A stretch of 61,177 bases of DNA from a virus: IMG/VR virus record IMGVR_UViG_3300025009_000108, positions 1 to 61,177 of that record; one strand, 5' to 3'. A program made the position numbers and the translations under genes. Shown piece after piece: positions 1-61,177 of this stretch. Position 1 is the first letter of the stretch. Each line of letters starts with the position of its first letter. Under the pieces are notes generated by a model. That model was given only the letters and a program-made list of their open reading frames with translations, made no database searches and was not told the origin of the DNA.

Positions 1-181
1 TAACGGGGCCAAGATCGGTGACGGGGCCAAGATCGGTGACTGGGCCAAGATCGGTGACGGGGCCAAGATCGGTGACTGGGCCAAGATCGGTGACGGGGCC
101 AAGATCGGTGACGAGGCCAAGATCGGTGACGAGGCCAAGATCGGTAACGGGGCCGAGATCGGTGACGAGGCCGAGATCGGA
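1..181 (+). repeat. 18-bp tandem repeat, left arm
   Basis: Tandem 18-nt units encode hexapeptides; they vary mainly at the codons for D/N, G/W/E and K/E. Bases 1-76 are identical to 61102-61177, so this arm and the right-end arm are one interrupted array. Confidence 0.95.
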
Positions 182-388
182 AAAATGCTAACCTACCTTG
201 TAGGATCGATGCATCAAGTCTATTTGTACGATCCAAAAAAACAAATGATCGGTATAGGGTGCAATGTCATGACAATATCCGAGTGGACCGAAAAATACGA
301 GCATATCGGTAGGGAATCAGGTTATACAAGCGATCAGATATCGGAATACAAGCGCTATATTGATCTTTTTGCAGAGTCGCTTAAATAA
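2..388 (+). CDS. Hexapeptide-repeat (left-handed beta-helix) protein, 3' part
   Basis: This is the C-terminal part of a protein whose N-terminal part is at 60881-61177. The frame is open from base 2. About ten six-residue units of the form I-G-[DN]-[GWE]-A-[KE] match the hexapeptide rule (I at i, A at i+4) of left-handed beta-helices. A non-repeat tail of about 68 residues follows (from M at 185), with an IGC motif and a segment resembling 'EIG..E.YT..QI.EY', which I recall as a recurrent C-terminal domain of phage hexapeptide proteins. Joining at the 76-bp overlap gives about 202 residues and about 17 units. The function is unknown; a structural or surface role is possible. Confidence 0.8.
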   Translation, partial: NGAKIGDGAKIGDWAKIGDGAKIGDWAKIGDGAKIGDEAKIGDEAKIGNGAEIGDEAEIGKMLTYLVGSMHQVYLYDPKKQMIGIGCNVMTISEWTEKYEHIGRESGYTSDQISEYKRYIDLFAESLK

Positions 389-417
389 CCCGACAACAAA
401 TCCCACCTACGAGCTGC

Positions 418-445
418 GCCCCTCTCATGAGGGGCTTTCCTTTCT
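418..445 (+). terminator. Rho-independent terminator after the hexapeptide gene
   Basis: A 7-bp perfect stem (GCCCCTC at 418-424 with GAGGGGC at 429-435) has a TCAT loop and a T-rich tail. It lies 30 bp after the stop of the plus-strand hexapeptide gene and just before the convergent minus-strand gene. Confidence 0.75.
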
Positions 446-464
446 TGGGTCTGTTGCGGGGTCG

Positions 465-752
465 TTACGGACCTTGCTCTATTTCTCGGATAATTGGCCT
501 CAGCCCTTCAAGGACGGCGATGAAAGCGTCTATCGAGCTTTCTTTTTTAAAAACAATCCTAATGACAGTGTTTAGTTCGGTGTCCTTTTGGCCTTGGAAC
601 TTCTCAGGCATAGCCGAGTTTATTTCGAAACATTTGCCGCACGTATCGACAAGAGCCACGGCCACCGCTTCGCCCTTAATGGTACATGGGGTAATCATGA
701 TGTCTCCAGTTCCAAACTCTGCAACCATAATGTCGTTTTCTTCGTAAAACAT
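465..752 (-). CDS. Small protein of unknown function (95 aa)
   Basis: The start at 752 is chosen because AAAGGAGG lies 6 nt upstream. The upstream in-frame extension to 851 has no such site and runs through a strong hairpin. The protein is acidic, with a GDIMITP segment, a central C..C pair (DTCGKCFEI) and a helical C-terminus. It is the last gene of the leftward block. I do not recognise a family. Confidence 0.7.
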   Translation of the reverse strand: MFYEENDIMVAEFGTGDIMITPCTIKGEAVAVALVDTCGKCFEINSAMPEKFQGQKDTELNTVIRIVFKKESSIDAFIAVLEGLRPIIREIEQGP

Positions 753-817
753 TTTTAACCTCCTTTTTAGGCTCGTAATCCCTATCTCCGCGCACTCGTC
801 GAACCATGGGCTTTGTT

Positions 818-844
818 CCCCGCTGGCTTCTGCGACCAGCGGGG
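818..844. other. Strong 9-bp perfect hairpin without U-tract
   Basis: CCCCGCTGG (818-826) pairs perfectly with CCAGCGGGG (836-844) across a 9-nt loop. It sits in the 134-bp spacer between two minus-strand genes. Neither side has a T-run, so it is not a canonical terminator. It could be an mRNA-stabilising or processing structure. Confidence 0.6.
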
Positions 845-886
845 TGCTCAACCTGATTTCCTTTTTCCGTCGCTACATTCTTGTAC

Positions 887-1006
887 CTACCCTCCACATT
901 TGAGTTTAAAGCACTTCACCTTAGAGCGTATTTTGGCGCAAGCTACACATTGCAACTTTCCACGGATATTTGGATAGTATTTTTTCCATTGCGCTCCCCC
1001 TTTCAT
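887..1006 (-). CDS. Small cysteine-rich basic protein (39 aa)
   Basis: The ATG at 1006 overlaps the TGA of the VRR-NUC gene (ATGA), which suggests translational coupling. The product is lysine-rich with a CVAC pair and a second KC..KLKC pair, consistent with a tiny zinc knuckle. An alternative ATG at 989 has a better Shine-Dalgarno but opens only a 22-residue frame. Confidence 0.45.
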   Translation of the reverse strand: MKGGAQWKKYYPNIRGKLQCVACAKIRSKVKCFKLKCGG

Positions 1007-1383
1007 ATTCTGCCGTAAAGACGCTCGATCAATTCTATGGCCTGACCCGATCCGTGGCATATGTTTGTATCCCACCCATAATCACCAAGACGCTTAAGCC
1101 ATTTAATTTGAGATTCTTGAAGACTCCCACCATCTCGGCGCTTCAATTCTATTGCAGTACCAACGTAACCGTTATTTGGTGGATTGAATATCAAGATATC
1201 GGGTACTCCTGGCTTTACGCCTTGGGCCTTTAGTTTTCGGCCAACTACGATGTTTCTTGCCCCTCCGTTTGGAACGTGGCACCACAGAAGGTCTTTACGC
1301 ATATCGAGGTATTGAGCTACTGAGCGTTGCTCATCTTCTTCTGACCTTTGTGGAACCTTACCTGGTTTTAAAATGTGAGTCAT
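1003..1383 (-). CDS. VRR-NUC domain nuclease
   Basis: At 126 residues this is the size of stand-alone phage VRR-NUC proteins, a PD-(D/E)xK-fold family that includes Holliday-junction resolvase-like enzymes. Visible hallmarks are GVPDILIF (catalytic D about 62), AIELKR (E79, K81) and a downstream Q in the 'Q..W...L' helix (about 91). The gene overlaps its upstream neighbour by 4 nt (ATGA) and follows the DnaB helicase, so a role in replication or recombination intermediates is likely. Confidence 0.88.
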   Translation of the reverse strand: MTHILKPGKVPQRSEEDEQRSVAQYLDMRKDLLWCHVPNGGARNIVVGRKLKAQGVKPGVPDILIFNPPNNGYVGTAIELKRRDGGSLQESQIKWLKRLGDYGWDTNICHGSGQAIELIERLYGRI

Positions 1384-1568
1384 TTTGATACCTCAGCAAT
1401 GGGTACGCATCGCACCTGGACAGGCGGGCACTGATTGTTTGAGCAACCCTCCTCTTCCGTGCAAACGTCAACCCGTCCTACATCAACCGTGTTCGGTTCG
1501 TGAGGATTTTTGTGGGGACAATCGCAACACAGCTTGGAGTGTCCAGACTTATTGCATTGTACAAGCAT
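1380..1568 (-). CDS. Small cysteine-rich protein (62 aa), probable zinc binder
   Basis: The start at 1568 (MLVQC) is preferred over 1601 because of the upstream AAGGAAA. Cysteines occur as C-x9-CCDC, then CTEEEGC and C-PPVQVRC; a zinc-binding fold is inferred. The stop overlaps the VRR-NUC start by 4 nt. No family is recognised. Confidence 0.6.
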   Translation of the reverse strand: MLVQCNKSGHSKLCCDCPHKNPHEPNTVDVGRVDVCTEEEGCSNNQCPPVQVRCVPIAEVSK

Positions 1569-1662
1569 TTCGTTTTCCTTTCGACTTCGTAATAGGCTCA
1601 AGGCTGCACGATCTCGCCTTGGACCTTACCGTTGCCTTAATAACTCGTCGTTCCAGTCACTA

Positions 1663-3033
1663 TCACGCTCGTTTCATTCCTGTAAACGGGTCAACCTTCC
1701 TTGCGTCGTGCGTTGCTCGTATGTAATTTTCAAACGTGGTGCGGTGCTCTATCCAAGTCAAAAACAATGGTCCTGTTTTACCATTTCGATGCTTTCTTAC
1801 TATGAACTCAGCCACACCATGGTTTTCTTGTGTTGGATTGTAAACCTCATCACGATACAAAAAAGCTATTATATCTGCATCCTGTTCTATCTCTCCAGAA
1901 CCGCGAAGGTCTGATGCTATTGGACGCCTATCGGTCCTTTGTTCCAATTGTCTGCTTAGTTGGGCCAACAGCACAACGGGTATGTCGTGAGTCTTTGCAG
2001 ACGTTTTTAATCCTCTGGTTATTGTTCCAATCTCTATATCATGCCTTTCAGACTCAACCCCTTTAATGTATTGCAAATAATCAATAACAACAAGGCACCT
2101 ACCATGCGACTTATAAAACTGTCTGATCTTTGATTGGATTTCTTTTATTGTGGCAGATGGTGAATCGTCGATCCATATGGGAAGTTCTGATATTTCGCTT
2201 GCTGCTGTTGAAATCTTTTCCCAATGATATGAATCAAGATCTCCACACATGAGCCTTTCTCCGTCTATTCCTGAAAAACACGATGTTTCCCTGGCCACTA
2301 CTTGATCGCGGCTCATTTCGATGGACACAAACAGGCATGGAGTTTCAGTTTTTGCAGCTCCACGGCAAAACCTCATTCCCAAAGCGCTCTTTCCCATGGA
2401 CGGCCTGGCCCCAATAACGTACAGGTTTGACCCTTGAAGTCCTCCAAGCATTCTGTCAACGTCAGTCAGCCCTGTCAGTATTCCAGGAGGCCCGGGGTTT
2501 TTGCGCATTGATTCAAGCTTGTCTATCATTCCGGGTAGAAGATCTCCAATCTTAAAAAATCCACCCGAGTGAGTTTTTATCTTTGAAGTTTCTTTGTCCA
2601 TTTCTCCCATGATTTCATCGACTCCCTGTCCGTTGTAGCAAGATTGAATAGTTCTTGAGCATATTTCAATTATTTTACGCTTTTGTGATGCCTGTTTTAT
2701 AATTCCGGCGTGGTCTTTTATCGAAGCAGATGCAGGAATTACATCAATAATTCTCGATATGTATGAACTTCCACCAACTGATTCAAGAATATTTTTAGAT
2801 CTTAACAGTTCAGAAACAGTAATTATATCTACCTGTTTAGATTTATTGCACAACTCTGTTATGGCTTCGAATATATTTGAGTGAGCAGTAGCATAAAAAT
2901 CTTCAGAGCTTAACATCTCAACTATGTCTCTTGCAGCCCCCAACATGGCAGCGGAAAGGATTGATTCTTCTGCCTCTCTCGAATGTGGCGGTATTTTGTT
3001 TATCATATCAATCATCGGCATATCTCTTAACAT
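1663..3033 (-). CDS. dnaB: DnaB-type replicative DNA helicase
   Basis: The 456 residues have the full DnaB layout: an N-terminal helical domain (about 15-115, with the family motif PHSREAEESILSAAML), a linker, and a RecA-like C-terminal domain. Walker A is GARPSMGKS (about 208-216), Walker B is VVIDYLQ (about 315-321), followed by the QLSR motif and a C-terminal arginine-rich segment. It would unwind the phage origin and recruit the host primase and polymerase, since no phage polymerase is present. It overlaps the upstream initiator gene by 26 nt. ATGs at 3021 and 3015 are alternative starts; AAGAGA spaces well with 3015. Confidence 0.95.
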   Translation of the reverse strand: MLRDMPMIDMINKIPPHSREAEESILSAAMLGAARDIVEMLSSEDFYATAHSNIFEAITELCNKSKQVDIITVSELLRSKNILESVGGSSYISRIIDVIPASASIKDHAGIIKQASQKRKIIEICSRTIQSCYNGQGVDEIMGEMDKETSKIKTHSGGFFKIGDLLPGMIDKLESMRKNPGPPGILTGLTDVDRMLGGLQGSNLYVIGARPSMGKSALGMRFCRGAAKTETPCLFVSIEMSRDQVVARETSCFSGIDGERLMCGDLDSYHWEKISTAASEISELPIWIDDSPSATIKEIQSKIRQFYKSHGRCLVVIDYLQYIKGVESERHDIEIGTITRGLKTSAKTHDIPVVLLAQLSRQLEQRTDRRPIASDLRGSGEIEQDADIIAFLYRDEVYNPTQENHGVAEFIVRKHRNGKTGPLFLTWIEHRTTFENYIRATHDARKVDPFTGMKRA

Positions 3034-3790
3034 ACGGCTCTGGAATTACGACAGGAGCGTTTCCGCGTCCTTCCCGTTCATCCTCCCACCGTCGCCCGTT
3101 TAGGTACGTCGCCGGATGTGGTATAAACTGGCCGTTGTTTTTTAACCATTGCTCGCTGTTCTTTTGCCATATCAAGGCCGTCTGAATTAATGCAAGTGTC
3201 TCTTTCGGGCGCTTTATCTTTTTCCACGCCCTATAAGCCGAACCCTTCCCCTTCTTGTTCGGGTAATGTTTCCAAAATTCTAAAAAGTCATCAGTGAATG
3301 GCCTTTCCTGTTTTTCATCCAGTTCGACATGTACGTCGATAGACGTATTAGTTGTTTTTGTATCTGTATTTGTATCTGTATGGCGTGATTGTCCGTGACA
3401 ATCCGTGACAATGCGTGATTCTTCGTGACGAGCGCGTTGTTTTTGTTTTCTAATTTTGTTTTGGTGTCTTACGGTATCAGAATCTTGTAATGATTTGTAT
3501 TTTGAATGGTTTACAATTGACCAACCCCACGGCCGATGTTCGTCTAATCTAACAATTCTCTTGCCATTTTCGTCTGGTGTTCTTGAATATTCGTCTTCTT
3601 TTTCCAAAAAAGATATGCCATCTACAATGTGCTCAACAGGTATTCCCGTTCGTCTCGATATCGCCTGGGGCGTCATATCGATAATTCCATCTGCGTCGCA
3701 CAAAACTATCATTTGCTGGAATGTTATCAGTGCTTGCCAATTATCAGATAGGGTTCCGTCATAGATTGATTCAAATATTTTACCGTACAT
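3008..3790 (-). CDS. Phage replication initiator-like protein (winged helix)
   Basis: The start at 3790 (MYGKIFES) follows AGAGGGTACA; the listed frame could extend to 3820 but crosses a hairpin. Residues 1-100 look like a winged-helix module of the kind found in phage O/DnaD-like proteins (MTPQAISRRTGIP helix-turn-helix). A polar, Thr-rich linker follows, then a C-terminal F..FW..YP.K.GK..A...W helical domain typical of phage replication proteins. It overlaps dnaB, which fits an initiator/helicase pair that loads the helicase. The assignment as initiator is inferred from domain type and context. Confidence 0.8.
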   Translation of the reverse strand: MYGKIFESIYDGTLSDNWQALITFQQMIVLCDADGIIDMTPQAISRRTGIPVEHIVDGISFLEKEDEYSRTPDENGKRIVRLDEHRPWGWSIVNHSKYKSLQDSDTVRHQNKIRKQKQRARHEESRIVTDCHGQSRHTDTNTDTKTTNTSIDVHVELDEKQERPFTDDFLEFWKHYPNKKGKGSAYRAWKKIKRPKETLALIQTALIWQKNSEQWLKNNGQFIPHPATYLNGRRWEDEREGRGNAPVVIPEPYVKRYADD

Positions 3791-3799
3791 TGTACCCTC

Positions 3800-3903
3800 T
3801 AAAAAAATCGCCCCAACCATGCGTGCGATGCCACATTTTTAGAGTGACCGCATGGAAGGGGCGAAAGTGAGAACCGAATTATGGTTATGGTTTGTAGCAT
3901 CGC
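3800..3903 (-). promoter_or_regulatory. Possible attenuator in the replication-gene leader
   Basis: Reading the minus strand, GCGATGCTAC (3903-3894) can pair with GTGGCATCGC (3834-3825, one G-T wobble). The latter also contains ATCGC, which can pair with GCGAT (3811-3807), followed directly by seven Ts (3806-3800). The two pairings are mutually exclusive, as in antiterminator/terminator switches, and lie just upstream of the initiator gene. The short terminator stem makes this tentative. Confidence 0.3.
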
Positions 3904-3924
3904 AAATGATTTTTACCGCGTGAA

Positions 3925-4188
3925 TTAGTTTGTGTCAATATCTTTCCGCTCGTATTTATCTATACCCATCAACACCCGGACAGCCATGGCGCCGGCTTGG
4001 GCCGCTTCTCTTTCGATCTCATTGCGGGGTCCATCGGACCAATAAAATTCATTAATTGCTTTGATTGTATCCCCGGACGCTTCAGATAGTACGGACCCGA
4101 TATGAATTGGATCAGTGGACCACCCCGTAACAAGGTCTGAGTGGTCCAGGGCATCGATGATGCGCGCTATTGCCTGGTATCTATCCAT
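3925..4188 (-). CDS. Conserved phage protein (87 aa), possibly MazG-like fold
   Basis: The start at 4188 (MDRYQAIARIIDALDHS) has GGAGG 6 nt upstream; the frame overlaps the methyltransferase stop by 8 nt. The helical layout with a weak 'L.E..GD...A' segment recalls phage proteins related to MazG-type pyrophosphohydrolases, but the metal-binding EExxE motif is not clear. The function is not assigned. Confidence 0.65.
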   Translation of the reverse strand: MDRYQAIARIIDALDHSDLVTGWSTDPIHIGSVLSEASGDTIKAINEFYWSDGPRNEIEREAAQAGAMAVRVLMGIDKYERKDIDTN

Positions 4189-5161
4189 TGGACACCTCCA
4201 TAAACGCTTTAATAAATTCAGCGGCAAGTTGAGGGACTATCGAGTTTCCAGCGCCTTTAAGCAGGCCCACTCTGCCGGGTAGCCCATAAGCCAAAGGGAA
4301 AAGAGCGGATTGAGTCGGTATCCTACGGGCTTTTCCGTCGGAGCATTGGATGGCTCCGGAGTCAGACCAGAAACCTGTTGGCTCAATGGGATTCCGGTAT
4401 CCTGCGGTCTTGGCGGGTTCACTCCTCGGCTGTGGTCCTGAGCTGTCGGACTCACCCACCCCGCCAGTTGCGCCGCACTCGGCAACCGATCCACTCCCTG
4501 CGATGGCCCCCCGTTCGGGCCGTCCTGTTGGCAGGGCGTCGGCCAGCCTACCATCTGTACAAAGTTCCGAAGTCGCTGGTCGCAAGTCTTCATTTTGTCT
4601 GTGCCTAATCTTCCCATGACCACTGGCCCGTCCGTTTTGTGGTCTTCGGTGGATGTTGTTGGCCACCCAGAACAACCTTTGTCGGATGTGCGGCGCCCCG
4701 ACGATCGCAGCGCACAAATCGGAGGCCCCGACTCCATATCCCATTGCTTCCAGGTCAGCGCGTACTCCGGCGAGCCATAAGCGGCCATCCTTTGACGCAA
4801 CCTGCTCGCCAAAGATCTCTGTAGGTCTTCGCTCGGAGATGAGGCGTCGAAAAGCGGGCCAAAGGTGTCTTTCGTCAGTCGTTCCCGCTCCTTTTCCTGC
4901 CACACTGAAGGGCTGGCAGGGGCAAGAGCCCGTCCAGACTTCTCGGTTTTCGGGCCATCCGGCGAGTTGCAGGGCATATGGCCACCCGAGTATTCCGCAA
5001 AAGAAGTGACATTGGATAAAGTCTTTGATTTCATTTGGTGCAACCTCCGCAATCGATCTGCTATCAACTTCACCATCTGGAACAAGGCCAGCGGCTATTA
5101 AATTCTTAACCCACTGACAAATAAATGGGTCAGTGTCATTATAGTAGTTCCATTTTTTCAT
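4181..5161 (-). CDS. DNA (cytosine-5) methyltransferase
   Basis: The 326-residue protein has the m5C methyltransferase motifs: motif I-like FFCGILGW (about 53-60), catalytic PCQPFS (Cys about 82), GEQV (motif VI variant, Glu about 119), HIRQRLFWV (motif VIII, about 158-166) and C-terminal GAGNSIVPQLA (motif X). The stretch between motifs VIII and X is low-complexity, proline/glycine/arginine-rich and unlike an ordinary target-recognition domain, probably because a second gene is read in another frame through it. The enzyme likely protects phage DNA from restriction. The N-terminus (NYYND.DPF..QWV) resembles the remnant at 5705-5839. Confidence 0.88.
   Translation of the reverse strand: MKKWNYYNDTDPFICQWVKNLIAAGLVPDGEVDSRSIAEVAPNEIKDFIQCHFFCGILGWPYALQLAGWPENREVWTGSCPCQPFSVAGKGAGTTDERHLWPAFRRLISERRPTEIFGEQVASKDGRLWLAGVRADLEAMGYGVGASDLCAAIVGAPHIRQRLFWVANNIHRRPQNGRASGHGKIRHRQNEDLRPATSELCTDGRLADALPTGRPERGAIAGSGSVAECGATGGVGESDSSGPQPRSEPAKTAGYRNPIEPTGFWSDSGAIQCSDGKARRIPTQSALFPLAYGLPGRVGLLKGAGNSIVPQLAAEFIKAFMEVSNG
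4237..5034 (-). CDS. Probable overprinted protein inside the methyltransferase gene
   Basis: A 265-residue frame is read on the same strand but in a different frame from the methyltransferase. The start at 5034 (MKSKTLSNVTSF) has GGAGG 9 nt upstream, inside methyltransferase codons. The product contains features I recall from annotated phage hypothetical proteins adjacent to such methyltransferases: GPLFDASSPS, YALTWKQWDM, GPPICALRSS and repeated GWPT/AGW..PT..D segments, ending in LWLMGYPAEW. The function is unknown. Its existence as a translated gene is inferred from the open frame, start signal and family resemblance. Confidence 0.55.
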   Translation of the reverse strand: MKSKTLSNVTSFAEYSGGHMPCNSPDGPKTEKSGRALAPASPSVWQEKERERLTKDTFGPLFDASSPSEDLQRSLASRLRQRMAAYGSPEYALTWKQWDMESGPPICALRSSGRRTSDKGCSGWPTTSTEDHKTDGPVVMGRLGTDKMKTCDQRLRNFVQMVGWPTPCQQDGPNGGPSQGVDRLPSAAQLAGWVSPTAQDHSRGVNPPRPQDTGIPLSQQVSGLTPEPSNAPTEKPVGYRLNPLFSLWLMGYPAEWACLKALETR

Positions 5162-5189
5162 TGCCTTACCCCATAATAAATGCTATTGT
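5161..5189 (+). promoter_or_regulatory. Possible promoter of the inserted HNH-type gene
   Basis: TTGCCT (5161-5166), a 17-nt spacer and TATTGT (5184-5189) give a sigma70-like match, 4/6 at both elements. Initiation 7 nt downstream would fall on the A of the ATG at 5196, so a leaderless transcript is possible; no Shine-Dalgarno is visible there. Confidence 0.3.
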
Positions 5190-5195
5190 GCGTAT

Positions 5196-5732
5196 ATGAA
5201 AACACGCCAATGCAACCACTGTGGAAAAGACTATCAACACAATAGGAATGACAGCCAATTTTGTTCTCAAAAGTGCGGAGCAGCACACAGATGGAAGCTT
5301 TCTCCAAAAGATACCGATAGGCCCCGCAAATGCTTATTTTGCGGAAAAGAATTTTACGCAACGAAAGATGCGAACCAAAAACGTGTGTGTTCAGATGAGT
5401 GCCGCAAGGCGCGGGTGGCGCAGATAACTCGTGAATGGCACCTGAGAAACCCTGAGCGTGAATCTCTTTACAGGCAACGCACAAAAGCGAAGCAAATGCC
5501 AGACTCAAACTTAAAGCGATTTCGCAAAAACAATCCAAACGCCCCCGCAGCTTGCGAATCTTGTGGAGAAGATCGCGTGCTTGACTTGGCACATAAGCCA
5601 GGTCACGAAAGGAATGGTCAATGGCGTTCGGTTCGCAACTCAAAATGGCCAGAAATGGTTTGGGTGTTATGCCCAACATGCCACGCCCTTCTGGATCGGA
5701 TGCACTACGCGCCAGAAGACCTTGGTTTGTAA
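5196..5732 (+). CDS. HNH-type / zinc-finger endonuclease-like protein
   Basis: The 178-residue protein is cysteine-rich. It has two N-terminal zinc fingers (CNHCGKDY..C..KC, then CLFCGKEF..C..EC), a basic linker, and a C-terminal CESCGE..LDLAHKPGH...LCPTCHALLD segment that resembles the H-N-H zinc nuclease core. It is the only plus-strand gene inside the minus block and lies exactly between a broken methyltransferase N-terminus and the intact methyltransferase, the arrangement expected of a mobile homing-type gene. Catalysis is inferred. Confidence 0.75.
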   Translation: MKTRQCNHCGKDYQHNRNDSQFCSQKCGAAHRWKLSPKDTDRPRKCLFCGKEFYATKDANQKRVCSDECRKARVAQITREWHLRNPERESLYRQRTKAKQMPDSNLKRFRKNNPNAPAACESCGEDRVLDLAHKPGHERNGQWRSVRNSKWPEMVWVLCPTCHALLDRMHYAPEDLGL

Positions 5733-5839
5733 TTGTGAATTGATCGTTCATCGACTTCGCCTTTCGGTATGAGTCCGGCTTCAATCAGGTTTCGCAACCA
5801 TTGGGCCGCGAATTTGTCAATTTCGTTGTAATAGTTCAT
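5705..5839 (-). pseudogene. Truncated methyltransferase N-terminus
   Basis: This 44-residue frame starts MNYYNEIDKFAAQW and matches residues about 5-37 of the neighbouring methyltransferase (roughly two thirds identical) through GEVDERSI. The match stops at about 5738, six bases from the stop of the HNH-type gene, and the tail HNYKPRSSGA is unrelated. Its ATG overlaps the stop of the upstream DUF4406-like gene (ATGA). It reads as the 5' end of a second methyltransferase gene cut off by the HNH insertion. Confidence 0.7.
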
Positions 5840-6114
5840 TGCTCGTAGATTATCTCTTTGCCTGCGAGTTTTGCGTAGTTCAGCTCGTCGCGGGAACCGG
5901 CGGACTGCTCCCATCCTGGAATCATCACGATTACGTCGGACCTTTCGAGCATTTCAAGCCCGCCGACAAGAAAGACCTCATCCCTAACAGCCTTCAGGTT
6001 TTCAGGGCAGTTCTGGCCGTAAAGTCCGCGCCTGTATCTGCGAGCTTGCTTAGACAGGTTTCTGAGACGTGCGATTTTTTCAGGTTTTTGATTCATGGCG
6101 CCCATTAAATACAC
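5836..6114 (-). CDS. DUF4406-like (deoxyribosyltransferase-fold) protein
   Basis: The start is a GTG at 6114, needed to include the first strand VYLMGAMNQ, which corresponds to the IYIAGPM strand of this fold; ATGs at 6105 and 6096 would cut it. The C-terminal half, SDVIVMIPGWEQS.GSR.E..YA...GKEIIY, matches the DUF4406/nucleoside 2-deoxyribosyltransferase-like pattern. Such phage proteins are thought to act on nucleotides or bases; no activity can be assigned here. It overlaps the methyltransferase remnant by 4 nt. Confidence 0.72.
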   Translation of the reverse strand: MYLMGAMNQKPEKIARLRNLSKQARRYRRGLYGQNCPENLKAVRDEVFLVGGLEMLERSDVIVMIPGWEQSAGSRDELNYAKLAGKEIIYEQ

Positions 6115-6277
6115 ATCATAAAAGGAAATCGCCCGACTGTACGCGCTGCTATGGCACGATCCAAAGGATTAGGAGGGTGACACGCGCACAGCCGGACGAA
6201 AATTGACATTAGAGTTTCCTTCGTATCGTTACCATAGCATCGGCACAATACCAAACCGCTTGATATGGAGCAATGGT

Positions 6278-6640
6278 TTAAAGCATTATTTTTGCAAGTT
6301 CTTTAAGCGTGATGTCGTCTTGGTAATAAACTGGAATTGAAAGCTCATCTGCCCGCTTTATCTCAGCCAAAGTTCCCTTGCTGGTTTCGTAACCGTTAAG
6401 GACATAGATTGCGTCCGAAGCCTCAAGCCAATCCATCGAAAACCTGTAATATTGCTCAACTGATAGTTTTTCATCTGCGATCAATGAAAGTTGGAAATGG
6501 TAATCGTGCCAAGGACAAAATGGCGAGAAACATTCAAGTAAAGCTTCAACTGCCACGCGCATACCTTTGCGCATATTGTCTAAAACATCTATTACATTGT
6601 TTGCTGAATACGGACCCGCGATGTAAAGTCGTCTACCCAT
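6278..6640 (-). CDS. DUF4406 family protein
   Basis: The 120 residues begin with RLYIAGPYSA, the nucleotide-binding-like strand-loop of DUF4406/nucleoside deoxyribosyltransferase-like proteins. WLEASDAIYVLNGYETSKGTLAEI carries the acidic residue and S-x-G-T-x-x-E helix usual in the family. It is a second, divergent member next to 5836-6114. A role in phage nucleotide metabolism or base modification is inferred. Confidence 0.82.
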   Translation of the reverse strand: MGRRLYIAGPYSANNVIDVLDNMRKGMRVAVEALLECFSPFCPWHDYHFQLSLIADEKLSVEQYYRFSMDWLEASDAIYVLNGYETSKGTLAEIKRADELSIPVYYQDDITLKELAKIML

Positions 6641-6742
6641 AACACCTCATCCATCCCACCCACCCCCACACCTTCACCGGCCCCCTATTACTGGCACAAT
6701 GCCAGGCCGATTACTTTTGCCGTGGTGTGATCCGGCGTGGCT

Positions 6743-7126
6743 TTAATCGTCCTCTTCATGATCTTCCCAATAGGCCTCAATTACGCCACACACCACTGTA
6801 CGCGCCGATGGGGATAGATCGGCTATCTTGCTTTCCGAAACATCTCCGTATCCGCTTGATACATACTCCCTAAAATCTGTCATTACCTCTCCGTATAGCC
6901 ATCCGTCGCAAAAGAACTCGTTTCGGATCTCCAGGCACTCGGCACAGGTTTTGTATGTTTCCCACCGGCCTTCCCATAAGCCTTTTTCGTGCAGATACGT
7001 CTCGCCATGACTTATTACGCGGCGGCACTCAGTGCATTTGTGTGGTTTGCGGGCCTTTCTTTTTTCTGCTGTGTGGACAGTTGGCCCATCGCAATCCGTA
7101 TCTACGTAAACACATGCGCAATCCAT
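6743..7126 (-). CDS. Phage zinc-ribbon protein (127 aa)
   Basis: Two CxxC pairs, KCTECRRVISHGE and KTCAECLEIRN, are separated by a WEGRWETY segment, followed by FFCDGW and an acidic C-terminus. I recognise this as a widespread small phage protein of unknown function. The Shine-Dalgarno CAGGAGGG precedes the ATG. Its leader carries a 24-nt motif shared with the leader of the next gene upstream. Confidence 0.8.
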   Translation of the reverse strand: MDCACVYVDTDCDGPTVHTAEKRKARKPHKCTECRRVISHGETYLHEKGLWEGRWETYKTCAECLEIRNEFFCDGWLYGEVMTDFREYVSSGYGDVSESKIADLSPSARTVVCGVIEAYWEDHEEDD

Positions 7127-7139
7127 AACTCCCTCCTGG

Positions 7140-7163
7140 GTTAAAAATCTCCACAGTAACCGG
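7140..7163 (-). repeat. Leader repeat, copy 1
   Basis: On the minus strand it reads CCGGTTACTGTGGAGA then TTTTTAAC, ending about 14 nt upstream of the start of the 6743-7126 gene. A near-identical copy is at 7416-7440. It could be a promoter element, operator or RNA motif. Confidence 0.6.
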
Positions 7164-7169
7164 CCATCT

Positions 7170-7379
7170 TCATTTCGGATGCGACTTTGCTAATGCCTTG
7201 TTGATAAAACCAGTCACGAATATTGGGCAGTGGTCAGAATGTGCGCGGTAATGCGTCTTGACCTCGTAAAAACAATCGCATTCCAAATTTTCGAATGTTC
7301 GGAGGAGCCAATCCAATACTTCTTCATACTTTTTAACCTTGCGTTCTAACTCACGTATTTTGGCCTTGTCGGCGTCCAT
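7170..7379 (-). CDS. Small coiled-coil/cysteine protein (69 aa)
   Basis: The start at 7379 (MDADKAKIRELERK) is chosen for GGGAGGG 5 nt upstream. A heptad-like helix (about 5-30) is followed by a C-x-C and H/C-containing part (CDCFYEV...HSDHCPIF). No known family. Confidence 0.62.
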   Translation of the reverse strand: MDADKAKIRELERKVKKYEEVLDWLLRTFENLECDCFYEVKTHYRAHSDHCPIFVTGFINKALAKSHPK

Positions 7380-7415
7380 AAATTCCCTCCCAAAGTCGTA
7401 AAAAGCATTACCCAC

Positions 7416-7440
7416 GTTAAAAAATCTCAACAGTAACCGG
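7416..7440 (-). repeat. Leader repeat, copy 2
   Basis: Second copy of the leader motif at 7140-7163, with one substitution and one extra T. It lies 36 nt upstream of the gene starting at 7379. Confidence 0.6.
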
Positions 7441-7467
7441 ACCGTTACGCTTGTCGCCGGGAGATCT

Positions 7468-7668
7468 TTACCGCTCCAGATTGAATCCTATCTCTCGGTC
7501 AACATCACGAACCCCCTCAAAGATCACAAACGGCTTTCCTCGCCTGATCTCGACCTCGTAGCCGCAATCTTCGCACCTGTATACGCACGCAGCTCCTAAC
7601 CTTCCAGATGGCTTTGTGTAGGTGCATTGTTCGGATTGAAGGGTTGTTTCGCAGTTTGGGCAGTCCAT
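7468..7668 (-). CDS. Zinc-ribbon protein (66 aa)
   Basis: It starts MDCPNCETTL and has a second pair YRCEDCGYEVEI, giving a classic CxxC...CxxC zinc ribbon, followed by a VRDVDREIGF tail. AGAGGATT precedes the ATG. It is probably a nucleic-acid or protein-binding accessory factor; the function is unknown. Confidence 0.7.
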   Translation of the reverse strand: MDCPNCETTLQSEQCTYTKPSGRLGAACVYRCEDCGYEVEIRRGKPFVIFEGVRDVDREIGFNLER

Positions 7669-7705
7669 TGGTAAATCCTCTATATATCTTTGGATGTCGA
7701 TACTC

Positions 7706-7903
7706 TCATTCTGACCTCATATTGCAAGCGTCTATAGCTGCTTGCTTGGTTGGGTAGTCTACCTGTGCTGAATCAGTCATTGGGCATCCTACACGGTGTA
7801 GGCCGTCAAGAGAATATACATCTTTATAGGCGTGGTTTACCCACGGCCTTGTGTGGAGCACTATCATTTCACACCCGCAATAGGCGCATTGTTTAAGTGA
7901 CAT
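7706..7903 (-). CDS. Lar-like zinc-ribbon protein (65 aa)
   Basis: CAYCGCEM at the N-terminus, VGCP in the middle and a C-terminal YPTKQAAIDACNMR helix follow the layout of Lar-type restriction-alleviation proteins and relatives (CPFCG ... C..C ... T..EAI..WN.R). The second cysteine pair is incomplete (single GC). An anti-restriction role is only a family-level suggestion. Confidence 0.6.
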   Translation of the reverse strand: MSLKQCAYCGCEMIVLHTRPWVNHAYKDVYSLDGLHRVGCPMTDSAQVDYPTKQAAIDACNMRSE

Positions 7904-7906
7904 TTG

Positions 7907-8128
7907 TCAATCCTCCACAAGTCTATGATTCCTGCGAATCTGCCTTTTGCAAGCCCCTATGAGTTTGTCGTACAGCTCGATCCTGATTGAAGCCGTTCCA
8001 AGCTCATAAGTAGCGATTGATGCCCCTGGGATGCCGGTCTTTTTCGCAAGTTCCCTTTGCGTCAGGCCGGCAGCCTTGCGCATCTCCCTTAGACGTTTTG
8101 AATATTTGGTTGGTTTTTTTGTTCTCAT
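7907..8128 (-). CDS. XRE-family helix-turn-helix regulator
   Basis: The 73 residues form one HTH_3 domain: LREMRKAAGLTQRELAKKTGIPGASIATYELG is the canonical Cro/C1-type helix-turn-helix region. It is the first gene of the leftward block and faces the rightward recombination block across 135 bp, the usual place for an early switch regulator. A promoter match would start transcription at its ATG. It likely represses the divergent promoters; with no integrase seen, it need not imply lysogeny. Confidence 0.88.
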   Translation of the reverse strand: MRTKKPTKYSKRLREMRKAAGLTQRELAKKTGIPGASIATYELGTASIRIELYDKLIGACKRQIRRNHRLVED

Positions 8129-8134
8129 GGTTTC

Positions 8135-8163
8135 CTTTTACGATAATGGAAATCTTGTGTCAA
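8135..8163 (-). promoter_or_regulatory. Promoter for the XRE regulator
   Basis: On the minus strand TTGACA (8163-8158), a 17-nt spacer and TAAAAG (8140-8135). The predicted start about 7 nt downstream coincides with the ATG at 8128, suggesting leaderless expression, although AAAGGA is present upstream of the ATG. Confidence 0.45.
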
Positions 8164-8196
8164 CCAAAAAATATTACGAAACATGAAAAGTTTTGC

Positions 8197-8225
8197 TTGA
8201 CAGGCAAAAAACGGCTTGATAGATT
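8197..8225 (+). promoter_or_regulatory. Rightward early promoter with repeated half-sites
   Basis: TTGACA (8197-8202), a 17-nt spacer and TAGATT (8220-8225). GCTTGACAG (8195-8203) and GCTTGATAG (8214-8222) are near-identical and 19 bp apart, covering the -35 and -10 regions. They are candidate operators for the regulator at 7907-8128. Confidence 0.5.
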
Positions 8226-8263
8226 GCGACCATCAAACTGAAAAACTTTAAGGAGGGAAACCA

Positions 8264-8500
8264 ATGCGAAAAGTTATTATCGAAAAAGAAAATGAACAAA
8301 CAGTTTTGCTAGAAAGTATTACCCCAGCGAAGCCCATTTTTGCTGTGCGCAACGGCGGAATTGTTGGTATGATAATTTGCGAAGAGAGGGGATATATTCT
8401 CAGATACCCAACCGGGATTGGCGCCAATGGGCACCATCCGAGCATTCTCAAATGTGTTGAGTCTGTTGGAAAGCTCGGATTTAGTTTTGTGACAGAATAG
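8264..8500 (+). CDS. Small protein of unknown function (78 aa)
   Basis: First gene of the rightward block, with a strong AAGGAGGG 7 nt before the ATG. It is beta-rich with the repeated look of a small barrel (KPIFAVRNGGIVGMIICEE). No family recognised. It is followed by the 401-bp structured non-coding region. Confidence 0.72.
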   Translation: MRKVIIEKENEQTVLLESITPAKPIFAVRNGGIVGMIICEERGYILRYPTGIGANGHHPSILKCVESVGKLGFSFVTE

Positions 8501-8901
8501 TCCTTGTGGCGGCGGTGCAACGGAAATGCGCCAGCGGGTGACGACTTACCGCAACCAATCTTTGAGTCGTGTGGGCCACGAGAACCAACCTTCGCCCTTT
8601 AATTCGTGTAAGTTGCGCGCGTTCCTGTGGAGTCTGCGGACGTTGAAACAGGTAGCCACTAAACAACTTACAAACCGTTCCGGCGAGAACCTGGCCCGCC
8701 ACAAACAAATACAGAACGCTTTTGGCATTAAATTGGCCTCTATCGCGTGGACTCTGGTAGCCGGATAGCCTGACTCCGGCAAAACCCAACGGCTGGCGGT
8801 GAGCCAATATATCCGGTGGTCTAACAAAAGAAAGAGCAAGCGACTTCTCATATGCGTTACGGAGTGCCGGCGCAGAAGTAACAGTTGAACAGGAGTAAGC
8901 C
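8501..8901 (+). ncRNA. Candidate structured RNA region
   Basis: The 401 bp lack a convincing gene but hold several good stems: a 4-bp clamp closing GGCGGC...GCGCC (8508-8532); a hairpin at 8534-8552; a 9-bp stem TGTAAGTTG (8607-8615) with CAACTTACA (8664-8672), enclosing CCTGT/ACAGG and GTC/GAC; and GCCGGA/TCCGGC (8760-8780). The first module recurs at 13656-13697 with a different but still paired second hairpin. It is either a stable RNA or a long structured leader for the gene at 8902. Confidence 0.4.
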
Positions 8902-9552
8902 ATGCAAGAAAGGCCCATATTGTTCAGTTCTGAAATGGTCCGCGCTATTTTGGACGGGCGAAAAACGCAAACTCGCAGGATAGTTAAGCCACAACCAACC
9001 GAGCATCACCAATTCAAAAGTGTTATGTATGGGCATGAAAAGTTGGGGGGAAAATTCTCCGAAAGTGTGTTCCCAAAATGTTTTGTAAAACTTGTTGAGT
9101 GCCCATACGGAGTCCCGGGAGACCGGCTCTATGTTAAAGAGGCTTGGCAGACGGGAGAAAAGCTTGATGATATGAACGCTACCGAAATGGAGTCAGCGGC
9201 CCAAGAAGCAGGATACGAAAACGGGCCGTATGGCCCATTGTGGTATCCTGCCGATGGATCATATCGTCAATGGGGAGAACGCGACGCAATTGATTTCGGC
9301 AATCCCGGCCGCAAACGCTCATCAAGATTCATGCCCAAATGGGCAAGCCGGATAACGCTTGAGATAACGGAAGTTCGAGTTGAGCGGTTACAGGAAATCG
9401 GCCAAGGGTCGGCATGCGCCGAAGGATGCCCGACGCTAAATGAGCCGATAGAGTGGTTCAGCGTTCTTTGGGATTCAATAAACGGAAATATATACCCATG
9501 GGATAGCAATTGCTGGGTTTGGGTAATCTCATTCAAAAGGATAAAGCCATGA
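8902..9552 (+). CDS. ASCH-like phage protein ('morphogenetic protein' type)
   Basis: The 216 residues open with RPILFSSEMVRAILDGRKTQTRR, the signature of a very common phage family, continue with CPYGVPGDRLYVKEAW, and close with RFMPKWASRITLEI, VERLQEI and a W..NCWVWVISFKRI C-terminus. The fold is ASCH/PUA-like, suggesting RNA or modified-base binding; the old name 'morphogenetic protein' has little functional basis. AGGAG precedes the ATG. Confidence 0.82.
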   Translation: MQERPILFSSEMVRAILDGRKTQTRRIVKPQPTEHHQFKSVMYGHEKLGGKFSESVFPKCFVKLVECPYGVPGDRLYVKEAWQTGEKLDDMNATEMESAAQEAGYENGPYGPLWYPADGSYRQWGERDAIDFGNPGRKRSSRFMPKWASRITLEITEVRVERLQEIGQGSACAEGCPTLNEPIEWFSVLWDSINGNIYPWDSNCWVWVISFKRIKP

Positions 9553-9767
9553 ACGCCTACGAAGAATTGAAAGAATCCATCTCAAAAATAGAGGGCCTTT
9601 CAGTATCGGCCAGGGAGCTGACCTACTCGGTGATAGCCAACGCCGAACTTGACGAAGGCCACCTGGGGATTGACGCGCACGCAAAGCTGCAAACTGTCCG
9701 TAACCTAATGACCACGGCTAAGGAGTGCGCCGTATCGGCTATCGATATTTTAACTGAAGACGAATAG
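9549..9767 (+). CDS. Small helical protein of unknown function (72 aa)
   Basis: The ATG at 9549 overlaps the preceding TGA (ATGA). The product is acidic and predicted helical throughout. It sits immediately before the ERF recombinase gene, so it may be an accessory of the recombination module. Confidence 0.65.
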   Translation: MNAYEELKESISKIEGLSVSARELTYSVIANAELDEGHLGIDAHAKLQTVRNLMTTAKECAVSAIDILTEDE

Positions 9768-9780
9768 GGGGAGAATTAAA

Positions 9781-10539
9781 ATGGAAGAATCAAAGCAGTG
9801 CGATGTTGTCAAGTCTGTGCCCATGTCACTTGTGGGCAAGTCTCCGGCCGCCATCGCCATGGATGCCATGGAGCGCGGATATGGGAAAGAGGCACTTGAA
9901 GTACTTGAACGGATGCTTGAACTCCAGATCAGGTATGACGCTGTAGAGGCTAAAAAAGCCTATGTGGCGGCCATGTCGGCGTTCAAGGCAGACCCCCCAG
10001 AGATCATCAAGGACAAATCCGTTGGCTATGAAGCGAAGGGATCTAAGGTCGGCTACATGCATGCCAGCCTTTCAAACGTTACCGACAAAATCAACAAGGC
10101 CCTAAGCAAGAACGGATTATCAGTTGCGTGGACCACCGCACAAACCGACAAGGGAGTATGTGTTACATGCACCATAACTCACATCATGGGGCATTCCGAA
10201 AGCACATCGCTGACTGCTGGACCGGATACGACCGGGAGCAAGAACTCTATTCAGGCAATAGGAAGCACCATTAGTTACCTTGAACGCTATACGGTGTTGG
10301 CCCTTACCGGGCTTGCCACGCGCGATATGGACAACGACGGAGCTGATGAAAAAGAAACCATTTCAACCGACCAGTCCACAGAGATAAACGACCTGATAAA
10401 CTCAATCTATGGTGCAAATGCCACCAAAGGCCTTGCATGGCTCAAGACGGCGTTCAAGGTAAACGCTGTAGAAGATCTGCAAGCTTCTAAATACAACGAT
10501 GTTATAACGGCCCTAAACAGTGCAAGGGGGAAAAAATGA
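9781..10539 (+). CDS. erf: ERF-family single-strand annealing protein
   Basis: The 252 residues contain the ERF core: a helical start (A...ALE..LELQ...E..KAY..AM.AF), the YMHASLSNVTDKINKAL segment, TCTITH..GHSEST, and the diagnostic GSTISYLERYTVLALTGLAT followed by an acidic D.DNDGAD stretch. ERF proteins anneal complementary single strands during phage recombination and genome circularisation. It overlaps the exonuclease gene by 4 nt, the expected partner. Confidence 0.93.
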   Translation: MEESKQCDVVKSVPMSLVGKSPAAIAMDAMERGYGKEALEVLERMLELQIRYDAVEAKKAYVAAMSAFKADPPEIIKDKSVGYEAKGSKVGYMHASLSNVTDKINKALSKNGLSVAWTTAQTDKGVCVTCTITHIMGHSESTSLTAGPDTTGSKNSIQAIGSTISYLERYTVLALTGLATRDMDNDGADEKETISTDQSTEINDLINSIYGANATKGLAWLKTAFKVNAVEDLQASKYNDVITALNSARGKK

Positions 10540-11147
10540 TTGAGATATTTGATTCGTTCGAACAACGATCAGATGAATGGTTCGAAAAATGCCTTGGCTC
10601 AATAGGTGGTTCGAGCATCAGCAAGGTTGCAGCCAAGGGAGAGGGAAAGCAGCGCAAACAGTTGCTTTATGATATGGTTGGGGAGATCATATCCGGAAAG
10701 AAAAAAGAATCGTACACCAACCAATATATGCAGCTTGGCACTGAAAACGAGTCTGAGGCGCGAGACTATTACTCGTTGATAACCGGAAACGAAGTGCGCC
10801 AGGTTGCCTTGATTAAGGACTACCCACATAAGCATGTATCTCCTGACGGGCTTATCGGCGATGACGGAATGCTTGAAATCAAGAACGTGATACCATCTGT
10901 GTTTGTTGAGTACAAGATTACGGGCGCCATACCAACCGCCTATCGCAGACAAATGCAATGGGGCCTTTCTCGTTCTGGAAGAACATGGTGCGACTATTCT
11001 GTATATTGCCGCGACTTTGTTGGCAAGTGCGATCCGATATCAATCGTTCGCGTTGAGCGTGATGATAAGGAGATACGAGAACTTGAATTGGAGGCAGGTT
11101 ATTTTATCGAGGAAATGCTCTCACTCGTAAACAGGATAAGGGGGTAA
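10536..11147 (+). CDS. YqaJ-like / lambda-Exo family exonuclease
   Basis: The 203 residues fit the YqaJ viral recombinase family (PD-(D/E)xK fold). Visible are FEQRSDEWFEKCLGSIGGSSIS (the R...W...R-like N-terminus and G..S motif), MQLGTENESEARDYY (helix with the conserved glutamate), VSPDGLIGDDGMLEIKNV (catalytic D, E-x-K) and RRQMQWGLSRSG (QxQ-like helix). It would resect double-strand ends to 3' overhangs for the ERF protein. The start is coupled to the erf stop (ATGA). Confidence 0.92.
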   Translation: MIEIFDSFEQRSDEWFEKCLGSIGGSSISKVAAKGEGKQRKQLLYDMVGEIISGKKKESYTNQYMQLGTENESEARDYYSLITGNEVRQVALIKDYPHKHVSPDGLIGDDGMLEIKNVIPSVFVEYKITGAIPTAYRRQMQWGLSRSGRTWCDYSVYCRDFVGKCDPISIVRVERDDKEIRELELEAGYFIEEMLSLVNRIRG

Positions 11148-11148
11148 C

Positions 11149-11319
11149 ATGACAACAGCAAGGCAAGACCAAGACTTTGTCGGGCAGTTGATACCAAGCG
11201 ATCTTCTTGAGCAGTCCATTCAATGGATTCAAGACAACATGGAAATTGAAGACGTTTTCACATGGAAACAAATAGAATACTGGCTATCACAAAACGGTTA
11301 TCATCAGCATGAGGAGTAA
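11149..11319 (+). CDS. Small acidic protein (56 aa)
   Basis: The ATG lies 1 nt after the exonuclease stop, preceded by AAGGGGG. Rich in Q, W and I (QSIQWIQDNMEIED), probably helical; it ends QHEE. No family recognised. Confidence 0.6.
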   Translation: MTTARQDQDFVGQLIPSDLLEQSIQWIQDNMEIEDVFTWKQIEYWLSQNGYHQHEE

Positions 11320-11320
11320 C

Positions 11321-11593
11321 ATGAAACCAAAAACGAATTGGAACGGACTAACCGAAGAGTCTAAGGAGACTTTCTTCACTTTCTTTATGTGGTGCGAGTT
11401 TGGGCGTACTTCAGACGGTGGCAGACCCAAGACGTATTTAGAATGCCCTAACGGCACAATATGTAATTTTAGTTTATGTCACGTCCTATTCCCGTCAAAA
11501 ATGTCTTACTTATGTCCATGCCAAACTTACGGCAAGGATGCTTTTACAGCACTAAAGCAATGCCTAATCAAAAACGGATGGATTGAGGAATAA
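11321..11593 (+). CDS. Unknown protein with cysteines (90 aa)
   Basis: The start at 11321 uses GAGGAG within the end of the previous gene, 1 nt after its stop. Aromatic N-terminus (ETFFTFFMWCEF), then CPNGTIC and CPCQTYGKDA, suggest a small metal- or nucleic-acid-binding domain. The stop abuts ninB directly. Confidence 0.62.
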   Translation: MKPKTNWNGLTEESKETFFTFFMWCEFGRTSDGGRPKTYLECPNGTICNFSLCHVLFPSKMSYLCPCQTYGKDAFTALKQCLIKNGWIEE

Positions 11594-12016
11594 ATGATCG
11601 AAGCCACCCTATACCGCAAACGAGATGTGTTCATCCCCATGACAGAGGACGACAGGCAGCTATGCCATGACATAGAAGAAGGCGTCCCGTTGCGCGGCAA
11701 GTTCACAAGGAAGAAGGTTGACCAAAGGACTGTAGATCAAAACAAAAAAATGTGGGCCATGCTATCAGATATTGCAAAACAAGTGAATTGGTACGGGAAT
11801 TACTTGACCAAAGAAGACTGGAAAGATATACTTTCGGCATCCCTCAAGAAACAAAAAGCGGTCCCAGGCATCAACGGAGGGTTTGTTGTACTTGGCGCCA
11901 GAACTTCTAAAATGTCCATAAAAGAAATGATTGATATGATAGAATTGATGTATGTGTTTGGGGTTGAACATAATATTGTTTGGACAAAAAAGAAATCTAT
12001 GGAGGATTACGAATGA
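11594..12016 (+). CDS. ninB: NinB-like recombination protein
   Basis: The 140 residues align with the lambda NinB/Orf family: R.VDQNKKMWAMLSDIAKQVNWYG..L..EDWKDILSASLK, PGINGGFVVLGARTSKM and a C-terminal MYVFGVEHNIVW helix. Orf-type proteins act as recombination mediators loading annealing proteins on SSB-coated DNA. Its placement after ERF and the exonuclease fits. Confidence 0.9.
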   Translation: MIEATLYRKRDVFIPMTEDDRQLCHDIEEGVPLRGKFTRKKVDQRTVDQNKKMWAMLSDIAKQVNWYGNYLTKEDWKDILSASLKKQKAVPGINGGFVVLGARTSKMSIKEMIDMIELMYVFGVEHNIVWTKKKSMEDYE

Positions 12017-12330
12017 AAAAGACAATCACCCTACTTATCACCATCGCACTTTTCACCGCCTGCACAACATTGCAGGCCCAGGAACCGCAACCGGCAAAGG
12101 CAACAGAGCAGGCGCCCTCACCTGACAAGATCCAGGCCCGCCTAAAGGTGCTCGAACCTATGGCCAAGGAAGCCTTGGAGGCAGTCAAGAAAACGCCGCA
12201 ATGGGCCGCATACGAAGTCCAGCGCAAAGAAGCGGACGATGCCGGGAAGGTTGTCGAGACAACGCCTGAATGGAAGAAATTCCGGGCCGTACAGGTGGAG
12301 CAAGAGTATCTTTTGAAACTCAGCAAATGA
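12013..12330 (+). CDS. Exported or lipoprotein-like small protein (105 aa)
   Basis: The start at 12013 overlaps the ninB stop (ATGA). MKKTITLLITIALFTAC is a clear signal sequence; the C could be lipidated (LFTAC, atypical F at -3) or cleavage could follow LQA. The mature part is charged and helical, with two similar VKKTPQWAAYEVQRKEADDAG / VETTPEWKKFRAVQVEQEY segments. A periplasmic or membrane-attached role is inferred. It is unusual between recombination genes. Confidence 0.7.
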   Translation: MKKTITLLITIALFTACTTLQAQEPQPAKATEQAPSPDKIQARLKVLEPMAKEALEAVKKTPQWAAYEVQRKEADDAGKVVETTPEWKKFRAVQVEQEYLLKLSK

Positions 12331-12341
12331 GGAGGCCGGTA

Positions 12342-12551
12342 ATGATTTGCGCAAAATGTGGCGAAGAAAAAGACCTCTGTCAATCTGTAAGAATAGACAA
12401 TATACAGCAACCAAGAATTTGTAAAGAGTGCTTAATGAAAACCCTGGATGGGGATAAAACAATAAGCGACTTGTTTTGGTTAATCCAACTTGGTCAAGCT
12501 GGTGATAGCGAAAGCATAGAAAATTTGAAAAGAATTTCTAACCCATCTTGA
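12342..12551 (+). CDS. Zinc-ribbon protein (69 aa)
   Basis: The start at 12342 has GAGGAGG upstream. CAKCGEEKDLC and ICKECLMK form a zinc ribbon; the C-terminus is helical and acidic. Unknown function. Confidence 0.65.
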   Translation: MICAKCGEEKDLCQSVRIDNIQQPRICKECLMKTLDGDKTISDLFWLIQLGQAGDSESIENLKRISNPS

Positions 12552-12604
12552 AACTAAGCAAATAGAGCTACCGGCAAGGCAGGGGTAGCCATGGAGGAAA
12601 GCAG

Positions 12605-12817
12605 ATGACAACAATAGCTGATTTAGTCTTAGACAACGGAGAGTTGGTTAGACTGGAATGCAAGGATTCGGACCAAGACGAATTTTACGAGTCGATAGGA
12701 GACTGTCTGAAGCGCCGTGATTGGTGGAGTCCGGAGCGTTTTGTTGGATGCAAGGCCACATACCTAGGGCATTATCTGGATCGCGTAAACATGGCCCGCG
12801 TAATAGGCATGATGTAG
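12605..12817 (+). CDS. Small acidic protein (70 aa)
   Basis: ATGGAGGAAAGCAG precedes the ATG. The protein is rich in D, E, R and W with no hydrophobic segment, ending in LDRVNMARVIGMM. The 53-bp leader contains a GCTACC/GGTAGC hairpin. No family recognised. Confidence 0.6.
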   Translation: MTTIADLVLDNGELVRLECKDSDQDEFYESIGDCLKRRDWWSPERFVGCKATYLGHYLDRVNMARVIGMM

Positions 12818-12879
12818 TGGCCATCGATCTTCCACAAAAACATATTGACAAAGGTAAACTTACAAGGTAATATCGAGTC

Positions 12880-13029
12880 ATGAAAATAAAACTCAAAACA
12901 CAATTGAAATGCAGGCGCTGCGGTCACAAATGGAACCCTCGCAAGACAGAAGTGCGAATTTGCCCTCGATGTAAATCGGCTTGGTGGGATACAGCTAAAA
13001 CAGGTAGTAATACAAAGGCCGTGCAATGA
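12880..13029 (+). CDS. Zinc-ribbon protein (49 aa)
   Basis: The sequence contains CRRCGHKWNPRK and RICPRCKSAWWDT, a compact zinc ribbon seen in many small phage proteins. The stop overlaps the HNH nuclease start by 4 nt. No strong Shine-Dalgarno is visible. Confidence 0.65.
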   Translation: MKIKLKTQLKCRRCGHKWNPRKTEVRICPRCKSAWWDTAKTGSNTKAVQ

Positions 13030-13325
13030 CCCCACGCCCAAAACAAAAAGTTACCCGTCTTCACGGCAAGGCCGAACGCGAACTTCGTCGCCAAGTCTAC
13101 GAACGCGCAATGGGCATATGCCAAGAGTGCGGAATATTCGCACCTCTTTATGACCAAGACGGTAACTTCAATTTATGGACCTGCGGACACCGTGCCCACA
13201 TCAAGAGCAAGGGTTCTGGAGGAGAAGACAGTCTGCAAAATTCTCGCTGGCTTTGTTATGGATGTCATATCAACAAAGAGCATGGCCCGAAGTGGTCAAA
13301 TAGCCCAACCAAGCGCGAAACCTAA
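13026..13325 (+). CDS. HNH endonuclease-like protein
   Basis: The 99 residues show a basic N-terminus, CQECG (first zinc pair), CGHRAHIKSKGSGGEDSLQNSRWLC (H...H..G...S..N.RWLC, the HNH beta-beta-alpha-Me core) and CHINKEH (second zinc pair and final His). This matches small phage HNH proteins. It is co-translated with the upstream zinc-ribbon gene (ATGA). Here it is in the recombination block, away from the usual site beside terminase. Confidence 0.82.
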   Translation: MTPRPKQKVTRLHGKAERELRRQVYERAMGICQECGIFAPLYDQDGNFNLWTCGHRAHIKSKGSGGEDSLQNSRWLCYGCHINKEHGPKWSNSPTKRET

Positions 13326-13389
13326 CGCGCCCAACACGGGCCGTAATTGAGATGAACGCATGGCCCATGGAAACTTTAAAGGAGGAAGT

Positions 13390-13635
13390 ATGAAAGAGAT
13401 CAACAAATTAACACAGGTGCAGATGAAATTATTTATATGCACGGCATTAGACACACAAGGAAAGAGAATTCCACACACCGTCATAGTAAAAACTACTGGC
13501 CTTGGTTACGTTGAGGCGATGTTGGAACAAGAATTACTTAATTTAGATAATTATAAAATTGAGGAAATGCAGGATGAACGCGGTATTATGATTTTATTGT
13601 ATGAATCTGAGCCGTTTGTAGAATTAATATCTTAG
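13390..13635 (+). CDS. Small protein of unknown function (81 aa)
   Basis: The start at 13390 has AAAGGAGGAAGT upstream, part of a leader (GAAACTTTAAAGGAG) also present before the gene at 13802. Acidic helical protein with a T-x-L-G-Y segment; no family recognised. Confidence 0.65.
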   Translation: MKEINKLTQVQMKLFICTALDTQGKRIPHTVIVKTTGLGYVEAMLEQELLNLDNYKIEEMQDERGIMILLYESEPFVELIS

Positions 13636-13655
13636 TGGAAAATAACCTTTTAGAT

Positions 13656-13697
13656 GGCGGCACGGCGGAAATGCGCCTGCGATATGTAGGAATCGCA
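13656..13697 (+). ncRNA. Structured element, second copy
   Basis: GGCGG..CGGAAATGCGCC (13656-13677) matches the module at 8508-8532 and is followed directly by TGCGAT/ATCGCA (13678-13683 with 13692-13697). At 8534-8552 the equivalent hairpin has different bases but is still paired. Sequence change with retained pairing suggests selection on RNA structure. The region to 13780 is non-coding leader of the next gene. Confidence 0.4.
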
Positions 13698-13801
13698 CAA
13701 CACCGTACTACGATGCCGGGCCTGCGGGCGGGTAAGGAATTATAACCAGGCCAAGACCGTGGCGTTGAGAACACGCACCATCGAAACTTTAAAGGAGAGA
13801 T

Positions 13802-13999
13802 ATGCATACGCAGCCCATTCCAGAAAGCGAAGGAACTTTTCAGGAGCCAAAAACAATTACCGCCTACTGCCGAAAGTGCAAGAAACAACAACCAATCACT
13901 TTCGCGGTGTGGGAATCAAGTTGCGGCGGTTACGAGGATAACAAATTTACCTGTAGCGTTTGTGGCCATAGTTGGTGGGTGGACGGACCAGATTCTTAA
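13802..13999 (+). CDS. Zinc-ribbon protein (65 aa), possibly truncated by an in-frame stop
   Basis: AAAGGAGAGAT precedes the ATG. CRKCKKQQPITF and CSVCGHSWWVDG form a zinc ribbon. After the TAA at 13997 the same frame stays open for 32 more codons to 14098, rich in A and E and ending AKKGW, so the gene may once have been, or may by readthrough be, about 97 residues. Confidence 0.7.
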   Translation: MHTQPIPESEGTFQEPKTITAYCRKCKKQQPITFAVWESSCGGYEDNKFTCSVCGHSWWVDGPDS

Positions 14000-14098
14000 T
14001 CAACCAAAATCCAGGCCTGCGAAGCGAGAAGCTATGAAGCAGAGGCGAAAGCCATCCTAGTGGCGGATAAGCCTGAATGCGCAAAGAAAGGTTGGTAA
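14000..14098 (+). other. In-frame extension after stop, or small structured RNA
   Basis: The 32 codons after the TAA at 13997 read STKIQACEARSYEAE and onward to a second TAA at 14096. The same bases fold plausibly: CAACC (14001-14005) with GGTTG (14090-14094), a CAGGC/GCCTG stem and a GGC-GAAA-GCC tetraloop hairpin (14044-14053). GTGGCGG...AATGCGC resembles the start of the elements at 8508 and 13656. Both readings are tentative. Confidence 0.3.
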
Positions 14099-14127
14099 TT
14101 ATGAATCTTTACTTGGAGGGGGTGGGT

Positions 14128-14241
14128 ATGGAAGACTGGAATAACAGTAGTGAAGATATTGTATTATACTGTTTTTTCGTGTCAACCATACTTAACACTA
14201 GATCGCAATTTAATAATATTATTATTTATATGTTTACTTAA
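14128..14241 (+). CDS. Possible small hydrophobic peptide (37 aa)
   Basis: ATG at 14128 with GGAGGGGGTGGGT upstream (an alternative ATG is at 14101 in frame). The sequence has a hydrophobic LYCFFVSTIL segment and an AT-rich end. It may be a small membrane peptide or non-coding; the stretch 14140-14250 is markedly AT-rich. Confidence 0.3.
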   Translation: MEDWNNSSEDIVLYCFFVSTILNTRSQFNNIIIYMFT

Positions 14242-14254
14242 ATAGGCTAATACT

Positions 14255-14446
14255 ATGCTATGCTGTGGCTGTAATAAGTTAATAAGCTCACATGAAACAT
14301 TTTTAGTTCTTAAAATACCCACGATAGCTAATGATGGTGTTAAAAACATTTTAAGATTTGTTTGCCACGATAGCTCTTTTTGTGAGGAAACTATAAGAAA
14401 TGAGGTCTCAAAGTTTGAGACTCCAAACGATACATCAACGCATTAA
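14255..14446 (+). CDS. Small zinc-binding-like protein (63 aa)
   Basis: It begins MLCCGCNKLISSHETFLVL, with CCGC and later CHDSSFCEE cysteines and an acidic C-terminus; a zinc knuckle is plausible. The Shine-Dalgarno is weak and the leader AT-rich. No family recognised. Confidence 0.55.
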   Translation: MLCCGCNKLISSHETFLVLKIPTIANDGVKNILRFVCHDSSFCEETIRNEVSKFETPNDTSTH

Positions 14447-14461
14447 GGTTTAGGAGGCAGC

Positions 14462-14632
14462 ATGCCAGAGGAATTAATCCTGATAACAGAATTGGTATGC
14501 GGGCAAATAGCATTCCCGTACTCCAACGGATTAACCATCTACAAGTCTACTGAAACCGAGTATAAAGTATTTGTTTCAAACGGATGGTTTGAATACCTAC
14601 CGGAAACCTTGGGATGTTTTGATAGGAGGTAA
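14462..14632 (+). CDS. Small protein of unknown function (56 aa)
   Basis: TAGGAGGCAGC precedes the ATG. Beta-rich and aromatic (YSNGLTIYKSTETEYKVFVSNGWFEYL, split by G and T). The stop codon is embedded in the ribosome site (GATAGGAGGTAA) of the next gene, indicating coupling. Confidence 0.6.
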   Translation: MPEELILITELVCGQIAFPYSNGLTIYKSTETEYKVFVSNGWFEYLPETLGCFDRR

Positions 14633-14636
14633 AGCC

Positions 14637-14765
14637 ATGACCCAAGAAGACATTCTTGAAATTCTCTGGAACTCACTCCCAGAGTGGAGGAAGGAACAGC
14701 TCCGGCGACAAGACGATTACGAAGTCGTAAACGGTGAGATTGTGGAAAAGGAGGTAAATCCATGA
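14637..14765 (+). CDS. Small charged helical protein (42 aa)
   Basis: The ATG at 14637 lies 4 nt after the upstream stop, with TAGGAGG upstream. W, E, R and Q-rich (LPEWRKEQLRRQDDYE). The stop overlaps the next ATG by 4 nt. Confidence 0.55.
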   Translation: MTQEDILEILWNSLPEWRKEQLRRQDDYEVVNGEIVEKEVNP

Positions 14766-14881
14766 CAGAATTCAAGCCAAAGCAAGACCAGCGTGTGATT
14801 TTGGGGGATTCGTTGGAGAATATGCAGCCGTATAGTTGCGATAAATACGGATACACAAGCGATTGGGAGGAAAGGACATGA
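14762..14881 (+). CDS. Small protein of unknown function (39 aa)
   Basis: Coupled at both ends by ATGA overlaps; AAGGAGGTAAATCC precedes the ATG. Polar, with a single cysteine. No family recognised. Confidence 0.5.
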   Translation: MTEFKPKQDQRVILGDSLENMQPYSCDKYGYTSDWEERT

Positions 14882-15414
14882 CCTTCAACCCATCAAGAGT
14901 ATCAGACATGCCAACAATAGACCTCGCAGACATGCCACTTTCTATATCAAGCCCATGCGATTACGGAATAATAAAAAGCCCATGCATGTGCCGGCCAGAT
15001 ACAGGCGTTCCATGCGGGCTACTACCAAAAGATAAGAACCAACCATTTTGTGCCGGATGCAAGTTCACTGGTAACGGGCGCATGGTTTATACCGGATCTG
15101 GCCACGACAACGAAATTATTCACGAATATTACATACGCCGCCAAAACCAGGCGAAACGCTACGGCCGCAGAGAGATTAAAGAGAGAAGGGTATGTATGTG
15201 GCCCGGATGTTCCCATATGATGCACCAGAGATGCAAACCTACAGATCGGTACTGCAAGGAGCACGGAGATAGGTACAGGCATCGGATAAGGCAGTGGGGA
15301 AGGCAGTTCCCTGGCCGGCCAGTTGATATGGATTGGGTATATCGTGACATAAAAGATTATGGTATTATGAAGAAAAAACTACAAAAAAGCTTTTCACCCG
15401 CAAATAAACCATAG
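14878..15414 (+). CDS. Cysteine/histidine-rich protein of unknown function (178 aa)
   Basis: The start at 14878 has GGGAGGAAAGGAC upstream. Two cysteine clusters, SPCDYG..KSPCMCRPDTGVPCG..C.GC (about 25-60) and CMWPGCSH..HQRCK..RYCKEHG (about 108-135), suggest two zinc sites; the rest is strongly basic (R, K, H). DNA or RNA binding is likely from charge. I do not recognise the family. Confidence 0.65.
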   Translation: MTFNPSRVSDMPTIDLADMPLSISSPCDYGIIKSPCMCRPDTGVPCGLLPKDKNQPFCAGCKFTGNGRMVYTGSGHDNEIIHEYYIRRQNQAKRYGRREIKERRVCMWPGCSHMMHQRCKPTDRYCKEHGDRYRHRIRQWGRQFPGRPVDMDWVYRDIKDYGIMKKKLQKSFSPANKP

Positions 15415-15441
15415 ATAGGACTGTTCGGTGCAGAATAGCGA

Positions 15442-15475
15442 GTGCCCCATACATCCGGGTGAGTGTATGGGGCAC
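15442..15475. other. 11-bp perfect hairpin
   Basis: GTGCCCCATAC (15442-15452) pairs with GTATGGGGCAC (15465-15475) over a 12-nt loop in the 84-bp spacer before the gene at 15499. No U-tract follows on either strand. Confidence 0.6.
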
Positions 15476-15498
15476 ACATAAAATGCGGAGAACTTCGA

Positions 15499-15696
15499 AT
15501 GGACATCATGACAAAAACAATCAAGCATTACATAGAGCGTTGCCACAAGGATGGAAAGCGTCCGAAGGTTTCTGATATAGCGAAAGCCTTTGGCATATCT
15601 TGTGATGATGTCAGGGATCACTTGGCCGAAATACGGTCGCAAAGAGGAGACGGCGTTAAGGACTTTTTCTCAAGCGTATTTGGTTGGAAAATATAA
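15499..15696 (+). CDS. Putative helix-turn-helix protein (65 aa)
   Basis: The start at 15499 (MDIMTKTIKHYIERC) follows GGAGAACTTC. PKVSDIAKAFGISCDDVRDHLAEIR is a good helix-turn-helix match of a minimal DNA-binding regulator. It is the last gene of the rightward block and converges with the minus block 8 bp away. Confidence 0.65.
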   Translation: MDIMTKTIKHYIERCHKDGKRPKVSDIAKAFGISCDDVRDHLAEIRSQRGDGVKDFFSSVFGWKI

Positions 15697-15703
15697 CCAG
15701 TCG

Positions 15704-15868
15704 TTATTCTATTTCCTGCTCACACCAAGTAGCCCCACACTCCGAACATTCAACTACAGCTCTTTTTGGCCCATCGTATATCCAAAGTTTTATTAGGGTG
15801 CATCCACACTCACATGTAAGCAAATAGGCTTCTGATGTTTCTTCGGATATATTAATTATCTTTGCCAT
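15704..15868 (-). CDS. Small zinc-ribbon protein (54 aa)
   Basis: It begins MAKIINISEETSEAY. CECGC and CSECGATWC supply the zinc ligands around a VVEC strand. It is the last gene of the late leftward block, starting 3 nt after the metallophosphoesterase stop. Confidence 0.6.
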   Translation of the reverse strand: MAKIINISEETSEAYLLTCECGCTLIKLWIYDGPKRAVVECSECGATWCEQEIE

Positions 15869-15870
15869 AC

Positions 15871-16761
15871 CTAGTCCAACATTATTTTGTCTATATCTTG
15901 TATCTGCTGATCTCTAACTTTTACCACAAAGTAGCCAAGCTCAACAGGATCGTACCCAGCCTTTTCGGCATACCCAACCATGCCATCATCTCCGTAAGTC
16001 TTAAGGAAAGAACCGCAGCATAGGTAATGCCTATGATCTGGATGTATAAAGTGGCCCACTCTGACAGACTGACCAGTATAGCCGCTTTTAAGTTTTCCAC
16101 TGTTTGATTGTAAATAAAACTCAACGGTAGGTTTGCAATAAATCATCTTGTGCCAATGGCCGCATGACATTAGAGCGCAGTCTCCCATTTTAGGCTTTAA
16201 TCTGTCCTTTAACCCCAATTCTATGTTGTTTTGGCGCTGTTTAGGGTCTTTAGCGGATGATGACGGAGCGCTCTTTCCTCCGGCATGGGCGGCGAACTGC
16301 TTTAATATTAGGTTGCCTTTAAAATCTACATAGTTGATAACACATGAAGCGGTTCCATATTTAACGCCTCCATCTCCTATGTCATTGCAAACAACCTCCG
16401 TTAGGCCTGGCTTTCCTGGTCCAAACCATTTCCATAATTTCCATGCGTGATTACCGTCAAGAACTGCTACAATATTTTTTTGGATTGGTTTTAGGTTGCG
16501 CTTGCATTGCTGCATTTGTTCATGAATAGCGGCTTGTGTTGTGATACCATCGTAACGTTTGTCATCAACCATTATGCCTTCAACTATATCTCCGTGGTGG
16601 ATGACATAGTTATTCCATGGCTGAATTTCATCGTACTTAGATCTGACCTGATTAACCATGAAGTCCCAACCTTCATGGTGTCTTAAAAAACTTCCTTCGT
16701 GATCGTCTGTTATTAGAAAAAGATTGAAACTGTCTGGAACCTCCTTGTTTATTATTATCAT
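15871..16761 (-). CDS. Calcineurin-like metallophosphoesterase
   Basis: The 296 residues carry the metal-binding motifs in order: LFLITDDHEGS (D-x-H), HHGDIVEG (GD), VAVLDGNHAWK (GNH), FAAHAGGKSA (H) and MSCGHWHKM (GHxH). Phage members act on phosphodiesters or phosphorylated proteins; the substrate cannot be read. It lies downstream of the lysis genes at the late-operon end. Confidence 0.88.
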   Translation of the reverse strand: MIIINKEVPDSFNLFLITDDHEGSFLRHHEGWDFMVNQVRSKYDEIQPWNNYVIHHGDIVEGIMVDDKRYDGITTQAAIHEQMQQCKRNLKPIQKNIVAVLDGNHAWKLWKWFGPGKPGLTEVVCNDIGDGGVKYGTASCVINYVDFKGNLILKQFAAHAGGKSAPSSSAKDPKQRQNNIELGLKDRLKPKMGDCALMSCGHWHKMIYCKPTVEFYLQSNSGKLKSGYTGQSVRVGHFIHPDHRHYLCCGSFLKTYGDDGMVGYAEKAGYDPVELGYFVVKVRDQQIQDIDKIMLD

Positions 16762-16775
16762 ACGCTTCCTTTTGG

Positions 16776-17090
16776 TTAGCGTTTAATCCGAGATCGGCAG
16801 TTTGAGCATTTTACATAACCGCCGTCCACATCAGGTATTAGAGGCGCACAACATGCTGTGCATCTTCCTTCTTTTTTCATTCTTTTTATTTGCTCTCTCC
16901 GATATTGCCTGCGGTGTTCCTTTTGATCCTCTGACATATTGCAATATCTTGATCTTCTTTTCATAAGATGATATTTGCATATAGTGTAAGGGAAAACAAC
17001 TGGTTCTGTGCATGTTGTGCAAATGCCTTTTTCTGTATGCCTCTTTCTATAGGCCTTTACGGCTCTTACGTGTGATTCGTAATAGGTCAT
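16776..17090 (-). CDS. Zinc-finger protein (104 aa)
   Basis: CTTCTEPVVFPYTICKYH and RCTACCAPLIP...VKCSNCRSR form two zinc sites separated by a very basic helix. The layout resembles small phage zinc proteins related to HNH accessory domains, but no H-N-H core is visible. The Shine-Dalgarno is weak. Confidence 0.6.
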   Translation of the reverse strand: MTYYESHVRAVKAYRKRHTEKGICTTCTEPVVFPYTICKYHLMKRRSRYCNMSEDQKEHRRQYRREQIKRMKKEGRCTACCAPLIPDVDGGYVKCSNCRSRIKR

Positions 17091-17129
17091 ATATTTTAAT
17101 GCCAGCTATAAAACAGCCGCAGTTGTTGG

Positions 17130-17834
17130 TCATCTAGACAATTCAATGCGCGGTGTGATCCTGGCGATCTCTTCGTCAGAAAGCAGGAAACCCATTTTTA
17201 CCATCCACTCACGCTTTTCGGCTTCTGATTTCCAATCCATACCGAGCTTTGCGTTATTCCGTTCTACTGACGATCTGATTTCATATTGTAAGCGCTCCTC
17301 TGTCAAGCCCGGCAAGATCTGAACTCCAGAGTCAACCTGCTTTTTTGCGGCCTCGATCCTCATTACAAGCAGGGGACGCACATCACCTTCCAGATACGAT
17401 ACCAAGATGGCGATGCTCGACTCATCGATCACATCGTAACCTGAAAACGCAGTATAAAACGGATCGACAAGAATGAAGAGTTCAGGGAATTTATCAATGT
17501 CCTTTGTGATCAGATCCCGGAACACAACGGCCGGCACACGCATTTTAAGCGTCGCTACCCACTTGTCCACTGCGGTCAAGGCCTGCTCGGCCGTGTAGAG
17601 CTTAGCAAGGCTGATGGCCATGCCGTTCGCCAAAATGAGGCCGTTACCTACGTCCTTGAGGCATAGGCTTTTCGAGTTTGCAGCCTTAACGAGTAAAGAG
17701 CCTTGATCCATCTTTACGTTGCAATCCGGCCACTTTTGGATCGTGGCGCAGCCCTGGGCCATGATAAGGCAAAAGCCTGTGATGACTCCAAGAGCTACCA
17801 TAACAGCGATATAGTGTTTGCGTGTTTTTTCCAT
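17130..17834 (-). CDS. Phage-encoded lipoprotein (234 aa)
   Basis: The start at 17834 has AAAGGAGAAC upstream. The N-terminus is a type II signal peptide (hydrophobic about 8-27, lipobox AQGC at about 29). The mature part is helical with no recognisable domain. It sits just downstream of the holin-like genes, so a role in lysis (outer-membrane step) or superinfection exclusion is possible; both are inference. Confidence 0.7.
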   Translation of the reverse strand: MEKTRKHYIAVMVALGVITGFCLIMAQGCATIQKWPDCNVKMDQGSLLVKAANSKSLCLKDVGNGLILANGMAISLAKLYTAEQALTAVDKWVATLKMRVPAVVFRDLITKDIDKFPELFILVDPFYTAFSGYDVIDESSIAILVSYLEGDVRPLLVMRIEAAKKQVDSGVQILPGLTEERLQYEIRSSVERNNAKLGMDWKSEAEKREWMVKMGFLLSDEEIARITPRIELSR

Positions 17835-17850
17835 GTAGTTCTCCTTTTGT

Positions 17851-18060
17851 CTACTCGTTTTTAACACCAAGCATGTCAGCGACCTTTTGCAATAACTGAT
17901 CGTCAGACTTCCATGGTGTTTTCTTTACGATCTTGAAGGCAAACCACAACAGGGGAGCGCCAACAAGCGTTGAAATCACCTTGAAATCCCTTGCCATGAC
18001 GGCTACGCACTCATTTATTCGCCCATCACTAAACCAATAGATGATCTCTTTTAAGTCCAT
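17851..18060 (-). CDS. Small single-span membrane protein (69 aa)
   Basis: AAGGAGG lies 5 nt before the ATG. One membrane helix (about 29-46, VISTLVGAPLLWFAFKIV) is followed by a charged C-terminus. A holin or holin-associated protein is possible from the lysis context. Confidence 0.65.
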   Translation of the reverse strand: MDLKEIIYWFSDGRINECVAVMARDFKVISTLVGAPLLWFAFKIVKKTPWKSDDQLLQKVADMLGVKNE

Positions 18061-18087
18061 AAATACCTCCTTACGGTTCGTTGTAAA

Positions 18088-18429
18088 TCACCTGTCTTTT
18101 GCCTCAAAATGGAAATTGGGGTGAGTTTTCAACGCTGTTTCTATGGCGCAAAAGTTGGTTAAATCAACCAACATTTCCATGTTTCCGGTTGCTTTGTATG
18201 CATCAAACTTATTTTGCATATACTTCATAAGTGCATCGTGTTTCCATGAGCTGCCATATCTTATTCCACCCATAATCAGTCGTGGCCGGCACAGCTCAAC
18301 AAGATCCGACAGGGCTTTTGTCATGTGGGCTATTTCAGCACTAACTTTTAATGAATCTTTAACTTCAACAGAGCTATCTATACATAGTCTTTTTTCTAAT
18401 GAGTTTCGGCACACGTCAAAGTTATTCAT
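18088..18429 (-). CDS. Conserved phage protein of unknown function (113 aa)
   Basis: I recognise the pattern LVELCRPRLIMGGIRYGSSWKHDAL and GNMEMLVDLTNFCAIE followed by HP..HFEA, which recurs in tailed-phage genomes without an assigned function. Helical, soluble. Located between DUF1353-like and lysis genes. Confidence 0.7.
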   Translation of the reverse strand: MNNFDVCRNSLEKRLCIDSSVEVKDSLKVSAEIAHMTKALSDLVELCRPRLIMGGIRYGSSWKHDALMKYMQNKFDAYKATGNMEMLVDLTNFCAIETALKTHPNFHFEAKDR

Positions 18430-18445
18430 TTTATATATATCCTAA

Positions 18446-18856
18446 TTACGGTGCGTTGTAAATCATAGGATCGTTTCGCGGGTCAGCAGCAAACCCGGCG
18501 AACTTGTTAAGGGCACGTTTCCATAGCCAAGCCCTCCACCGGTACATTCCATCTTGTATCCATATCGAATGGGCTATTTCGTCAGCTACTTCCCTAAGTC
18601 TGCGGTCGAGTTTTTCACGGCGCATAAGTTGGTACAATGCATCATGCACAAGGGCTCCGCGCATTGAACTTCTTGTATCAACGGTGCATCCACTTGGACC
18701 GTCCCAGGCATACCCCATCTGGATAGTCAGCAAGCCAAGCTTGGTTAACGATATAAACTCTGTGTGGATGTTTTGGGGTGGCTCGATGCCAATGCGGAGG
18801 GAGTAGGTTTCAGATAATTGGTACTTATATCCCTTGCGGTATCGGATAGCGTTCAT
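18446..18856 (-). CDS. DUF1353-like protein
   Basis: The 136 residues contain the family hallmark MGYAWDGPSGCTVDTRSSMRGALVHDALYQLM and a later ADEIAHSIWI segment with conserved D/H. DUF1353 proteins occur near phage tail and lysis genes; a hydrolase-like metal site (H, D) is often suggested but the activity is unknown. Confidence 0.8.
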   Translation of the reverse strand: MNAIRYRKGYKYQLSETYSLRIGIEPPQNIHTEFISLTKLGLLTIQMGYAWDGPSGCTVDTRSSMRGALVHDALYQLMRREKLDRRLREVADEIAHSIWIQDGMYRWRAWLWKRALNKFAGFAADPRNDPMIYNAP

Positions 18857-18857
18857 A

Positions 18858-19082
18858 TCAGTTCCTTGGGTGATTATAATCTGGCCAGGGGCATTCTGCC
18901 AGGTACGCTATTGCTTTTGGAAGGATTCCTTTGCGCCTTCGTGCGATAGTGCACAGAGCCAAGCAGTCCTTGCAAAGTGGTGCTCGCGATTTAATCCCAC
19001 AGCACTTACACACCCACCGATACCATCGGCGGCTTTTCTGCTGTGTCGGTTTTGGCTTCAGGAGCTTAGAGATCCACTTCAT
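18858..19082 (-). CDS. Small basic zinc protein (74 aa)
   Basis: TAGGAGGC precedes the ATG. CKCCGIKSRAPLCKDCLALC gives five cysteines for a zinc site; the N-terminus is strongly basic. Unknown function. It ends 1 nt before the DUF1353-like start. Confidence 0.6.
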   Translation of the reverse strand: MKWISKLLKPKPTQQKSRRWYRWVCKCCGIKSRAPLCKDCLALCTIARRRKGILPKAIAYLAECPWPDYNHPRN

Positions 19083-19091
19083 AATAGCCTC

Positions 19092-19298
19092 CTATCCGTC
19101 TATTTCACCACTTGCGATGGTGTCAAGATGGGCAACGCCAGCATAATACACATCGTCATAGCGAGGCGCCGTCAATGCCATGCACTTTTCCGGATGGCGC
19201 TCGATAAGCTCTCTAAGAGCGTATCGTAGCTTTATTAATCCATCGGTTCTCGACGTACTAATATAATAACGTTTGTCTGGAGTGGTTGCGTCTGTCAT
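19092..19298 (-). CDS. Small protein of unknown function (68 aa)
   Basis: The start at 19298 overlaps the endolysin stop (ATGA). Helical with a basic centre (RYALRELIERHPEKCMAL) and an acidic end. No family recognised. Confidence 0.6.
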   Translation of the reverse strand: MTDATTPDKRYYISTSRTDGLIKLRYALRELIERHPEKCMALTAPRYDDVYYAGVAHLDTIASGEIDG

Positions 19299-19627
19299 TT
19301 GCGGCCTTTCCATTCAAAGCTGTAATGCCCGCCATCGCTGAATCTTCCACCCCATCGGCAAAGGGGGTGCCGCGTTTCCCACATTACTCCTGAAGTCGCG
19401 TGATCCTCTGTTCTTATCATCGGCTGGAAATTCTCATCATAGAACACAATATCCTGAGCAAGCCCTATGTCATGATTTGAGTTTTTCATGTGATCGCTGG
19501 TGGGGTCTTTTTCGGTAAGCCGGTCGATGCCTTCATCGAGGGCGTAATTTTGTCCGATAGAGGTCAGCCATACAAGATGATTTGCAAGTACTTTGGAGAA
19601 TAGACAGCGCGCCTCGCTAAGTTTCAT
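19295..19627 (-). CDS. Endolysin, M15-type peptidase (VanY/L-alanyl-D-glutamate peptidase-like)
   Basis: The 110 residues show the M15 zinc-peptidase signature: S50-x-H52...GLAQDIVFYD (metal ligands His52 and Asp59) and CRWGGRFSDGGHYSFEW with the third ligand His101. This matches phage M15C peptidases that cleave peptidoglycan peptides. No signal peptide, so release would need a holin. Neighbouring genes encode candidate membrane proteins. Confidence 0.85.
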   Translation of the reverse strand: MKLSEARCLFSKVLANHLVWLTSIGQNYALDEGIDRLTEKDPTSDHMKNSNHDIGLAQDIVFYDENFQPMIRTEDHATSGVMWETRHPLCRWGGRFSDGGHYSFEWKGRK

Positions 19628-19761
19628 TTGCCATCCTTATCCTCTTTTTTGAATATGGAAACAATGCTCAGTGCTGCCACGATAGCGTCAAGGATCAATT
19701 CAAACTTTGACGGCTTATAATATTTACCGTGGCGCAGTTCACGTCTTTCTTTTCTATTCAT
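19624..19761 (-). CDS. Small membrane-associated protein (45 aa)
   Basis: The start at 19761 has GGGAGGAAACCC upstream. The basic N-terminus (MNRKERRELRHGKY) precedes one hydrophobic stretch (FELILDAIVAALSIVSIF) and a charged tail. Adjacent to the endolysin (4-nt overlap); a holin-like or lysis-regulator role is possible. Confidence 0.55.
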   Translation of the reverse strand: MNRKERRELRHGKYYKPSKFELILDAIVAALSIVSIFKKEDKDGK

Positions 19762-19912
19762 GGGTTTCCTCCCTTGCCAGCCTATCGCGCTCTGCCATAC
19801 GAACGCAATTGCCACACCGGTATAAGTAGTTTTCAGGATTACAATGTCTACCTATGCAATCGTGGCACTTTCCGCGCTTGTCGCTAATTTCTTGGACGTA
19901 GTTGTCAGCCAT
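19754..19912 (-). CDS. Small zinc-binding protein (52 aa)
   Basis: It begins MADNYVQEISDKRGKC and has CHDCIGRHC and CGNCVRM, a compact zinc site, with a charged C-terminal helix. It overlaps both neighbours by 8 nt, consistent with coupled translation. Confidence 0.55.
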   Translation of the reverse strand: MADNYVQEISDKRGKCHDCIGRHCNPENYLYRCGNCVRMAERDRLAREETHE

Positions 19913-20153
19913 TGAAAGCTTCGCAAATCATTTTTGCTCTGTCCATGTACTCTTCTGTTATGCAACGAGTACAAGCCATTGGTTCGTTGGTACAATCTCC
20001 GCAATGGTCCGTTTCTGTTGATGGCCTGAAATGTTTTACCCACCTGTTCTTTATATCTGCAATATCGTCTTTGGTTGGGTTATCATAATCAAGATCATCA
20101 ATCCAAAATTGAGCAAAAAGAGCGAACGCTACAAGTTCTATTTTTTCATCCAT
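19905..20153 (-). CDS. Small protein with cysteine cluster (82 aa)
   Basis: N-terminal helix (LVAFALFAQFWIDDLDYD), central CGDCTNEPMACTRC zinc-like cluster, and a C-terminus ending CEAFNG. The upstream frame also ends in CEAFNG, hinting at a local duplication. 8-nt overlap with each neighbour. Confidence 0.6.
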   Translation of the reverse strand: MDEKIELVAFALFAQFWIDDLDYDNPTKDDIADIKNRWVKHFRPSTETDHCGDCTNEPMACTRCITEEYMDRAKMICEAFNG

Positions 20154-20369
20154 TAAACGCCTCGCAATCTAAGCATCCAACACCGGGCCCAGGAACCTGA
20201 AATTTAGGGCATAGTGCGCAAGCTGTTTTCGTTGTTCTTTCTCCTGGATCGATTGGACTTCCTTCCAGTCCAGAGGGCAGCTCTCTTTGGTCGTGTCCGG
20301 ATGGTCGCAAAACTTCTCCCTTCTTAGGTACGGGCAGTCTGGTATTTTGCAACCGTTTCCTTGACACAT
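20146..20369 (-). CDS. Cysteine-rich protein, apparently frameshifted
   Basis: From ATG 20369 the frame gives MCQGNGCKIPDCPYL...CPLDW and ends at 20169 in a featureless tail. The -1 frame encodes CALCPKFQ...GVGCLDCEAFNG and ends at 20146 with the same 8-nt overlap used by the next genes. A single -1 shift near the CAACGAAAACAG stretch would join two cysteine-rich halves into one zinc protein of about 73 residues. Sequencing error, mutation or programmed shift cannot be told apart. Confidence 0.5.
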
Positions 20370-20384
20370 CGATACCTCACAACA

Positions 20385-20726
20385 TTATTTGTCCTTTACG
20401 CATGATAGGCCACCCATATCCCTTGCGATCTCCAAATGGAGATCGTGATGGGCCTTAAACTCGGACTTTATGTCATCGATCATTTGGCGCTGGTCGTCTT
20501 TTAGGCTTATGAGGGTGGCGTTCATGATTCCCACTTGAAGCACCATAGGGCATGCGGCTTGAAGGTTTTCACAAGCAACTTTATCTTGCTTCCCTGATTC
20601 GAGCGCAGTGATTCGCTTGTCATGGTTCTTGTGTGCCCACTTTGAGATTCCGATTGCGGCGAGCAGGGGAGCGAAAATTGATCCTATTTTCCACCCTGTA
20701 TCAATATCTTCTGGCACTATAGTCAT
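20385..20726 (-). CDS. Membrane protein with coiled coil, holin-like (113 aa)
   Basis: The start at 20726 (MTIVPEDIDTGWKIG) follows GGTGGTGAT; an ATT start at 20777 would add 17 residues. One membrane helix (about 14-30, GSIFAPLLAAIGISKW) is followed by a soluble helical region with two cysteines and a DDQRQMIDDIKSEF coiled coil. Size, topology and position just upstream of the endolysin suggest a holin or spanin-like lysis partner; this is inference. Confidence 0.62.
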   Translation of the reverse strand: MTIVPEDIDTGWKIGSIFAPLLAAIGISKWAHKNHDKRITALESGKQDKVACENLQAACPMVLQVGIMNATLISLKDDQRQMIDDIKSEFKAHHDLHLEIARDMGGLSCVKDK

Positions 20727-20784
20727 GTTATCACCACCGATTGTTTCAAGCAAGAATTTTTTAAAATCTTGGCCCAATGCCAGA

Positions 20785-21141
20785 TCATTCCCCGAACTGA
20801 ATAGTCAACGTTTTAGGCGCCTTTGGATAAACTATCGTTTCGGACGGCTCCGGAATTGTGTACACGACGATGTTTGAGTCCGGCGATTCGATAGTTCCCT
20901 GATATGCTCGCGCCACGAATTTAAATGTCACGCCGGCCGGAAAGTCCGGCAATGTGCATGTCGTAGTGGTTCCCTGCCAGGCAGGGGTGGTATAAACGAA
21001 CGGTTGGCTTTCAGGAGCCCAATAGATCCGATACCCTTCAGGAGCCGGAACGCTGGCGTCCCATCGAAGGGTTACGTCATTGGCCTGAACTGCGCCGCAA
21101 AGCGCGAATACCGCCAATAATGCCAAGGTAATCTTTTTCAT
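20785..21141 (-). CDS. Exported fibronectin-III-like protein (118 aa)
   Basis: The start at 21141 has AAAAGGAG upstream. A type I signal peptide (MKKITLALLAVFALCGAVQA, cleavage after AQA or so) precedes one FN3-like beta-sandwich (VTLRWDASVPAPEGYRIYWA ... FKFVARAY ... ESPDSNIV). It is the smallest member of the exported fibre/adhesin cluster and would be periplasmic or extracellular. Confidence 0.78.
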   Translation of the reverse strand: MKKITLALLAVFALCGAVQANDVTLRWDASVPAPEGYRIYWAPESQPFVYTTPAWQGTTTTCTLPDFPAGVTFKFVARAYQGTIESPDSNIVVYTIPEPSETIVYPKAPKTLTIQFGE

Positions 21142-21184
21142 TTCGTAATCTCCTTTTTTTATTGTAAAGTAAACTCCATACCGC

Positions 21185-22525
21185 TTATCGGTAATTACCA
21201 GTCCCATAAAATATAGTCCCGGTGCCTCCAAAAGAGCGCGCTGGAACTGGAGTTGGTGTTGGCTCTCCGTCCACATACTCGATCGCCCCACGATCCCATT
21301 CTCCATCAGCACCCCTTTGCGTTCCTGCCCAATCCTGAGTGTAGGGGCTTGACAGCGTATAACCTGCATCCATGGCTGCAACTGCTGCTGGGGTAAGCGA
21401 GAAGTCCCCGGCTGCAATATTGACGAATGGGTTTCCAGTTCCAGTGTAGGCGCTGGTGCCAGAGGTAACATTCGAGCATGACCACCACCCGTTGTGTGTA
21501 TTTGTAGGGGTAGAATTTTGAAACCCCGCGTTAGAGTTGTAGCATACATTATTCCTAAACTCTCCAGTGACGCCAGTATCGCTTCCGAGGATTCGGTTGT
21601 TGCAACTAATAAATGCATTGTTGTATATGTACGCCTGGAGAGAATAATGCACACCAGCGATAATTCCATCTCCTACCGTTATATCGTAAAACACATTGCC
21701 ATAGATATAGTATGGACCTGATGGAGCATTAAGAGCAACTATACCGCCAGTTCCAGAATCGCGACCCTCAATCCAATTATACCGAATCGTCCACCAGCGG
21801 CAATTCCCATAGTTGTTGTTAAACTCTTCTCCATGCTGGGCGGCAGAACTATATCCATTTAAAATAACATTGTATTCACTTAACCAATAGTCGTTTTTGT
21901 TGTCCGCCGCTTCATACCCAGCTGTACCCCATTGGAAGTTTGACCATCCATTTGCGAGACAATGACTGATAGTCAGATAATGAACTCCTTCGCTGGAGTT
22001 ATCAGTAGAGAAAAAGAACTTTTCTACGTCTCCACCCGGAGCTGTGCCGGTGAAGTGTGAGAAAGTAATGTCAGTTATTACCGCATTAATATTGTAGGCG
22101 GAAAGCGCTCCATTGGAAGACGCCGTAACAAAACCATAATCGGATGCGGTCTTACTCATTGAACCTTTTGCGCCGTCGATCACCCAATAGGAAGACTGCA
22201 CCACAAGACCACCGGTAAAAGACGCCTGGCCATCCCCAAGGCCAGAACTCCAATTAGACAACCCACCGTAATCAGAATCAGTCGCCTTTTTTACTGTTAT
22301 TAATGTTGTTCCTGAAACCGCAGTGCTAAAGGTTTTTCCGGCGTATGTGCCATCTACTAAATAATATGAGTTTCCGCGTGTCAGCGTGCTCGACCACGCC
22401 AGAAGATTATTATAATCTGACCCACTACCGTTACCAGTGGCCGAAGGTCCGACTGCATAGTTCGCAGCAAAACAGTTGCCTAAAAGCATCAGCATGACAA
22501 CTGTTGCGCGAATTATCGTTTTCAA
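21185..22525 (-). CDS. Exported parallel beta-helix protein (tailspike/pectate-lyase-like)
   Basis: The start is a TTG at 22525 with GGGGAGC upstream, needed for the signal peptide (MKTIIRATVVMLMLLGNCFA). The 446-residue body is rich in N, G, S and T with parallel beta-helix repeats (Y..DGTY.GKTF, VIDGAKGS, IYGNVFYDI, YIYNNAFISC) and a C-terminal RGADGEWDRGAIEY segment common in bacterial secreted right-handed beta-helix proteins, then PTPTPVPA. It may bind or cleave polysaccharide. The secretion signal is unusual for a phage tailspike. Confidence 0.8.
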   Translation of the reverse strand: MKTIIRATVVMLMLLGNCFAANYAVGPSATGNGSGSDYNNLLAWSSTLTRGNSYYLVDGTYAGKTFSTAVSGTTLITVKKATDSDYGGLSNWSSGLGDGQASFTGGLVVQSSYWVIDGAKGSMSKTASDYGFVTASSNGALSAYNINAVITDITFSHFTGTAPGGDVEKFFFSTDNSSEGVHYLTISHCLANGWSNFQWGTAGYEAADNKNDYWLSEYNVILNGYSSAAQHGEEFNNNYGNCRWWTIRYNWIEGRDSGTGGIVALNAPSGPYYIYGNVFYDITVGDGIIAGVHYSLQAYIYNNAFISCNNRILGSDTGVTGEFRNNVCYNSNAGFQNSTPTNTHNGWWSCSNVTSGTSAYTGTGNPFVNIAAGDFSLTPAAVAAMDAGYTLSSPYTQDWAGTQRGADGEWDRGAIEYVDGEPTPTPVPARSFGGTGTIFYGTGNYR

Positions 22526-22536
22526 GTTATGCTCCC

Positions 22537-23328
22537 CTATTGTGCCTTAAAGGCCATGAACCCTGATATATATTGGTCACTTGAGTCTACTGTTGCAAAG
22601 TTCCCAGCAGGATAAGATCCGGTTGAGCTTACAATCTTGTCAAACGCACCCCAATGGACACCACTTGCTGCGCTCCTTCGATTAAAGCTACCGGCAGCGG
22701 TGTAGGTATGATCGTTATTCCAAGATAGTTCAAAAGCAACCAGCAAATCGTTGGCGTTCGTGGTAGTAATATTTTGTGCCGTTCGATTCGTTGACGAAGC
22801 CGCAATATCGTTGCAGCTCGCGCTATTGCAAGAAAATCCATCGAGCGCAGAACTGGTTGCAACTCCGCTATAGTTCATGCACTGGATGCCGTTATAAGTA
22901 CTTGCGTATCCCGGATTTGCAGCAGCGCATGTTGTCGAGCCGGCCGTAGCGCCTTCTTTATACCAATAGCTGACTATGTAATGAGCCGCTGTAACCGTAG
23001 TCACTCCAGCCTTTGTAAGCGAGTTTGCGCCACAATCTACGGTAGACCAATCTTGATTGTCGAACTCATACCGTCCTGCTTGGCATACCAAAAGATCATT
23101 TGTGGCAACATCTAAATTGGTAGATGTGGTAATGGTATTGACAGAGGTATCTACCACGTTTAAAGCGATGTTCTTGTAAGCTGGTGTTGGAGACGGAGTC
23201 GGCGTAGGCGTGCCGCCAGACACCCTAAGCATAGCAGGCTGCGAGGAAGACCACCACGCATTTGCCGTAAACGGTATAATAACCGCGCAAACCAGCAAGA
23301 AGCAAATAAGGTCTACGTATCTCTTCAT
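22537..23328 (-). CDS. Exported beta-rich adhesin-like protein (263 aa)
   Basis: A signal peptide (hydrophobic about 7-24, ending TANA) is followed by a PTPTPSPTP linker and one beta-sandwich-like domain with many W, Y, S and T residues and paired cysteines. The start overlaps the previous stop by 1 nt (TAATG). The domain resembles 'secreted surface' modules; carbohydrate binding is plausible but unproven. Confidence 0.72.
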   Translation of the reverse strand: MKRYVDLICFLLVCAVIIPFTANAWWSSSQPAMLRVSGGTPTPTPSPTPAYKNIALNVVDTSVNTITTSTNLDVATNDLLVCQAGRYEFDNQDWSTVDCGANSLTKAGVTTVTAAHYIVSYWYKEGATAGSTTCAAANPGYASTYNGIQCMNYSGVATSSALDGFSCNSASCNDIAASSTNRTAQNITTTNANDLLVAFELSWNNDHTYTAAGSFNRRSAASGVHWGAFDKIVSSTGSYPAGNFATVDSSDQYISGFMAFKAQ

Positions 23329-26300
23329 TAGTCTGCCGCCCCTCCATCAGCGCAAGCCGCAGTTTCGGAAAATACCCGCCACTCGTTTTCAGCGGTACAC
23401 ATCAAGGTAACTTTTGTTCCAGCCGTAGCGGCCATATCCAATTCATCATTTGCGCCGATACCGGTTCCGTCGAATAGATAGAATTGATCGCCAGAAGCAG
23501 GAACAACTTCAATTTTTTCTGCGTCACGCGCCCACAACGTAACGAAGTTGCCAATCGTTGCTGCGGTGCAATCCCACATGGTGACTTCATCGGCAGTCGT
23601 CATCTGAATAATACCGCCGCCATTATCAGCCTGGGTTGCTGTTCTGGCCGCAACGTAAGAATTAAACTTGGCCCCTGCTTGGAGTGCGATGTTAGCAAAA
23701 TCAATCGCCGTAACGCCGGTGCCGGTGCCCACCACTACCTTGTTGGCCGTTCCATCTGTGTCTATTGTGAGATTTTCGTTGTTCGCCCCATTGACAGAAG
23801 TAATTGTCAATACTCCGTCTGTTGCGCTCAAACGAACGTCCGCGTCATTGGGATCGGCAGCAGATTCATCAAAAGTAAGCGTTTGACTATCCGCAAAGGT
23901 AGCCCCACCGTTCAGGGCAACGGCTGGGGTGAATGCGAATGTTGCACTGGTGCCGCTGGCAAATGTCCAAAGGTTGGTTCCAGCGGTGGCGGTCATGTCT
24001 TCGCTATTCGCGAACCATGAAAAAGCGTTTGAGATATAACCCGCTTCCCCGTCAGCATTGGCAGCCGAGTTTCCCACAAAAGCCGGGGCTGTCTGGTTGC
24101 CGGTGTAGGTGTTCGCGGCGGTCGTTGACAGTGTGGCGGTTGCTGCTGGGAATGTAATTGTGGCGTCTGCTGCCTGCGAAGCGTTCGGAACAAGGGTGGT
24201 GCTATAGTCGGTGGCACCAAGTTCGTTATAAAGCACCAGAGAGCCGTCTTGTGCGTCTGCTCCGAGGGTCATGGCGTTTGTGGTCTTGTTGAACACAAAT
24301 CCAGTGTCACCGCCCAGGGCCGACCCGCCATCATTGAACTGAACCTGAGTATCAGATCCAGCAGCGGCAGCAGTAGGAGACGCCCATGTGAGCGTTCCGC
24401 TTCCATTGGTCTGAAGGTATTGGCTGGCATCACCATCGTTGGCCGGAAGGGTCAGAGTGTAGCTTGCAGCCATGGCCTGGGTTGTAATCGTTGCCGTGTT
24501 ACTACCATCATCGCTGTCTTCTGCGATGGTGAGTTGCCCCGCACCTGTCGCCCCGCGATTGATCGTGAGCGCAGCAGAAAGTGTTTTAGCTCCGCTGATG
24601 GTCTGTGCGTCCTGGACATTTACAACCGCTTTTTCGGAGCCATTGACAGAGTACTTCAGTTGATCAGATGAGTCTGTTTCAAACCATATGGCATACTCAG
24701 AAGCGCCAGGAGATCTTCCACCTGCATTGTTCGCCAAAGATATATAGGAGTCTCCTGAACCTGTAACTTGAAAAGACGTGGCATAAATAGTTGACCCTGA
24801 CTCTATTGGGCCTTCAGTGTACAAAGAGTTGGTCGTTGTTGCGTATGTCGGGGCAACGGTTGTATCGTCATCGATCCATATCGCGTGCGAATTTGCCCCG
24901 CGTAGTACGGATTGCACAGCGAGGGTATCTGTGTCGGCATTTCCAAAAGTAAGCGACCCGGTAAAGGTCTGATCGCTACCAAGGTTGGCCAAGGTTTGCG
25001 CAACGTCAACCAACGTAATAGCCCTGGCAGTGGACAAGCCCGTAATCGTAGCGTAACCGGTGCCATCAGAATCGTAGACGCGGTTGACGTGCCCAGAGGC
25101 GTCGACATCGGCAGCGGCTACCCGCTGGTGCGTTGTTCCGTCAGAGATGTCATCAATACTTCGGCTGGTGATCTGTGTAATGTTGGTCAATGTAATATCG
25201 TCAGCGACGTAAGCGTTCGCAACCGCCGTGCCCTGCCACGTCCCGGCCGAGATTGTTCCAGCGTTGGCTATGCCCCCACTGAAGGTTGTAGCCGGCGTGA
25301 TCGTCACTCCAGAGGCCCCCGAAGCACCGATTGCAACCACTTCGGCAGAAGTCACCCCGATTACCGATATGTCAGTTCCGGCAATATCCGCTTCTGACAT
25401 GATATACCCAGCGTTTGGAAGCCTGATCGACCCGGCATCGGAGGGATCGGCCCCCAAGGCTATGTGCGATGAAGCAGCAAGCGATGCCGCCCCGGTGATG
25501 TTATTCGACGCGTCAACCGATATGCCCGTTACCTGTGTCAGGTTGCCGGTACCGTTGGTCTTGATAAGTCTCAAATCAGTACCAAAACCGGCGGGGCCAA
25601 GAACGATGGAGCCCGTTTCGGCTGGGATCGTAACCGTAACATCTGATCCAGCGTTTGCGCCAGCCAAGGCGATTTCAAAATCGTTTACCGTGGCGCCTTC
25701 AAAGTAAAGCGTGTTGGCTACGTTGCCGTCAGAAGCCCCATTTGTAAAAGCAACACCGCTTGAAGCATCGCCTACCGCTGTAATGTCACCAGAACCAGCC
25801 GGATCGCCCCACTGAGGATTGGCGCCTGCGCCTTGGGTTTGAAGGAACTGCCCGTTTACACCAGGACCAAGATTTGCGATATTGGTTCCATCAAAATACA
25901 GGATGTCTCCCTGGGCCAAAGTCTCATCGGCGATGTCAGTCAAATACGCATCAAGGGGCTGATAGGTTGTCGCCGGGAGGGTGCTTAACACGCCGGCATC
26001 AGAAGACACCACCAATGCATTCGCAGCTCCAGGATAAGCCGTTGGGAATGTCCATGTCAGGTTGGCGATGGAGTTTCCGGGGGAGAGCTGTGTGTAATGG
26101 CTGTCACCGTCATAAAATCTAATGTAGGTCCCGCCGTCGCTCGAACCATCTCCGCATGCTCCGTCTACACAATCACCAACTGAAAGAACGTCACCAGAAG
26201 ACGAAGCCGCCAGAGCTGCTATAGCCTGGGCAACCCGCAAAGGAGACATTGATCGAAGAGCTGCTTCGGTTCCTGCTTCCATTTCGGCTTGGCTCGCTGC

Positions 26301-26897
26301 GGATAGGGCAGGTTCGAATGTGGCCGGGTTGGTCCAGCCACCAGTGCCATCAGCATCAACATTGAACAGGTAGTTGGCCCCGCCCGGGTACGCCGTTGGT
26401 ACTCTAATCCCCCACGATTCGGTGAAATTCGCCCCGTAAAGATCGAAGCTGAAGTTATTGGCTGGGGTATTAGAGTAGATTTTAAGGGTACCGAGAGTGG
26501 TTCCAGCAACGCCAAGCTCAAGACCGCCAGCCCCGCTGATCGTGAGACCAGCAATAGACAGGGTAGAATCCGCTATGGACCCGTCTCCGTCAGCGTCGAT
26601 GGTTGCCATCAAATAATCAATCAACGCATTTTGAGAGGCCCCATGAGATGTATCCCCGTTCATGTTCGCTGCTGTTACTGCTTCATCAACGACTTCGGCG
26701 GTAGCCCCAGAAAACTGCGTAGCGAGGATCGATGGCGACCAAACCCTTGTCCTTGTCTCGGTCCCTGCGGTCAGTTCTGCCGCAGATCCGGCAGGCGGAG
26801 GCGGTATGGCAGGAACGCCACCGGTCCTTTCGAGACGAGAGGTAACACCACAACCAAACATCAAAAAGGCAATGCCGATCAAAAACAGCTTTTTCAT
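23328..26897 (-). CDS. Lipoprotein-type tail-fibre protein (1189 aa)
   Basis: ATAGGAGAC precedes the ATG. A lipoprotein signal peptide (MKKLFLIGIAFLMFGC, lipobox MFGC) leads into SRLERTGG and then a very long repetitive beta shaft of phage fibre type: ELTAGTETRTRVWSPSILA and EMEAGTEAALRSMSPLRVA are the familiar tail-fibre 'AGT...SP..L' motifs, followed by repeated TLTFGNADTD-, GASDGNVANTLYF- and ITFPAATATLS-like strands. The C-terminus has paired cysteines. It is probably a receptor-binding fibre, strangely carrying a lipidation signal. Confidence 0.8.
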   Translation of the reverse strand: MKKLFLIGIAFLMFGCGVTSRLERTGGVPAIPPPPAGSAAELTAGTETRTRVWSPSILATQFSGATAEVVDEAVTAANMNGDTSHGASQNALIDYLMATIDADGDGSIADSTLSIAGLTISGAGGLELGVAGTTLGTLKIYSNTPANNFSFDLYGANFTESWGIRVPTAYPGGANYLFNVDADGTGGWTNPATFEPALSAASQAEMEAGTEAALRSMSPLRVAQAIAALAASSSGDVLSVGDCVDGACGDGSSDGGTYIRFYDGDSHYTQLSPGNSIANLTWTFPTAYPGAANALVVSSDAGVLSTLPATTYQPLDAYLTDIADETLAQGDILYFDGTNIANLGPGVNGQFLQTQGAGANPQWGDPAGSGDITAVGDASSGVAFTNGASDGNVANTLYFEGATVNDFEIALAGANAGSDVTVTIPAETGSIVLGPAGFGTDLRLIKTNGTGNLTQVTGISVDASNNITGAASLAASSHIALGADPSDAGSIRLPNAGYIMSEADIAGTDISVIGVTSAEVVAIGASGASGVTITPATTFSGGIANAGTISAGTWQGTAVANAYVADDITLTNITQITSRSIDDISDGTTHQRVAAADVDASGHVNRVYDSDGTGYATITGLSTARAITLVDVAQTLANLGSDQTFTGSLTFGNADTDTLAVQSVLRGANSHAIWIDDDTTVAPTYATTTNSLYTEGPIESGSTIYATSFQVTGSGDSYISLANNAGGRSPGASEYAIWFETDSSDQLKYSVNGSEKAVVNVQDAQTISGAKTLSAALTINRGATGAGQLTIAEDSDDGSNTATITTQAMAASYTLTLPANDGDASQYLQTNGSGTLTWASPTAAAAGSDTQVQFNDGGSALGGDTGFVFNKTTNAMTLGADAQDGSLVLYNELGATDYSTTLVPNASQAADATITFPAATATLSTTAANTYTGNQTAPAFVGNSAANADGEAGYISNAFSWFANSEDMTATAGTNLWTFASGTSATFAFTPAVALNGGATFADSQTLTFDESAADPNDADVRLSATDGVLTITSVNGANNENLTIDTDGTANKVVVGTGTGVTAIDFANIALQAGAKFNSYVAARTATQADNGGGIIQMTTADEVTMWDCTAATIGNFVTLWARDAEKIEVVPASGDQFYLFDGTGIGANDELDMAATAGTKVTLMCTAENEWRVFSETAACADGGAAD

Positions 26898-26905
26898 TTT
26901 GTCTC

Positions 26906-29494
26906 CTATTGGCCAGTAATGGAGCCTGCGCCATCACCATTGATTGTGGCGGAACCTCCACCGCTAATAATCCCCAAGCCTGTTACTACTGGTAGTATAT
27001 CAAATTTATAAACATCCGTCACCATGGCATTTCCGTCCGTATCTGAAGCATCAATTGACACATTGACCTCTTGCCCATCGCTGTAATCGGAAGGGTTTAA
27101 GGTTACGGTATAGCTTGCGGTTGTTCCGCTGGTGGCAAGGTCTGCCGTTCCTCCTGAGCATGTCTCGCTGGTCGGGCAATGTTTATTGCCTTCCTCGTAA
27201 AGCACGATTGATGATCTATTGACTCCACCGCTATCCGACACAACAAAGCTTATATTGGTGCTTTTTGAAACACCCGTTGCGTTCTTAGCAGGGGACCATC
27301 CGGAAACAACCGGTGGAGATACATCTCCATCCGCCGTGCCTACAAAAAAGTCGTCTATCCATATTACTTGATCAGCGGAAAGATCATTCTGTCCGCTCAG
27401 ATACGGACCAAGCACCACTTGGTTAAAAAACTGGGAAGTGTACCAGCCCTTTTTGATAACGACATTGGTTGCAGTGAAAACCGGTGAATCAAAATCGTCT
27501 ATCCACATCTGCAATATACCATCTTGATTGATGGTAGATCCGGTAAGCGTGTTCATTTTTACACGGTACATGACCTCATGCCACTGGCCGTCAGCAAAGG
27601 ATGATATAGATTGCTCCCACCATCTTACGTTTAGGTTTCCTATACTGCTGCTGCCAGAAAAATAGCACGAAACTCCCGTGCCGGCATTGGTGAAGTTCCC
27701 ATGACCTCCGTGAGCAGCTCCCTGGCTAAAGTTGGCTGTAAGGTCAGTGCCTATTTGGTCGTCGTTTTGCCCATCACCGTCCAGGTCCAGGTTTTTTGCG
27801 TCCTGAAAACTCATGGTTAGAATATTGTTATATTCATGTTCCATGTAGGCGGTAAGGTGCGTGTTGGCCAGTCCAGCCCATGCGCTATCTGCGTCAGTTT
27901 CCAGATAAACCCAATGATCCGCATATGTACCAAGACCATTGCCAACATAGTTCGTTGAGGATTTAAATTTGTACTTTACATAGATCTCAGGCGTCTGACT
28001 GAACTGCGCTCTGAGACTTCCAAGAGCACTCGCCGTTCCACTACCGTTGGTCGGCCTGTAAGCCCCTGGGGTGAAGCGGTACTCAAAGACATACCCGTTA
28101 TCGGCAACAAAGTTTGCAGCGTTCCAGGAGCCTGCGGCGTGCCCCACCACGCACTTGTAGAGCTGCCCAGAGTAAATGACATCATCCCCGATATTATAGG
28201 CGGTACTCGATGAAAATGTTGAAGCCGAACGTGTAGCCCGGTCCGTATCGATCACAAATCTCTGATTGATATCGTCATAGCATCCGGCTGCGGTCAATCC
28301 GGCTGATCCCGTTTCGGCGTGAAGGTAAAGAAGCGTGACCGGAGGAGGAGGGGCCTGGTCATTATCGGTCAATACGATGGTAGCGGTATTCGGCGTTCCA
28401 AGGTCATATGTAGCCCCGTCCGTGATGGTCAATATGGCCGCCTCATCGCCTTCGGAAAGCGAATCATCGACCGGCGTTATTGTAACCGTCGCCGTGTATT
28501 GCCCAGAAGCGATAGAGGCCGAACCGCTCACGGCTGAGTAGTCCGTCCCGCTGGTAGCCGTCCCGCTCATCGAGTAAGCAACCGTCAAAGGGCCGGCCGT
28601 GTCGCTCGTGATTGTAAATGTTCCGGTAGTCGTCCCTTCTTCCGTTGCTGAAGAATCTGTAGCGGTCACGGTAATCAATGGATCTGTGCTTGCCGACAGA
28701 GGGCCTATCCTTCCAGTTGTGCTTATCGCTATGTCGTCATAGTAAACCGTGAAGGTTTGTCCGTTATCCGCTCCGGTGAAATCTGTTTTGACGTTGGAGG
28801 GGAAAATCAAATACCTTAGATTGCCATAAGTTACTAATCCATTCTCATCTATAACCGGTGTCGGATTGTCTACACCGTCTACGTACTCCCACATTCTGAA
28901 AACACCAGAAGAGGAGATATAAACCTCCATAGCGTGCCAAGATCCACCGCCACGGCCTGCATTATCATAGAAGTCATCCCAATTATTCGTGCTTTGCCTG
29001 CCAGACGTACCATCCCTGTCATACAGCCTAAAGTCTGTAGTGTTCTGATCGAAATACCATGAATCCGTGGCAAAATAGATATAAAGAAGCTTATGGCTGC
29101 TGAACCCGAGTGAATGCGACAGGGGCATTCCGCTTGGATGGTAAAAGTACCATCTAAGATATATTTGAGGGGTTGAATCAGGTACGTCTATGAAAAACCC
29201 GGAACCTGTCGGACCTGTGCTTCCAGTTGTGTTCCCATCACCAACCTGCCAGTAAAGCCCGTTACCACCGTCTCCACCTGAATAATTCGATCCGGCAGAG
29301 ATCCCGCTATTAAGACTTGAGCATGTTCCGATCTCCCATCCGTCACAAATATCATCTCCAGAGTTCGCGGAACAATAAGCATTTGTGACATCCAGGGTCG
29401 AGCAATCGAACGTTGTTGACCATGGCAACGAGGTTATATCGGCGCTCGCCGGGACAACCATCAAAAGAAAGAATAAGCACGCAAGACGCTTCAT
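26906..29494 (-). CDS. Exported multidomain adhesin (Calx-beta, lectin-like domains)
   Basis: After a signal peptide (MKRLACLFFLLMVVPASA) the 862 residues show a jelly-roll/LamG-like domain (about 25-270), a Calx-beta domain (about 275-385, EEGTTTGTFTI...GTATSGTDYS...SLSEGDEAAILTI), a short chitin-binding-like YNIGDDVIYSGQLYKC module (about 435-460), a second jelly-roll domain (about 480-720), and a bacterial Ig-like/Calx-type end (about 725-845). Such domain mixes are typical of secreted polysaccharide-binding proteins. Confidence 0.8.
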   Translation of the reverse strand: MKRLACLFFLLMVVPASADITSLPWSTTFDCSTLDVTNAYCSANSGDDICDGWEIGTCSSLNSGISAGSNYSGGDGGNGLYWQVGDGNTTGSTGPTGSGFFIDVPDSTPQIYLRWYFYHPSGMPLSHSLGFSSHKLLYIYFATDSWYFDQNTTDFRLYDRDGTSGRQSTNNWDDFYDNAGRGGGSWHAMEVYISSSGVFRMWEYVDGVDNPTPVIDENGLVTYGNLRYLIFPSNVKTDFTGADNGQTFTVYYDDIAISTTGRIGPLSASTDPLITVTATDSSATEEGTTTGTFTITSDTAGPLTVAYSMSGTATSGTDYSAVSGSASIASGQYTATVTITPVDDSLSEGDEAAILTITDGATYDLGTPNTATIVLTDNDQAPPPPVTLLYLHAETGSAGLTAAGCYDDINQRFVIDTDRATRSASTFSSSTAYNIGDDVIYSGQLYKCVVGHAAGSWNAANFVADNGYVFEYRFTPGAYRPTNGSGTASALGSLRAQFSQTPEIYVKYKFKSSTNYVGNGLGTYADHWVYLETDADSAWAGLANTHLTAYMEHEYNNILTMSFQDAKNLDLDGDGQNDDQIGTDLTANFSQGAAHGGHGNFTNAGTGVSCYFSGSSSIGNLNVRWWEQSISSFADGQWHEVMYRVKMNTLTGSTINQDGILQMWIDDFDSPVFTATNVVIKKGWYTSQFFNQVVLGPYLSGQNDLSADQVIWIDDFFVGTADGDVSPPVVSGWSPAKNATGVSKSTNISFVVSDSGGVNRSSIVLYEEGNKHCPTSETCSGGTADLATSGTTASYTVTLNPSDYSDGQEVNVSIDASDTDGNAMVTDVYKFDILPVVTGLGIISGGGSATINGDGAGSITGQ

Positions 29495-29502
29495 TTTATC
29501 TC

Positions 29503-30561
29503 CTATGGAGCAGGGCTAACTTCGACAACTACTATGTTGGAATTACTGGATTCAGTCCAGCTAAAGCCTGTACTATAAGCCCCAACTGTAGTCGTCAAAA
29601 GTGTGGAAGTCAAAAGGTTACTTACCAGATAAGTTGTGGAAGTCTCTTTGTTGTAATTATCCTGTGATCCATTCGTAACCGCATCATTGGTAATGGCGTC
29701 CGTGTTTACGGTCGCGGCGGTTATCAACTGGCTATCGGCAACAGTGCTCGTTACCGATCTCGTAATAGAAGTTCCTCCAATTACATAGTTGTTGCTTGTG
29801 ACCCCTATGGTGGAAGACGCACCAGACCATACATGCCACGTCATACTTGCGGAAGTTGAAGATGTAGGAGTAACCCGGATTACTCCGCTTGCGGCGGAAG
29901 GAACGATGGTGTAAACATAGGTGAAAATATTTGAGGCGAACGCAGCGGAAGCCGACAATGTGAATGTTTCAGTTCCAGCGTAAGTACAGGTCGGGGCCGC
30001 GTTAACCCCGTTCGTAACCGAAAGCGTTATCAGCCTGTCGTTCCCAGATGGCGTAACGGTTCCGGATTCAAGATAGGCTGTTTGGGCCGTGGTGTGGGCT
30101 GAATCCGTAGCTACCAGAGCAAGTCCGCCAGTCGCGCTTTGAGTCGAATCATTCGTTACCTCAAAAGACGGAATCGAGGCAAGATCATATTCGGAATCGT
30201 TTTCTAATCCATCTCCCGGCTGAATATAGCTGACGGTTCCAGCTTCGGTATCATATATGGTCCTTCCGGTGATAGAATATACCAGTGTGGTAGTTCCATC
30301 GCCTGAAGAATACGAAAGACTCTCTCCGGTGTCTCCGTCCATATCGATAGACCACCCGGCGTTACCCCCCGCTCCGATTGAAACCGCTTCATCAAAAACA
30401 AATGATATCGATGTTCCAGCCGAAGGTATTGTGGCACTCAAAAGATTAGGAGGGGTCGTATCTCCTCCGGCCGCCGCGATCACCAATCCATCAGCCATTG
30501 ATCCGGAAGAAACCGAAAGCAATAGGCATACTAGCAACGATATGATTCTTAAGCTTTTCAT
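29503..30561 (-). CDS. Exported beta-sandwich fibre protein (352 aa)
   Basis: The start at 30561 overlaps the previous stop by 1 nt (TGATG). The signal peptide MKSLRIISLLVCLLLSVSSG ends near SMA. The mature protein has an Ig-like N-domain (TTPPNLLSATIPSAGTSISFVFDE, the SwmB/cadherin-like 'Big' pattern with a DGLENDSEYDLA loop) and a C-terminal S/T-rich beta domain. Adhesion role inferred from the cluster. Confidence 0.75.
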   Translation of the reverse strand: MKSLRIISLLVCLLLSVSSGSMADGLVIAAAGGDTTPPNLLSATIPSAGTSISFVFDEAVSIGAGGNAGWSIDMDGDTGESLSYSSGDGTTTLVYSITGRTIYDTEAGTVSYIQPGDGLENDSEYDLASIPSFEVTNDSTQSATGGLALVATDSAHTTAQTAYLESGTVTPSGNDRLITLSVTNGVNAAPTCTYAGTETFTLSASAAFASNIFTYVYTIVPSAASGVIRVTPTSSTSASMTWHVWSGASSTIGVTSNNYVIGGTSITRSVTSTVADSQLITAATVNTDAITNDAVTNGSQDNYNKETSTTYLVSNLLTSTLLTTTVGAYSTGFSWTESSNSNIVVVEVSPAP

Positions 30562-31862
30562 CAATTCACCGTGTAATAAAGGCAAACCATGCAGTCCGTG
30601 TTTGTTCCGCTGACCGAAGTGGTGTGCCATTGAATAACATCATCAGCGTCAATGGAAGAATTGCTCAAAGTTCCATCGTCGGTCGCAGTGGTAGTCGCGG
30701 TAATATCGGTTGCCCCATCGACCCCTACGCAAGACGCCCCGGCCGAATCGCACTCATCCAAATGGCCTACAACATTGGTTGCACCGCGCTGGGTTACCCT
30801 CACCTGCCGCACCGTAATCGCATATGGGAATTGGTGGAACATATGATCGGACGCGGCGGCTATCCCCGCCCAGGTCTGGCAACGGGATTGCCAAATCGGA
30901 ATGAAAGAAGACCCTGGGCTTACGTTGCCGTATAACTGAATTCCTGAAGCCTCATCCGCACCAGTCCTGATAGCTATTTCTCCGGCTGAGTCGGTAGTGG
31001 GGCTGGCTCCGTTTGTTATCTCTACAGTAACGGCTCCCAAGTCCACCGCCCCAACACCAGCGATGCTCGAACCAGACCCGAGGGTAAGAGCAACGTTTGT
31101 CAATAAAAGCGTTCTGCCATATCCTTTGACTATGCTGGCTGGAGTTCCGTCAGCGTCTTCGACCACATCCAACCATATAGAGTTATCATCGGCCGCATCG
31201 TTGAACTTCAATGAAAGCAGTGTGGTATTGCTTGAATTGTCAGCAGCGGTATTGGTGAGTAAAAGACCGCCCCAACCGTCAGTCGAACTCGTAAAAGTCA
31301 ATGTGTAGGCCGCCATGGAAAACGACTTACTTGCAGAAGGATTTCCAAGATCGTTTAGTGCGCTCACACTCGAACAGGTATAGCAATCCCAATCTGCTGC
31401 CCCGTCTGTGGCGTCCTGGAGGGTATAAAAATTGTGATTCGTGGTATCGTACCAACGAGACCCTATGGCATATCCAAAGTCAGCATCATCATCCACGGTC
31501 GGCGCTGCTACCTGGGCGAAGGAGTCCTTGATGCATGTCGCCGTTCCAGATGACCAGTCAATATGACCAGTGCAGGCTGAAACGTCCAGGCCAAACCCGC
31601 CGATGGCAGGATCGACAAGGTTGTTGTCAACCACATCGCCGGCCATACGATCGGGGTCGAAATCGTTCGAGTTATGGTCTTCTTTGGAATTGACAGCCGT
31701 CTTTATCTCGTTCGCGTCGTCAGATGAAAACTGACCTGTAACCCCCGATGCTCCAGTGACCTTATCGGAATATGTTATATCGGTTCCGCTTCTTTCAAGG
31801 CTCCGTTGTGCCGCGCATCCTGAAAGTACGATAGTCAATATGATCAAGATAATCTTTTTCAT
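30561..31862 (-). CDS. Lipoprotein-type tail-fibre protein (433 aa)
   Basis: The lipoprotein signal peptide MKKIILIILTIVLSGC (lipobox LSGC) is followed by AAQRSLERSG, echoing the SRLERTGG of the 1189-residue fibre. The mature part has an acidic region, fibre-like repeats (LLLTNTAADNSSNTTLLSL) and a cysteine-containing C-terminal beta domain (CQTW, ECDSAGASC, CMVC). The start overlaps the stop of the upstream gene (TAATG). Confidence 0.75.
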   Translation of the reverse strand: MKKIILIILTIVLSGCAAQRSLERSGTDITYSDKVTGASGVTGQFSSDDANEIKTAVNSKEDHNSNDFDPDRMAGDVVDNNLVDPAIGGFGLDVSACTGHIDWSSGTATCIKDSFAQVAAPTVDDDADFGYAIGSRWYDTTNHNFYTLQDATDGAADWDCYTCSSVSALNDLGNPSASKSFSMAAYTLTFTSSTDGWGGLLLTNTAADNSSNTTLLSLKFNDAADDNSIWLDVVEDADGTPASIVKGYGRTLLLTNVALTLGSGSSIAGVGAVDLGAVTVEITNGASPTTDSAGEIAIRTGADEASGIQLYGNVSPGSSFIPIWQSRCQTWAGIAAASDHMFHQFPYAITVRQVRVTQRGATNVVGHLDECDSAGASCVGVDGATDITATTTATDDGTLSNSSIDADDVIQWHTTSVSGTNTDCMVCLYYTVN

Positions 31863-32335
31863 TATCCCACCTGCAAAAGTTTTGGTATCTTAGAAACGAT
31901 CTCACCGGTTATAAATTCAACCATCCTCCAACCATCAGTTGTTAGGCATAGGGCCTGCGAATGATCTATATCGTCTCTTGCTGCCGGCCAAATAGCAAGC
32001 TCCTGGGAGTCATTATCACCGGACTCTCTGCAATCTGCGTCAAACTCGCGTTTCATGATTGAGCATCCGTCAATAGCGAAATTATCGCAATCGAGTCGTC
32101 CGTTGTCTTTACCATCGGCGTTGCTCATGATGCTTGAAAGTGATTCTATCGGCACCCTTGATATTTTTGCCATCCAGTGGCGTGCCATTATAACGCGCCT
32201 TCGAAGGTCTTCTGGATCGGTGATAAAATATCCCGTATCTCTCAAGAGGGCTCCTGAGCTGATTTTTCGTCCGAAAAACCCGCCTTCGAACTCTTCAAGG
32301 CGTTTTCTGACTTGCGCCGATGAAATGTTCATCAC
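31862..32335 (-). CDS. Possible papain-like (CxDNFA) phage protein (157 aa)
   Basis: The segment LDCDNFAIDG followed about 45 residues later by DIDHSQALCLTTDGWRMVE and ITGEI recalls a papain-like 'DCDDFA ... H.....G....EP.TG' arrangement in phage and lectin-associated cysteine proteases. The candidate pair is the Cys of DCDNFA and the His of IDHSQ. It sits between the ejection proteins and the fibre cluster. Enzymatic role is tentative. Confidence 0.55.
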   Translation of the reverse strand: MMNISSAQVRKRLEEFEGGFFGRKISSGALLRDTGYFITDPEDLRRRVIMARHWMAKISRVPIESLSSIMSNADGKDNGRLDCDNFAIDGCSIMKREFDADCRESGDNDSQELAIWPAARDDIDHSQALCLTTDGWRMVEFITGEIVSKIPKLLQVG

Positions 32336-32796
32336 TTATCCCTTTTGGTGAACCGCAGCTTGACAGTAACGATCTTCTCATTGCCCACGTCTGCGGCTGC
32401 CTCCGTGTCTCCATCGTCGGCCAGGAATTTAACGGTCAGCGTGTTATCAACCGAAGGGAAATACCCGAGATCCTCGTGGGCGCTTTGAGCCTGTGAGACT
32501 CCAGCCGCAGAGCGCGCGCTGCCCCTGAATAACCTCCGGCTGGTAGCCTTTTCGATCACCTTAACGCGGTATGCGGTCGTAGGATAGGCGGTTGCGTCCG
32601 GGTCTGTAATGATTTCTGTCAGAGTGTACGCCTTGAGCCCCGCAAGGTTTTGCGTCGCGCCAAGGTCTTGGTCGGGAATCGAACCGTCAGTATCATCGGA
32701 AAGACACGCCAGGGAAATCAAAACTTCTCCAACCCCTCCGTGTCCAACCATTTGAATGTGGGGGCTCACGGTTACTGTTACTGAAGATCCAGCCAT
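32332..32796 (-). CDS. Virion protein of unknown function (154 aa)
   Basis: AAAGGAGCACCAG precedes the ATG and its stop overlaps the next start. Beta-rich (SSVTVTVSPHIQMVG, TVKLRF) with an acidic loop; no signal peptide. From its position after the large ejection protein it is probably a tail or fibre-attachment component. Confidence 0.6.
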   Translation of the reverse strand: MAGSSVTVTVSPHIQMVGHGGVGEVLISLACLSDDTDGSIPDQDLGATQNLAGLKAYTLTEIITDPDATAYPTTAYRVKVIEKATSRRLFRGSARSAAGVSQAQSAHEDLGYFPSVDNTLTVKFLADDGDTEAAADVGNEKIVTVKLRFTKRDK

Positions 32797-32810
32797 CTGG
32801 TGCTCCTTTC

Positions 32811-35800
32811 TTAGTTCACTGTCTTATCGTACATTGAGTTGAATGTTTTGTATTGTTCGTCAATGATCTTTTCTATGTTTTTAACTTGTTCCTTATTCCC
32901 AGATGCTTCAAGGGCTTTCTTAACTCTTCTCAACCTGCGAAGATTTTTCTCTGTCTGAACAGCTGCACCAAACATGGCTTGCTGCGGCTTGGTCTGTGAG
33001 CTCAAATTTCTAAAATAATCAGACCCGGCATAGGCTTCAAGCTGCTCTTTGACAGTCAATATTTCTTGAATGTTTTCAAAATATGTTCTTGAATCAGACC
33101 ACTCTGCCTTTTCCCCAAAAACTCTTCGCACAAAAGGAATTTTAGATATTTGGACCTCTTCCCCCCTTAACTTTTTAAGTGGTACGGCACCCATATCTGC
33201 AAAAAACCTAGCCATGGAACCGCCCACCGTGTCCAAGATAAGATCAAGAGTAGCCGGGGAAACATCGATAGCACCCTTTTTTATATTGTCGCCCCCCGTC
33301 AGAGTGTTTAGTTGCGAGGCTACCCACACAGACGGCTTCCTGGATGACTTCCAATACCTTTGCGAATCTGGATCTGGAACCTTATCGAAAGGATTATCAC
33401 CAGGCATCAACGGGCCACCGAACCAATTCTTGTTTTCTGCTACTTGAGCGAATGGATCGGCAATAGTTGGAGCCAATGTTTGAAGGAGAGTCCCGGATTG
33501 AATTGGATTAAATGCGTTTGCAAAATTTACGGCAAGCCTGGCAGCGCCATCGATAGGTTTATAATTTTTTCTAGTGAACGCAAGCGCCGCTTCGGTTCCA
33601 ATATTCCAAAACAGGTTATATCCCCATGGAAGAGGGATTTTTAAGTATTTTCCTTTCGACCCGGGTATCATGAATATGGCATTCCGTTCTCTTACATAAT
33701 CCTCTATTTTGCTGTAATAGTCTTCATTGTCATCGTCATCTCCTCCCACCATGGCATTTAGTATGCCGAACGTGAAACCAGTCCCTACGATGCCGGCGAG
33801 CGTTTTCCTAACTCCTGAGCTTCTGCGTGCTGCCCTGATTATTCTATAAGAACCCTGTATCCCTGCATTGGCAAAAAGATACAGAGAATTTATTACAGGC
33901 CCAGCAGCTCCCTTTTTTGTGAAATCTACCGTTATGTCTGAAGCTATTTTAGCTGCCTTAATATCGGTCATCCCTTTTCCGGCGGCCAATTTGAAAACAT
34001 GCAATCTTATCCCGTTCTCAATCGCTGTGTTTGCCGCGCCAACTGTTTCGGCAAACTTTCTTGCTGTAGCCAAAATGGGTCTTTTACCTTGTAAAACCTC
34101 AACATCTTTTGATATAGATTTTTCAAGATTTGCAACACTCCCATGAATGTCGGACCAGCCTATTTTCCCACCTGCTTTTTTAAATCTATCGTATAACTTT
34201 TCGAGTTCATCGCCTTTTTGTTTTCCTTTTTCAACTCTCCATATAGCATTTACTGCTTTCCCGGCGCCAGAAAGCATGTTTTTGCCCTTAACTCCGGTAT
34301 CCTGGATATTTATATTGGCTGTCTGAAAGTCTCTTGCAAAGTTTGAAATGATAAATTCAGGGCTCCAGGTTGTATTTATTTTTGCAAGCCATTGATTAAC
34401 TTTTGCCAGGCTATTCATTATAGGCCCATAGGAAGTATCCGCAGCTTTCAATGTCCTTAACATCAACATCAAATCTCTGTTGTCGCGGTTAACTTCAAGG
34501 ATATATTGCTTACCATCCGACATGAACCTAAACTCATTATCAGAAACGTTGAAAATGTCCGGGTACATTCTAACGTTTCCGTATTGGTCTAACCTCGGTG
34601 CCTTTTTCTCTGTCTTCAATGTCCATAGCGTCGGATCTGGGTTATTCTTTACTAGGTCCCTCAACACCCTGGTTGAAGCAGCTTTTTCGGCAAGATTAAT
34701 AGCCTTTTCGTAGGATGCAACCGAATTCCCAATGATGTTGACTACGTTTCTTTTTGACCCACCGCGTACCTTGATTGGCTTTCCGGTAGGATTAAGCCCC
34801 CTTGATGCTCCGAACACAGAATCATCAAAACCTTCTCTTTGAAGAGGGACATAATACTCAAACTTTGATTTTATGGCATCATATTCCTCTTGTGGTATTA
34901 AGCCTGCGTCCATAAGCAACTCAAGGCGATTATTGTTTATGGATGCGAGATTTTTCCTAAGCCTCTCCATAACGGTGTCGCTATGGTATTTGTCAAGAAT
35001 ATCTTTAGCTTCGGCATTTGACATTCCTGATAGCTTACCGACACTATCCTGAGTTTCGTCTATACCGGTGAAAGATTCCCAATTTTTCTTTATTTGCTTT
35101 GTGGCATTTTCATCGGCAAACTGCTCAAATGATTTTTCTAGATATTTATAATTATCTTCTCCAGTTAACCCGACGCCTTCAAAAACACCTTTTGTTTTAG
35201 CAGATTTACGCTTATTTTCTGTTGCTACAGCCATTTCATCACGCAATGGTTTTGTGATTTTTGCCGGCAACGCTTCAATTAAAGCGTCAAGAAATCTCTT
35301 TGCATTTTTATCCCTTGCGTCAATATTGGCTTCTTGAGCATGTTTTGCGTGAGCATATTCCTCAAGATAGGAAACGTTCTTACCAGACTTAGCGATAGCT
35401 TCAATCAATGGCTTAACTTCATTCGCCCATAGCTCCTTTACCCTATTTGCGGTAACTTTCGGGCGTTGCGTTTCTTTTAGGAATACGTCTATGCTTTCAG
35501 TAACTTTTGATAGTTTTGCCTGAACCTCTTGAATCGGATGGTTTTTATCTACAATCCAATACATGAAATCATTGAGAGGCCGGTTTATCGCTGATCTAAT
35601 TTCTTCAAACCTACCATTTAACCGTTTTGATTCAGTTCGCTCTTTTTTATCTAAACCGAACTCCTTATCTGCCTTCTCCTTCCCAAAATACTTAACCGCG
35701 AAGTCGTAGGCTTCTTGGTCGAACTCCGTATTATCGCTGTCTTCCTTTCTTCTGCTGAAGGATGGTTCAGTTCCAGCCTTACCAGGTTGGCTTGTGTGTG

Positions 35801-38800
35801 TAGGGATTGGATCGTCGTTTTGATCGACATTCCAGTATTTTACCTCAAAATTCCCGACATAAGTTTCTTCTGGGTCTCCAAGCAATTTTGTTAATTTTGA
35901 TGGCAATATCTTGTCGTAAAGATTGGATAGGTTTCCTGTTTCCCACCCCATACTTACCTGTAAAGCATCGGCATCGGGCAACATGATAGAGTTGATTTCA
36001 TTTTTGGCGGCGTAGGACACAAGATGCCTGATGGCTATATCATACATCCTGTTCCTGACTTTCGCAGGCATTTTAGCTTGCTCTTGTTTAGAAGGCGGCT
36101 GTATCTCCTCAACAAGTAAGTCGCTTCCGTCTTCTCGCCTGTGGGTCAATCTTATTCTGGCAACTGGATTTTTTATGTGTGCGTATTCTTTGTGTCCGTC
36201 AACCCAGGATGATCCTTCGGTACCATCGTAGGCGATATGAAGCTCTTTGTATGAGTTAATATCGCCCCAATCATCGCCGAACACGCTATCGCCATGTTCT
36301 GATGTACCGTCATCAATGAGGATGGTGTCTTTGTACCGTTGCCCGCCTTCTGGCTTCTCGGGTTGATTCTCCCTCCTCGAAAACTGCGCCCCCTCTCTCA
36401 TGGCGTCCAGCTTTTCACCGTTGCGCTCAAGGAGGGCTATGCGGTCGAGAACTTTTTGATCCCATATTACAAAGTTCGAAGTTCTTGATGCCGCTTTTTC
36501 AGCTTCCGCTTTCGTTACGAACTCGGCAAGCAAATTGCCTTTTCCGTCAACAACGTCCCATGTGTTCGATTCTTTGGAAAACTCTACCTTGTTGTTGCCC
36601 TTATCGCGGCTCATCTGGTCGAGGTACTTATTTCCGGGGATGCCTATTGAGGCGAGGTATTCGGAGGCGGCTTTCTGGTTTGCTACTCTGTCATTGAGCG
36701 TCTGCCTAAACCCCGTCCAACCATTGCCGGCCGGTTCGTCTTTTTCAGACAAAAATTCAGACAGGTCTGCATACAAGGCTTCGCCGCTGTCGGCGCTATC
36801 CCACGAATGGTTCAAAACCTTTTTAAGATCGCCCGATGAACTATCGTAAGCCCTGCGCAAAGCCTTCTTCACATACTCGCTCTGCTCCGACAACGGCTTA
36901 TCCCAATCCAAGAGCTTCGGGATTACGTCGTCGGGGATATCAAGTGTGTATAGCTGAGACTCACCCTTATTAAATTTAACGCTATTGTCACCTTCATTCA
37001 GTTTTTTAAGGATGGCCTTTAGGTGCGGAACGGCCTTCGGGTTGTCGTCGTTGGCCATTTCTATTCTGTCGTTTATGACTTCTCGCGCCATATCGACAAC
37101 GCCGATGACTCCTTTTTTATCAAAAGCCTCTCTTAACTTCCATTCGTTTATCAATAAATCTTCTTGTATCTGAGCCCTGACGTAATCGCGCTCAGTGGGG
37201 TTTTTGGTGAACTGGTAAGGAGAGTAATCTACCGGGTCGCCATTGTGGTATAGTGGAACTCCACCAACTGTTAGACTCCTAACTTCCGTCAGTGGCCTAA
37301 GAACTTCGGCGTATCTTCCTGCTACCGTTTTTTCCTCAGCGGAATACCACCCCCACCCATACGAAGCCGCCCCTTCCCCCGTCCCGATCTTATCCAACCG
37401 TGGCCGACCATGAGGAAAGCCTTTCTCTGGCGGCCAGATGTGCGGGGTGCCGTGATAAGCTTTGGCAAATGCCGGGGCACTCTCATCAACCAAAGATTTA
37501 GCACCGCCCTCAACCACACTCGCCCGCGCAGCATCAAGAAGGCTACGAATCTCTGCATCGGAAAACTTCAGACTGGGAGCAACCCTTCGCACAAATGAAC
37601 GGATTGCAGCAACAACCTTGTCTATCCATGTCGATTGCTCATTCTCCGAAACGTGCCTTGCAAGCCACTCATCAGCGGCTTGAATGCGCCCGTTTTGGTT
37701 GGACATATCGAAACCGTACTCTTTGCCTATTGCATCGGCTTCAGCCTTCTTGGCCGCATATACCTGCCTTAAAACCATCTTGAACTGAGGCCCCAATAGT
37801 TCCCTAAGCCCGTAATGACCGAAGGATTCGTGGAGCATGGTATTGACTGCGGACTTTTCCGAAGCAAGGTTGTCAGCTACGAGATAAACTGTTCCGTGGT
37901 AGAAGGTGCCGTCAACGATGTCATTTTCAGCGCCAATGGATTTAAGATGGTCGAGTATGTCTCCGGGCAGTTCGGATTGGGATTGAACCACTTCAACGGC
38001 CGGTGAATTTGCCCATGCTGATGTTATGCGGACTATTTTTATGGACAGGTCTTTGGCTTTTTGAGTGCCATGTTCTTGTGGATTTCGCCTGGAAAAAATA
38101 GGCTTATCAGAACTGCTCTTCAGAGACTTAGCGTCAACCACAATCCGCTTTCCACCAGGAAGCGTCACGCGGATCATGCCCTTCTTCTTGCCGCGCTTTA
38201 TCTCCTGGGTTTCAACGTATGGGCGCCATTGGTTACCGGTCCATACGCGGCCAAGTGCTTTGGGCTTTTGGGGGGCCTCTTCTGGGTTCTGTTTGACAGT
38301 GCGACCCACAGCCCTTCTCTCTCCAATATCACGCCGTTCAGGAGTTCCCCTATCCTGTGACCGCCTCTCAACCATACCGACTTCACCTGGGGCCGCTGCT
38401 TGCTCTCTTCGGCCTGATTTTTGGACGCCGTTTATTGGCTTTCTGGATTGTTCAACTTCGGGGAGTGTTCGCTTTTCCTGAACGGATGCCGGTTGCTGAA
38501 CGGGGCTTTCCCATTTGATGCCGCGTTTTTCTAATACCCTGCGGGCGGACATGGTCGCTTCATTGTCTTCGTGGCCTTGAGCGGTTCTGATAAGCTGCTC
38601 AGTTCTGGTGGGCGCTCTTAGTTCGCCAGATGCTATCTTGTCGGCGTAGTCCTTTCGGGCCGCATCTCGTTTTGTAATAAGTTCACGGTCTTTAGCAGCT
38701 TGTGCGTCTACGGTTTTAGCCCATTGCTTATCTGACTTGCCGCCTCTGTTTTTGTGTAGGGCAGATTCACCGATGTCTTGCCGCGAAAGCCCGACGCTGG

Positions 38801-41183
38801 AAAGGTATTCTTCCTCTGTCATGGCTTGCGGGGCTTCCTGCCTTTCCTTACCGCTCGGATCGGTTAAGGTTGGGGGCGTTGCCTTAACTTGGAGGTCTGG
38901 ATATGCCGATAGCACCGAAGCGGGAACGGGCTTTCCATCAGACACCGCTGTCTTCACGGCCTCTCGGTGAGATTGCCTTAAATACCCGTCTAGGGTATCA
39001 TCACTTCTTGCTGCCATCTGCTCGGCTGAAATTGCCCATACAGGAACAGCATTAGGGGCAACCTGCCTGCCTTCAATAAAGGCTTTTTCTGTAACGTCGT
39101 ACCACTCGTCTTCGAGCCTTTTCCGCACCGAGTCCCTGTGTTTTCTGACGTACTCTCGGGGGGCTTGCCTTCCTATCCCTTTCTCCGCTTCTGTTTCAAA
39201 CCTGCTTTCGACGTATTCCTGTTGGCTTTGTTCCCACGGTTCTTTAGTGGCTGGAGCCGCCATCTCTGACGGCTCCATTGCTGTAACTTTCCTTCCTACC
39301 TTAGCACCATATTCTGTCATCTGTTCGGGAGTACGCTTATCCCTAACCAATGGATGCGTTCCAGCCGCAGCCTCCAAGGCCTCACGGTAAAGCTGCCCAC
39401 GATAGGCGTTCTGTGTCCGTTCGTCGCTGAAGTCTTTGGCGGCTTTCAATTCTGCTTCGCGGGCCTGAGTTTCTGATCTAAGCCGTTCAATCTCCTTAAT
39501 CTGTTCATGTGTCGCGTTCTTTCCGAAATCAACGGCTTCGTTGGTGTTTTTAAAGTCCGGGATTCTTTCCGTTACTGTTTCTGCGGGTGGCAGATTAAAT
39601 TTTTGGATGCCTTCCCCAGCGGCAACCAAGGGGGAGTCAAGTTGCGCCGGGGAAGGTTGCTGCGCTTCCTGTGGGGAGGAGGGCACAGGGGCGGCAGCAA
39701 TATTTTTACCCCGGCCAGCGCCAGACGGTTTCTCGGCTTCTGGGCGCGGGGTCTCTTGGGCACGTTTCTTGATTTCGTTGGCTATGGCTTGCCTGGCCGA
39801 TGGATCTTCTGAACTCGCCAGAACATCAACTAAAATAGAAACCTCTTGAGCCCTTGCTTTTCGTTGAGCGGCCTCATCAGCCAACTGCTTGCGGGCCATC
39901 TCATTACGTGAAATCTCGTTTTCAGCATCGATGTTTGTGCGGTCAATGGCTTGCTGGTTCTGTTTCTGACGTTGAACAATAGGCTCTTCGGTCAATCCCT
40001 CTCTCTCAAAAACTTCATACGATTGCTCGGCAGGTGCCATTGGCGCTTGGCTTAATATATCGGCAGATTCTTTGGCTGTTGAAGGCCGCCCGGTTTTTCC
40101 AAAGCTTCCTTGCTGATACTCTTCTTCAATCTCGTCAAAAACTGTCTTTGGTTGATACTGCGCTATCGCCTCGTCAATTCCTGATCGCATAGCGGGAGGA
40201 ACACGATCCCGCATGGCCTTTAGCTGGTCTGCGGTTACGGCTCCGGATTGGAGATCGGCAATGAATGGATTTGGTTGGGCGTCTTGCTTTTCGTCTTGAA
40301 CAACCTCCCCACGCCCTGAAATGGCACCGGCTGCACCAGGGATTAACGCCATGGGAGCGGCTATAGACGCTTCGTACAATCCTTCCTTGGCGGTTTGCGG
40401 AAGCTGCTTTATGTACTGTGCGCTTTTTTCGAGGAGGGTCTTATCAGGGTTCGGCGCAAAGATGTTTACAAATTCATCGGGAAACTTCTGAAAAAATTCT
40501 GTAAACGCTTCTGCACCTGCCGCCTTTAATGCCGTAAATATGGGCTTGCCAAACGACGATAGCGCCTTGCTTATACCAATTTGTTCAAGCGGTGCTTGCA
40601 TTGAAGCGTTGGCAAGACCCCATATAGCAGCTTCTTTTTCAGGAACGCCCTTTTCGATTAGATCGTTATACGTTCCGCCTGCAATCTGTAACCCCATTCC
40701 GGTAACACCGGCCACAGGCGATGCCATAGAGGTAACGATTTGACCGCCGAACTGAGGTACGGCGCGAGCAAAAGATTCGCCCCAATTCTTGGGCTGCATG
40801 GATTTATCGGGAGCTATAGACGGACTCTTGGCTACCGTCGAGGCGGCTTGCGCCATCTGATCGTTATATTCTGGACCGAACGTATCGATGCCTGGTTGAA
40901 TTTGAGGCTTTAGAAAACCTGATTTGTAACCAGCCGCAATGCCGCCCATAGTGCTTCTGGCAACGTCTTTTGCACCTTCAATAAACTGTTTAGGTCTGAT
41001 GATAGGTTCGCCGGATGGCTCAAACGGTTCTCCGCCGTGCATGTCGCCCGGTGTTAAATAGTCCATTTTTGGTTGTTTCAACTGTGCCTGAAATTCAGAC
41101 TCAAGGTCATCTAAAACAGAAACTCCCCTGCGAGGATTCAACGATTGCTGAAATTCATTTTCAAGATCTTCAATAACACCCAT
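32811..41183 (-). CDS. Giant polyvalent internal virion protein (2790 aa)
   Basis: The N-terminus is followed by a small-residue hydrophobic region (about 140-290) and long charged, disordered parts. A metallopeptidase-like MLHESFGHYGLRELLG motif (HExxGH, about 1117) is next. A YHGTPH...IGTGEGAASYGWGWY domain (about 1241 on) resembles ADP-ribosyltransferase-like modules of polyvalent proteins. Helical regions and a segment WSPEFIISNFARDFQT (about 2265), typical of 'large polyvalent protein-associated' domains, lead to a hydrophobic patch (about 2460). Such proteins are packaged and ejected with the genome to act early in the host. It starts directly after the upstream stop. Confidence 0.85.
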   Translation of the reverse strand: MGVIEDLENEFQQSLNPRRGVSVLDDLESEFQAQLKQPKMDYLTPGDMHGGEPFEPSGEPIIRPKQFIEGAKDVARSTMGGIAAGYKSGFLKPQIQPGIDTFGPEYNDQMAQAASTVAKSPSIAPDKSMQPKNWGESFARAVPQFGGQIVTSMASPVAGVTGMGLQIAGGTYNDLIEKGVPEKEAAIWGLANASMQAPLEQIGISKALSSFGKPIFTALKAAGAEAFTEFFQKFPDEFVNIFAPNPDKTLLEKSAQYIKQLPQTAKEGLYEASIAAPMALIPGAAGAISGRGEVVQDEKQDAQPNPFIADLQSGAVTADQLKAMRDRVPPAMRSGIDEAIAQYQPKTVFDEIEEEYQQGSFGKTGRPSTAKESADILSQAPMAPAEQSYEVFEREGLTEEPIVQRQKQNQQAIDRTNIDAENEISRNEMARKQLADEAAQRKARAQEVSILVDVLASSEDPSARQAIANEIKKRAQETPRPEAEKPSGAGRGKNIAAAPVPSSPQEAQQPSPAQLDSPLVAAGEGIQKFNLPPAETVTERIPDFKNTNEAVDFGKNATHEQIKEIERLRSETQAREAELKAAKDFSDERTQNAYRGQLYREALEAAAGTHPLVRDKRTPEQMTEYGAKVGRKVTAMEPSEMAAPATKEPWEQSQQEYVESRFETEAEKGIGRQAPREYVRKHRDSVRKRLEDEWYDVTEKAFIEGRQVAPNAVPVWAISAEQMAARSDDTLDGYLRQSHREAVKTAVSDGKPVPASVLSAYPDLQVKATPPTLTDPSGKERQEAPQAMTEEEYLSSVGLSRQDIGESALHKNRGGKSDKQWAKTVDAQAAKDRELITKRDAARKDYADKIASGELRAPTRTEQLIRTAQGHEDNEATMSARRVLEKRGIKWESPVQQPASVQEKRTLPEVEQSRKPINGVQKSGRREQAAAPGEVGMVERRSQDRGTPERRDIGERRAVGRTVKQNPEEAPQKPKALGRVWTGNQWRPYVETQEIKRGKKKGMIRVTLPGGKRIVVDAKSLKSSSDKPIFSRRNPQEHGTQKAKDLSIKIVRITSAWANSPAVEVVQSQSELPGDILDHLKSIGAENDIVDGTFYHGTVYLVADNLASEKSAVNTMLHESFGHYGLRELLGPQFKMVLRQVYAAKKAEADAIGKEYGFDMSNQNGRIQAADEWLARHVSENEQSTWIDKVVAAIRSFVRRVAPSLKFSDAEIRSLLDAARASVVEGGAKSLVDESAPAFAKAYHGTPHIWPPEKGFPHGRPRLDKIGTGEGAASYGWGWYSAEEKTVAGRYAEVLRPLTEVRSLTVGGVPLYHNGDPVDYSPYQFTKNPTERDYVRAQIQEDLLINEWKLREAFDKKGVIGVVDMAREVINDRIEMANDDNPKAVPHLKAILKKLNEGDNSVKFNKGESQLYTLDIPDDVIPKLLDWDKPLSEQSEYVKKALRRAYDSSSGDLKKVLNHSWDSADSGEALYADLSEFLSEKDEPAGNGWTGFRQTLNDRVANQKAASEYLASIGIPGNKYLDQMSRDKGNNKVEFSKESNTWDVVDGKGNLLAEFVTKAEAEKAASRTSNFVIWDQKVLDRIALLERNGEKLDAMREGAQFSRRENQPEKPEGGQRYKDTILIDDGTSEHGDSVFGDDWGDINSYKELHIAYDGTEGSSWVDGHKEYAHIKNPVARIRLTHRREDGSDLLVEEIQPPSKQEQAKMPAKVRNRMYDIAIRHLVSYAAKNEINSIMLPDADALQVSMGWETGNLSNLYDKILPSKLTKLLGDPEETYVGNFEVKYWNVDQNDDPIPTHTSQPGKAGTEPSFSRRKEDSDNTEFDQEAYDFAVKYFGKEKADKEFGLDKKERTESKRLNGRFEEIRSAINRPLNDFMYWIVDKNHPIQEVQAKLSKVTESIDVFLKETQRPKVTANRVKELWANEVKPLIEAIAKSGKNVSYLEEYAHAKHAQEANIDARDKNAKRFLDALIEALPAKITKPLRDEMAVATENKRKSAKTKGVFEGVGLTGEDNYKYLEKSFEQFADENATKQIKKNWESFTGIDETQDSVGKLSGMSNAEAKDILDKYHSDTVMERLRKNLASINNNRLELLMDAGLIPQEEYDAIKSKFEYYVPLQREGFDDSVFGASRGLNPTGKPIKVRGGSKRNVVNIIGNSVASYEKAINLAEKAASTRVLRDLVKNNPDPTLWTLKTEKKAPRLDQYGNVRMYPDIFNVSDNEFRFMSDGKQYILEVNRDNRDLMLMLRTLKAADTSYGPIMNSLAKVNQWLAKINTTWSPEFIISNFARDFQTANINIQDTGVKGKNMLSGAGKAVNAIWRVEKGKQKGDELEKLYDRFKKAGGKIGWSDIHGSVANLEKSISKDVEVLQGKRPILATARKFAETVGAANTAIENGIRLHVFKLAAGKGMTDIKAAKIASDITVDFTKKGAAGPVINSLYLFANAGIQGSYRIIRAARRSSGVRKTLAGIVGTGFTFGILNAMVGGDDDDNEDYYSKIEDYVRERNAIFMIPGSKGKYLKIPLPWGYNLFWNIGTEAALAFTRKNYKPIDGAARLAVNFANAFNPIQSGTLLQTLAPTIADPFAQVAENKNWFGGPLMPGDNPFDKVPDPDSQRYWKSSRKPSVWVASQLNTLTGGDNIKKGAIDVSPATLDLILDTVGGSMARFFADMGAVPLKKLRGEEVQISKIPFVRRVFGEKAEWSDSRTYFENIQEILTVKEQLEAYAGSDYFRNLSSQTKPQQAMFGAAVQTEKNLRRLRRVKKALEASGNKEQVKNIEKIIDEQYKTFNSMYDKTVN

Positions 41184-42017
41184 TTACTGAATCCCCGCTT
41201 GTTTGGCGGCATCTTCTTTGCTCAAGCCCTCTTGTCTAAGTTTGAAATATTGGGCTTTTTGTTCTGGAGTTACGGAACCTTGTTGTGTAGGCGCTCCACC
41301 CGGTTGACCCTGCGTTTCAGTCCCAGCCTTATTGCCCTGTGAGCTTTGCTGACGAAGATATTTTGCAAGCTGTTGGGCTTTGGTTGCCATCTCCTCGCTG
41401 GATTTTCCAAACATCGTAACATCGTTCTGAAGCATCTGAGCCGCCGGCCTCAAGAACGGATCTACATCCACACCGATAAGGCGTTCCTGTTCAGGAGTAG
41501 CCTTGCCCTGCATGAATGCATTCCAGGATTCAAGTTTCATCTGCTTAAGTCCGTCGCCTTGTGAACCTGCTCGCATTCCGGCGATCTTCTCGGCAGAGAC
41601 CCTGTTAAGACCCGCAACCTTTTCTCGTGATGTCCGGTCGAGAGATTTTTCCTTTGAGTCCTGGGACTGCTTCCTCATGGTCTGATAGGCTTCGAAAGCT
41701 TTTCTGCGAGTTGTCGGAACGTTCAGAATGTCTTCAGGTACAGTTGACATCAACTTCTTTTTGGCCGCGTCGTCAAGCTTTGACGTGCTGATTGCAATTC
41801 CGAAGGTAACCGGCTCGTCCAAATGTTGCTCGCGTTTTTCCTTAGCGAGAGCTGCCTCTTGTTGGCTTGCGCGGCTCTGAAGTTCTAGGTCGGTTCGAGC
41901 ACCTGCCAGACTAAGCCCCTGCATGGCTTCTTCATGGCGCTGCTTATCCAGAGACAAACCTCTAACCCTGTCCGAAAGTGAATTGATTGCGTTTGGAACC
42001 AGAGCGTAATCAGGCAT
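41184..42017 (-). CDS. Internal virion (ejection) protein, helical (277 aa)
   Basis: The start at 42017 (MPDYALVPNAINSLSDR) has CCGGAGG upstream and overlaps the preceding gene by 8 nt. Almost wholly helical and charged, with an E/K/Q/R-rich centre and a glycine/glutamine-rich C-terminus (NKAGTETQGQPGG). This fits podovirus ejection proteins located next to the giant internal protein. Confidence 0.68.
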   Translation of the reverse strand: MPDYALVPNAINSLSDRVRGLSLDKQRHEEAMQGLSLAGARTDLELQSRASQQEAALAKEKREQHLDEPVTFGIAISTSKLDDAAKKKLMSTVPEDILNVPTTRRKAFEAYQTMRKQSQDSKEKSLDRTSREKVAGLNRVSAEKIAGMRAGSQGDGLKQMKLESWNAFMQGKATPEQERLIGVDVDPFLRPAAQMLQNDVTMFGKSSEEMATKAQQLAKYLRQQSSQGNKAGTETQGQPGGAPTQQGSVTPEQKAQYFKLRQEGLSKEDAAKQAGIQ

Positions 42018-43320
42018 TTTGTACCTCCGGCGTTTCGGTCCTACTATAACACGGATATAATTCCGGCGCATACTGTTTTATAAGCGCCAGGTATTTTTCT
42101 TCATAAATCTTGTGCGCTTCCTCAAAGTCTCCAGACTCCATGTGCTCCATTATCGGGGCGATGGTGTTCTGCTTAAAGTCATTGTAGAAGTTGACAAGAT
42201 CAACGTTTAAACGCTCTTTTATCGCCTTGACCAATTTAGGAGCGTTCACAAAATAATGCATAGCTATTCTATGGTGATTCTTTTTCGAATAGTGCTTCAA
42301 GGCTTCAAGTTTTTCCATTATCAGGTCTTCGATGCCTACGATTTTTCCGGTTTCGGTGCAAAGCCAAGAAACGTCATCTATCACATCACTAAAAAGGTTT
42401 GCCCCGGCACTGATCGGGTCTATCAAACCGCCAATGACATCGGCGGTTCTGTCATCTGCTCCGGTAAAGTCCTTTATGCCTTCATGTAGAAAATCGTATC
42501 CGGCAACCCCAATTGGATTAGCCCATTGATTAACCATGGCCGGCCCCTCTGCGGTCATATCTCCCCAATCTCCGCGAAGTACGGCAGAGTCAAAGCGCTC
42601 TCCAGCGGTCGGACGATCAAAGCTTTGTTCTGCCCAACCCATCCACGGTTCCGTAAAGAAGCGCGGCTCCCAATTGCCCTCATCGTTTGTGCTGAAAACA
42701 TCACCAGTCTTGATCCCTTTATATTCCCTATCCGTATCTTTTGATAGGGCGTGCTGTCCTGCGATTATAGCTCCAATAGCCGCCGTTGTGCCCAGGGCGC
42801 CACCAGCTCCAGCGGTGGCCCCGGCTTCGGCGCCACCTGTCGCGCCAACAGAGGAAGCCGCACCTGCCCCACCAGTTCCAACAAGGGCCGATTCTGCCGC
42901 CGCTGGCGCCACTGTGGTTGCGGCGGGAGCAGCGGAAGCAGCAGCCCCTTCAGAAAAAAGTCCAGCCACAGAACCTACCCCGGACTTAATATAAGGTGCC
43001 GACTGAATGGCCAAGCCAGCCGATGAAACACCTGTCGCAAGGGCTGCTTGCTTTTGAGCCTCTGCGCCCTGCTCTTGCTGGAGTTTAAGCGTTTCTCCAT
43101 ATTGCTGCTTTTGAGTATCCAGGTTCTCTTGGAACTGTGATTGATTTTGGGTAAGTTCTTTTTCGTACAGCTCTTTTTGCTGGTCCATCCGCTTTTGCTC
43201 AAGATCCCGAGAAAGCTTACTGTAATAAGCCTCTCTTGCAGTGGGAGCTTCGGCGCGGATAATATCGCTGTATCTGGGAGATCCTACCTTGCGACCGGTC
43301 AACGAATAGAAGGGGTCCAT
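42010..43320 (-). CDS. Internal virion (ejection) protein (436 aa)
   Basis: The N-terminus is a Q/E/K coiled coil (about 35-90), followed by a long Ala/Gly/Ser membrane-active-looking region (about 90-200, ATGVSSAGLAIQSAPYIKSG, AGATAGAGGALG) and a globular C-terminal half with DDVSWLC and a helical end. Similar layouts occur in podovirus pilot/ejection proteins that line the trans-envelope channel. Role inferred. Confidence 0.68.
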   Translation of the reverse strand: MDPFYSLTGRKVGSPRYSDIIRAEAPTAREAYYSKLSRDLEQKRMDQQKELYEKELTQNQSQFQENLDTQKQQYGETLKLQQEQGAEAQKQAALATGVSSAGLAIQSAPYIKSGVGSVAGLFSEGAAASAAPAATTVAPAAAESALVGTGGAGAASSVGATGGAEAGATAGAGGALGTTAAIGAIIAGQHALSKDTDREYKGIKTGDVFSTNDEGNWEPRFFTEPWMGWAEQSFDRPTAGERFDSAVLRGDWGDMTAEGPAMVNQWANPIGVAGYDFLHEGIKDFTGADDRTADVIGGLIDPISAGANLFSDVIDDVSWLCTETGKIVGIEDLIMEKLEALKHYSKKNHHRIAMHYFVNAPKLVKAIKERLNVDLVNFYNDFKQNTIAPIMEHMESGDFEEAHKIYEEKYLALIKQYAPELYPCYSRTETPEVQNA

Positions 43321-43323
43321 TTT

Positions 43324-43827
43324 TTACTCCACTCTTAGAAGTTTAACCCATTCGGCCCAGCGCTGTTCTTCAGCGGTTCCGGCGTCCTGGTATTTTTTTA
43401 TAATCTGATCCATCGCCGCCTTGCGGTCATCTAAGCGATTCATTTCTTTGTAGGTTCCGAGTCCTTGCAGTCCTAACCCGGCCACGGAAAGACCGGTAGC
43501 CCAATTGCCAGCGCGTTTGTTGTGCGCCATCTCTTCGCCGGCCATATCCATGCTGTCAGAAAAGCGCTGCTTGTCGAAATCCAGGCTCTTTTGGAATCGA
43601 TCAGATTGAGCCGATAATGATTTTTCGGCCATCTCCTTGTTTTGGGCGAGTCCCTTTTCAGCCAGGCCAAGACGGCCTTGTGCATTTTCAGCTCTTTTTT
43701 GCACGGCGTAATCTCGCGCAGATGATTCGGTGATGGCATCTTGGGCAGAAGTGTCAACGGCCGGTCCTGCCTGTCTTCCAAGGCCCATTAAAAGCCTATC
43801 AGTTAATTGTGGCGTCCATCTAATCAT
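43324..43827 (-). CDS. Internal virion-associated protein (167 aa)
   Basis: A long helical coiled region (ENAQGRLGLAEKGLAQNKEM, SLDFDKQRFSD) is followed by a glycine-rich short hydrophobic segment (GLSVAGLGLQGLG) and a charged helix. It resembles a shorter relative of the neighbouring ejection protein (coiled coil, then GxxxG segment). AGAGGATTAAGC precedes the ATG. Confidence 0.62.
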   Translation of the reverse strand: MIRWTPQLTDRLLMGLGRQAGPAVDTSAQDAITESSARDYAVQKRAENAQGRLGLAEKGLAQNKEMAEKSLSAQSDRFQKSLDFDKQRFSDSMDMAGEEMAHNKRAGNWATGLSVAGLGLQGLGTYKEMNRLDDRKAAMDQIIKKYQDAGTAEEQRWAEWVKLLRVE

Positions 43828-43829
43828 GC

Positions 43830-46800
43830 TTAATCCTCTCTGATCATGCGGGCTTTATACCCCCATACCAGCGGCTCCCATTTTTCCGATGACGTGGAAG
43901 CCGCAAAATCTACCTGATACAGATACCCCATAATGCCCATGGACTTTTCACCGGCCTCATTCCTGGAAACTGCTCCTGAAGCTGCGTTAAGCGGTATCGT
44001 CAGGGTCTTGCTCGATAAAGTACCATCGACATAAGCCGATACAGTCACATCTCTGTCTTCAGTGATTTTAGAAGACATGAGTTTAATGTCCCTAAGTTCT
44101 GCCTGAGTCCAAAAACCGATTTCATCCGCAACAGGTGGAGAAAATAGCCCGGTCTTAATTTCCTGGGATATGGCCGTTCCGTTCCATGTAGCGCCGTAGT
44201 CAAGGCGCATCAGATGCCCTGAAGCAAGATGCCCGTAATTGTAGCGAACACCGTCAGAATCCTTAACCGGAACAGTGTAAACCGGATATTCAGAAGGAGC
44301 CTTGCGATACCAGCGCCGGCCTTTCAAATCACACACCAACCATGTGTTATTAGCTGCCGCCGCTGCTCCTGAAGGAATCAAAAGATTGTATTCATGATGG
44401 ATATGGTCGTAATAGGCCGTAGCAAGGCTGATATTGGAAGTATTTATGTATTCTGTCTTGGTGGTGTCAAAATAGTTCTCAATGCCAGGCATCGGTGTTA
44501 AAATCGCGCCGTCGAATAACACAGGTCCGGAAGAGTCGAGCCAAATAAGGGCATTTCTTTTCGCTTCTTCAGCTACTTCGAAGCCAATTTCTGCTGAAAC
44601 CATCGTCATGGGAGCCGGGCACCCGATATTGGTTGAGATAGTCCTCTTTACGAACGGCTCGTTAAAGTCAAAATAGGGTTGCGCACCGGTCAAAAGGTAT
44701 GTTTCGCCGGTTTTGCACACTATCCAAGATTCAATAATGTTGGAGCCGTATCGGTTGAATAGGCTGGAAGTCGCCGTGATCTTGTTTTCGTCACCGAAGA
44801 ATAGAGAAAGGCGCCCGCCGTCCGATGTATTGACCCCATTATAGACCCAAGGGGCATCCGGCAGGCTGTAGTCAACTCGGTTATCTTTTATAAGCATGGC
44901 GCGGCCGGAGTAGAAGCCCACCTTATCATATCCCGTCATCTTCAGGGGCGCGGCGATACCGGTAAGTAAATCTATACTTGTGCCATCGTGGGCGGTGCCA
45001 TCCGTCAACGTGCCGCTGAGGTTTATTCGGTAAACATATCCAAGCTTGCCGAACTTTTCAACGGGCTGCTCAAGGTTGAGTGGCAGCGGAGACCAACTGA
45101 TAGACCCTGTTTGCGCAAACGAAGTAACGAAGGCCGGGGCAGTCTTGTCTTGCAACGTGCCGACAGTCGTATAATCCGAGCCATCCCAATAGTCGATTGA
45201 GGAAATTGCCGCAGCAGCGGCATTGACCTTGGCGCCCAGCATGGTTACAAAGATACCCATAACTGGATCATCGAACATAATGAAGATTTTGTCCGTGGCC
45301 GTCAGCCCTCCGATAGTAGCCGCAAAGGGTGCGTCAACGGTGGATTTCTCATTTACCTGGTAGGTATAATCCTCATATTTTGAAGATCGTAACGCCTGAA
45401 ATGCCGTGCATGTGCGTTCGGATGCGTTCCATACATCCTTGACAGTTTGCAACGGCGCACCGCATGTAACCTTGTATATGTTGGCTGTCCCGGTAGATAG
45501 ATGAAATCTGTACCAATATAGTACAACTCCGTTTAAATATCTTAGCTTTGCCAGATTGGCGGCATCTGTGAATGAAATAGTGCCGGTCTGGTTTAGCGGG
45601 ACAGCGCCCACCCTGGTTCCGTCCGTAAACGTCATGTCGCTCCATGACCCACCAGACCAAACCGATCCAGATAAAGTCGCAGAAACAGTATTCGGGTTAG
45701 AAATATAAAGCTTGATGGCGTTCAGTTGCAGAGGAGAACCGACATAGAAATACTGCTGTTGAGCAACGACCGTAAGGGAGTAAGGAGCTACCGGCGGAGT
45801 GAAATCCGAAACAAAACGTGCCAACCCTTTAGTGACGCGGTATTCGTCCAGATAGGTCGGGTTTACCGTCAACCCTACTGTGTTCTGTCCAGCTATAATC
45901 AATGGGGTAGAAAGATTTGGCATCGTGATGTTGGCCGTAGCTATAGCGATCGCCACTCCATCGGATACAAGGGCGAAGTCGTTTGCGTTTCCGCCCCACC
46001 CTCTCACCACCGCGAAATGATGCCATGCATCGGCGCCCAAAACTGAGGCCGAAGGAGAAGTCAGGCTCACCAGTTCGACTCCGCCAGACACTACCCTGAA
46101 GGAAACTTCGATAGAATCAGAAGAAAATCTATACGCGGTAAAACTTATTGTGTTGTCACCGTCTACATATTGGCGATAGATGAAACGCGCTCGGGCGGCG
46201 ACGAAACTTGGGAACCTGCACCATGTCTCTATGGTAAACGGACTGGTCCCGAAGTCCCAATCGCTTGAATCCGGCGTTGTCAAATAATCCTGGTCTGGAT
46301 CGAAGTATCCGCTTTTACCAAAAACACCATCGTCAGCCTCAACATGCGCACCCCCAACAGCCGTTACCGTGTGTAAGCCAGCCGTGTCCGTAAAAGTGGT
46401 AGAGCCATCAACCCCATTCATGTGCAGCAACAGCTTCGTATAGGTGTCCGTCGTACCTCCGGCCAACGTAATGTATTCGGAGGATAAATCGTTATCTACC
46501 AGATTTGTTCCATCAACGATATCTCCCTCGTCAGGTGGCACAAAAGCGTTGGATGAAGTGAAAAACGATGCAACTCGTAACTCATCTCCGCCATAAATCA
46601 ACGTGGCGTTATCATCGGCATATAACATCGTGCCGGCAGGCCCGGCAGAAAATGACCCCTGACCGCTGGCCATGAAAACGTTATTCAGCGTGTTGCTGCT
46701 CAGTGCGGTTGTAGAAAAATTGCCCTGCTGAGGTACTGCGGACGTGTTTTCATAAAGGAGATACGAGGAGCCGTTATAGGCCTTGGTGATGAAATGGGTT

Positions 46801-47084
46801 TCATCGTCCTTGCGAAACTGGAACCCATTAATGATGGTGCCAGAGATCGGGGTAGTGGTAATAGCCGAATATCCCTCGACGGTTTCAAGTCCCGTATCGT
46901 TGTATCTCAAGTTGTTTAGAACGGTATAGTTTTTTGCTCCAACATGAACAGGATTGATGGCAGGAAGCCATTGACCCATGAAAGGTAATTGGAATATCTT
47001 ATCGGCGGTATCCCAGGATATCGATAAAAGGGCAACGGTCACCAAGATTACCGCTACCGCAAATTTTTTGCCGTGTTTGCGCAT
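43830..47084 (-). CDS. Tail stabilisation/hub protein with hydrophobic leader and inserted LamG-like domain
   Basis: The segment IFQLPFMGQWLPAINPVHVGAKNYTVLNNLRY followed by VEGYSAITTTPI is a pattern I recognise from podovirus 'packaged-DNA stabilisation'-type tail proteins. Here it is preceded by a Sec-like hydrophobic leader (about 8-23, FAVAVILVTVALLSIS). Residues about 210-430 form an inserted LamG/concanavalin-like domain (KLLLHMNGVDGSTTFTD, FTIETWCRF, WHHFAVVR, YLDEYRVTKGLARF), found in carbohydrate-binding virion proteins. The rest is beta-rich tail structure. Starts on the previous stop (TAATG). Confidence 0.78.
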   Translation of the reverse strand: MRKHGKKFAVAVILVTVALLSISWDTADKIFQLPFMGQWLPAINPVHVGAKNYTVLNNLRYNDTGLETVEGYSAITTTPISGTIINGFQFRKDDETHFITKAYNGSSYLLYENTSAVPQQGNFSTTALSSNTLNNVFMASGQGSFSAGPAGTMLYADDNATLIYGGDELRVASFFTSSNAFVPPDEGDIVDGTNLVDNDLSSEYITLAGGTTDTYTKLLLHMNGVDGSTTFTDTAGLHTVTAVGGAHVEADDGVFGKSGYFDPDQDYLTTPDSSDWDFGTSPFTIETWCRFPSFVAARARFIYRQYVDGDNTISFTAYRFSSDSIEVSFRVVSGGVELVSLTSPSASVLGADAWHHFAVVRGWGGNANDFALVSDGVAIAIATANITMPNLSTPLIIAGQNTVGLTVNPTYLDEYRVTKGLARFVSDFTPPVAPYSLTVVAQQQYFYVGSPLQLNAIKLYISNPNTVSATLSGSVWSGGSWSDMTFTDGTRVGAVPLNQTGTISFTDAANLAKLRYLNGVVLYWYRFHLSTGTANIYKVTCGAPLQTVKDVWNASERTCTAFQALRSSKYEDYTYQVNEKSTVDAPFAATIGGLTATDKIFIMFDDPVMGIFVTMLGAKVNAAAAAISSIDYWDGSDYTTVGTLQDKTAPAFVTSFAQTGSISWSPLPLNLEQPVEKFGKLGYVYRINLSGTLTDGTAHDGTSIDLLTGIAAPLKMTGYDKVGFYSGRAMLIKDNRVDYSLPDAPWVYNGVNTSDGGRLSLFFGDENKITATSSLFNRYGSNIIESWIVCKTGETYLLTGAQPYFDFNEPFVKRTISTNIGCPAPMTMVSAEIGFEVAEEAKRNALIWLDSSGPVLFDGAILTPMPGIENYFDTTKTEYINTSNISLATAYYDHIHHEYNLLIPSGAAAAANNTWLVCDLKGRRWYRKAPSEYPVYTVPVKDSDGVRYNYGHLASGHLMRLDYGATWNGTAISQEIKTGLFSPPVADEIGFWTQAELRDIKLMSSKITEDRDVTVSAYVDGTLSSKTLTIPLNAASGAVSRNEAGEKSMGIMGYLYQVDFAASTSSEKWEPLVWGYKARMIRED

Positions 47085-47758
47085 TATTTCTGCTGGTCCT
47101 TTACCTGAAGGTCTTGTCGGTAAAAGCCTATTTCCTGGTTATACTTTCCCATCATGGATTCGTGCATGGCCGTGTTCTTGTCCTTTAGAGCCATGCGCGA
47201 TAAAATGTAGTACTTTAGAGCCACGTCATATATTGCCGGAGTTGAAATAGTTCCTGAAGACACTATCGGTACGGGCCATTTCACAAGATAAAGCGTGACC
47301 GTCTGAGTCGTAACAGAAGAAAGAGATGGATAAATGCCTATTTTCCCTGCAAATTCGTACCAAAACGCCGGGGCGTCCGTGTCTGATTCTTCCGTGTTTA
47401 ATCCGATCTCCGCAGGGCTTCCTTTTTTAAGGGCAAATTTGTTTGTGCCGTTATAGTACTGCACGGCTACAACTTCGACATAGTTTGAAGTAATCGAGTA
47501 TTCTACCGTGTTGGCTACAAGAGATATGCTTTCGGTTGCTTCGTAGCAATGCGATTTGTTTACCAGGTCGACAATGCCGTCATTGAGGAACTGGAGCATT
47601 TCCGCATCGGTGAAATAGACTGAAGTAGTATCGTTGTAATCGGCTCGTACTTGGGCGATCATGGACGAACCGGTTGTACTAGAAACCTGCTGAGAGCCGG
47701 CCATGCAAACCGAAAATAACGAAAAAACCGCCACGATAGCCCAACATATCGATTTCAT
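47084..47758 (-). CDS. Head-tail adaptor-like protein with signal peptide (224 aa)
   Basis: The start at 47758 overlaps the upstream stop (TGATG). A clear signal peptide (MKSICWAIVAVFSLFSVCMA) is fused to an adaptor-like core: MIAQVRADYNDTTSVYFTDAEMLQFLNDGIVDLV, then a beta-rich part with FWYEFAGKIGIYPSL and TVTLYLVKWP. Podovirus connector proteins of this pattern normally begin directly with the 'I..VR......F.D.E....INDG..D' helix. The export signal is anomalous. Confidence 0.78.
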   Translation of the reverse strand: MKSICWAIVAVFSLFSVCMAGSQQVSSTTGSSMIAQVRADYNDTTSVYFTDAEMLQFLNDGIVDLVNKSHCYEATESISLVANTVEYSITSNYVEVVAVQYYNGTNKFALKKGSPAEIGLNTEESDTDAPAFWYEFAGKIGIYPSLSSVTTQTVTLYLVKWPVPIVSSGTISTPAIYDVALKYYILSRMALKDKNTAMHESMMGKYNQEIGFYRQDLQVKDQQK

Positions 47759-48624
47759 CAATCTGAGTCTCCCCATGCGTTCCGAATATATTGTGGCTCC
47801 GAAGACGCTTTTAACGAAAGCCCTATTTGAGCCGTGATCATATTGAGCATGCCCTCGTGGAAGCGCTTGCTTTCGATGATATCCCCAAAAGTGGGATCGT
47901 CCGACTTTGGGATTCTGATAAGGTCAAGAACGGCGAAAGATACCAGCCCTTCATGGTATTCAGCCGGAATATCGGTTATGGCTGATGGGGCCTTCTCGTA
48001 ATCGATCATCACGTCATTGGTAAAATCGCGATCATCGACTATGATCTCATTGCCCCTTGGATACCATTTACGATCATTGTCCTGGCTTGCGTCGGGAAGG
48101 ATAATCCGCTTGATCTCATCCGGCCACAAAGGTATTTTGAAGGCGTACCCTCCAGATGTCCAGGCTGAACTATAACCGGTTCCCTGAAGGGCGTAGGAGT
48201 CGGCGCTGATGTAGCTTATACGGAAGGTTCCATTAGCCTCTGTCGCCCCGCCAACATCGTGTTGCATAATCACATCTCCGTCAGCGAAGCCGTGGTCTGT
48301 TACGCTCATGATGACCAAACCACCGCCGCCGAACGTGATGGGCAGAACATATGGGAATGTGCCGGCTGTAATACCGCTTACCGCTTTGGCTGTTGTGCCA
48401 AGATCCCACAGCTTTTCAACCCGAATGCAATCCGAAGGCTTTGTGAAGGCATGAGTTTCGGATTGCAACGATTTTCTAACGAGAAAATAGCTCGGGTCGG
48501 TCTGCTTGATCTTGATTCCCATGACAGTGACACCCCTGAGCAAAACCGCAGAGATGTCACTGCTGGAAAGGCGCGGGTTTCTACAACCGCGTTGCACGCT
48601 CGCTATCATTTCGGCCTCAAGCAT
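47758..48624 (-). CDS. Head-tail connector protein (288 aa)
   Basis: TTAGGAGGCCCC precedes the ATG. No signal peptide. The N-terminus is helical; a central region has beta repeats (FGGGGLVIMSVTDHGFADGDVIM, a short ubiquitin-like or Ig-like insert about 90-150), then YRGNEIIVDD-type strands and a C-terminal helix. By position between coat/decoration and the tail adaptor it is a portal-proximal connector; I cannot name a closer family. Confidence 0.65.
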   Translation of the reverse strand: MLEAEMIASVQRGCRNPRLSSSDISAVLLRGVTVMGIKIKQTDPSYFLVRKSLQSETHAFTKPSDCIRVEKLWDLGTTAKAVSGITAGTFPYVLPITFGGGGLVIMSVTDHGFADGDVIMQHDVGGATEANGTFRISYISADSYALQGTGYSSAWTSGGYAFKIPLWPDEIKRIILPDASQDNDRKWYPRGNEIIVDDRDFTNDVMIDYEKAPSAITDIPAEYHEGLVSFAVLDLIRIPKSDDPTFGDIIESKRFHEGMLNMITAQIGLSLKASSEPQYIRNAWGDSD

Positions 48625-48633
48625 TGGGGCCTC

Positions 48634-49881
48634 CTAATATCCGATGATGCGCACCTTAACGCTTGTCATGTTTGAAAGATTGCTCGCGTTCGCGGCCTCA
48701 AGCTGTACAATGCCGGGGATTTCGTAGGGCTGGCCGGCAATATAGCTCAATTTGACATGATCACTATCGGCGTGGTTACTTCCGAAAGTCAATGTGTTGG
48801 CCGTGTTGTTGATCGTCGTTGGCTGCGCAAGAGTAGCTGTAGTGCCTACCGCTCCAGCCGAGCGTATAAGGTTGGCGAACTTGGTAGTTGGCCCGGCAAG
48901 ATCACCGCAGGTCCCGTAAAGCAGCATGTTCGATCCTGCCGCAATACCAGAGGAGGCCGTCACAATATCAGATGACGGCGTAAGGTCATCCTCTTCGATG
49001 AAGCGGTAATTCAGGAATCCGGACCCTGGGTTTTTGATGTAGCTGATATAGACGCTATCGGTTGCCGCATCCAGGGTATCAGTCTGAAGCACGCTTAGGC
49101 TGGTGGTAGAACTTCCAGAATCGGTAAAATCGATGGTGGCTTCAGCCGTGGCGGCAGTCTCGGACTTATAAAGCGCCTTCATGGGTTTGTAGGTGCCGTT
49201 ATCATTCCAAAGCACGGATTGAATCGCAACGGCATACTCGCCAAGGCTAATTACGTCCGGGGTTCCTGCGGTAAAAGCCAGAGATGCGTGCCCCTGGACC
49301 CTTGCACCCGCAGTGACGATGGCAAGAACGTAGTTATCAAAAACTTCTTTCCATGCCTGAGTCACATAGGTCACGTTGCAGGCCGTAACAGAATCGCCGG
49401 CAAGGAAGGTCAGTGTGTTGCGGGTGCCCCAAACAGGCTCAGACACGGAGACCGACCCTGTAACAGGAGTAAGCCCTCCAGGAATGACCTTATACGATGC
49501 ATTTCCTGCGCTGACATACATGATATAGGCAGCCGGGTATTTGAGTGTGCCAACGTTCGTAGACACCGTTACGGGCTCTTCAAACACGATGGGCGGAGCG
49601 TCAGTGAACGCCTTTAGCTTTTTGTTGGTGTAATCGTACTCGAAATTGACCCCGCCAGTTGATTGGGCATCCACCGTATCGATGTTGGTGAATCCCAGAG
49701 TCGCATAATCCAGGCTCTCACCGCCATAGGCATACGATGAATCCCAGGCGATAGTGCATGTGAGCATGCGGCGTGCGCCGAGGTTAGTGAATTTTTTGTT
49801 GCTTACCGTCAATGCGGCGGAGGCCGGGATAGACCAGGCCACAATCATGATGAGGGCAAGCATAAAGCGAATATGCTTCAT
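48634..49881 (-). CDS. Exported structural protein of unknown function (415 aa)
   Basis: AAGGAGATTGAG precedes the ATG. A signal peptide (MKHIRFMLALIMIVAWSIPASA, cleavage after ASA) leads a beta-rich, S/T/A/D-rich protein with few charges. It lies between the decoration protein and the connector, where virion genes usually sit. No known family; the placement makes a capsid-surface or tail component likely, yet its leader directs export. Confidence 0.72.
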   Translation of the reverse strand: MKHIRFMLALIMIVAWSIPASAALTVSNKKFTNLGARRMLTCTIAWDSSYAYGGESLDYATLGFTNIDTVDAQSTGGVNFEYDYTNKKLKAFTDAPPIVFEEPVTVSTNVGTLKYPAAYIMYVSAGNASYKVIPGGLTPVTGSVSVSEPVWGTRNTLTFLAGDSVTACNVTYVTQAWKEVFDNYVLAIVTAGARVQGHASLAFTAGTPDVISLGEYAVAIQSVLWNDNGTYKPMKALYKSETAATAEATIDFTDSGSSTTSLSVLQTDTLDAATDSVYISYIKNPGSGFLNYRFIEEDDLTPSSDIVTASSGIAAGSNMLLYGTCGDLAGPTTKFANLIRSAGAVGTTATLAQPTTINNTANTLTFGSNHADSDHVKLSYIAGQPYEIPGIVQLEAANASNLSNMTSVKVRIIGY

Positions 49882-49929
49882 TTCTCAATCTCCTTGGTGA
49901 AAAGGCCCGGTATTCCCGGGCCTTACGTG

Positions 49930-50271
49930 TTAGGATGCTCCGAACAGGTCATCGACAACGAAAGTAATGGTCATCTTGCCGTTACCGGCGCCCGCCATAG
50001 CTGCAACAATGGGAGCTGTTGGACCGACCAGAACCTTTCCGAGTGTCGTTGCGTTAACCACCAGATTATCGATATCACCCTCAACGGCATCGACGGCGAC
50101 CGTAATGGTGCCAATCGTGCTGGTGCCATTGGTCAGGGTGATAACCTTTTCAGCCGTCGCAACGTCCTGAAGGTCCACTACGCAATTGGCATGCGTCACG
50201 CGACCGGGAATCGGGACGGGGATTCTGTATGTATCGGCTGCGCCCCCGATATGATAAGTCAGTGTATACAT
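49930..50271 (-). CDS. Head decoration-like protein (113 aa)
   Basis: The start at 50271 (MYTLTYHIGGAAD) has CAAGGAG upstream. Small, beta-rich, low in charge, with TLTNGTSTIGTITVAVDAVEG; it lies immediately after the coat gene, the usual site of decoration proteins. No signal peptide. Assignment is from size and context. Confidence 0.62.
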   Translation of the reverse strand: MYTLTYHIGGAADTYRIPVPIPGRVTHANCVVDLQDVATAEKVITLTNGTSTIGTITVAVDAVEGDIDNLVVNATTLGKVLVGPTAPIVAAMAGAGNGKMTITFVVDDLFGAS

Positions 50272-50308
50272 TGGTATCTCCTTGCTGCCCGTACCGGGCA
50301 CTTAAAAG

Positions 50309-51298
50309 TTATACAGTTACGTTGGTCATCTGGCCGCAAGATCTTCGCTCACCGGTACCGATGGCCCCGCCCCACATAACACTACAGGTTTTCACCTGTG
50401 GCTGGTTGTGCGGGCTGACCCACTCCGGCTTGGTGAAATTGTACTCTTTGTGGGGATGCATCTTGAAGTGCTTCAAGTTGAAGCCGTTGACATAGTTCGC
50501 GGTGCATTTATCTTCGGCAACAACTGGGCAGTTCTCACGGAAGTTGACGTGCTCGAAACCAGCCTTGGCCAGTTTAGCGTCATAGTGTCTCTGCTGGGGC
50601 TGAATCTGGGCCTCGAAGGCGTCCTTGAGCTTCGGAGTAGTGACAATCAGATCGATGATCTGTTTGCCGTTGTCCGATCCAACGCGGGTTGCGCGAGAAA
50701 GCAACTGAAGAGTAGAAAAGCCCATCGTCAAAGCGTCTGAACTGGTGAAAGGAGCCCAAATGTTCTGGGAAGCCTCGGTGCCGGCATTCGTGAAGGTGCC
50801 GAGATCAGCGGCGGCAATACGGCCATAAGACGATGAGGCCGCGAACATATCAGGGATTCCATAGAACGGGATTGATCCGGCCGTATTGAGAACGTAGGTA
50901 GCGTAGGCGGTCCACAGAGAATCGCCCATGTAGTCCTTGATCGAAGACTGCATGTTGTCCAGCTTGGTCATCAGCAGATTGACCGCGTTCTCACCGCCGG
51001 AAACCTTCACGTCATCGGTGATGTCCCATGTGGTATTGCCATAGAAATACGCCCAATCGAACTGAGCGGCGTTTGCGATGGCCTTTTTGGTGGTGTTGAA
51101 GATCGTGGTAGGCCCGAATGACCCGCCGTTGGATCTTGCGTAGATCAGGGGATAGCGGACATATTCACCGCTTCCAACGGGCTCCGCGCCTTCAATGAGT
51201 TTGTAATAAAGGATGTTGCCCATAATCCAGTTATTGGCGACGCTGGGAATCCAGACATCATCCGTGAGCGCTTGCTGCTCGCTAAGTGCCAGTGTCAT
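50309..51298 (-). CDS. Major capsid (coat) protein
   Basis: AGGAGATAATC precedes the ATG. The 329 residues begin with a helical arm (SEQQALTDDVWIPSVANN) and contain EYVRYPLIYARSNGGSFG, WDITDDVKVSGGENAVNLL (spine helix) and a C-terminal MWGGAIGTGERRSCGQMTNVTV, consistent with P22-like/HK97-fold coat proteins. It follows the scaffold gene by 12 nt, and I see no closer candidate. Confidence 0.85.
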   Translation of the reverse strand: MTLALSEQQALTDDVWIPSVANNWIMGNILYYKLIEGAEPVGSGEYVRYPLIYARSNGGSFGPTTIFNTTKKAIANAAQFDWAYFYGNTTWDITDDVKVSGGENAVNLLMTKLDNMQSSIKDYMGDSLWTAYATYVLNTAGSIPFYGIPDMFAASSSYGRIAAADLGTFTNAGTEASQNIWAPFTSSDALTMGFSTLQLLSRATRVGSDNGKQIIDLIVTTPKLKDAFEAQIQPQQRHYDAKLAKAGFEHVNFRENCPVVAEDKCTANYVNGFNLKHFKMHPHKEYNFTKPEWVSPHNQPQVKTCSVMWGGAIGTGERRSCGQMTNVTV

Positions 51299-51310
51299 GA
51301 TTATCTCCTA

Positions 51311-52174
51311 CTAGCCGCCTGTCGTTCTGATCTTTTGCAGGTATTCCGAAGCGGCCTGCCGGCGTTGAGAGGGATTGGTCAAATCGAAGTTCCCCTTCGT
51401 CTGAGTAAATTGACCTCCACCGCCAACCAGAACCTTCGAGGCAGCCGATGTTGATTTTGATAGTTGTAGGCCTTTGTCAAGGCCCGCCTTTTCCGCTGCG
51501 GCGACCTTATCGGCCGCCTCCTTTTTGATCCGTTCGTTCTCTGCCCTGGTCGTTTCGAGCTGGTACATTGTCCAGGCGTGTTCTCCGCCCGTTCTGCTGC
51601 CATCGGCATTGATTGTCAGCCATTTGTCCAGCTTTCCAGAATCATGGGCCTCCTTGTAGCCAGGATTTTCAGACATGAACTTTGCGACGTATCTTTCCGT
51701 CTCTGTCTGCTGCCGAATCTTTCCTACTTCCTGGTTCAGGAGTTGATTGAACTCGTTGCGCATCTTTGCGGATATCTGCTGTTGATTGAGACGTGAAACC
51801 ATTGAAAGGGCTTCTGCCTCATCGATCTTGCCTTCTCTCAGAGAGGTTTGGATTTGTTCCATGGATGGACCCTGCGGTTCGGCTGGTCGTGCCGAACGGA
51901 ATCCTTCCATTTGACCAGAGAGATGGGCGATCTTTTCGTTCAACTGCGATATCAGGCCTGAATTGGTACTTTTGATCCGCTCAAGGTCCGTCACCTGCTT
52001 TTGCAGCGAACCGAGCTGATTGGTAGCCTGCTGATGGGCTGTAACGAGTTCCTCAGGGGTTTTGTAGCCAGCATAATCAGAGGGTGGCGCGCCCTCTTGC
52101 CCGCTGGTACTTTGGTTTGTGGTTTGCGCGCCTTCCGATGCTCCTGTATTAAGGTCGGCTCCGGTGTTTTCCAT
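51311..52174 (-). CDS. Scaffolding protein
   Basis: The 287 residues are almost entirely helical and charged: disordered G/Q/S N-terminus, coiled coil (LGSLQKQVTDLERIK, LISQLNEKIAHLSGQM), a middle SLREGKIDEAEALSMVSRL helix, and a basic C-terminus (SQRRQAASEYLQKIR) suited to coat binding. Directly upstream of coat. The C-terminus resembles that of the FmdB-like protein just upstream (YLRKLRRI). Confidence 0.82.
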   Translation of the reverse strand: MENTGADLNTGASEGAQTTNQSTSGQEGAPPSDYAGYKTPEELVTAHQQATNQLGSLQKQVTDLERIKSTNSGLISQLNEKIAHLSGQMEGFRSARPAEPQGPSMEQIQTSLREGKIDEAEALSMVSRLNQQQISAKMRNEFNQLLNQEVGKIRQQTETERYVAKFMSENPGYKEAHDSGKLDKWLTINADGSRTGGEHAWTMYQLETTRAENERIKKEAADKVAAAEKAGLDKGLQLSKSTSAASKVLVGGGGQFTQTKGNFDLTNPSQRRQAASEYLQKIRTTGG

Positions 52175-52200
52175 GACTGTTTCCTTTCTTCCAGTTCCGC

Positions 52201-52629
52201 TTATGCGGCTCGGCTGGATACCTCAATTCTCCGCAGTTTGCGGAGGTATTCGTTACCAGCTCGATTCCGTTTTTCTTTCAAAACGGTCGGATCGGGCTTG
52301 GCATAAAGAGCGTCGCCATAGCTTGAAGGCAACGCGGGGTGACTTTCTTTCGGTCTAACATTCGGGTGCGCTTCATAATAGGAGCGAAGATCCTGGACGG
52401 TATGAAGTTTATCGTTTGGTCTATCGGTATTAGTTAGGAATTTTGCTGCATCCCTGACCCAAGGAACACTATCTCCGGTTCGAACTATACCGCCATGCCC
52501 TAAAACGATAACCTTTTTGGACTCATGACCGCATTCAGGGCAATCATGGGCTTTATCACAGTCCTCGACCGTGTTGACGGCATCGAATACATTCCCGCAA
52601 CCAAGGCATTCATAGTCGTAAAGCGGCAT
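52201..52629 (-). CDS. FmdB-type zinc-ribbon protein with scaffold-like tail (142 aa)
   Basis: The start at 52629 (MPLYDYECLGCG) has GGAGAACG upstream. Residues 1-45 match the FmdB/CxxC_CxxC_SSSS zinc ribbon (YDYECLGCGNVFDA...HDCPECGHESKKV). The C-terminal part ends RNRAGNEYLRKLRRIEVSS, a helix resembling the coat-binding tail of the adjacent scaffold. Possibly a minor assembly factor. Confidence 0.75.
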   Translation of the reverse strand: MPLYDYECLGCGNVFDAVNTVEDCDKAHDCPECGHESKKVIVLGHGGIVRTGDSVPWVRDAAKFLTNTDRPNDKLHTVQDLRSYYEAHPNVRPKESHPALPSSYGDALYAKPDPTVLKEKRNRAGNEYLRKLRRIEVSSRAA

Positions 52630-52642
52630 ATCGTTCTCCAAA

Positions 52643-52677
52643 TAAAAAAACCCGGCAGGCTATTACCTGTCGGGTTT
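52643..52677 (-). terminator. Rho-independent terminator between portal and scaffold genes
   Basis: On the minus strand AAACCCGACAGG pairs with CCTGCCGGGTTT (one mismatch, 6-nt loop), followed by a run of Ts. It would end or attenuate transcription arriving from the terminase-portal genes 14 nt before the FmdB-like gene. Confidence 0.8.
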
Positions 52678-52728
52678 CCAAGACCCTTTTAAGGGTTGGG
52701 TTAAGGCCCTAAAATATGGTCTATGAAG

Positions 52729-52863
52729 CTACATTACCTTCTCCTTGAACAAAACGGACGTTATCCCGCCCTGAGAAATATTGATTTCTAAGCACCCTGT
52801 TCTCTTACATAACATTAGTTGCTTTATGAAATCAATCAATTTCTGCAATTTTTCTAAAACCAT
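52729..52863 (-). CDS. Small protein (44 aa)
   Basis: The ATG directly follows the TAA of the 52864-53079 gene. MVLEKLQKLIDFIKQLMLCK is an amphipathic helix, then GCLEINISQGGITSVLFKEKVM forms strands. Similar short 'helix + INF..GGIT.V' proteins occur in other phages between portal and coat genes. Function unknown. Confidence 0.55.
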   Translation of the reverse strand: MVLEKLQKLIDFIKQLMLCKRTGCLEINISQGGITSVLFKEKVM

Positions 52864-53079
52864 TTAGTTCCTGCCAACCTTAGGAAGCGTTATGATCCGT
52901 TTCTGGCTCTCTTCCTTATGCTTTGACTTGAGCCTTCCAAGCATCGTACTCATGGCCTGAGTCATGATGTCAGTAAACAACATTGGATTGTCAAGAGGTC
53001 CATTGACCTTCAATTTGCCGTCTTCAAGAACCTCGATGACTATTCTGGCAACAACCTTTTCTTCCTGCAAATTTGACAT
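52864..53079 (-). CDS. Small protein of unknown function (71 aa)
   Basis: A beta hairpin (VVARIVIEVLEDGKLKVNG) is followed by a helix (MLFTDIMTQAMSTMLGRLKS) and a basic end. The stop is adjacent to the next ATG, and the start is 2 nt after the portal stop. The layout resembles small phage proteins near portal. Confidence 0.65.
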   Translation of the reverse strand: MSNLQEEKVVARIVIEVLEDGKLKVNGPLDNPMLFTDIMTQAMSTMLGRLKSKHKEESQKRIITLPKVGRN

Positions 53080-53080
53080 A

Positions 53081-55228
53081 TTATCCCTCCCCTATTTCAG
53101 ACATACCCTGTTTTGCCGCGTTTATCCCCTCCGAATACCCGCCGGCCTTGTCTTCCGCTGTTTTCATGGTGGTCCCGCCAACATTCTTGACACCATACTG
53201 TTGCTGCATGGCGACCTGGTAGAGTTGTGCAAGGATCTCTGGAGGTACTCCGGCCTGTGCCAGGATCTTAAGCGCTCCAGGCAGTGAATTTTGCTCTGTA
53301 ATCCTCTCAACAATCAGCTTGCTGTTCGGGATTTCAAGGAACGTGAGCAGGCTTTCAAGGTCCATCGCCCCAAGTTTGAACAATTCAACGTATTGCTGGC
53401 GCCTTCCAGCCTTTGTGATCGGCGCCGAACTTCCGCTCTCCACGATGTAGTTGAAATTCGTGAATAGATCAGTTCCACGGAATAGTACCGGTTGGCCCTC
53501 GACCATGACTTGGCGGGAATCAAAATCGAAATTCATATGGAAATGCATCATGGCCTTACCCCGCCACCCTATCAGAGCGTCTATTTGCTGTATTTGAGGA
53601 GTTGTAAGGGTTGATGCTTTATCCTGCAAAGCAACGATGGCTGCTGCTGCGGATATGCCTGTAGGGCGTTGCCCCTGCATAACCGCTGGAGTCTGAGAAA
53701 TATCCTCTATTGAATTAGAAATATACATCATGGCTTCAAGATATTCAGATGGAGGAGAAGGCGGATCAACGTATCTGATAAGATTAGATGTCGCAACAGT
53801 CGGATTGATAACAAGGCCGGCGTCGTTGCTGAACTCTGAATTTTGTACTCCAGACCCTTCAGTGTTGACCAGAATAGGGAACATCTGCCGCTCAAGGGCT
53901 ATCAGATACTTTGTAAGCATCATCTCATGCTTGCCCTGAAGCTCCTCGATCTGCTCTTTTGTGGAAAAACCCCACCATTGAGAAGTGTCAATTCGTGATG
54001 GATTTGCGCTATACGGGAACTGCCCCCACAGTGGGAATGACAGCCTGGCCCTGGCCATAACGAGGGCTTGGGCCTGCTCCTGAGTTACCGGAACAAGCTG
54101 CATAGCTGGCTTTCCAGTTATCGGGTCAACAACCGGATTACCGGACGGATCGACGGCCGGTTGCGGCAAGCCCTGCTCTACAAGGGATTGAATCCTCATC
54201 TCAAGCAGTTTCCAGTTGATATTCGGGTTGATCGAGTCGTCTAGGACTCCCTTGATTTTTTCGTCATTGAGCAGTGCCGGGCATATCGTGATCTTTCGAA
54301 TACCATCTGGGTAGGCGGCGTATTCGTTTACCTCTCCGGTCTGGTATTCCTCCTGCTGCTGAAGTCCGTCTTCTCCCATGATTGGTCTGCCCATGGGGTC
54401 TATTGCTGGCCGGCTCGCCATTACGGGCTCTTTGACTATAGTGTTATCCCGAATCCATATCTCAACCACCATGGTCTTTTGTTTAAGGTTTTCATCACTC
54501 TGCGGACCCGCCACGGCAGAATAGTTGGTTGGGTAATTTCTGAGAGTATCGGAATCCTGCTTTCCTCCACGGGTTGTCTGTCTGATGGTGCCGGCAAGCT
54601 GCTCATCGGCGTCCGGTGGGATGTGGGTCTCTTCTGGAAGTCCGAACATCTGCTTGATCTGCCATGGATGCATGAAATCTACGTCGCACACGTATGGAAT
54701 ATCAAGGTCGCATAGCGTATAACCTGGAGCTGGGAAAAAGTTGAACACGTCCCTGACAATAATCCGGCATCGCTTAGAAAGCTCAGACCATGCGGCCTTT
54801 TCGATTGTCGTTCCGTAAATCTGCATATTCTGAGTGCTGGCCCGAAGCAGGAATTGCTGTTTCGAGTTTTTCCACCAAGTTTTCGCGTCAGAATCAAAAG
54901 CCTGCGTCATGATAGGATCGTCGGCATTGTCGGCAGTCAGTTCCGCAATGGGTATCTTCTCCGTCATCATCGCGCAATATATCTCTACCTGCTTGAAGAT
55001 GTAATTGACGCCTATCCTTGGATAGGTCCTGCGCTTCCTTCGTCCCCTATATTGGGCGTGAAGGTCTATCCAGCGCTGGTGAAGCCCGAGCTTTTCGATC
55101 TTTTCCTTACGGGCCGGTTCCCAAATCTTTTCATTGAAGAATTTACCAATATGCGGAGATCCAGCCGGAGGAAGATTTGATTCGTTGAACTGGCTGATTG
55201 ACTCGTTATCTATGGTGGTCTCAATCAT
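53081..55228 (-). CDS. Portal protein
   Basis: The 715 residues fit podovirus (P22-like) portal proteins: an N-terminal RWIDLHAQYRGRRKRRTYPRIGVNYIFKQVE, stem/wing region with NMQIYGTTIEKAAWS and RDVFNFFPAPG, a crown-side helical region, and GISAAAAIVALQDKASTL and GAPITKAGRRQQYV-like helices near the C-terminus. Located after terL as expected. Its first codons (MIETTIDNES) were copied into the tandem duplication at 55551-55575. Confidence 0.88.
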   Translation of the reverse strand: MIETTIDNESISQFNESNLPPAGSPHIGKFFNEKIWEPARKEKIEKLGLHQRWIDLHAQYRGRRKRRTYPRIGVNYIFKQVEIYCAMMTEKIPIAELTADNADDPIMTQAFDSDAKTWWKNSKQQFLLRASTQNMQIYGTTIEKAAWSELSKRCRIIVRDVFNFFPAPGYTLCDLDIPYVCDVDFMHPWQIKQMFGLPEETHIPPDADEQLAGTIRQTTRGGKQDSDTLRNYPTNYSAVAGPQSDENLKQKTMVVEIWIRDNTIVKEPVMASRPAIDPMGRPIMGEDGLQQQEEYQTGEVNEYAAYPDGIRKITICPALLNDEKIKGVLDDSINPNINWKLLEMRIQSLVEQGLPQPAVDPSGNPVVDPITGKPAMQLVPVTQEQAQALVMARARLSFPLWGQFPYSANPSRIDTSQWWGFSTKEQIEELQGKHEMMLTKYLIALERQMFPILVNTEGSGVQNSEFSNDAGLVINPTVATSNLIRYVDPPSPPSEYLEAMMYISNSIEDISQTPAVMQGQRPTGISAAAAIVALQDKASTLTTPQIQQIDALIGWRGKAMMHFHMNFDFDSRQVMVEGQPVLFRGTDLFTNFNYIVESGSSAPITKAGRRQQYVELFKLGAMDLESLLTFLEIPNSKLIVERITEQNSLPGALKILAQAGVPPEILAQLYQVAMQQQYGVKNVGGTTMKTAEDKAGGYSEGINAAKQGMSEIGEG

Positions 55229-55550
55229 AGGGCCTCTACATTTGAAGTCATTCGATCAACTTCAATCATTTCGATGATCGTAAATGGAACGAAAACGTGC
55301 TCTATGCCCTCTTTTACTATTTTTGCTGAATAAAAACTAAGCAGCGGCCTAAGTAAATATTCTATATACTCAAAAAACTCAACGCTTGCAGACTTTATTT
55401 TTTTGAACTCATTATCCCCAATAGGCCTAACATCACCACAGTAAAAAATAAACCATCGGCTTGGATTTATAGAAGCTTCAAACCCCATATAGGTTACCCC
55501 TTTTTAGAGCAATTCCGAACATGCTTTTCGTACCACGGTGCTCCGGACTC
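55205..55550 (-). repeat. Tandem duplication, downstream unit
   Basis: Unit of 346 bp related to 55551-55968 (418 bp). Both contain the last 19 codons of the 55912-56595 gene (PWYEKHVRNCSKKG end), a copy of the small protein gene, and portal 5' sequence. Units meet at the shared GAGTC (55546-55550 on plus as GACTC), which also occurs at 55200-55204 and 55964-55968. Confidence 0.75.
55225..55488 (-). CDS. Duplicated small protein, copy 2 (87 aa)
   Basis: About 65% identical to the protein at 55589-55906: shared blocks SINPSRWFIFYCGDVRP, EFF.YI.YLL.P and EH..VPFTI.EMI. The C-terminus is 18 residues shorter. The stop overlaps the portal start (TGA within ATGA). The family is unknown to me; amphipathic with aromatic strands. 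Confidence 0.65.
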   Translation of the reverse strand: MGFEASINPSRWFIFYCGDVRPIGDNEFKKIKSASVEFFEYIEYLLRPLLSFYSAKIVKEGIEHVFVPFTIIEMIEVDRMTSNVEAL

Positions 55551-55588
55551 GCTATGGTAGTCTCTATCATAGAGCCTCTACGATTCGT
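55489..55588 (-). pseudogene. Duplicated 3' end of the upstream gene fused to portal 5' codons
   Basis: The minus strand here reads part of the portal start (ATGATAGAGACTACCATA) fused at GAGTC to SGAPWYEKHVRNCSKKG and its stop, i.e. a copy of the end of the 55912-56595 gene. It has no start of its own and is debris of the duplication. Confidence 0.7.
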
Positions 55589-55906
55589 TTAATTGTTGTC
55601 ATATCTATCTTCATAGAGATCCTCGAATGAATTATCAATCTCCGTGTGCTCTCTGGATTCTCGATTTGAATTGGCCAGATCCGCATCAATCATGTCTACA
55701 ATCGTGAATGGAACAAAAACGTGATCTACCCCTTCTCTCAATATTTCTGCTGAATGAAATCTGAGCATTGGAGTAAGTAAGTATTGTATATAATCAAAAA
55801 ATTCATCACTTGCAGCCCTTATTTTTGAAAACTCATTATCCTCCACAGGCCTCACATCGCCACAATAAAAAATAAACCATGATTTTGGATTGATCGATTG
55901 TACCAT
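55589..55906 (-). CDS. Duplicated small protein, copy 1 (105 aa)
   Basis: Paralogue of 55225-55488 with a longer acidic C-terminus (EHTEIDNSFEDLYEDRYDNN). AAGGGGTAACC precedes the ATG as in the other copy. Function unknown; its retention as two intact divergent copies suggests both are used. Confidence 0.65.
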   Translation of the reverse strand: MVQSINPKSWFIFYCGDVRPVEDNEFSKIRAASDEFFDYIQYLLTPMLRFHSAEILREGVDHVFVPFTIVDMIDADLANSNRESREHTEIDNSFEDLYEDRYDNN

Positions 55907-55911
55907 ATAGG

Positions 55912-56595
55912 TTACCCCTTTTTAGAGCAATTCCGAACATGCTTTTCGTACCACGGCATGCCGGACTCGCTATTTACGTAGCGCTTGCCGCACTTTTCAC
56001 ACACCAGCCATGCCGATGCGTCCGTATCGTTCTTTGCAGGCTCATAATCTGGAGGATCTTCGGGACGGCCTGAACCTTGCTCATCTGAAATGGGCGCATT
56101 GTCTGGAAATGTCGACTTAGCCATTACGTCTATCCATGAATCTATGATCATTTTATTTTTCTTGGCGATCAAATCCATAAACTTTTCATCTGGTCCGTCT
56201 TGCTGATCAAATTCATCTATAATCGATTGACGCTCTTTCCGTGCAATCTCAACGCGGTCAATTATGACCTCTTTGGAATCCACAATGCGCATCACACTAC
56301 CAGGCATGATATGGCCAGGGGGCGCGATGATAGAGATCGACTTGTCAATGGTTTTCTGGCCGGGCACCACAACGCCATGCTCTGTCAACAACCTGCCTGC
56401 CTGAATGAATTGTCCCTCGCATCGTGGGCACATCAAATTGGCGTCCTTGATTCCTGACTGTTGGCGCCATATCGATGCGCGCCAGGCGTCCTTGTGGACC
56501 GGTGAGAACATCGCTCCGGTATAAGGCCCACCCATCACGAATGCATCGGCCGTGTTGAGGATATGATCTTTGCAACTAAGGCAATATATTCTCAT
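55912..56595 (-). CDS. Zinc-ribbon protein at both ends (227 aa)
   Basis: YCLSCKDHIL and CPRCEGQF form an N-terminal zinc ribbon; CEKCGKRYVNSESG..WYEKHVRNC at the C-terminus is a C2H2/C2HC-like finger. The centre holds a GHIMPGSVMRIVDSKEVII strand and an acidic linker. It overlaps the membrane-protein gene by 4 nt. Position between terL and portal suggests an assembly or packaging accessory; unknown family. Confidence 0.68.
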   Translation of the reverse strand: MRIYCLSCKDHILNTADAFVMGGPYTGAMFSPVHKDAWRASIWRQQSGIKDANLMCPRCEGQFIQAGRLLTEHGVVVPGQKTIDKSISIIAPPGHIMPGSVMRIVDSKEVIIDRVEIARKERQSIIDEFDQQDGPDEKFMDLIAKKNKMIIDSWIDVMAKSTFPDNAPISDEQGSGRPEDPPDYEPAKNDTDASAWLVCEKCGKRYVNSESGMPWYEKHVRNCSKKG

Positions 56596-56930
56596 TTCTT
56601 ACCTCCTGTGATCCCCTTAAGTATCGATATAGCTTCTTCGGGTTCTTTTGCAAGCCCACCAAGGATACTGCCATCCAATTTCTGGCCTCGAAGTCTTGCC
56701 GCTGCCGGGCTTAGTTCCTCTTCAAACCCATCATCTGAAAACTCGCTTAGGCTGTCCGGAAGGTATCGGGCTGGTTTGCCGCTGCTCTTTTCCCGATTCC
56801 TTACAGGGCTGAAAAACTGACTCGGCATGGTGATCGTCCTTGCCCTGAACACCAGCCACCCGCCCAACAGTGTAGCCAGCAAAACACCAGACATTCCCAC
56901 GCCTACCGCTATTAAGATTTGCCACCACAT
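56592..56930 (-). CDS. Single-span membrane protein (112 aa)
   Basis: The start at 56930 (MWWQILIAVGVG) is preferred because AGGAGG is 8 nt upstream; the ATG at 56936 is too close. One N-terminal membrane helix (about 3-27), then a basic and an acidic soluble tail. Unusual next to terL; function unknown. Confidence 0.65.
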   Translation of the reverse strand: MWWQILIAVGVGMSGVLLATLLGGWLVFRARTITMPSQFFSPVRNREKSSGKPARYLPDSLSEFSDDGFEEELSPAAARLRGQKLDGSILGGLAKEPEEAISILKGITGGKK

Positions 56931-56969
56931 AATCATTTCCTCCTATTAGCTAACTGTGTCTATATCATA

Positions 56970-58466
56970 TTATGACTCAAAATCCATGTACGTTTTTCCG
57001 TCCGTCTTTAGTTTCGCCCATGGCGGGCGTTTGGTCTTGCCGCTGACGTATTGTACTATCCTATCGGCCTCAGAATGGAATGTGCTCGGTAGAATATTGA
57101 TTTTAACGGGCCGCGCCATGACAATATGACAGGCCTCATCATAAATGTGGTCTTCCTGGTCAGTGTCTATATCCTCGGGGTTCATCTCATCCATGCACAG
57201 CGCCGGAATAGTCCGGATAAACGATTTGCACGTGCTGTAAACCTGAAGCATCGGGCGATCAGCTATTTTGCCTGTAATCTCATCACGCTTGTAGGCCATA
57301 CGTTCTCTGAACTGTCTGATTTTTAATGAGCGCGACGGGTCTCCTGGAGACAGATAGATGTCATGGGCGGAAAATACCTCTGCTGTACTCTTGCCCTGAC
57401 CTCCGCCCTTGTAATCCGGTTTTTTAGCGAAACAATCTGGACCGGCCAGCCTCAATTTGAGCTGTCCCTTGAAAAGATGGAGTTTTTCCTCTCGCTCCTT
57501 GATTCCCTCTGCTATTTCGTGGTCAGTGATCCTGATGCCGGTATCCGGTATGTCGGTGCAGCCGTACCACTCCATGCACCGAATTATGCGGCCGTCATTG
57601 TCAACCCACCACCAACCAATGGAAAATGGCTTACCAAACCCCCAATCAAAGGTCATGTAGACAGGTGCTTCCTGCGGTATTGGGACTGGATCGATAATGT
57701 GAGCGTCCGGCGAGAATGTGAAAGCCTGGCCTATGAATGTGTCCCAATCTCCGTCTATCCAGGCCTTTTTGAGGAGTGGATCTTGTATGGAAAGGAGCCT
57801 GGCCACATAGGCCGGATCGGCATCGCACAGTATTTTATTGTCAGAAAGAAAAGAAGGGATAAAAACGCGGCTTTCCCTCATTCCGTTGGCAAGCGACTTG
57901 AAAATAACTGTTTTTGGCCTTACTCCTCCAGTGCCAAGTCCAAAATAGTCCTTTACGGCCTGGTGCCCTGGCCCTCCAGGGTTGCCGGTGCCGAACATTC
58001 TGCACGCTACGCCGGCCGGAGATCGAAGGGAGCCCTTGAGCTTATCCACCATCTGAGAAAAAAATGGGAATGTGGTGCATTCATCGATGGAAATTTCCGT
58101 GTATTGCTGGCCAACCTCATCATTGAGCTGTTCGACGCGCTCATAGGCCGCCATTTTGATCTGTGCGCCAGCGAAATCACCCTTGAATCGGATATAATTG
58201 GTCTGCTGATCACCGCCAATGCGTTCTGCGGGAAGGCCTGCCCTGATCATTCCGTCAATGCGCCTTCGGGCCTCTGCGAAGTCCTTGTATTTCCTGCGGC
58301 ATATTAACCCGTTCCAGCTTCTACCATGAGCCTGAACGCCGGCCAGATGGCGACCTATTAGGCAATCCGTCTTGCCACCGCCGCGTGAGCCCCCAAAAAA
58401 AGGAAAATCAGCCGGGCAGGTTGCTGCCTCAAGCTGGGGGCCGATTTGTGGTGTCCAGAACGGCAT
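56970..58466 (-). CDS. terL: Terminase large subunit
   Basis: The 498 residues carry the ATPase (Walker A FGGSRGGGKTD at about 24-34; Walker B ISIDE at about 126-130, TTF following; coupling GTGNPGG at about 160) and the RNase-H-like nuclease (VYMTFDWGFGKP, Asp about 274; a late DHIYDE segment). It pumps DNA into the prohead with terS. The start overlaps the terS stop (TAATG). Confidence 0.95.
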   Translation of the reverse strand: MPFWTPQIGPQLEAATCPADFPFFGGSRGGGKTDCLIGRHLAGVQAHGRSWNGLICRRKYKDFAEARRRIDGMIRAGLPAERIGGDQQTNYIRFKGDFAGAQIKMAAYERVEQLNDEVGQQYTEISIDECTTFPFFSQMVDKLKGSLRSPAGVACRMFGTGNPGGPGHQAVKDYFGLGTGGVRPKTVIFKSLANGMRESRVFIPSFLSDNKILCDADPAYVARLLSIQDPLLKKAWIDGDWDTFIGQAFTFSPDAHIIDPVPIPQEAPVYMTFDWGFGKPFSIGWWWVDNDGRIIRCMEWYGCTDIPDTGIRITDHEIAEGIKEREEKLHLFKGQLKLRLAGPDCFAKKPDYKGGGQGKSTAEVFSAHDIYLSPGDPSRSLKIRQFRERMAYKRDEITGKIADRPMLQVYSTCKSFIRTIPALCMDEMNPEDIDTDQEDHIYDEACHIVMARPVKINILPSTFHSEADRIVQYVSGKTKRPPWAKLKTDGKTYMDFES

Positions 58467-59110
58467 TATACCTCACCTCTGGATTTATTGCGCTGCTGCC
58501 AGGCTATCCAATCGTCAATGGACGCAAAGACAGGCGGGAAGCTTACAATCTCATGCTTGATCGGGCCTCCGTCTTTACCGGTGATCTCTACTGGTCTGTC
58601 TTCTATATGGAAGGCTTGCCGCTCCAGCTGAATCCGCTTGTGCTGAACAGCGGCCAGGGCTTGCAGGGCCGACGCTCTCTCGGTGACAGCTATTCCGACC
58701 TTGTGTTCAATGACTTGGCCTTGGTACTGGCCTACCCATAACTTGGTCGGGCTATCTCCGAGTTCGGCAAGCAGGCGCTGCTCCTCTTCTCTTAGAGCTT
58801 TGATGTCTGAGCGGTGGAGCAAGACAACATCAAGCCGAACCTCAGCAGCCCTATCTACCTCAGACTCATCGGATTTTGCGTTATCATCTGCGACTTTTCT
58901 TGCTACCCTGGCATCTTCTGCGACCATCTTAGCGGTAAAGGTCTGCCTTACCGCTCCTGCCAGGTCTCGGGTCCACCCTTCTTTTTCTACTCTCTTTTGG
59001 ATTGCCCTGCGACTGCAACCATGACGCCGAGCCAATTCTGCGTCTGAGTACGTGGCTGTGCGGTACTCTTTTTTTATGGCTACCCAATCATACCTTGGTT
59101 TTTGCGGCAT
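58466..59110 (-). CDS. terS: Terminase small subunit
   Basis: The start at 59110 (MPQKPRYDWVAIKKEY) lies 1 nt after the stop of a 28-codon upstream frame. N-terminal helix-turn-helix (YSDAELARRHGCSRRAIQKRVEKEGW, about 20-45), central coiled coil (about 70-120) for oligomerisation and a C-terminal part (W.....K..) for terL contact, as in terminase small subunits. An alternative start at 59167 would run through the upstream frame. Confidence 0.85.
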   Translation of the reverse strand: MPQKPRYDWVAIKKEYRTATYSDAELARRHGCSRRAIQKRVEKEGWTRDLAGAVRQTFTAKMVAEDARVARKVADDNAKSDESEVDRAAEVRLDVVLLHRSDIKALREEEQRLLAELGDSPTKLWVGQYQGQVIEHKVGIAVTERASALQALAAVQHKRIQLERQAFHIEDRPVEITGKDGGPIKHEIVSFPPVFASIDDWIAWQQRNKSRGEV

Positions 59111-59111
59111 A

Positions 59112-59198
59112 TTAGCTCTCAGGCTCGGAGGGCCGGCATGTTTCACACGTTTTGATGGCTGGACCATTTGGAGGACTCATCAATATAGGCTCGTTCAT
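59112..59198 (-). CDS. Possible short upstream peptide (28 aa)
   Basis: MNEPILMSPPNGPAIKTCET and ending RPSEPES, with CTGGAGGTATGAC upstream; its TAA is 1 nt before the terS ATG. It may serve translational coupling of terS rather than encode a functional protein. Confidence 0.4.
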   Translation of the reverse strand: MNEPILMSPPNGPAIKTCETCRPSEPES

Positions 59199-59295
59199 GT
59201 CATACCTCCAGCCTCGCTATGATTCTATAGATACGATCAGCTATCCCTTTGTTCAGTTTGCGCCTGCTCCGCCCCCTCGATCCAGTTGTGGGAGT

Positions 59296-59326
59296 GGTCG
59301 GGCCACCTGTCGATAGTGGCCCGACC
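59296..59326. other. 11-bp perfect hairpin upstream of terS
   Basis: GGTCGGGCCAC (59296-59306) pairs with GTGGCCCGACC (59316-59326) over a 9-nt loop. No U-tract. It lies in the 443-bp divergent region between the late operon and the small plus-strand genes. Confidence 0.6.
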
Positions 59327-59340
59327 GTGGGAGAAGGAGG

Positions 59341-59580
59341 AGATGCGCAAATGATATATATCAGTGTGTTAAGTTATAGTCAACAGCAACTTTGAAGTAT
59401 TAAATAATTTCGATGCTATTTGCAAAAACGTGACAATTTGCGCACATTGAGTAAATACAGCAATTTATATATCATTGTGCACGAAAGTATGCAAAATAAA
59501 TTAATGGTGACGGTTTTTGTCATTCCAAAGACATTTTTAAATGCTCGTATTTGTTGATAATTTTATTTTGCGTCATGGCA
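59341..59580. promoter_or_regulatory. AT-rich divergent control region, possible origin or operator array
   Basis: This stretch is clearly more AT-rich than its surroundings and has no gene except a 14-codon frame. It contains a 12-bp palindrome TGATATATATCA, and an imperfect inverted repeat: GCGCAAATGATATATA (59345-59360) against TATATATCATTGTGC (59466-59480), with several TTTGC/GCAAA elements between. It likely holds the late leftward promoter and the promoter of the plus genes. Confidence 0.4.
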
Positions 59581-59641
59581 CGATAGATGCTCTACCATAG
59601 TCAGGATTTAACCACCGGCCGAGAGGCCAGAAAGGAACACC

Positions 59642-59767
59642 ATGAAACGAATCACAGAACTCATCCGCTCATTTTGGCGCCGACACATATGCGCAGAGTT
59701 TCCGGGACCGGCCAGGTGCTTCGAATGCAACCAGGGATCATGCGCAGGATGCCCGGAGAGGATGTAA
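59642..59767 (+). CDS. Small cysteine-rich protein (41 aa)
   Basis: AGAAAGGAACACC precedes the ATG. Basic N-terminus (MKRITELIRSFWRRH) followed by CFECNQGSCAGCPE, a zinc-like cluster. First gene of the short plus block. Unknown function. Confidence 0.55.
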   Translation: MKRITELIRSFWRRHICAEFPGPARCFECNQGSCAGCPERM

Positions 59768-59769
59768 TC

Positions 59770-59952
59770 GTGAGAAAAATCAAAAGCACAACTACGCTAT
59801 GCATTGGCTCTTTGCGGTGCTTCATGTGCGCAGAAACGGCCATTCTGCGCGTAACAATACAGGACGGGCCGTGCGAAGTAAAGGCCTGCCTGTGCTGCAT
59901 GTGCGCTCGCAAGCCAGCTGATGATATCCTTAAAAATATCTACACCAAATAG
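59770..59952 (+). CDS. Small cysteine-rich protein, GTG start (60 aa)
   Basis: The GTG at 59770 is chosen for GGAGAGG upstream at good spacing; the longer open frame has no other signal. CFMCAETAIL and CLCCMCARK provide a zinc site. It follows the previous stop by 2 nt. Confidence 0.55.
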   Translation: MRKIKSTTTLCIGSLRCFMCAETAILRVTIQDGPCEVKACLCCMCARKPADDILKNIYTK

Positions 59953-59958
59953 GGGATT

Positions 59959-60066
59959 ATGGCAATGGGAATCGAACTCGCTGACATATTGGCATACGGG
60001 GCTGGACTGGTGTATGGTGGGGCATGCGTGCTTGTCGGCATGGTGCTCTTGTGGATTGAATTTTAA
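59959..60066 (+). CDS. Small single-span membrane protein (35 aa)
   Basis: AGGGGATT precedes the ATG. Almost the whole product is one hydrophobic helix (ILAYGAGLVYGGACVLVGMV). Small holin-like or regulatory membrane peptide; function not known. Confidence 0.5.
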   Translation: MAMGIELADILAYGAGLVYGGACVLVGMVLLWIEF

Positions 60067-60088
60067 CCGCCCTATGGGGAGGTACACA

Positions 60089-60259
60089 ATGTCAGAGCGC
60101 GAACAAGATCCAGAAGTCACCGATGATGTAATTGACCTCATCACGATCATGGGCCTTGCAATGCACCACGGTTGCGAGGGTCAATGCGGGGGTCAATTTT
60201 CAACAGAACCGTGCAAGAGCTGCCCGTTCGCTGAACGGTCAAGAAGGGGGGGAATGTGA
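60089..60259 (+). CDS. Small acidic cysteine protein (56 aa)
   Basis: GGGGAGGTACACA precedes the ATG. CEGQCGGQ and CKSCPF give four cysteines; the N-terminus is acidic. The stop overlaps the next ATG (ATGTGATG). Confidence 0.58.
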   Translation: MSEREQDPEVTDDVIDLITIMGLAMHHGCEGQCGGQFSTEPCKSCPFAERSRRGGM

Positions 60260-60855
60260 TGAAAACCACCTGGCGAGAACTAAGCAGCAAAACCCACAGG
60301 CAATTCGAGCACAATCCATCGACGACACCTCTTGAATACGTGCTCATGCTGATAATTATCGTAGTGCTCATGATGGCCCTATGCGTTTTTAACGGGTGCT
60401 CTGGATGGACCTACAACGGAATTCGGGGAGATGACCTGCGCATGGCGACCGGCAAGGATATCGTGGCCATGTGCGCGGGTGGGGCCACCACCTTTGCGAT
60501 ACATACCTTGGGCCACATAGCGGCTGCCGAGGCCATGGACAAACCTTGGCACTTTTCGGGCCTATCCGAGATCGTAGATGGAACCATGAGCAACGATCAG
60601 GCTGCTTGGTTTGGGAGGTCTGGGTTCCTGGCCCAACTCGCCGTAGGTTACGGATTGAAAGCTTGTGGTATCGATGGATATTTTGCGAAGGGGTACACCG
60701 CCGGGACAGTGATTGAGATCGCCACTTACCCAGCCCGCCATGACGTGTATAATAGCGGCGGTGGTGATGATTTCGCAATGATAGAACGGTCCGGCGACAA
60801 GGATCTTGAGTATGTAACCTATACCGCATTGGCTTTGGGACTAAATTTCAAATAA
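60259..60855 (+). CDS. Membrane protein with HTLGH motif (198 aa)
   Basis: The start at 60259 overlaps the previous stop; a GTG at 60256 is possible. A membrane helix (about 30-45, MLIIIVVLMMALCVF) is followed by GCSGW (lipobox-like only if cleaved) and a TFAIHTLGHIAAAEA motif that resembles the HExxH of phage metallopeptidase-like membrane proteins with E replaced by T. Later SNDQAAW..RSGFLAQ follows the same family pattern as I recall it. Activity is doubtful because of the substitution. Confidence 0.65.
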   Translation: MKTTWRELSSKTHRQFEHNPSTTPLEYVLMLIIIVVLMMALCVFNGCSGWTYNGIRGDDLRMATGKDIVAMCAGGATTFAIHTLGHIAAAEAMDKPWHFSGLSEIVDGTMSNDQAAWFGRSGFLAQLAVGYGLKACGIDGYFAKGYTAGTVIEIATYPARHDVYNSGGGDDFAMIERSGDKDLEYVTYTALALGLNFK

Positions 60856-60880
60856 CTAAAAAAAATGGGGGGGGAAGAGT

Positions 60881-61177
60881 ATGTTGTGGGAAAACATTAA
60901 AAACGAGTACAAAAATTGGCCCGTTGACGATTATGGTTACAATGTTTCTGAAAGTGGTTTCCGTATAAATATCGGTAACGGGGCCAAGATCGGTGACGGG
61001 GCCAAGATCGGTGACTGGGCCAAGATCGGTGACGGGGCCAAGATCGGTGACGGGGCCGAGATCGGTGACGAGGCCAAGATCGGTAACTGGGCCAAGATCG
61101 GTAACGGGGCCAAGATCGGTGACGGGGCCAAGATCGGTGACTGGGCCAAGATCGGTGACGGGGCCAAGATCGGTGAC
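60881..61177 (+). CDS. Hexapeptide-repeat protein, 5' part
   Basis: The ATG follows GGGGGGAAGAGT. A 30-residue cap (MLWENIKNEYKNWPVDDYG...GFRINIG) leads into 11 hexapeptide units of the I-G-[DN]-[GWE]-A-[KE] type and runs off the window end. With the portion at 2-388 it forms one left-handed beta-helix protein. Confidence 0.8.
   Translation, partial: MLWENIKNEYKNWPVDDYGYNVSESGFRINIGNGAKIGDGAKIGDWAKIGDGAKIGDGAEIGDEAKIGNWAKIGNGAKIGDGAKIGDWAKIGDGAKIGD
60973..61177 (+). repeat. 18-bp tandem repeat, right arm, and terminal 76-bp duplication
   Basis: Eleven 18-nt units. The last 76 bases (61102-61177) are identical to bases 1-76 and in the same frame, so the window ends are either the join of a circular assembly or a repeat-induced break. 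Confidence 0.95.

Follow-up and report, generated by a model that had tools for sequence, protein, structure and literature searches.

In the textbook view, the tails of tailed phages are assembled in the cytoplasm. Virion proteins with Sec signal peptides that are assembled at the envelope, such as pIII and pVIII, are known from the filamentous phages, but these are non-tailed, have ssDNA genomes and are extruded without lysis. The tailed phage SU10 (Kuravirus), with a dodecameric adaptor and a hexameric nozzle (PMC9509320), has structural genes without leaders, apart from one weak call. The nearest precedent for export is T4 Spackle (gp61.3), an exported tail-binding inhibitor. It is phage-encoded, carries a Sec leader that is cleaved, acts in the periplasm and has a tail protein as its partner (PMC7650644), but it is a small inhibitor of the gp5 lysozyme, and T4 does not send out its structural tail in this way. 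No tailed phage with export-tagged structural tail proteins was found in the literature searched, where the original prediction that no described phage has such a pattern held.

The window analyzed here, a 61,177-nucleotide stretch of DNA of an uncultured short-tailed phage, resembles SU10 in gene order (portal, scaffold, coat, adaptors, putative nozzle, ejection proteins, fibres) and in the SU10_adaptor family of its adaptor, whereas its adaptor, nozzle, fibres and decoration protein carry export leaders. Its terminase, portal, scaffold and coat are those of a tailed phage and rule out an inovirus. All window genes described below lie on the minus strand. Nine late genes had been predicted to start with signal sequences and the nozzle, or tail hub, with a hydrophobic leader; upon reading the frames in the window sequence, all were present, the nozzle leader with a weaker c-region. 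The window thus has ten late genes with a strong Sec or lipoprotein leader.

Leaders were counted with a rule-based caller and by reading by eye. The features sought were a basic n-region, a hydrophobic core of 8–15 residues and small residues at −3/−1, within the first 30 residues (Sec type I); a lipobox with an invariant Cys at +1 behind a hydrophobic leader (lipoprotein, SPase II); and an S/T-R-R-x-F-L-K motif in the leader (Tat). Eight window genes show the Sec type I features, the c-region of the nozzle being weak, and none has a Tat leader. Type I leaders are carried by 20785–21141, 21185–22525, 22537–23328, 26906–29494, 29503–30561, 47084–47758 and 48634–49881, and lipobox leaders by 23328–26897 (FMFG^C) and 30561–31862 (VLSG^C). 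The caller recognized the lipobox of the latter (VLSGC), and that of the former (MFGC) was recognized by eye. Leaders are present on 10 of the 23 late genes of the window vs. 2 of the 124 structural genes of 11 control phages (T7, P22, SU10, N4, epsilon15, Pam5, ctMlz233, three pelagiphages and S-LBS1; Fisher p = 7e-8), and these controls rule out that hydrophobic N-termini are simply a general trait of phage proteins. Of the two control flags, that in SU10 is weak and that in Pam5, 17837–18304, looks real. All nine exported E. coli controls (9/9) were recognized by the caller.

A Shine-Dalgarno match is present upstream of all ten leader starts, although spacing is poor in a few, and five of the leader-bearing genes overlap the stop of the preceding gene (TAATG/TGATG). 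Downstream starts that skip the leaders had been named in advance as evidence against them; among the in-frame starts just after the leaders of the ten genes, none has a usable Shine-Dalgarno sequence. With automatically chosen starts, 20785–21141 and 21185–22525 lost their leaders, which were found by reading the frames.

The SU10-type neck adaptor (47084..47758, 224 aa), the start of which overlaps the preceding stop, has a 20-aa Sec leader (nt 47699–47758) followed by GSQQ. It matches SU10_adaptor (PF24175) at 4e-20, with 73.5 bits against a cut-off of 27. Leader-bearing relatives are distant (about 30–56% identity) and comprise G001/G015, L161, with an adaptor scoring 57.3 bits in SU10_adaptor, and G416. 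The leader and GSQQ[TV]S are kept in four lineages, while, as is habitual in the family, where the protein starts at the domain, none of about 20 resolved SU10 adaptors of Desulfobacterota genomes has a leader. Between the adaptors of G001 and G015, replacements affect 5 of the 20 leader codons vs. 3 of the 204 elsewhere; those in the leader are all hydrophobic/small swaps, and GSQQ right behind it is invariant. Judged from these alignments, the leaders behave like signal peptides, drifting by hydrophobic/small swaps next to a fixed GSQQ. The GSQ motif is not confined to leader-bearing adaptors, being present in leaderless G511 as MSVITLAGSQTRSSS. A dual start at adaptor M19 was also rejected: the window and G001 have Met at this position and G015 has Ile.

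The start of the putative nozzle or tail hub (43830..47084, 1084 aa), which contains an inserted LamG-like domain, overlaps the adaptor stop and opens a hydrophobic leader of about 23 aa (nt 47016–47084). Short-tail nozzles of the T7 gp12/SU10 gp17 type are defined by a fold with platform, beta-propeller and nozzle domains. The AlphaFold model of the window nozzle has a pLDDT of 41.5 and that of the adaptor is also too poor for fold search; beyond the LamG-like domain, 43830..47084 has no sequence match in the PDB. The nozzle assignment therefore rests on synteny and a profile match to leaderless relatives.

Leaders are also found on the decoration protein and along the fibre region. The putative capsid-surface (decoration) protein (48634..49881, 415 aa) has the Sec leader MKHIRFMLALIMIVAWSIPASA (nt 49816–49881). 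Its homologues in G012, L156, L158–L160 and L162 are leaderless, with the first residue exactly at the predicted cleavage point; the L161 homologue has a leader. Identity of the window protein is 65% with the leaderless homologue of G012 and 27% with the leader-bearing one of L161. It nevertheless has a leader as in L161, a genome with tagged adaptor and nozzle, as if a surface protein gains a leader in a tagged genome.

An fn3-domain protein (20785..21141, 118 aa; Pfam fn3, 1.6e-6) carries the Sec leader MKKITLALLAVFALCGAVQA (nt 21082–21141), with an AAGGAG Shine-Dalgarno sequence 8 nt upstream of its start, and has homologues with a leader in G001 and G015. The secreted beta-helix-like protein (21185..22525, 446 aa, TTG start) carries the Sec leader MKTIIRATVVMLMLLGNCFA (nt 22466–22525). 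The next gene (22537..23328, 263 aa) has a start codon overlapping the preceding stop and a 24-aa Sec leader (nt 23257–23328); its mature N-terminus WWSSSQPAMLRVSGG resembles, by eye, RWWPMVIGGG of the Tat-leader protein L161:12402-13193. The leader of that protein contains TRRSFLK and scores 19.9 bits in TIGR01409 vs. an NCBIfam cut-off of 16.7, with Pfam TAT_signal below its cut-off. Among the relatives, TIGR01409 (Tat) and Pfam LPAM_1 (lipoprotein) are matched at or above their cut-offs. The tail-fibre-like protein 23328..26897 (1189 aa) has the lipobox leader MKKLFLIGIAFLMFG^C (nt 26853–26897). This is not a classic LAGC and was labeled type I by the caller; the reading by eye gains support from the G015 homologue, MKKITILALAIILLAG^C, which has LLAGC, lies at the Pfam LPAM_1 cut-off and shares with the window protein an R-x-[LI]ER-[TSA]-G-type motif after the Cys. 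An 862-aa Calx-beta/CBM5-12/Big_5 protein (26906..29494) has the Sec leader MKRLACLFFLLMVVPASA (nt 29441–29494). The 352-aa protein 29503..30561, with its start overlapping the preceding stop and a 23-aa Sec leader (nt 30493–30561), has a domain in common with a leaderless protein of Marinobacter phage PS3. The second tail-fibre-like protein (30561..31862, 433 aa), likewise overlapping the preceding stop, has the lipobox leader MKKIILIILTIVLSG^C (nt 31818–31862) and a fibre module found also in leaderless roseophage virion proteins. An occasional fibre with a leader occurs in the unrelated contig L088.

The remaining virion genes have no leaders: coat, scaffold, portal and terminase large subunit (50309..58466), the first neck (adaptor-like) protein (47758..48624, 288 aa), leaderless in all lineages seen, and the ejection-type block of a 2790-aa LPD38 protein and three smaller proteins (32811..43827). 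No leader was seen on portal, coat, scaffold, terminase, first adaptor or ejection proteins in the window or its relatives, so the predicted split between leader-bearing outer and leaderless head and ejection proteins was right.

Comparison with homologues, as the original prediction had proposed, gave a divided answer: leaders are missing in G012, L156, L158–L160, L162, G417, G420, G583 and G511, and present in G001, G015, L161 and G416. On adaptor and nozzle, leaders co-occur in four lineages (the window; G001/G015; L161; G416) while their sequences diverge, and are jointly missing in G417, G420, G002, G004, G008, G583 and G511. Proteins that bind each other and need to be in one compartment would be expected to show such joint presence or absence. 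Shared ancestry could largely account for it: the adaptor tree does not reject a single leader origin (support 73/77), and branching in the nozzle tree is not resolved. Prophages G583 and G511, of the class of Solidesulfovibrio, encode homologues of the first adaptor, the second adaptor and the nozzle, arranged as in the window, but their adaptor and nozzle are leaderless, and in G583 a leader is present only on a decoration-like protein. This rules out a strict all-or-none export set. The leaderless genes indicate that leaders are N-terminal extensions that have been acquired or dropped inside the group, and the leaderless nozzles, 34–40% identical, that this architecture does not in itself require export. 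When viral contigs were scanned with a single protein (nozzle, decoration or portal), no match appeared, whereas two-row alignments gave matches; a pattern search of genome contigs with the nozzle profile found none, whereas a genome search in the right class did. A search for leader-bearing prophages across the phylum gave only weaker or LamG-only matches.

From sequence, the leaders (type I, lipobox and, in one relative, Tat) are predicted export signals with fixed starts, long conservation and precise N-terminal addition. The occurrence of all three kinds within one gene set points to export, and not to a hydrophobic helix, as the common factor, and their absence from head and ejection proteins counts for the same explanation. 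With a probability approaching even, the distal tail, fibres and decoration would leave the cytoplasm, lose their leaders, be put together in the periplasm and attach to packaged heads as lysis breaches the inner membrane. The decoration protein, second adaptor ring, nozzle, fibres and lectin-like spikes would be made as export precursors, carried out of the cytoplasm by the host Sec/Tat pathways and freed of their leaders by signal peptidases. The periplasm, with its access to disulfides and lipidation, would be the site of assembly of adaptor, nozzle and fibres, and heads would fill in the cytoplasm, closed by portal and first adaptor, which lack leaders. Opening of the inner membrane and wall by holin and endolysin would let heads meet and join preformed tails, the most speculative step. 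The stronger form is slightly less probable: heads would be made and packaged in the cytoplasm, the entire distal tail would be built together with the outer decorations in the periplasm, after Sec, Tat or lipoprotein export, and the two would unite only at lysis. Against the main explanation stand the portal-adaptor interface, normally cytoplasmic, which would have to form after lysis; the replacement of the lipobox Cys by Tyr in the G001 homologue of 23328..26897; and the prophages described above, with their leaderless nozzles and, in G583, a leader on the decoration-like protein only.

Alternatively, an exported fraction could act in the envelope or at the cell surface, in superinfection block, receptor masking or display, with the virion built from a fraction that stays inside. 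Spackle, a protein with a cleaved 22-aa Sec leader that reduces superinfection by binding a tail lysozyme in the periplasm (PMC7650644), and the lipoboxes on two fibre-like proteins agree with this, but it is unlikely: there is no Shine-Dalgarno-backed downstream start for a leaderless form, no function in the envelope is apparent for adaptor and nozzle, and the leader is retained on the sole recognized copies. Only one nozzle gene is recognized per genome, so the tagged copy must serve the virion. Lower still is the probability that the leaders are membrane targeting signals or anchors, with tail proteins docking and assembling untranslocated, or with uncleaved ends in the virion aiding membrane penetration. 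The weak cleavage motif of the window nozzle and the better conservation of hydrophobicity than of leader sequence suit such docking, whereas translocation and cleavage are implied by the AxA sites, the Tat leader and the lipoboxes, which are followed by a conserved motif after the Cys, and leaderless homologues begin at the cleavage point.

Capture of host secreted-protein genes, with leaders as baggage, could be suspected for the fibre region from its fn3, Calx-beta, CBM, LamG and beta-helix modules, as are typically seen in secreted proteins, and from the leader-bearing fibre of L088. It is improbable, and rejected as a full explanation: adaptor and nozzle belong to phage families that keep leaders across deep divergence, and the fibre modules match leaderless phage fibres. 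Wrong start annotation, with true starts downstream and untranslated leaders, has hardly any probability. Certain leaderless homologues do begin at that point, but Shine-Dalgarno matches and stop-start coupling occur at the leader ATGs, none occur downstream, and the leaders are conserved across lineages. Among the explanations offered by the original prediction, extracytoplasmic attachment of tail parts is favored; capture fails for adaptor and nozzle, uncleaved docking is disfavored, and a surface-coat or exclusion role is a less probable alternative.

The lineage comprises short-tailed phages, probably of diderm sulfate reducers near Desulfovibrionia. Signal peptides have been used to call the genes of hypervariable proteins non-phage (PMC6199706); the leaders described here call for caution with such a criterion. 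If export and periplasmic assembly are true, the restriction of a conserved export tag to the outer parts would split the assembly line between compartments; receptor-binding parts would gain disulfides, lipidation and envelope folding factors and head-tail joining would be timed by lysis.

The 61,177 bases of the window, an IMG/VR record, contain a short-tailed-phage late block, transcribed from the minus strand. The terminase gene (56970-58466) is accompanied by genes for portal, scaffold and coat. The product of 48634-49881 is a putative decoration protein, those of 47758-48624 and 47084-47758 are of adaptor type, and 43830-47084 encodes the putative nozzle. The block further includes genes for ejection-type proteins, among them an LPD38 protein of 2790 residues, and a fibre/adhesin region (20785-31862). 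Two adjacent small paralogues adjoining the portal gene (55225-55488 and 55589-55906, WFIFYCGDVRP...DNEF) represent a tandem duplication. The putative nozzle carries a LamG-like lectin domain inserted at residues ~200-435; this domain also occurs in Rhizobium phages and cyanophages and is absent from the putative nozzle of the related lineage L161. A small lipoprotein-type gene (12013-12330, MKKTITLLITIALFTA^C) is located on the plus strand of the early region.

The original prediction that many late virion genes start with Sec or lipoprotein signal peptides was borne out: reading of the N termini and a rule-based caller, requiring a basic n-region, an uncharged hydrophobic core, agreement with the -3/-1 rule and, for lipoproteins, a lipobox, identified export-type leaders in ten late genes. 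The caller recognised all nine exported proteins of Escherichia coli used as positive controls. Caller and reading together gave 10 of 23 late genes in the window versus 2 of 124 structural genes in eleven control phages (Fisher p 7e-8). Shine-Dalgarno matches lie upstream of the leader start codons, which in five genes overlap the preceding stop codon, and no start just downstream of a leader in these genes was found to have a usable ribosome-binding site. Sec-type leaders were seen in a small protein adjoining the tail spike of the cultured cyanophage Pseudanabaena phage Pam5 (L079:17837-18304), one of the two control hits, and in a single 1185-aa fibre-like protein of a larger unrelated phage contig (L088:12925-16482, MKRYLSAILISIFLLCDSAYS).

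Comparison with homologues revealed leaders in the related lineages G001, G015, L161 and G416 and their absence in G012, G417, G420 and others. G001 shares 68% identity with the window in TerL, 55% in the adaptor (the second, SU10-type protein, 47084-47758), 48% in the nozzle and 26% in the coat; in both G001 and G015, which is nearly a copy of it, the adaptor, putative nozzle, fibre, fn3 protein and two more late genes are tagged. For L161 the identities are 44% in the portal, 46% in the coat, 30% in the adaptor and 32% in the putative nozzle; its decoration, adaptor and putative nozzle proteins are tagged, as are two extra late genes between adaptor and nozzle. One of these two (L161:12402-13193) encodes a Tat leader (PITRRSFLK; motif TRRSFLK) scoring above the NCBIfam TIGR01409 cut-off. 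Adaptor and putative nozzle both carry leaders in G416. Some of these relatives are fragments, the neck of G012 and the fibre region of G416 lying outside the sequence covered. Portal, coat, scaffold, first adaptor (47758-48624) and ejection proteins are untagged wherever seen, in agreement with the expectation that head and ejection proteins are leaderless. The G001 terminase (L059:3060-5513, 817 aa) has its match split at residue 434 by an insertion and shows a nested ORF, possibly an intein or a homing-endonuclease insertion; the terminases of G015 and G012 are enlarged too.

The alignments of the leaderless decoration homologues of G012 (65% identity), L156 (59%), L158, L159, L160 and L162 begin at residue 23 of the window protein, and these homologues themselves start there, exactly at its predicted cleavage point. 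Likewise, the adaptor homologues of G417 and G420 start at the domain, and about 20 SU10 adaptors resolved in Desulfobacterota genomes, from a survey of 25 rows of which five were not properly framed, all lack a leader. Profile searches with the putative nozzle recovered full-length homologues in two genomes with related prophages from the class of Solidesulfovibrio, G583 (E 5e-193) and G511 (E 5e-185), where both adaptor and putative nozzle are leaderless. The G511 adaptor starts MSVITLAGSQTRSSSLAS, and the GSQ motif is therefore independent of the leader. In the G583 prophage the only tagged structural gene seen adjoins the coat gene and encodes a decoration-like protein bearing a Sec leader (L177, G583:C2:16537-17064). 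These contrasts among homologous sequences indicate that the leaders are modular additions, gained and lost within the group.

A comparison of G001 with G015 shows 5 amino-acid replacements in the 20 codons of the adaptor leader versus 3 in the remaining 204 (p 2e-4), without exception exchanges of hydrophobic or small residues; for the putative nozzle the counts are 2 in 23 leader codons versus 14 in 1050 elsewhere (p 0.04). Such an excess, as judged from the predicted leaders, is typical signal-peptide behaviour. Among the lipoprotein fibres, the residues that follow the cysteine form a common motif (CGVTSRLERTG, CAAQRSLERSG, CSTFRDIERAG). In the G001 fibre the cysteine is replaced by tyrosine and neighbouring downstream residues are altered too, which speaks against an absolute need for lipidation.

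TerL relatives with 42-53% identity occur in records of Desulfovibrio, Solidesulfovibrio and other Desulfovibrionaceae, and relatives of the putative nozzle were found in the Solidesulfovibrio class. For the window, the likely type of host would be a diderm sulfate reducer. No other recognisable window-type late genes were found near the terminase-like genes of the Desulfovibrionaceae genomes at this identity level (L097-L102).

In known short-tailed phages such as SU10, adaptor and nozzle are in direct contact (PMC9509320); the window adaptor has a weak sequence match among solved virion proteins (8jov, 12 chains, E 5e-4). In every genome showing both genes, the adaptor and putative nozzle leaders are either both present or both absent. 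This pattern fits a need for the two proteins to meet in one compartment, and common ancestry probably also contributes. The main rival explanation is a dual fate, in which the exported fraction would serve an exclusion-type function; its nearest precedent is Spackle of phage T4 (gp61.3), an exported tail-binding inhibitor (PMC7650644), and we consider it rather unlikely. The adaptor-nozzle contact, together with the co-occurrence of their leaders, favours export and periplasmic tail assembly. From the leaders, their starts, their conservation and the leaderless contrasts, we infer a route, proposed tentatively and with a little less than an even chance of being correct, in which the outer parts would be exported from the cytoplasm, their leaders cleaved and the distal tail put together in the periplasm, to be joined to the heads during lysis.
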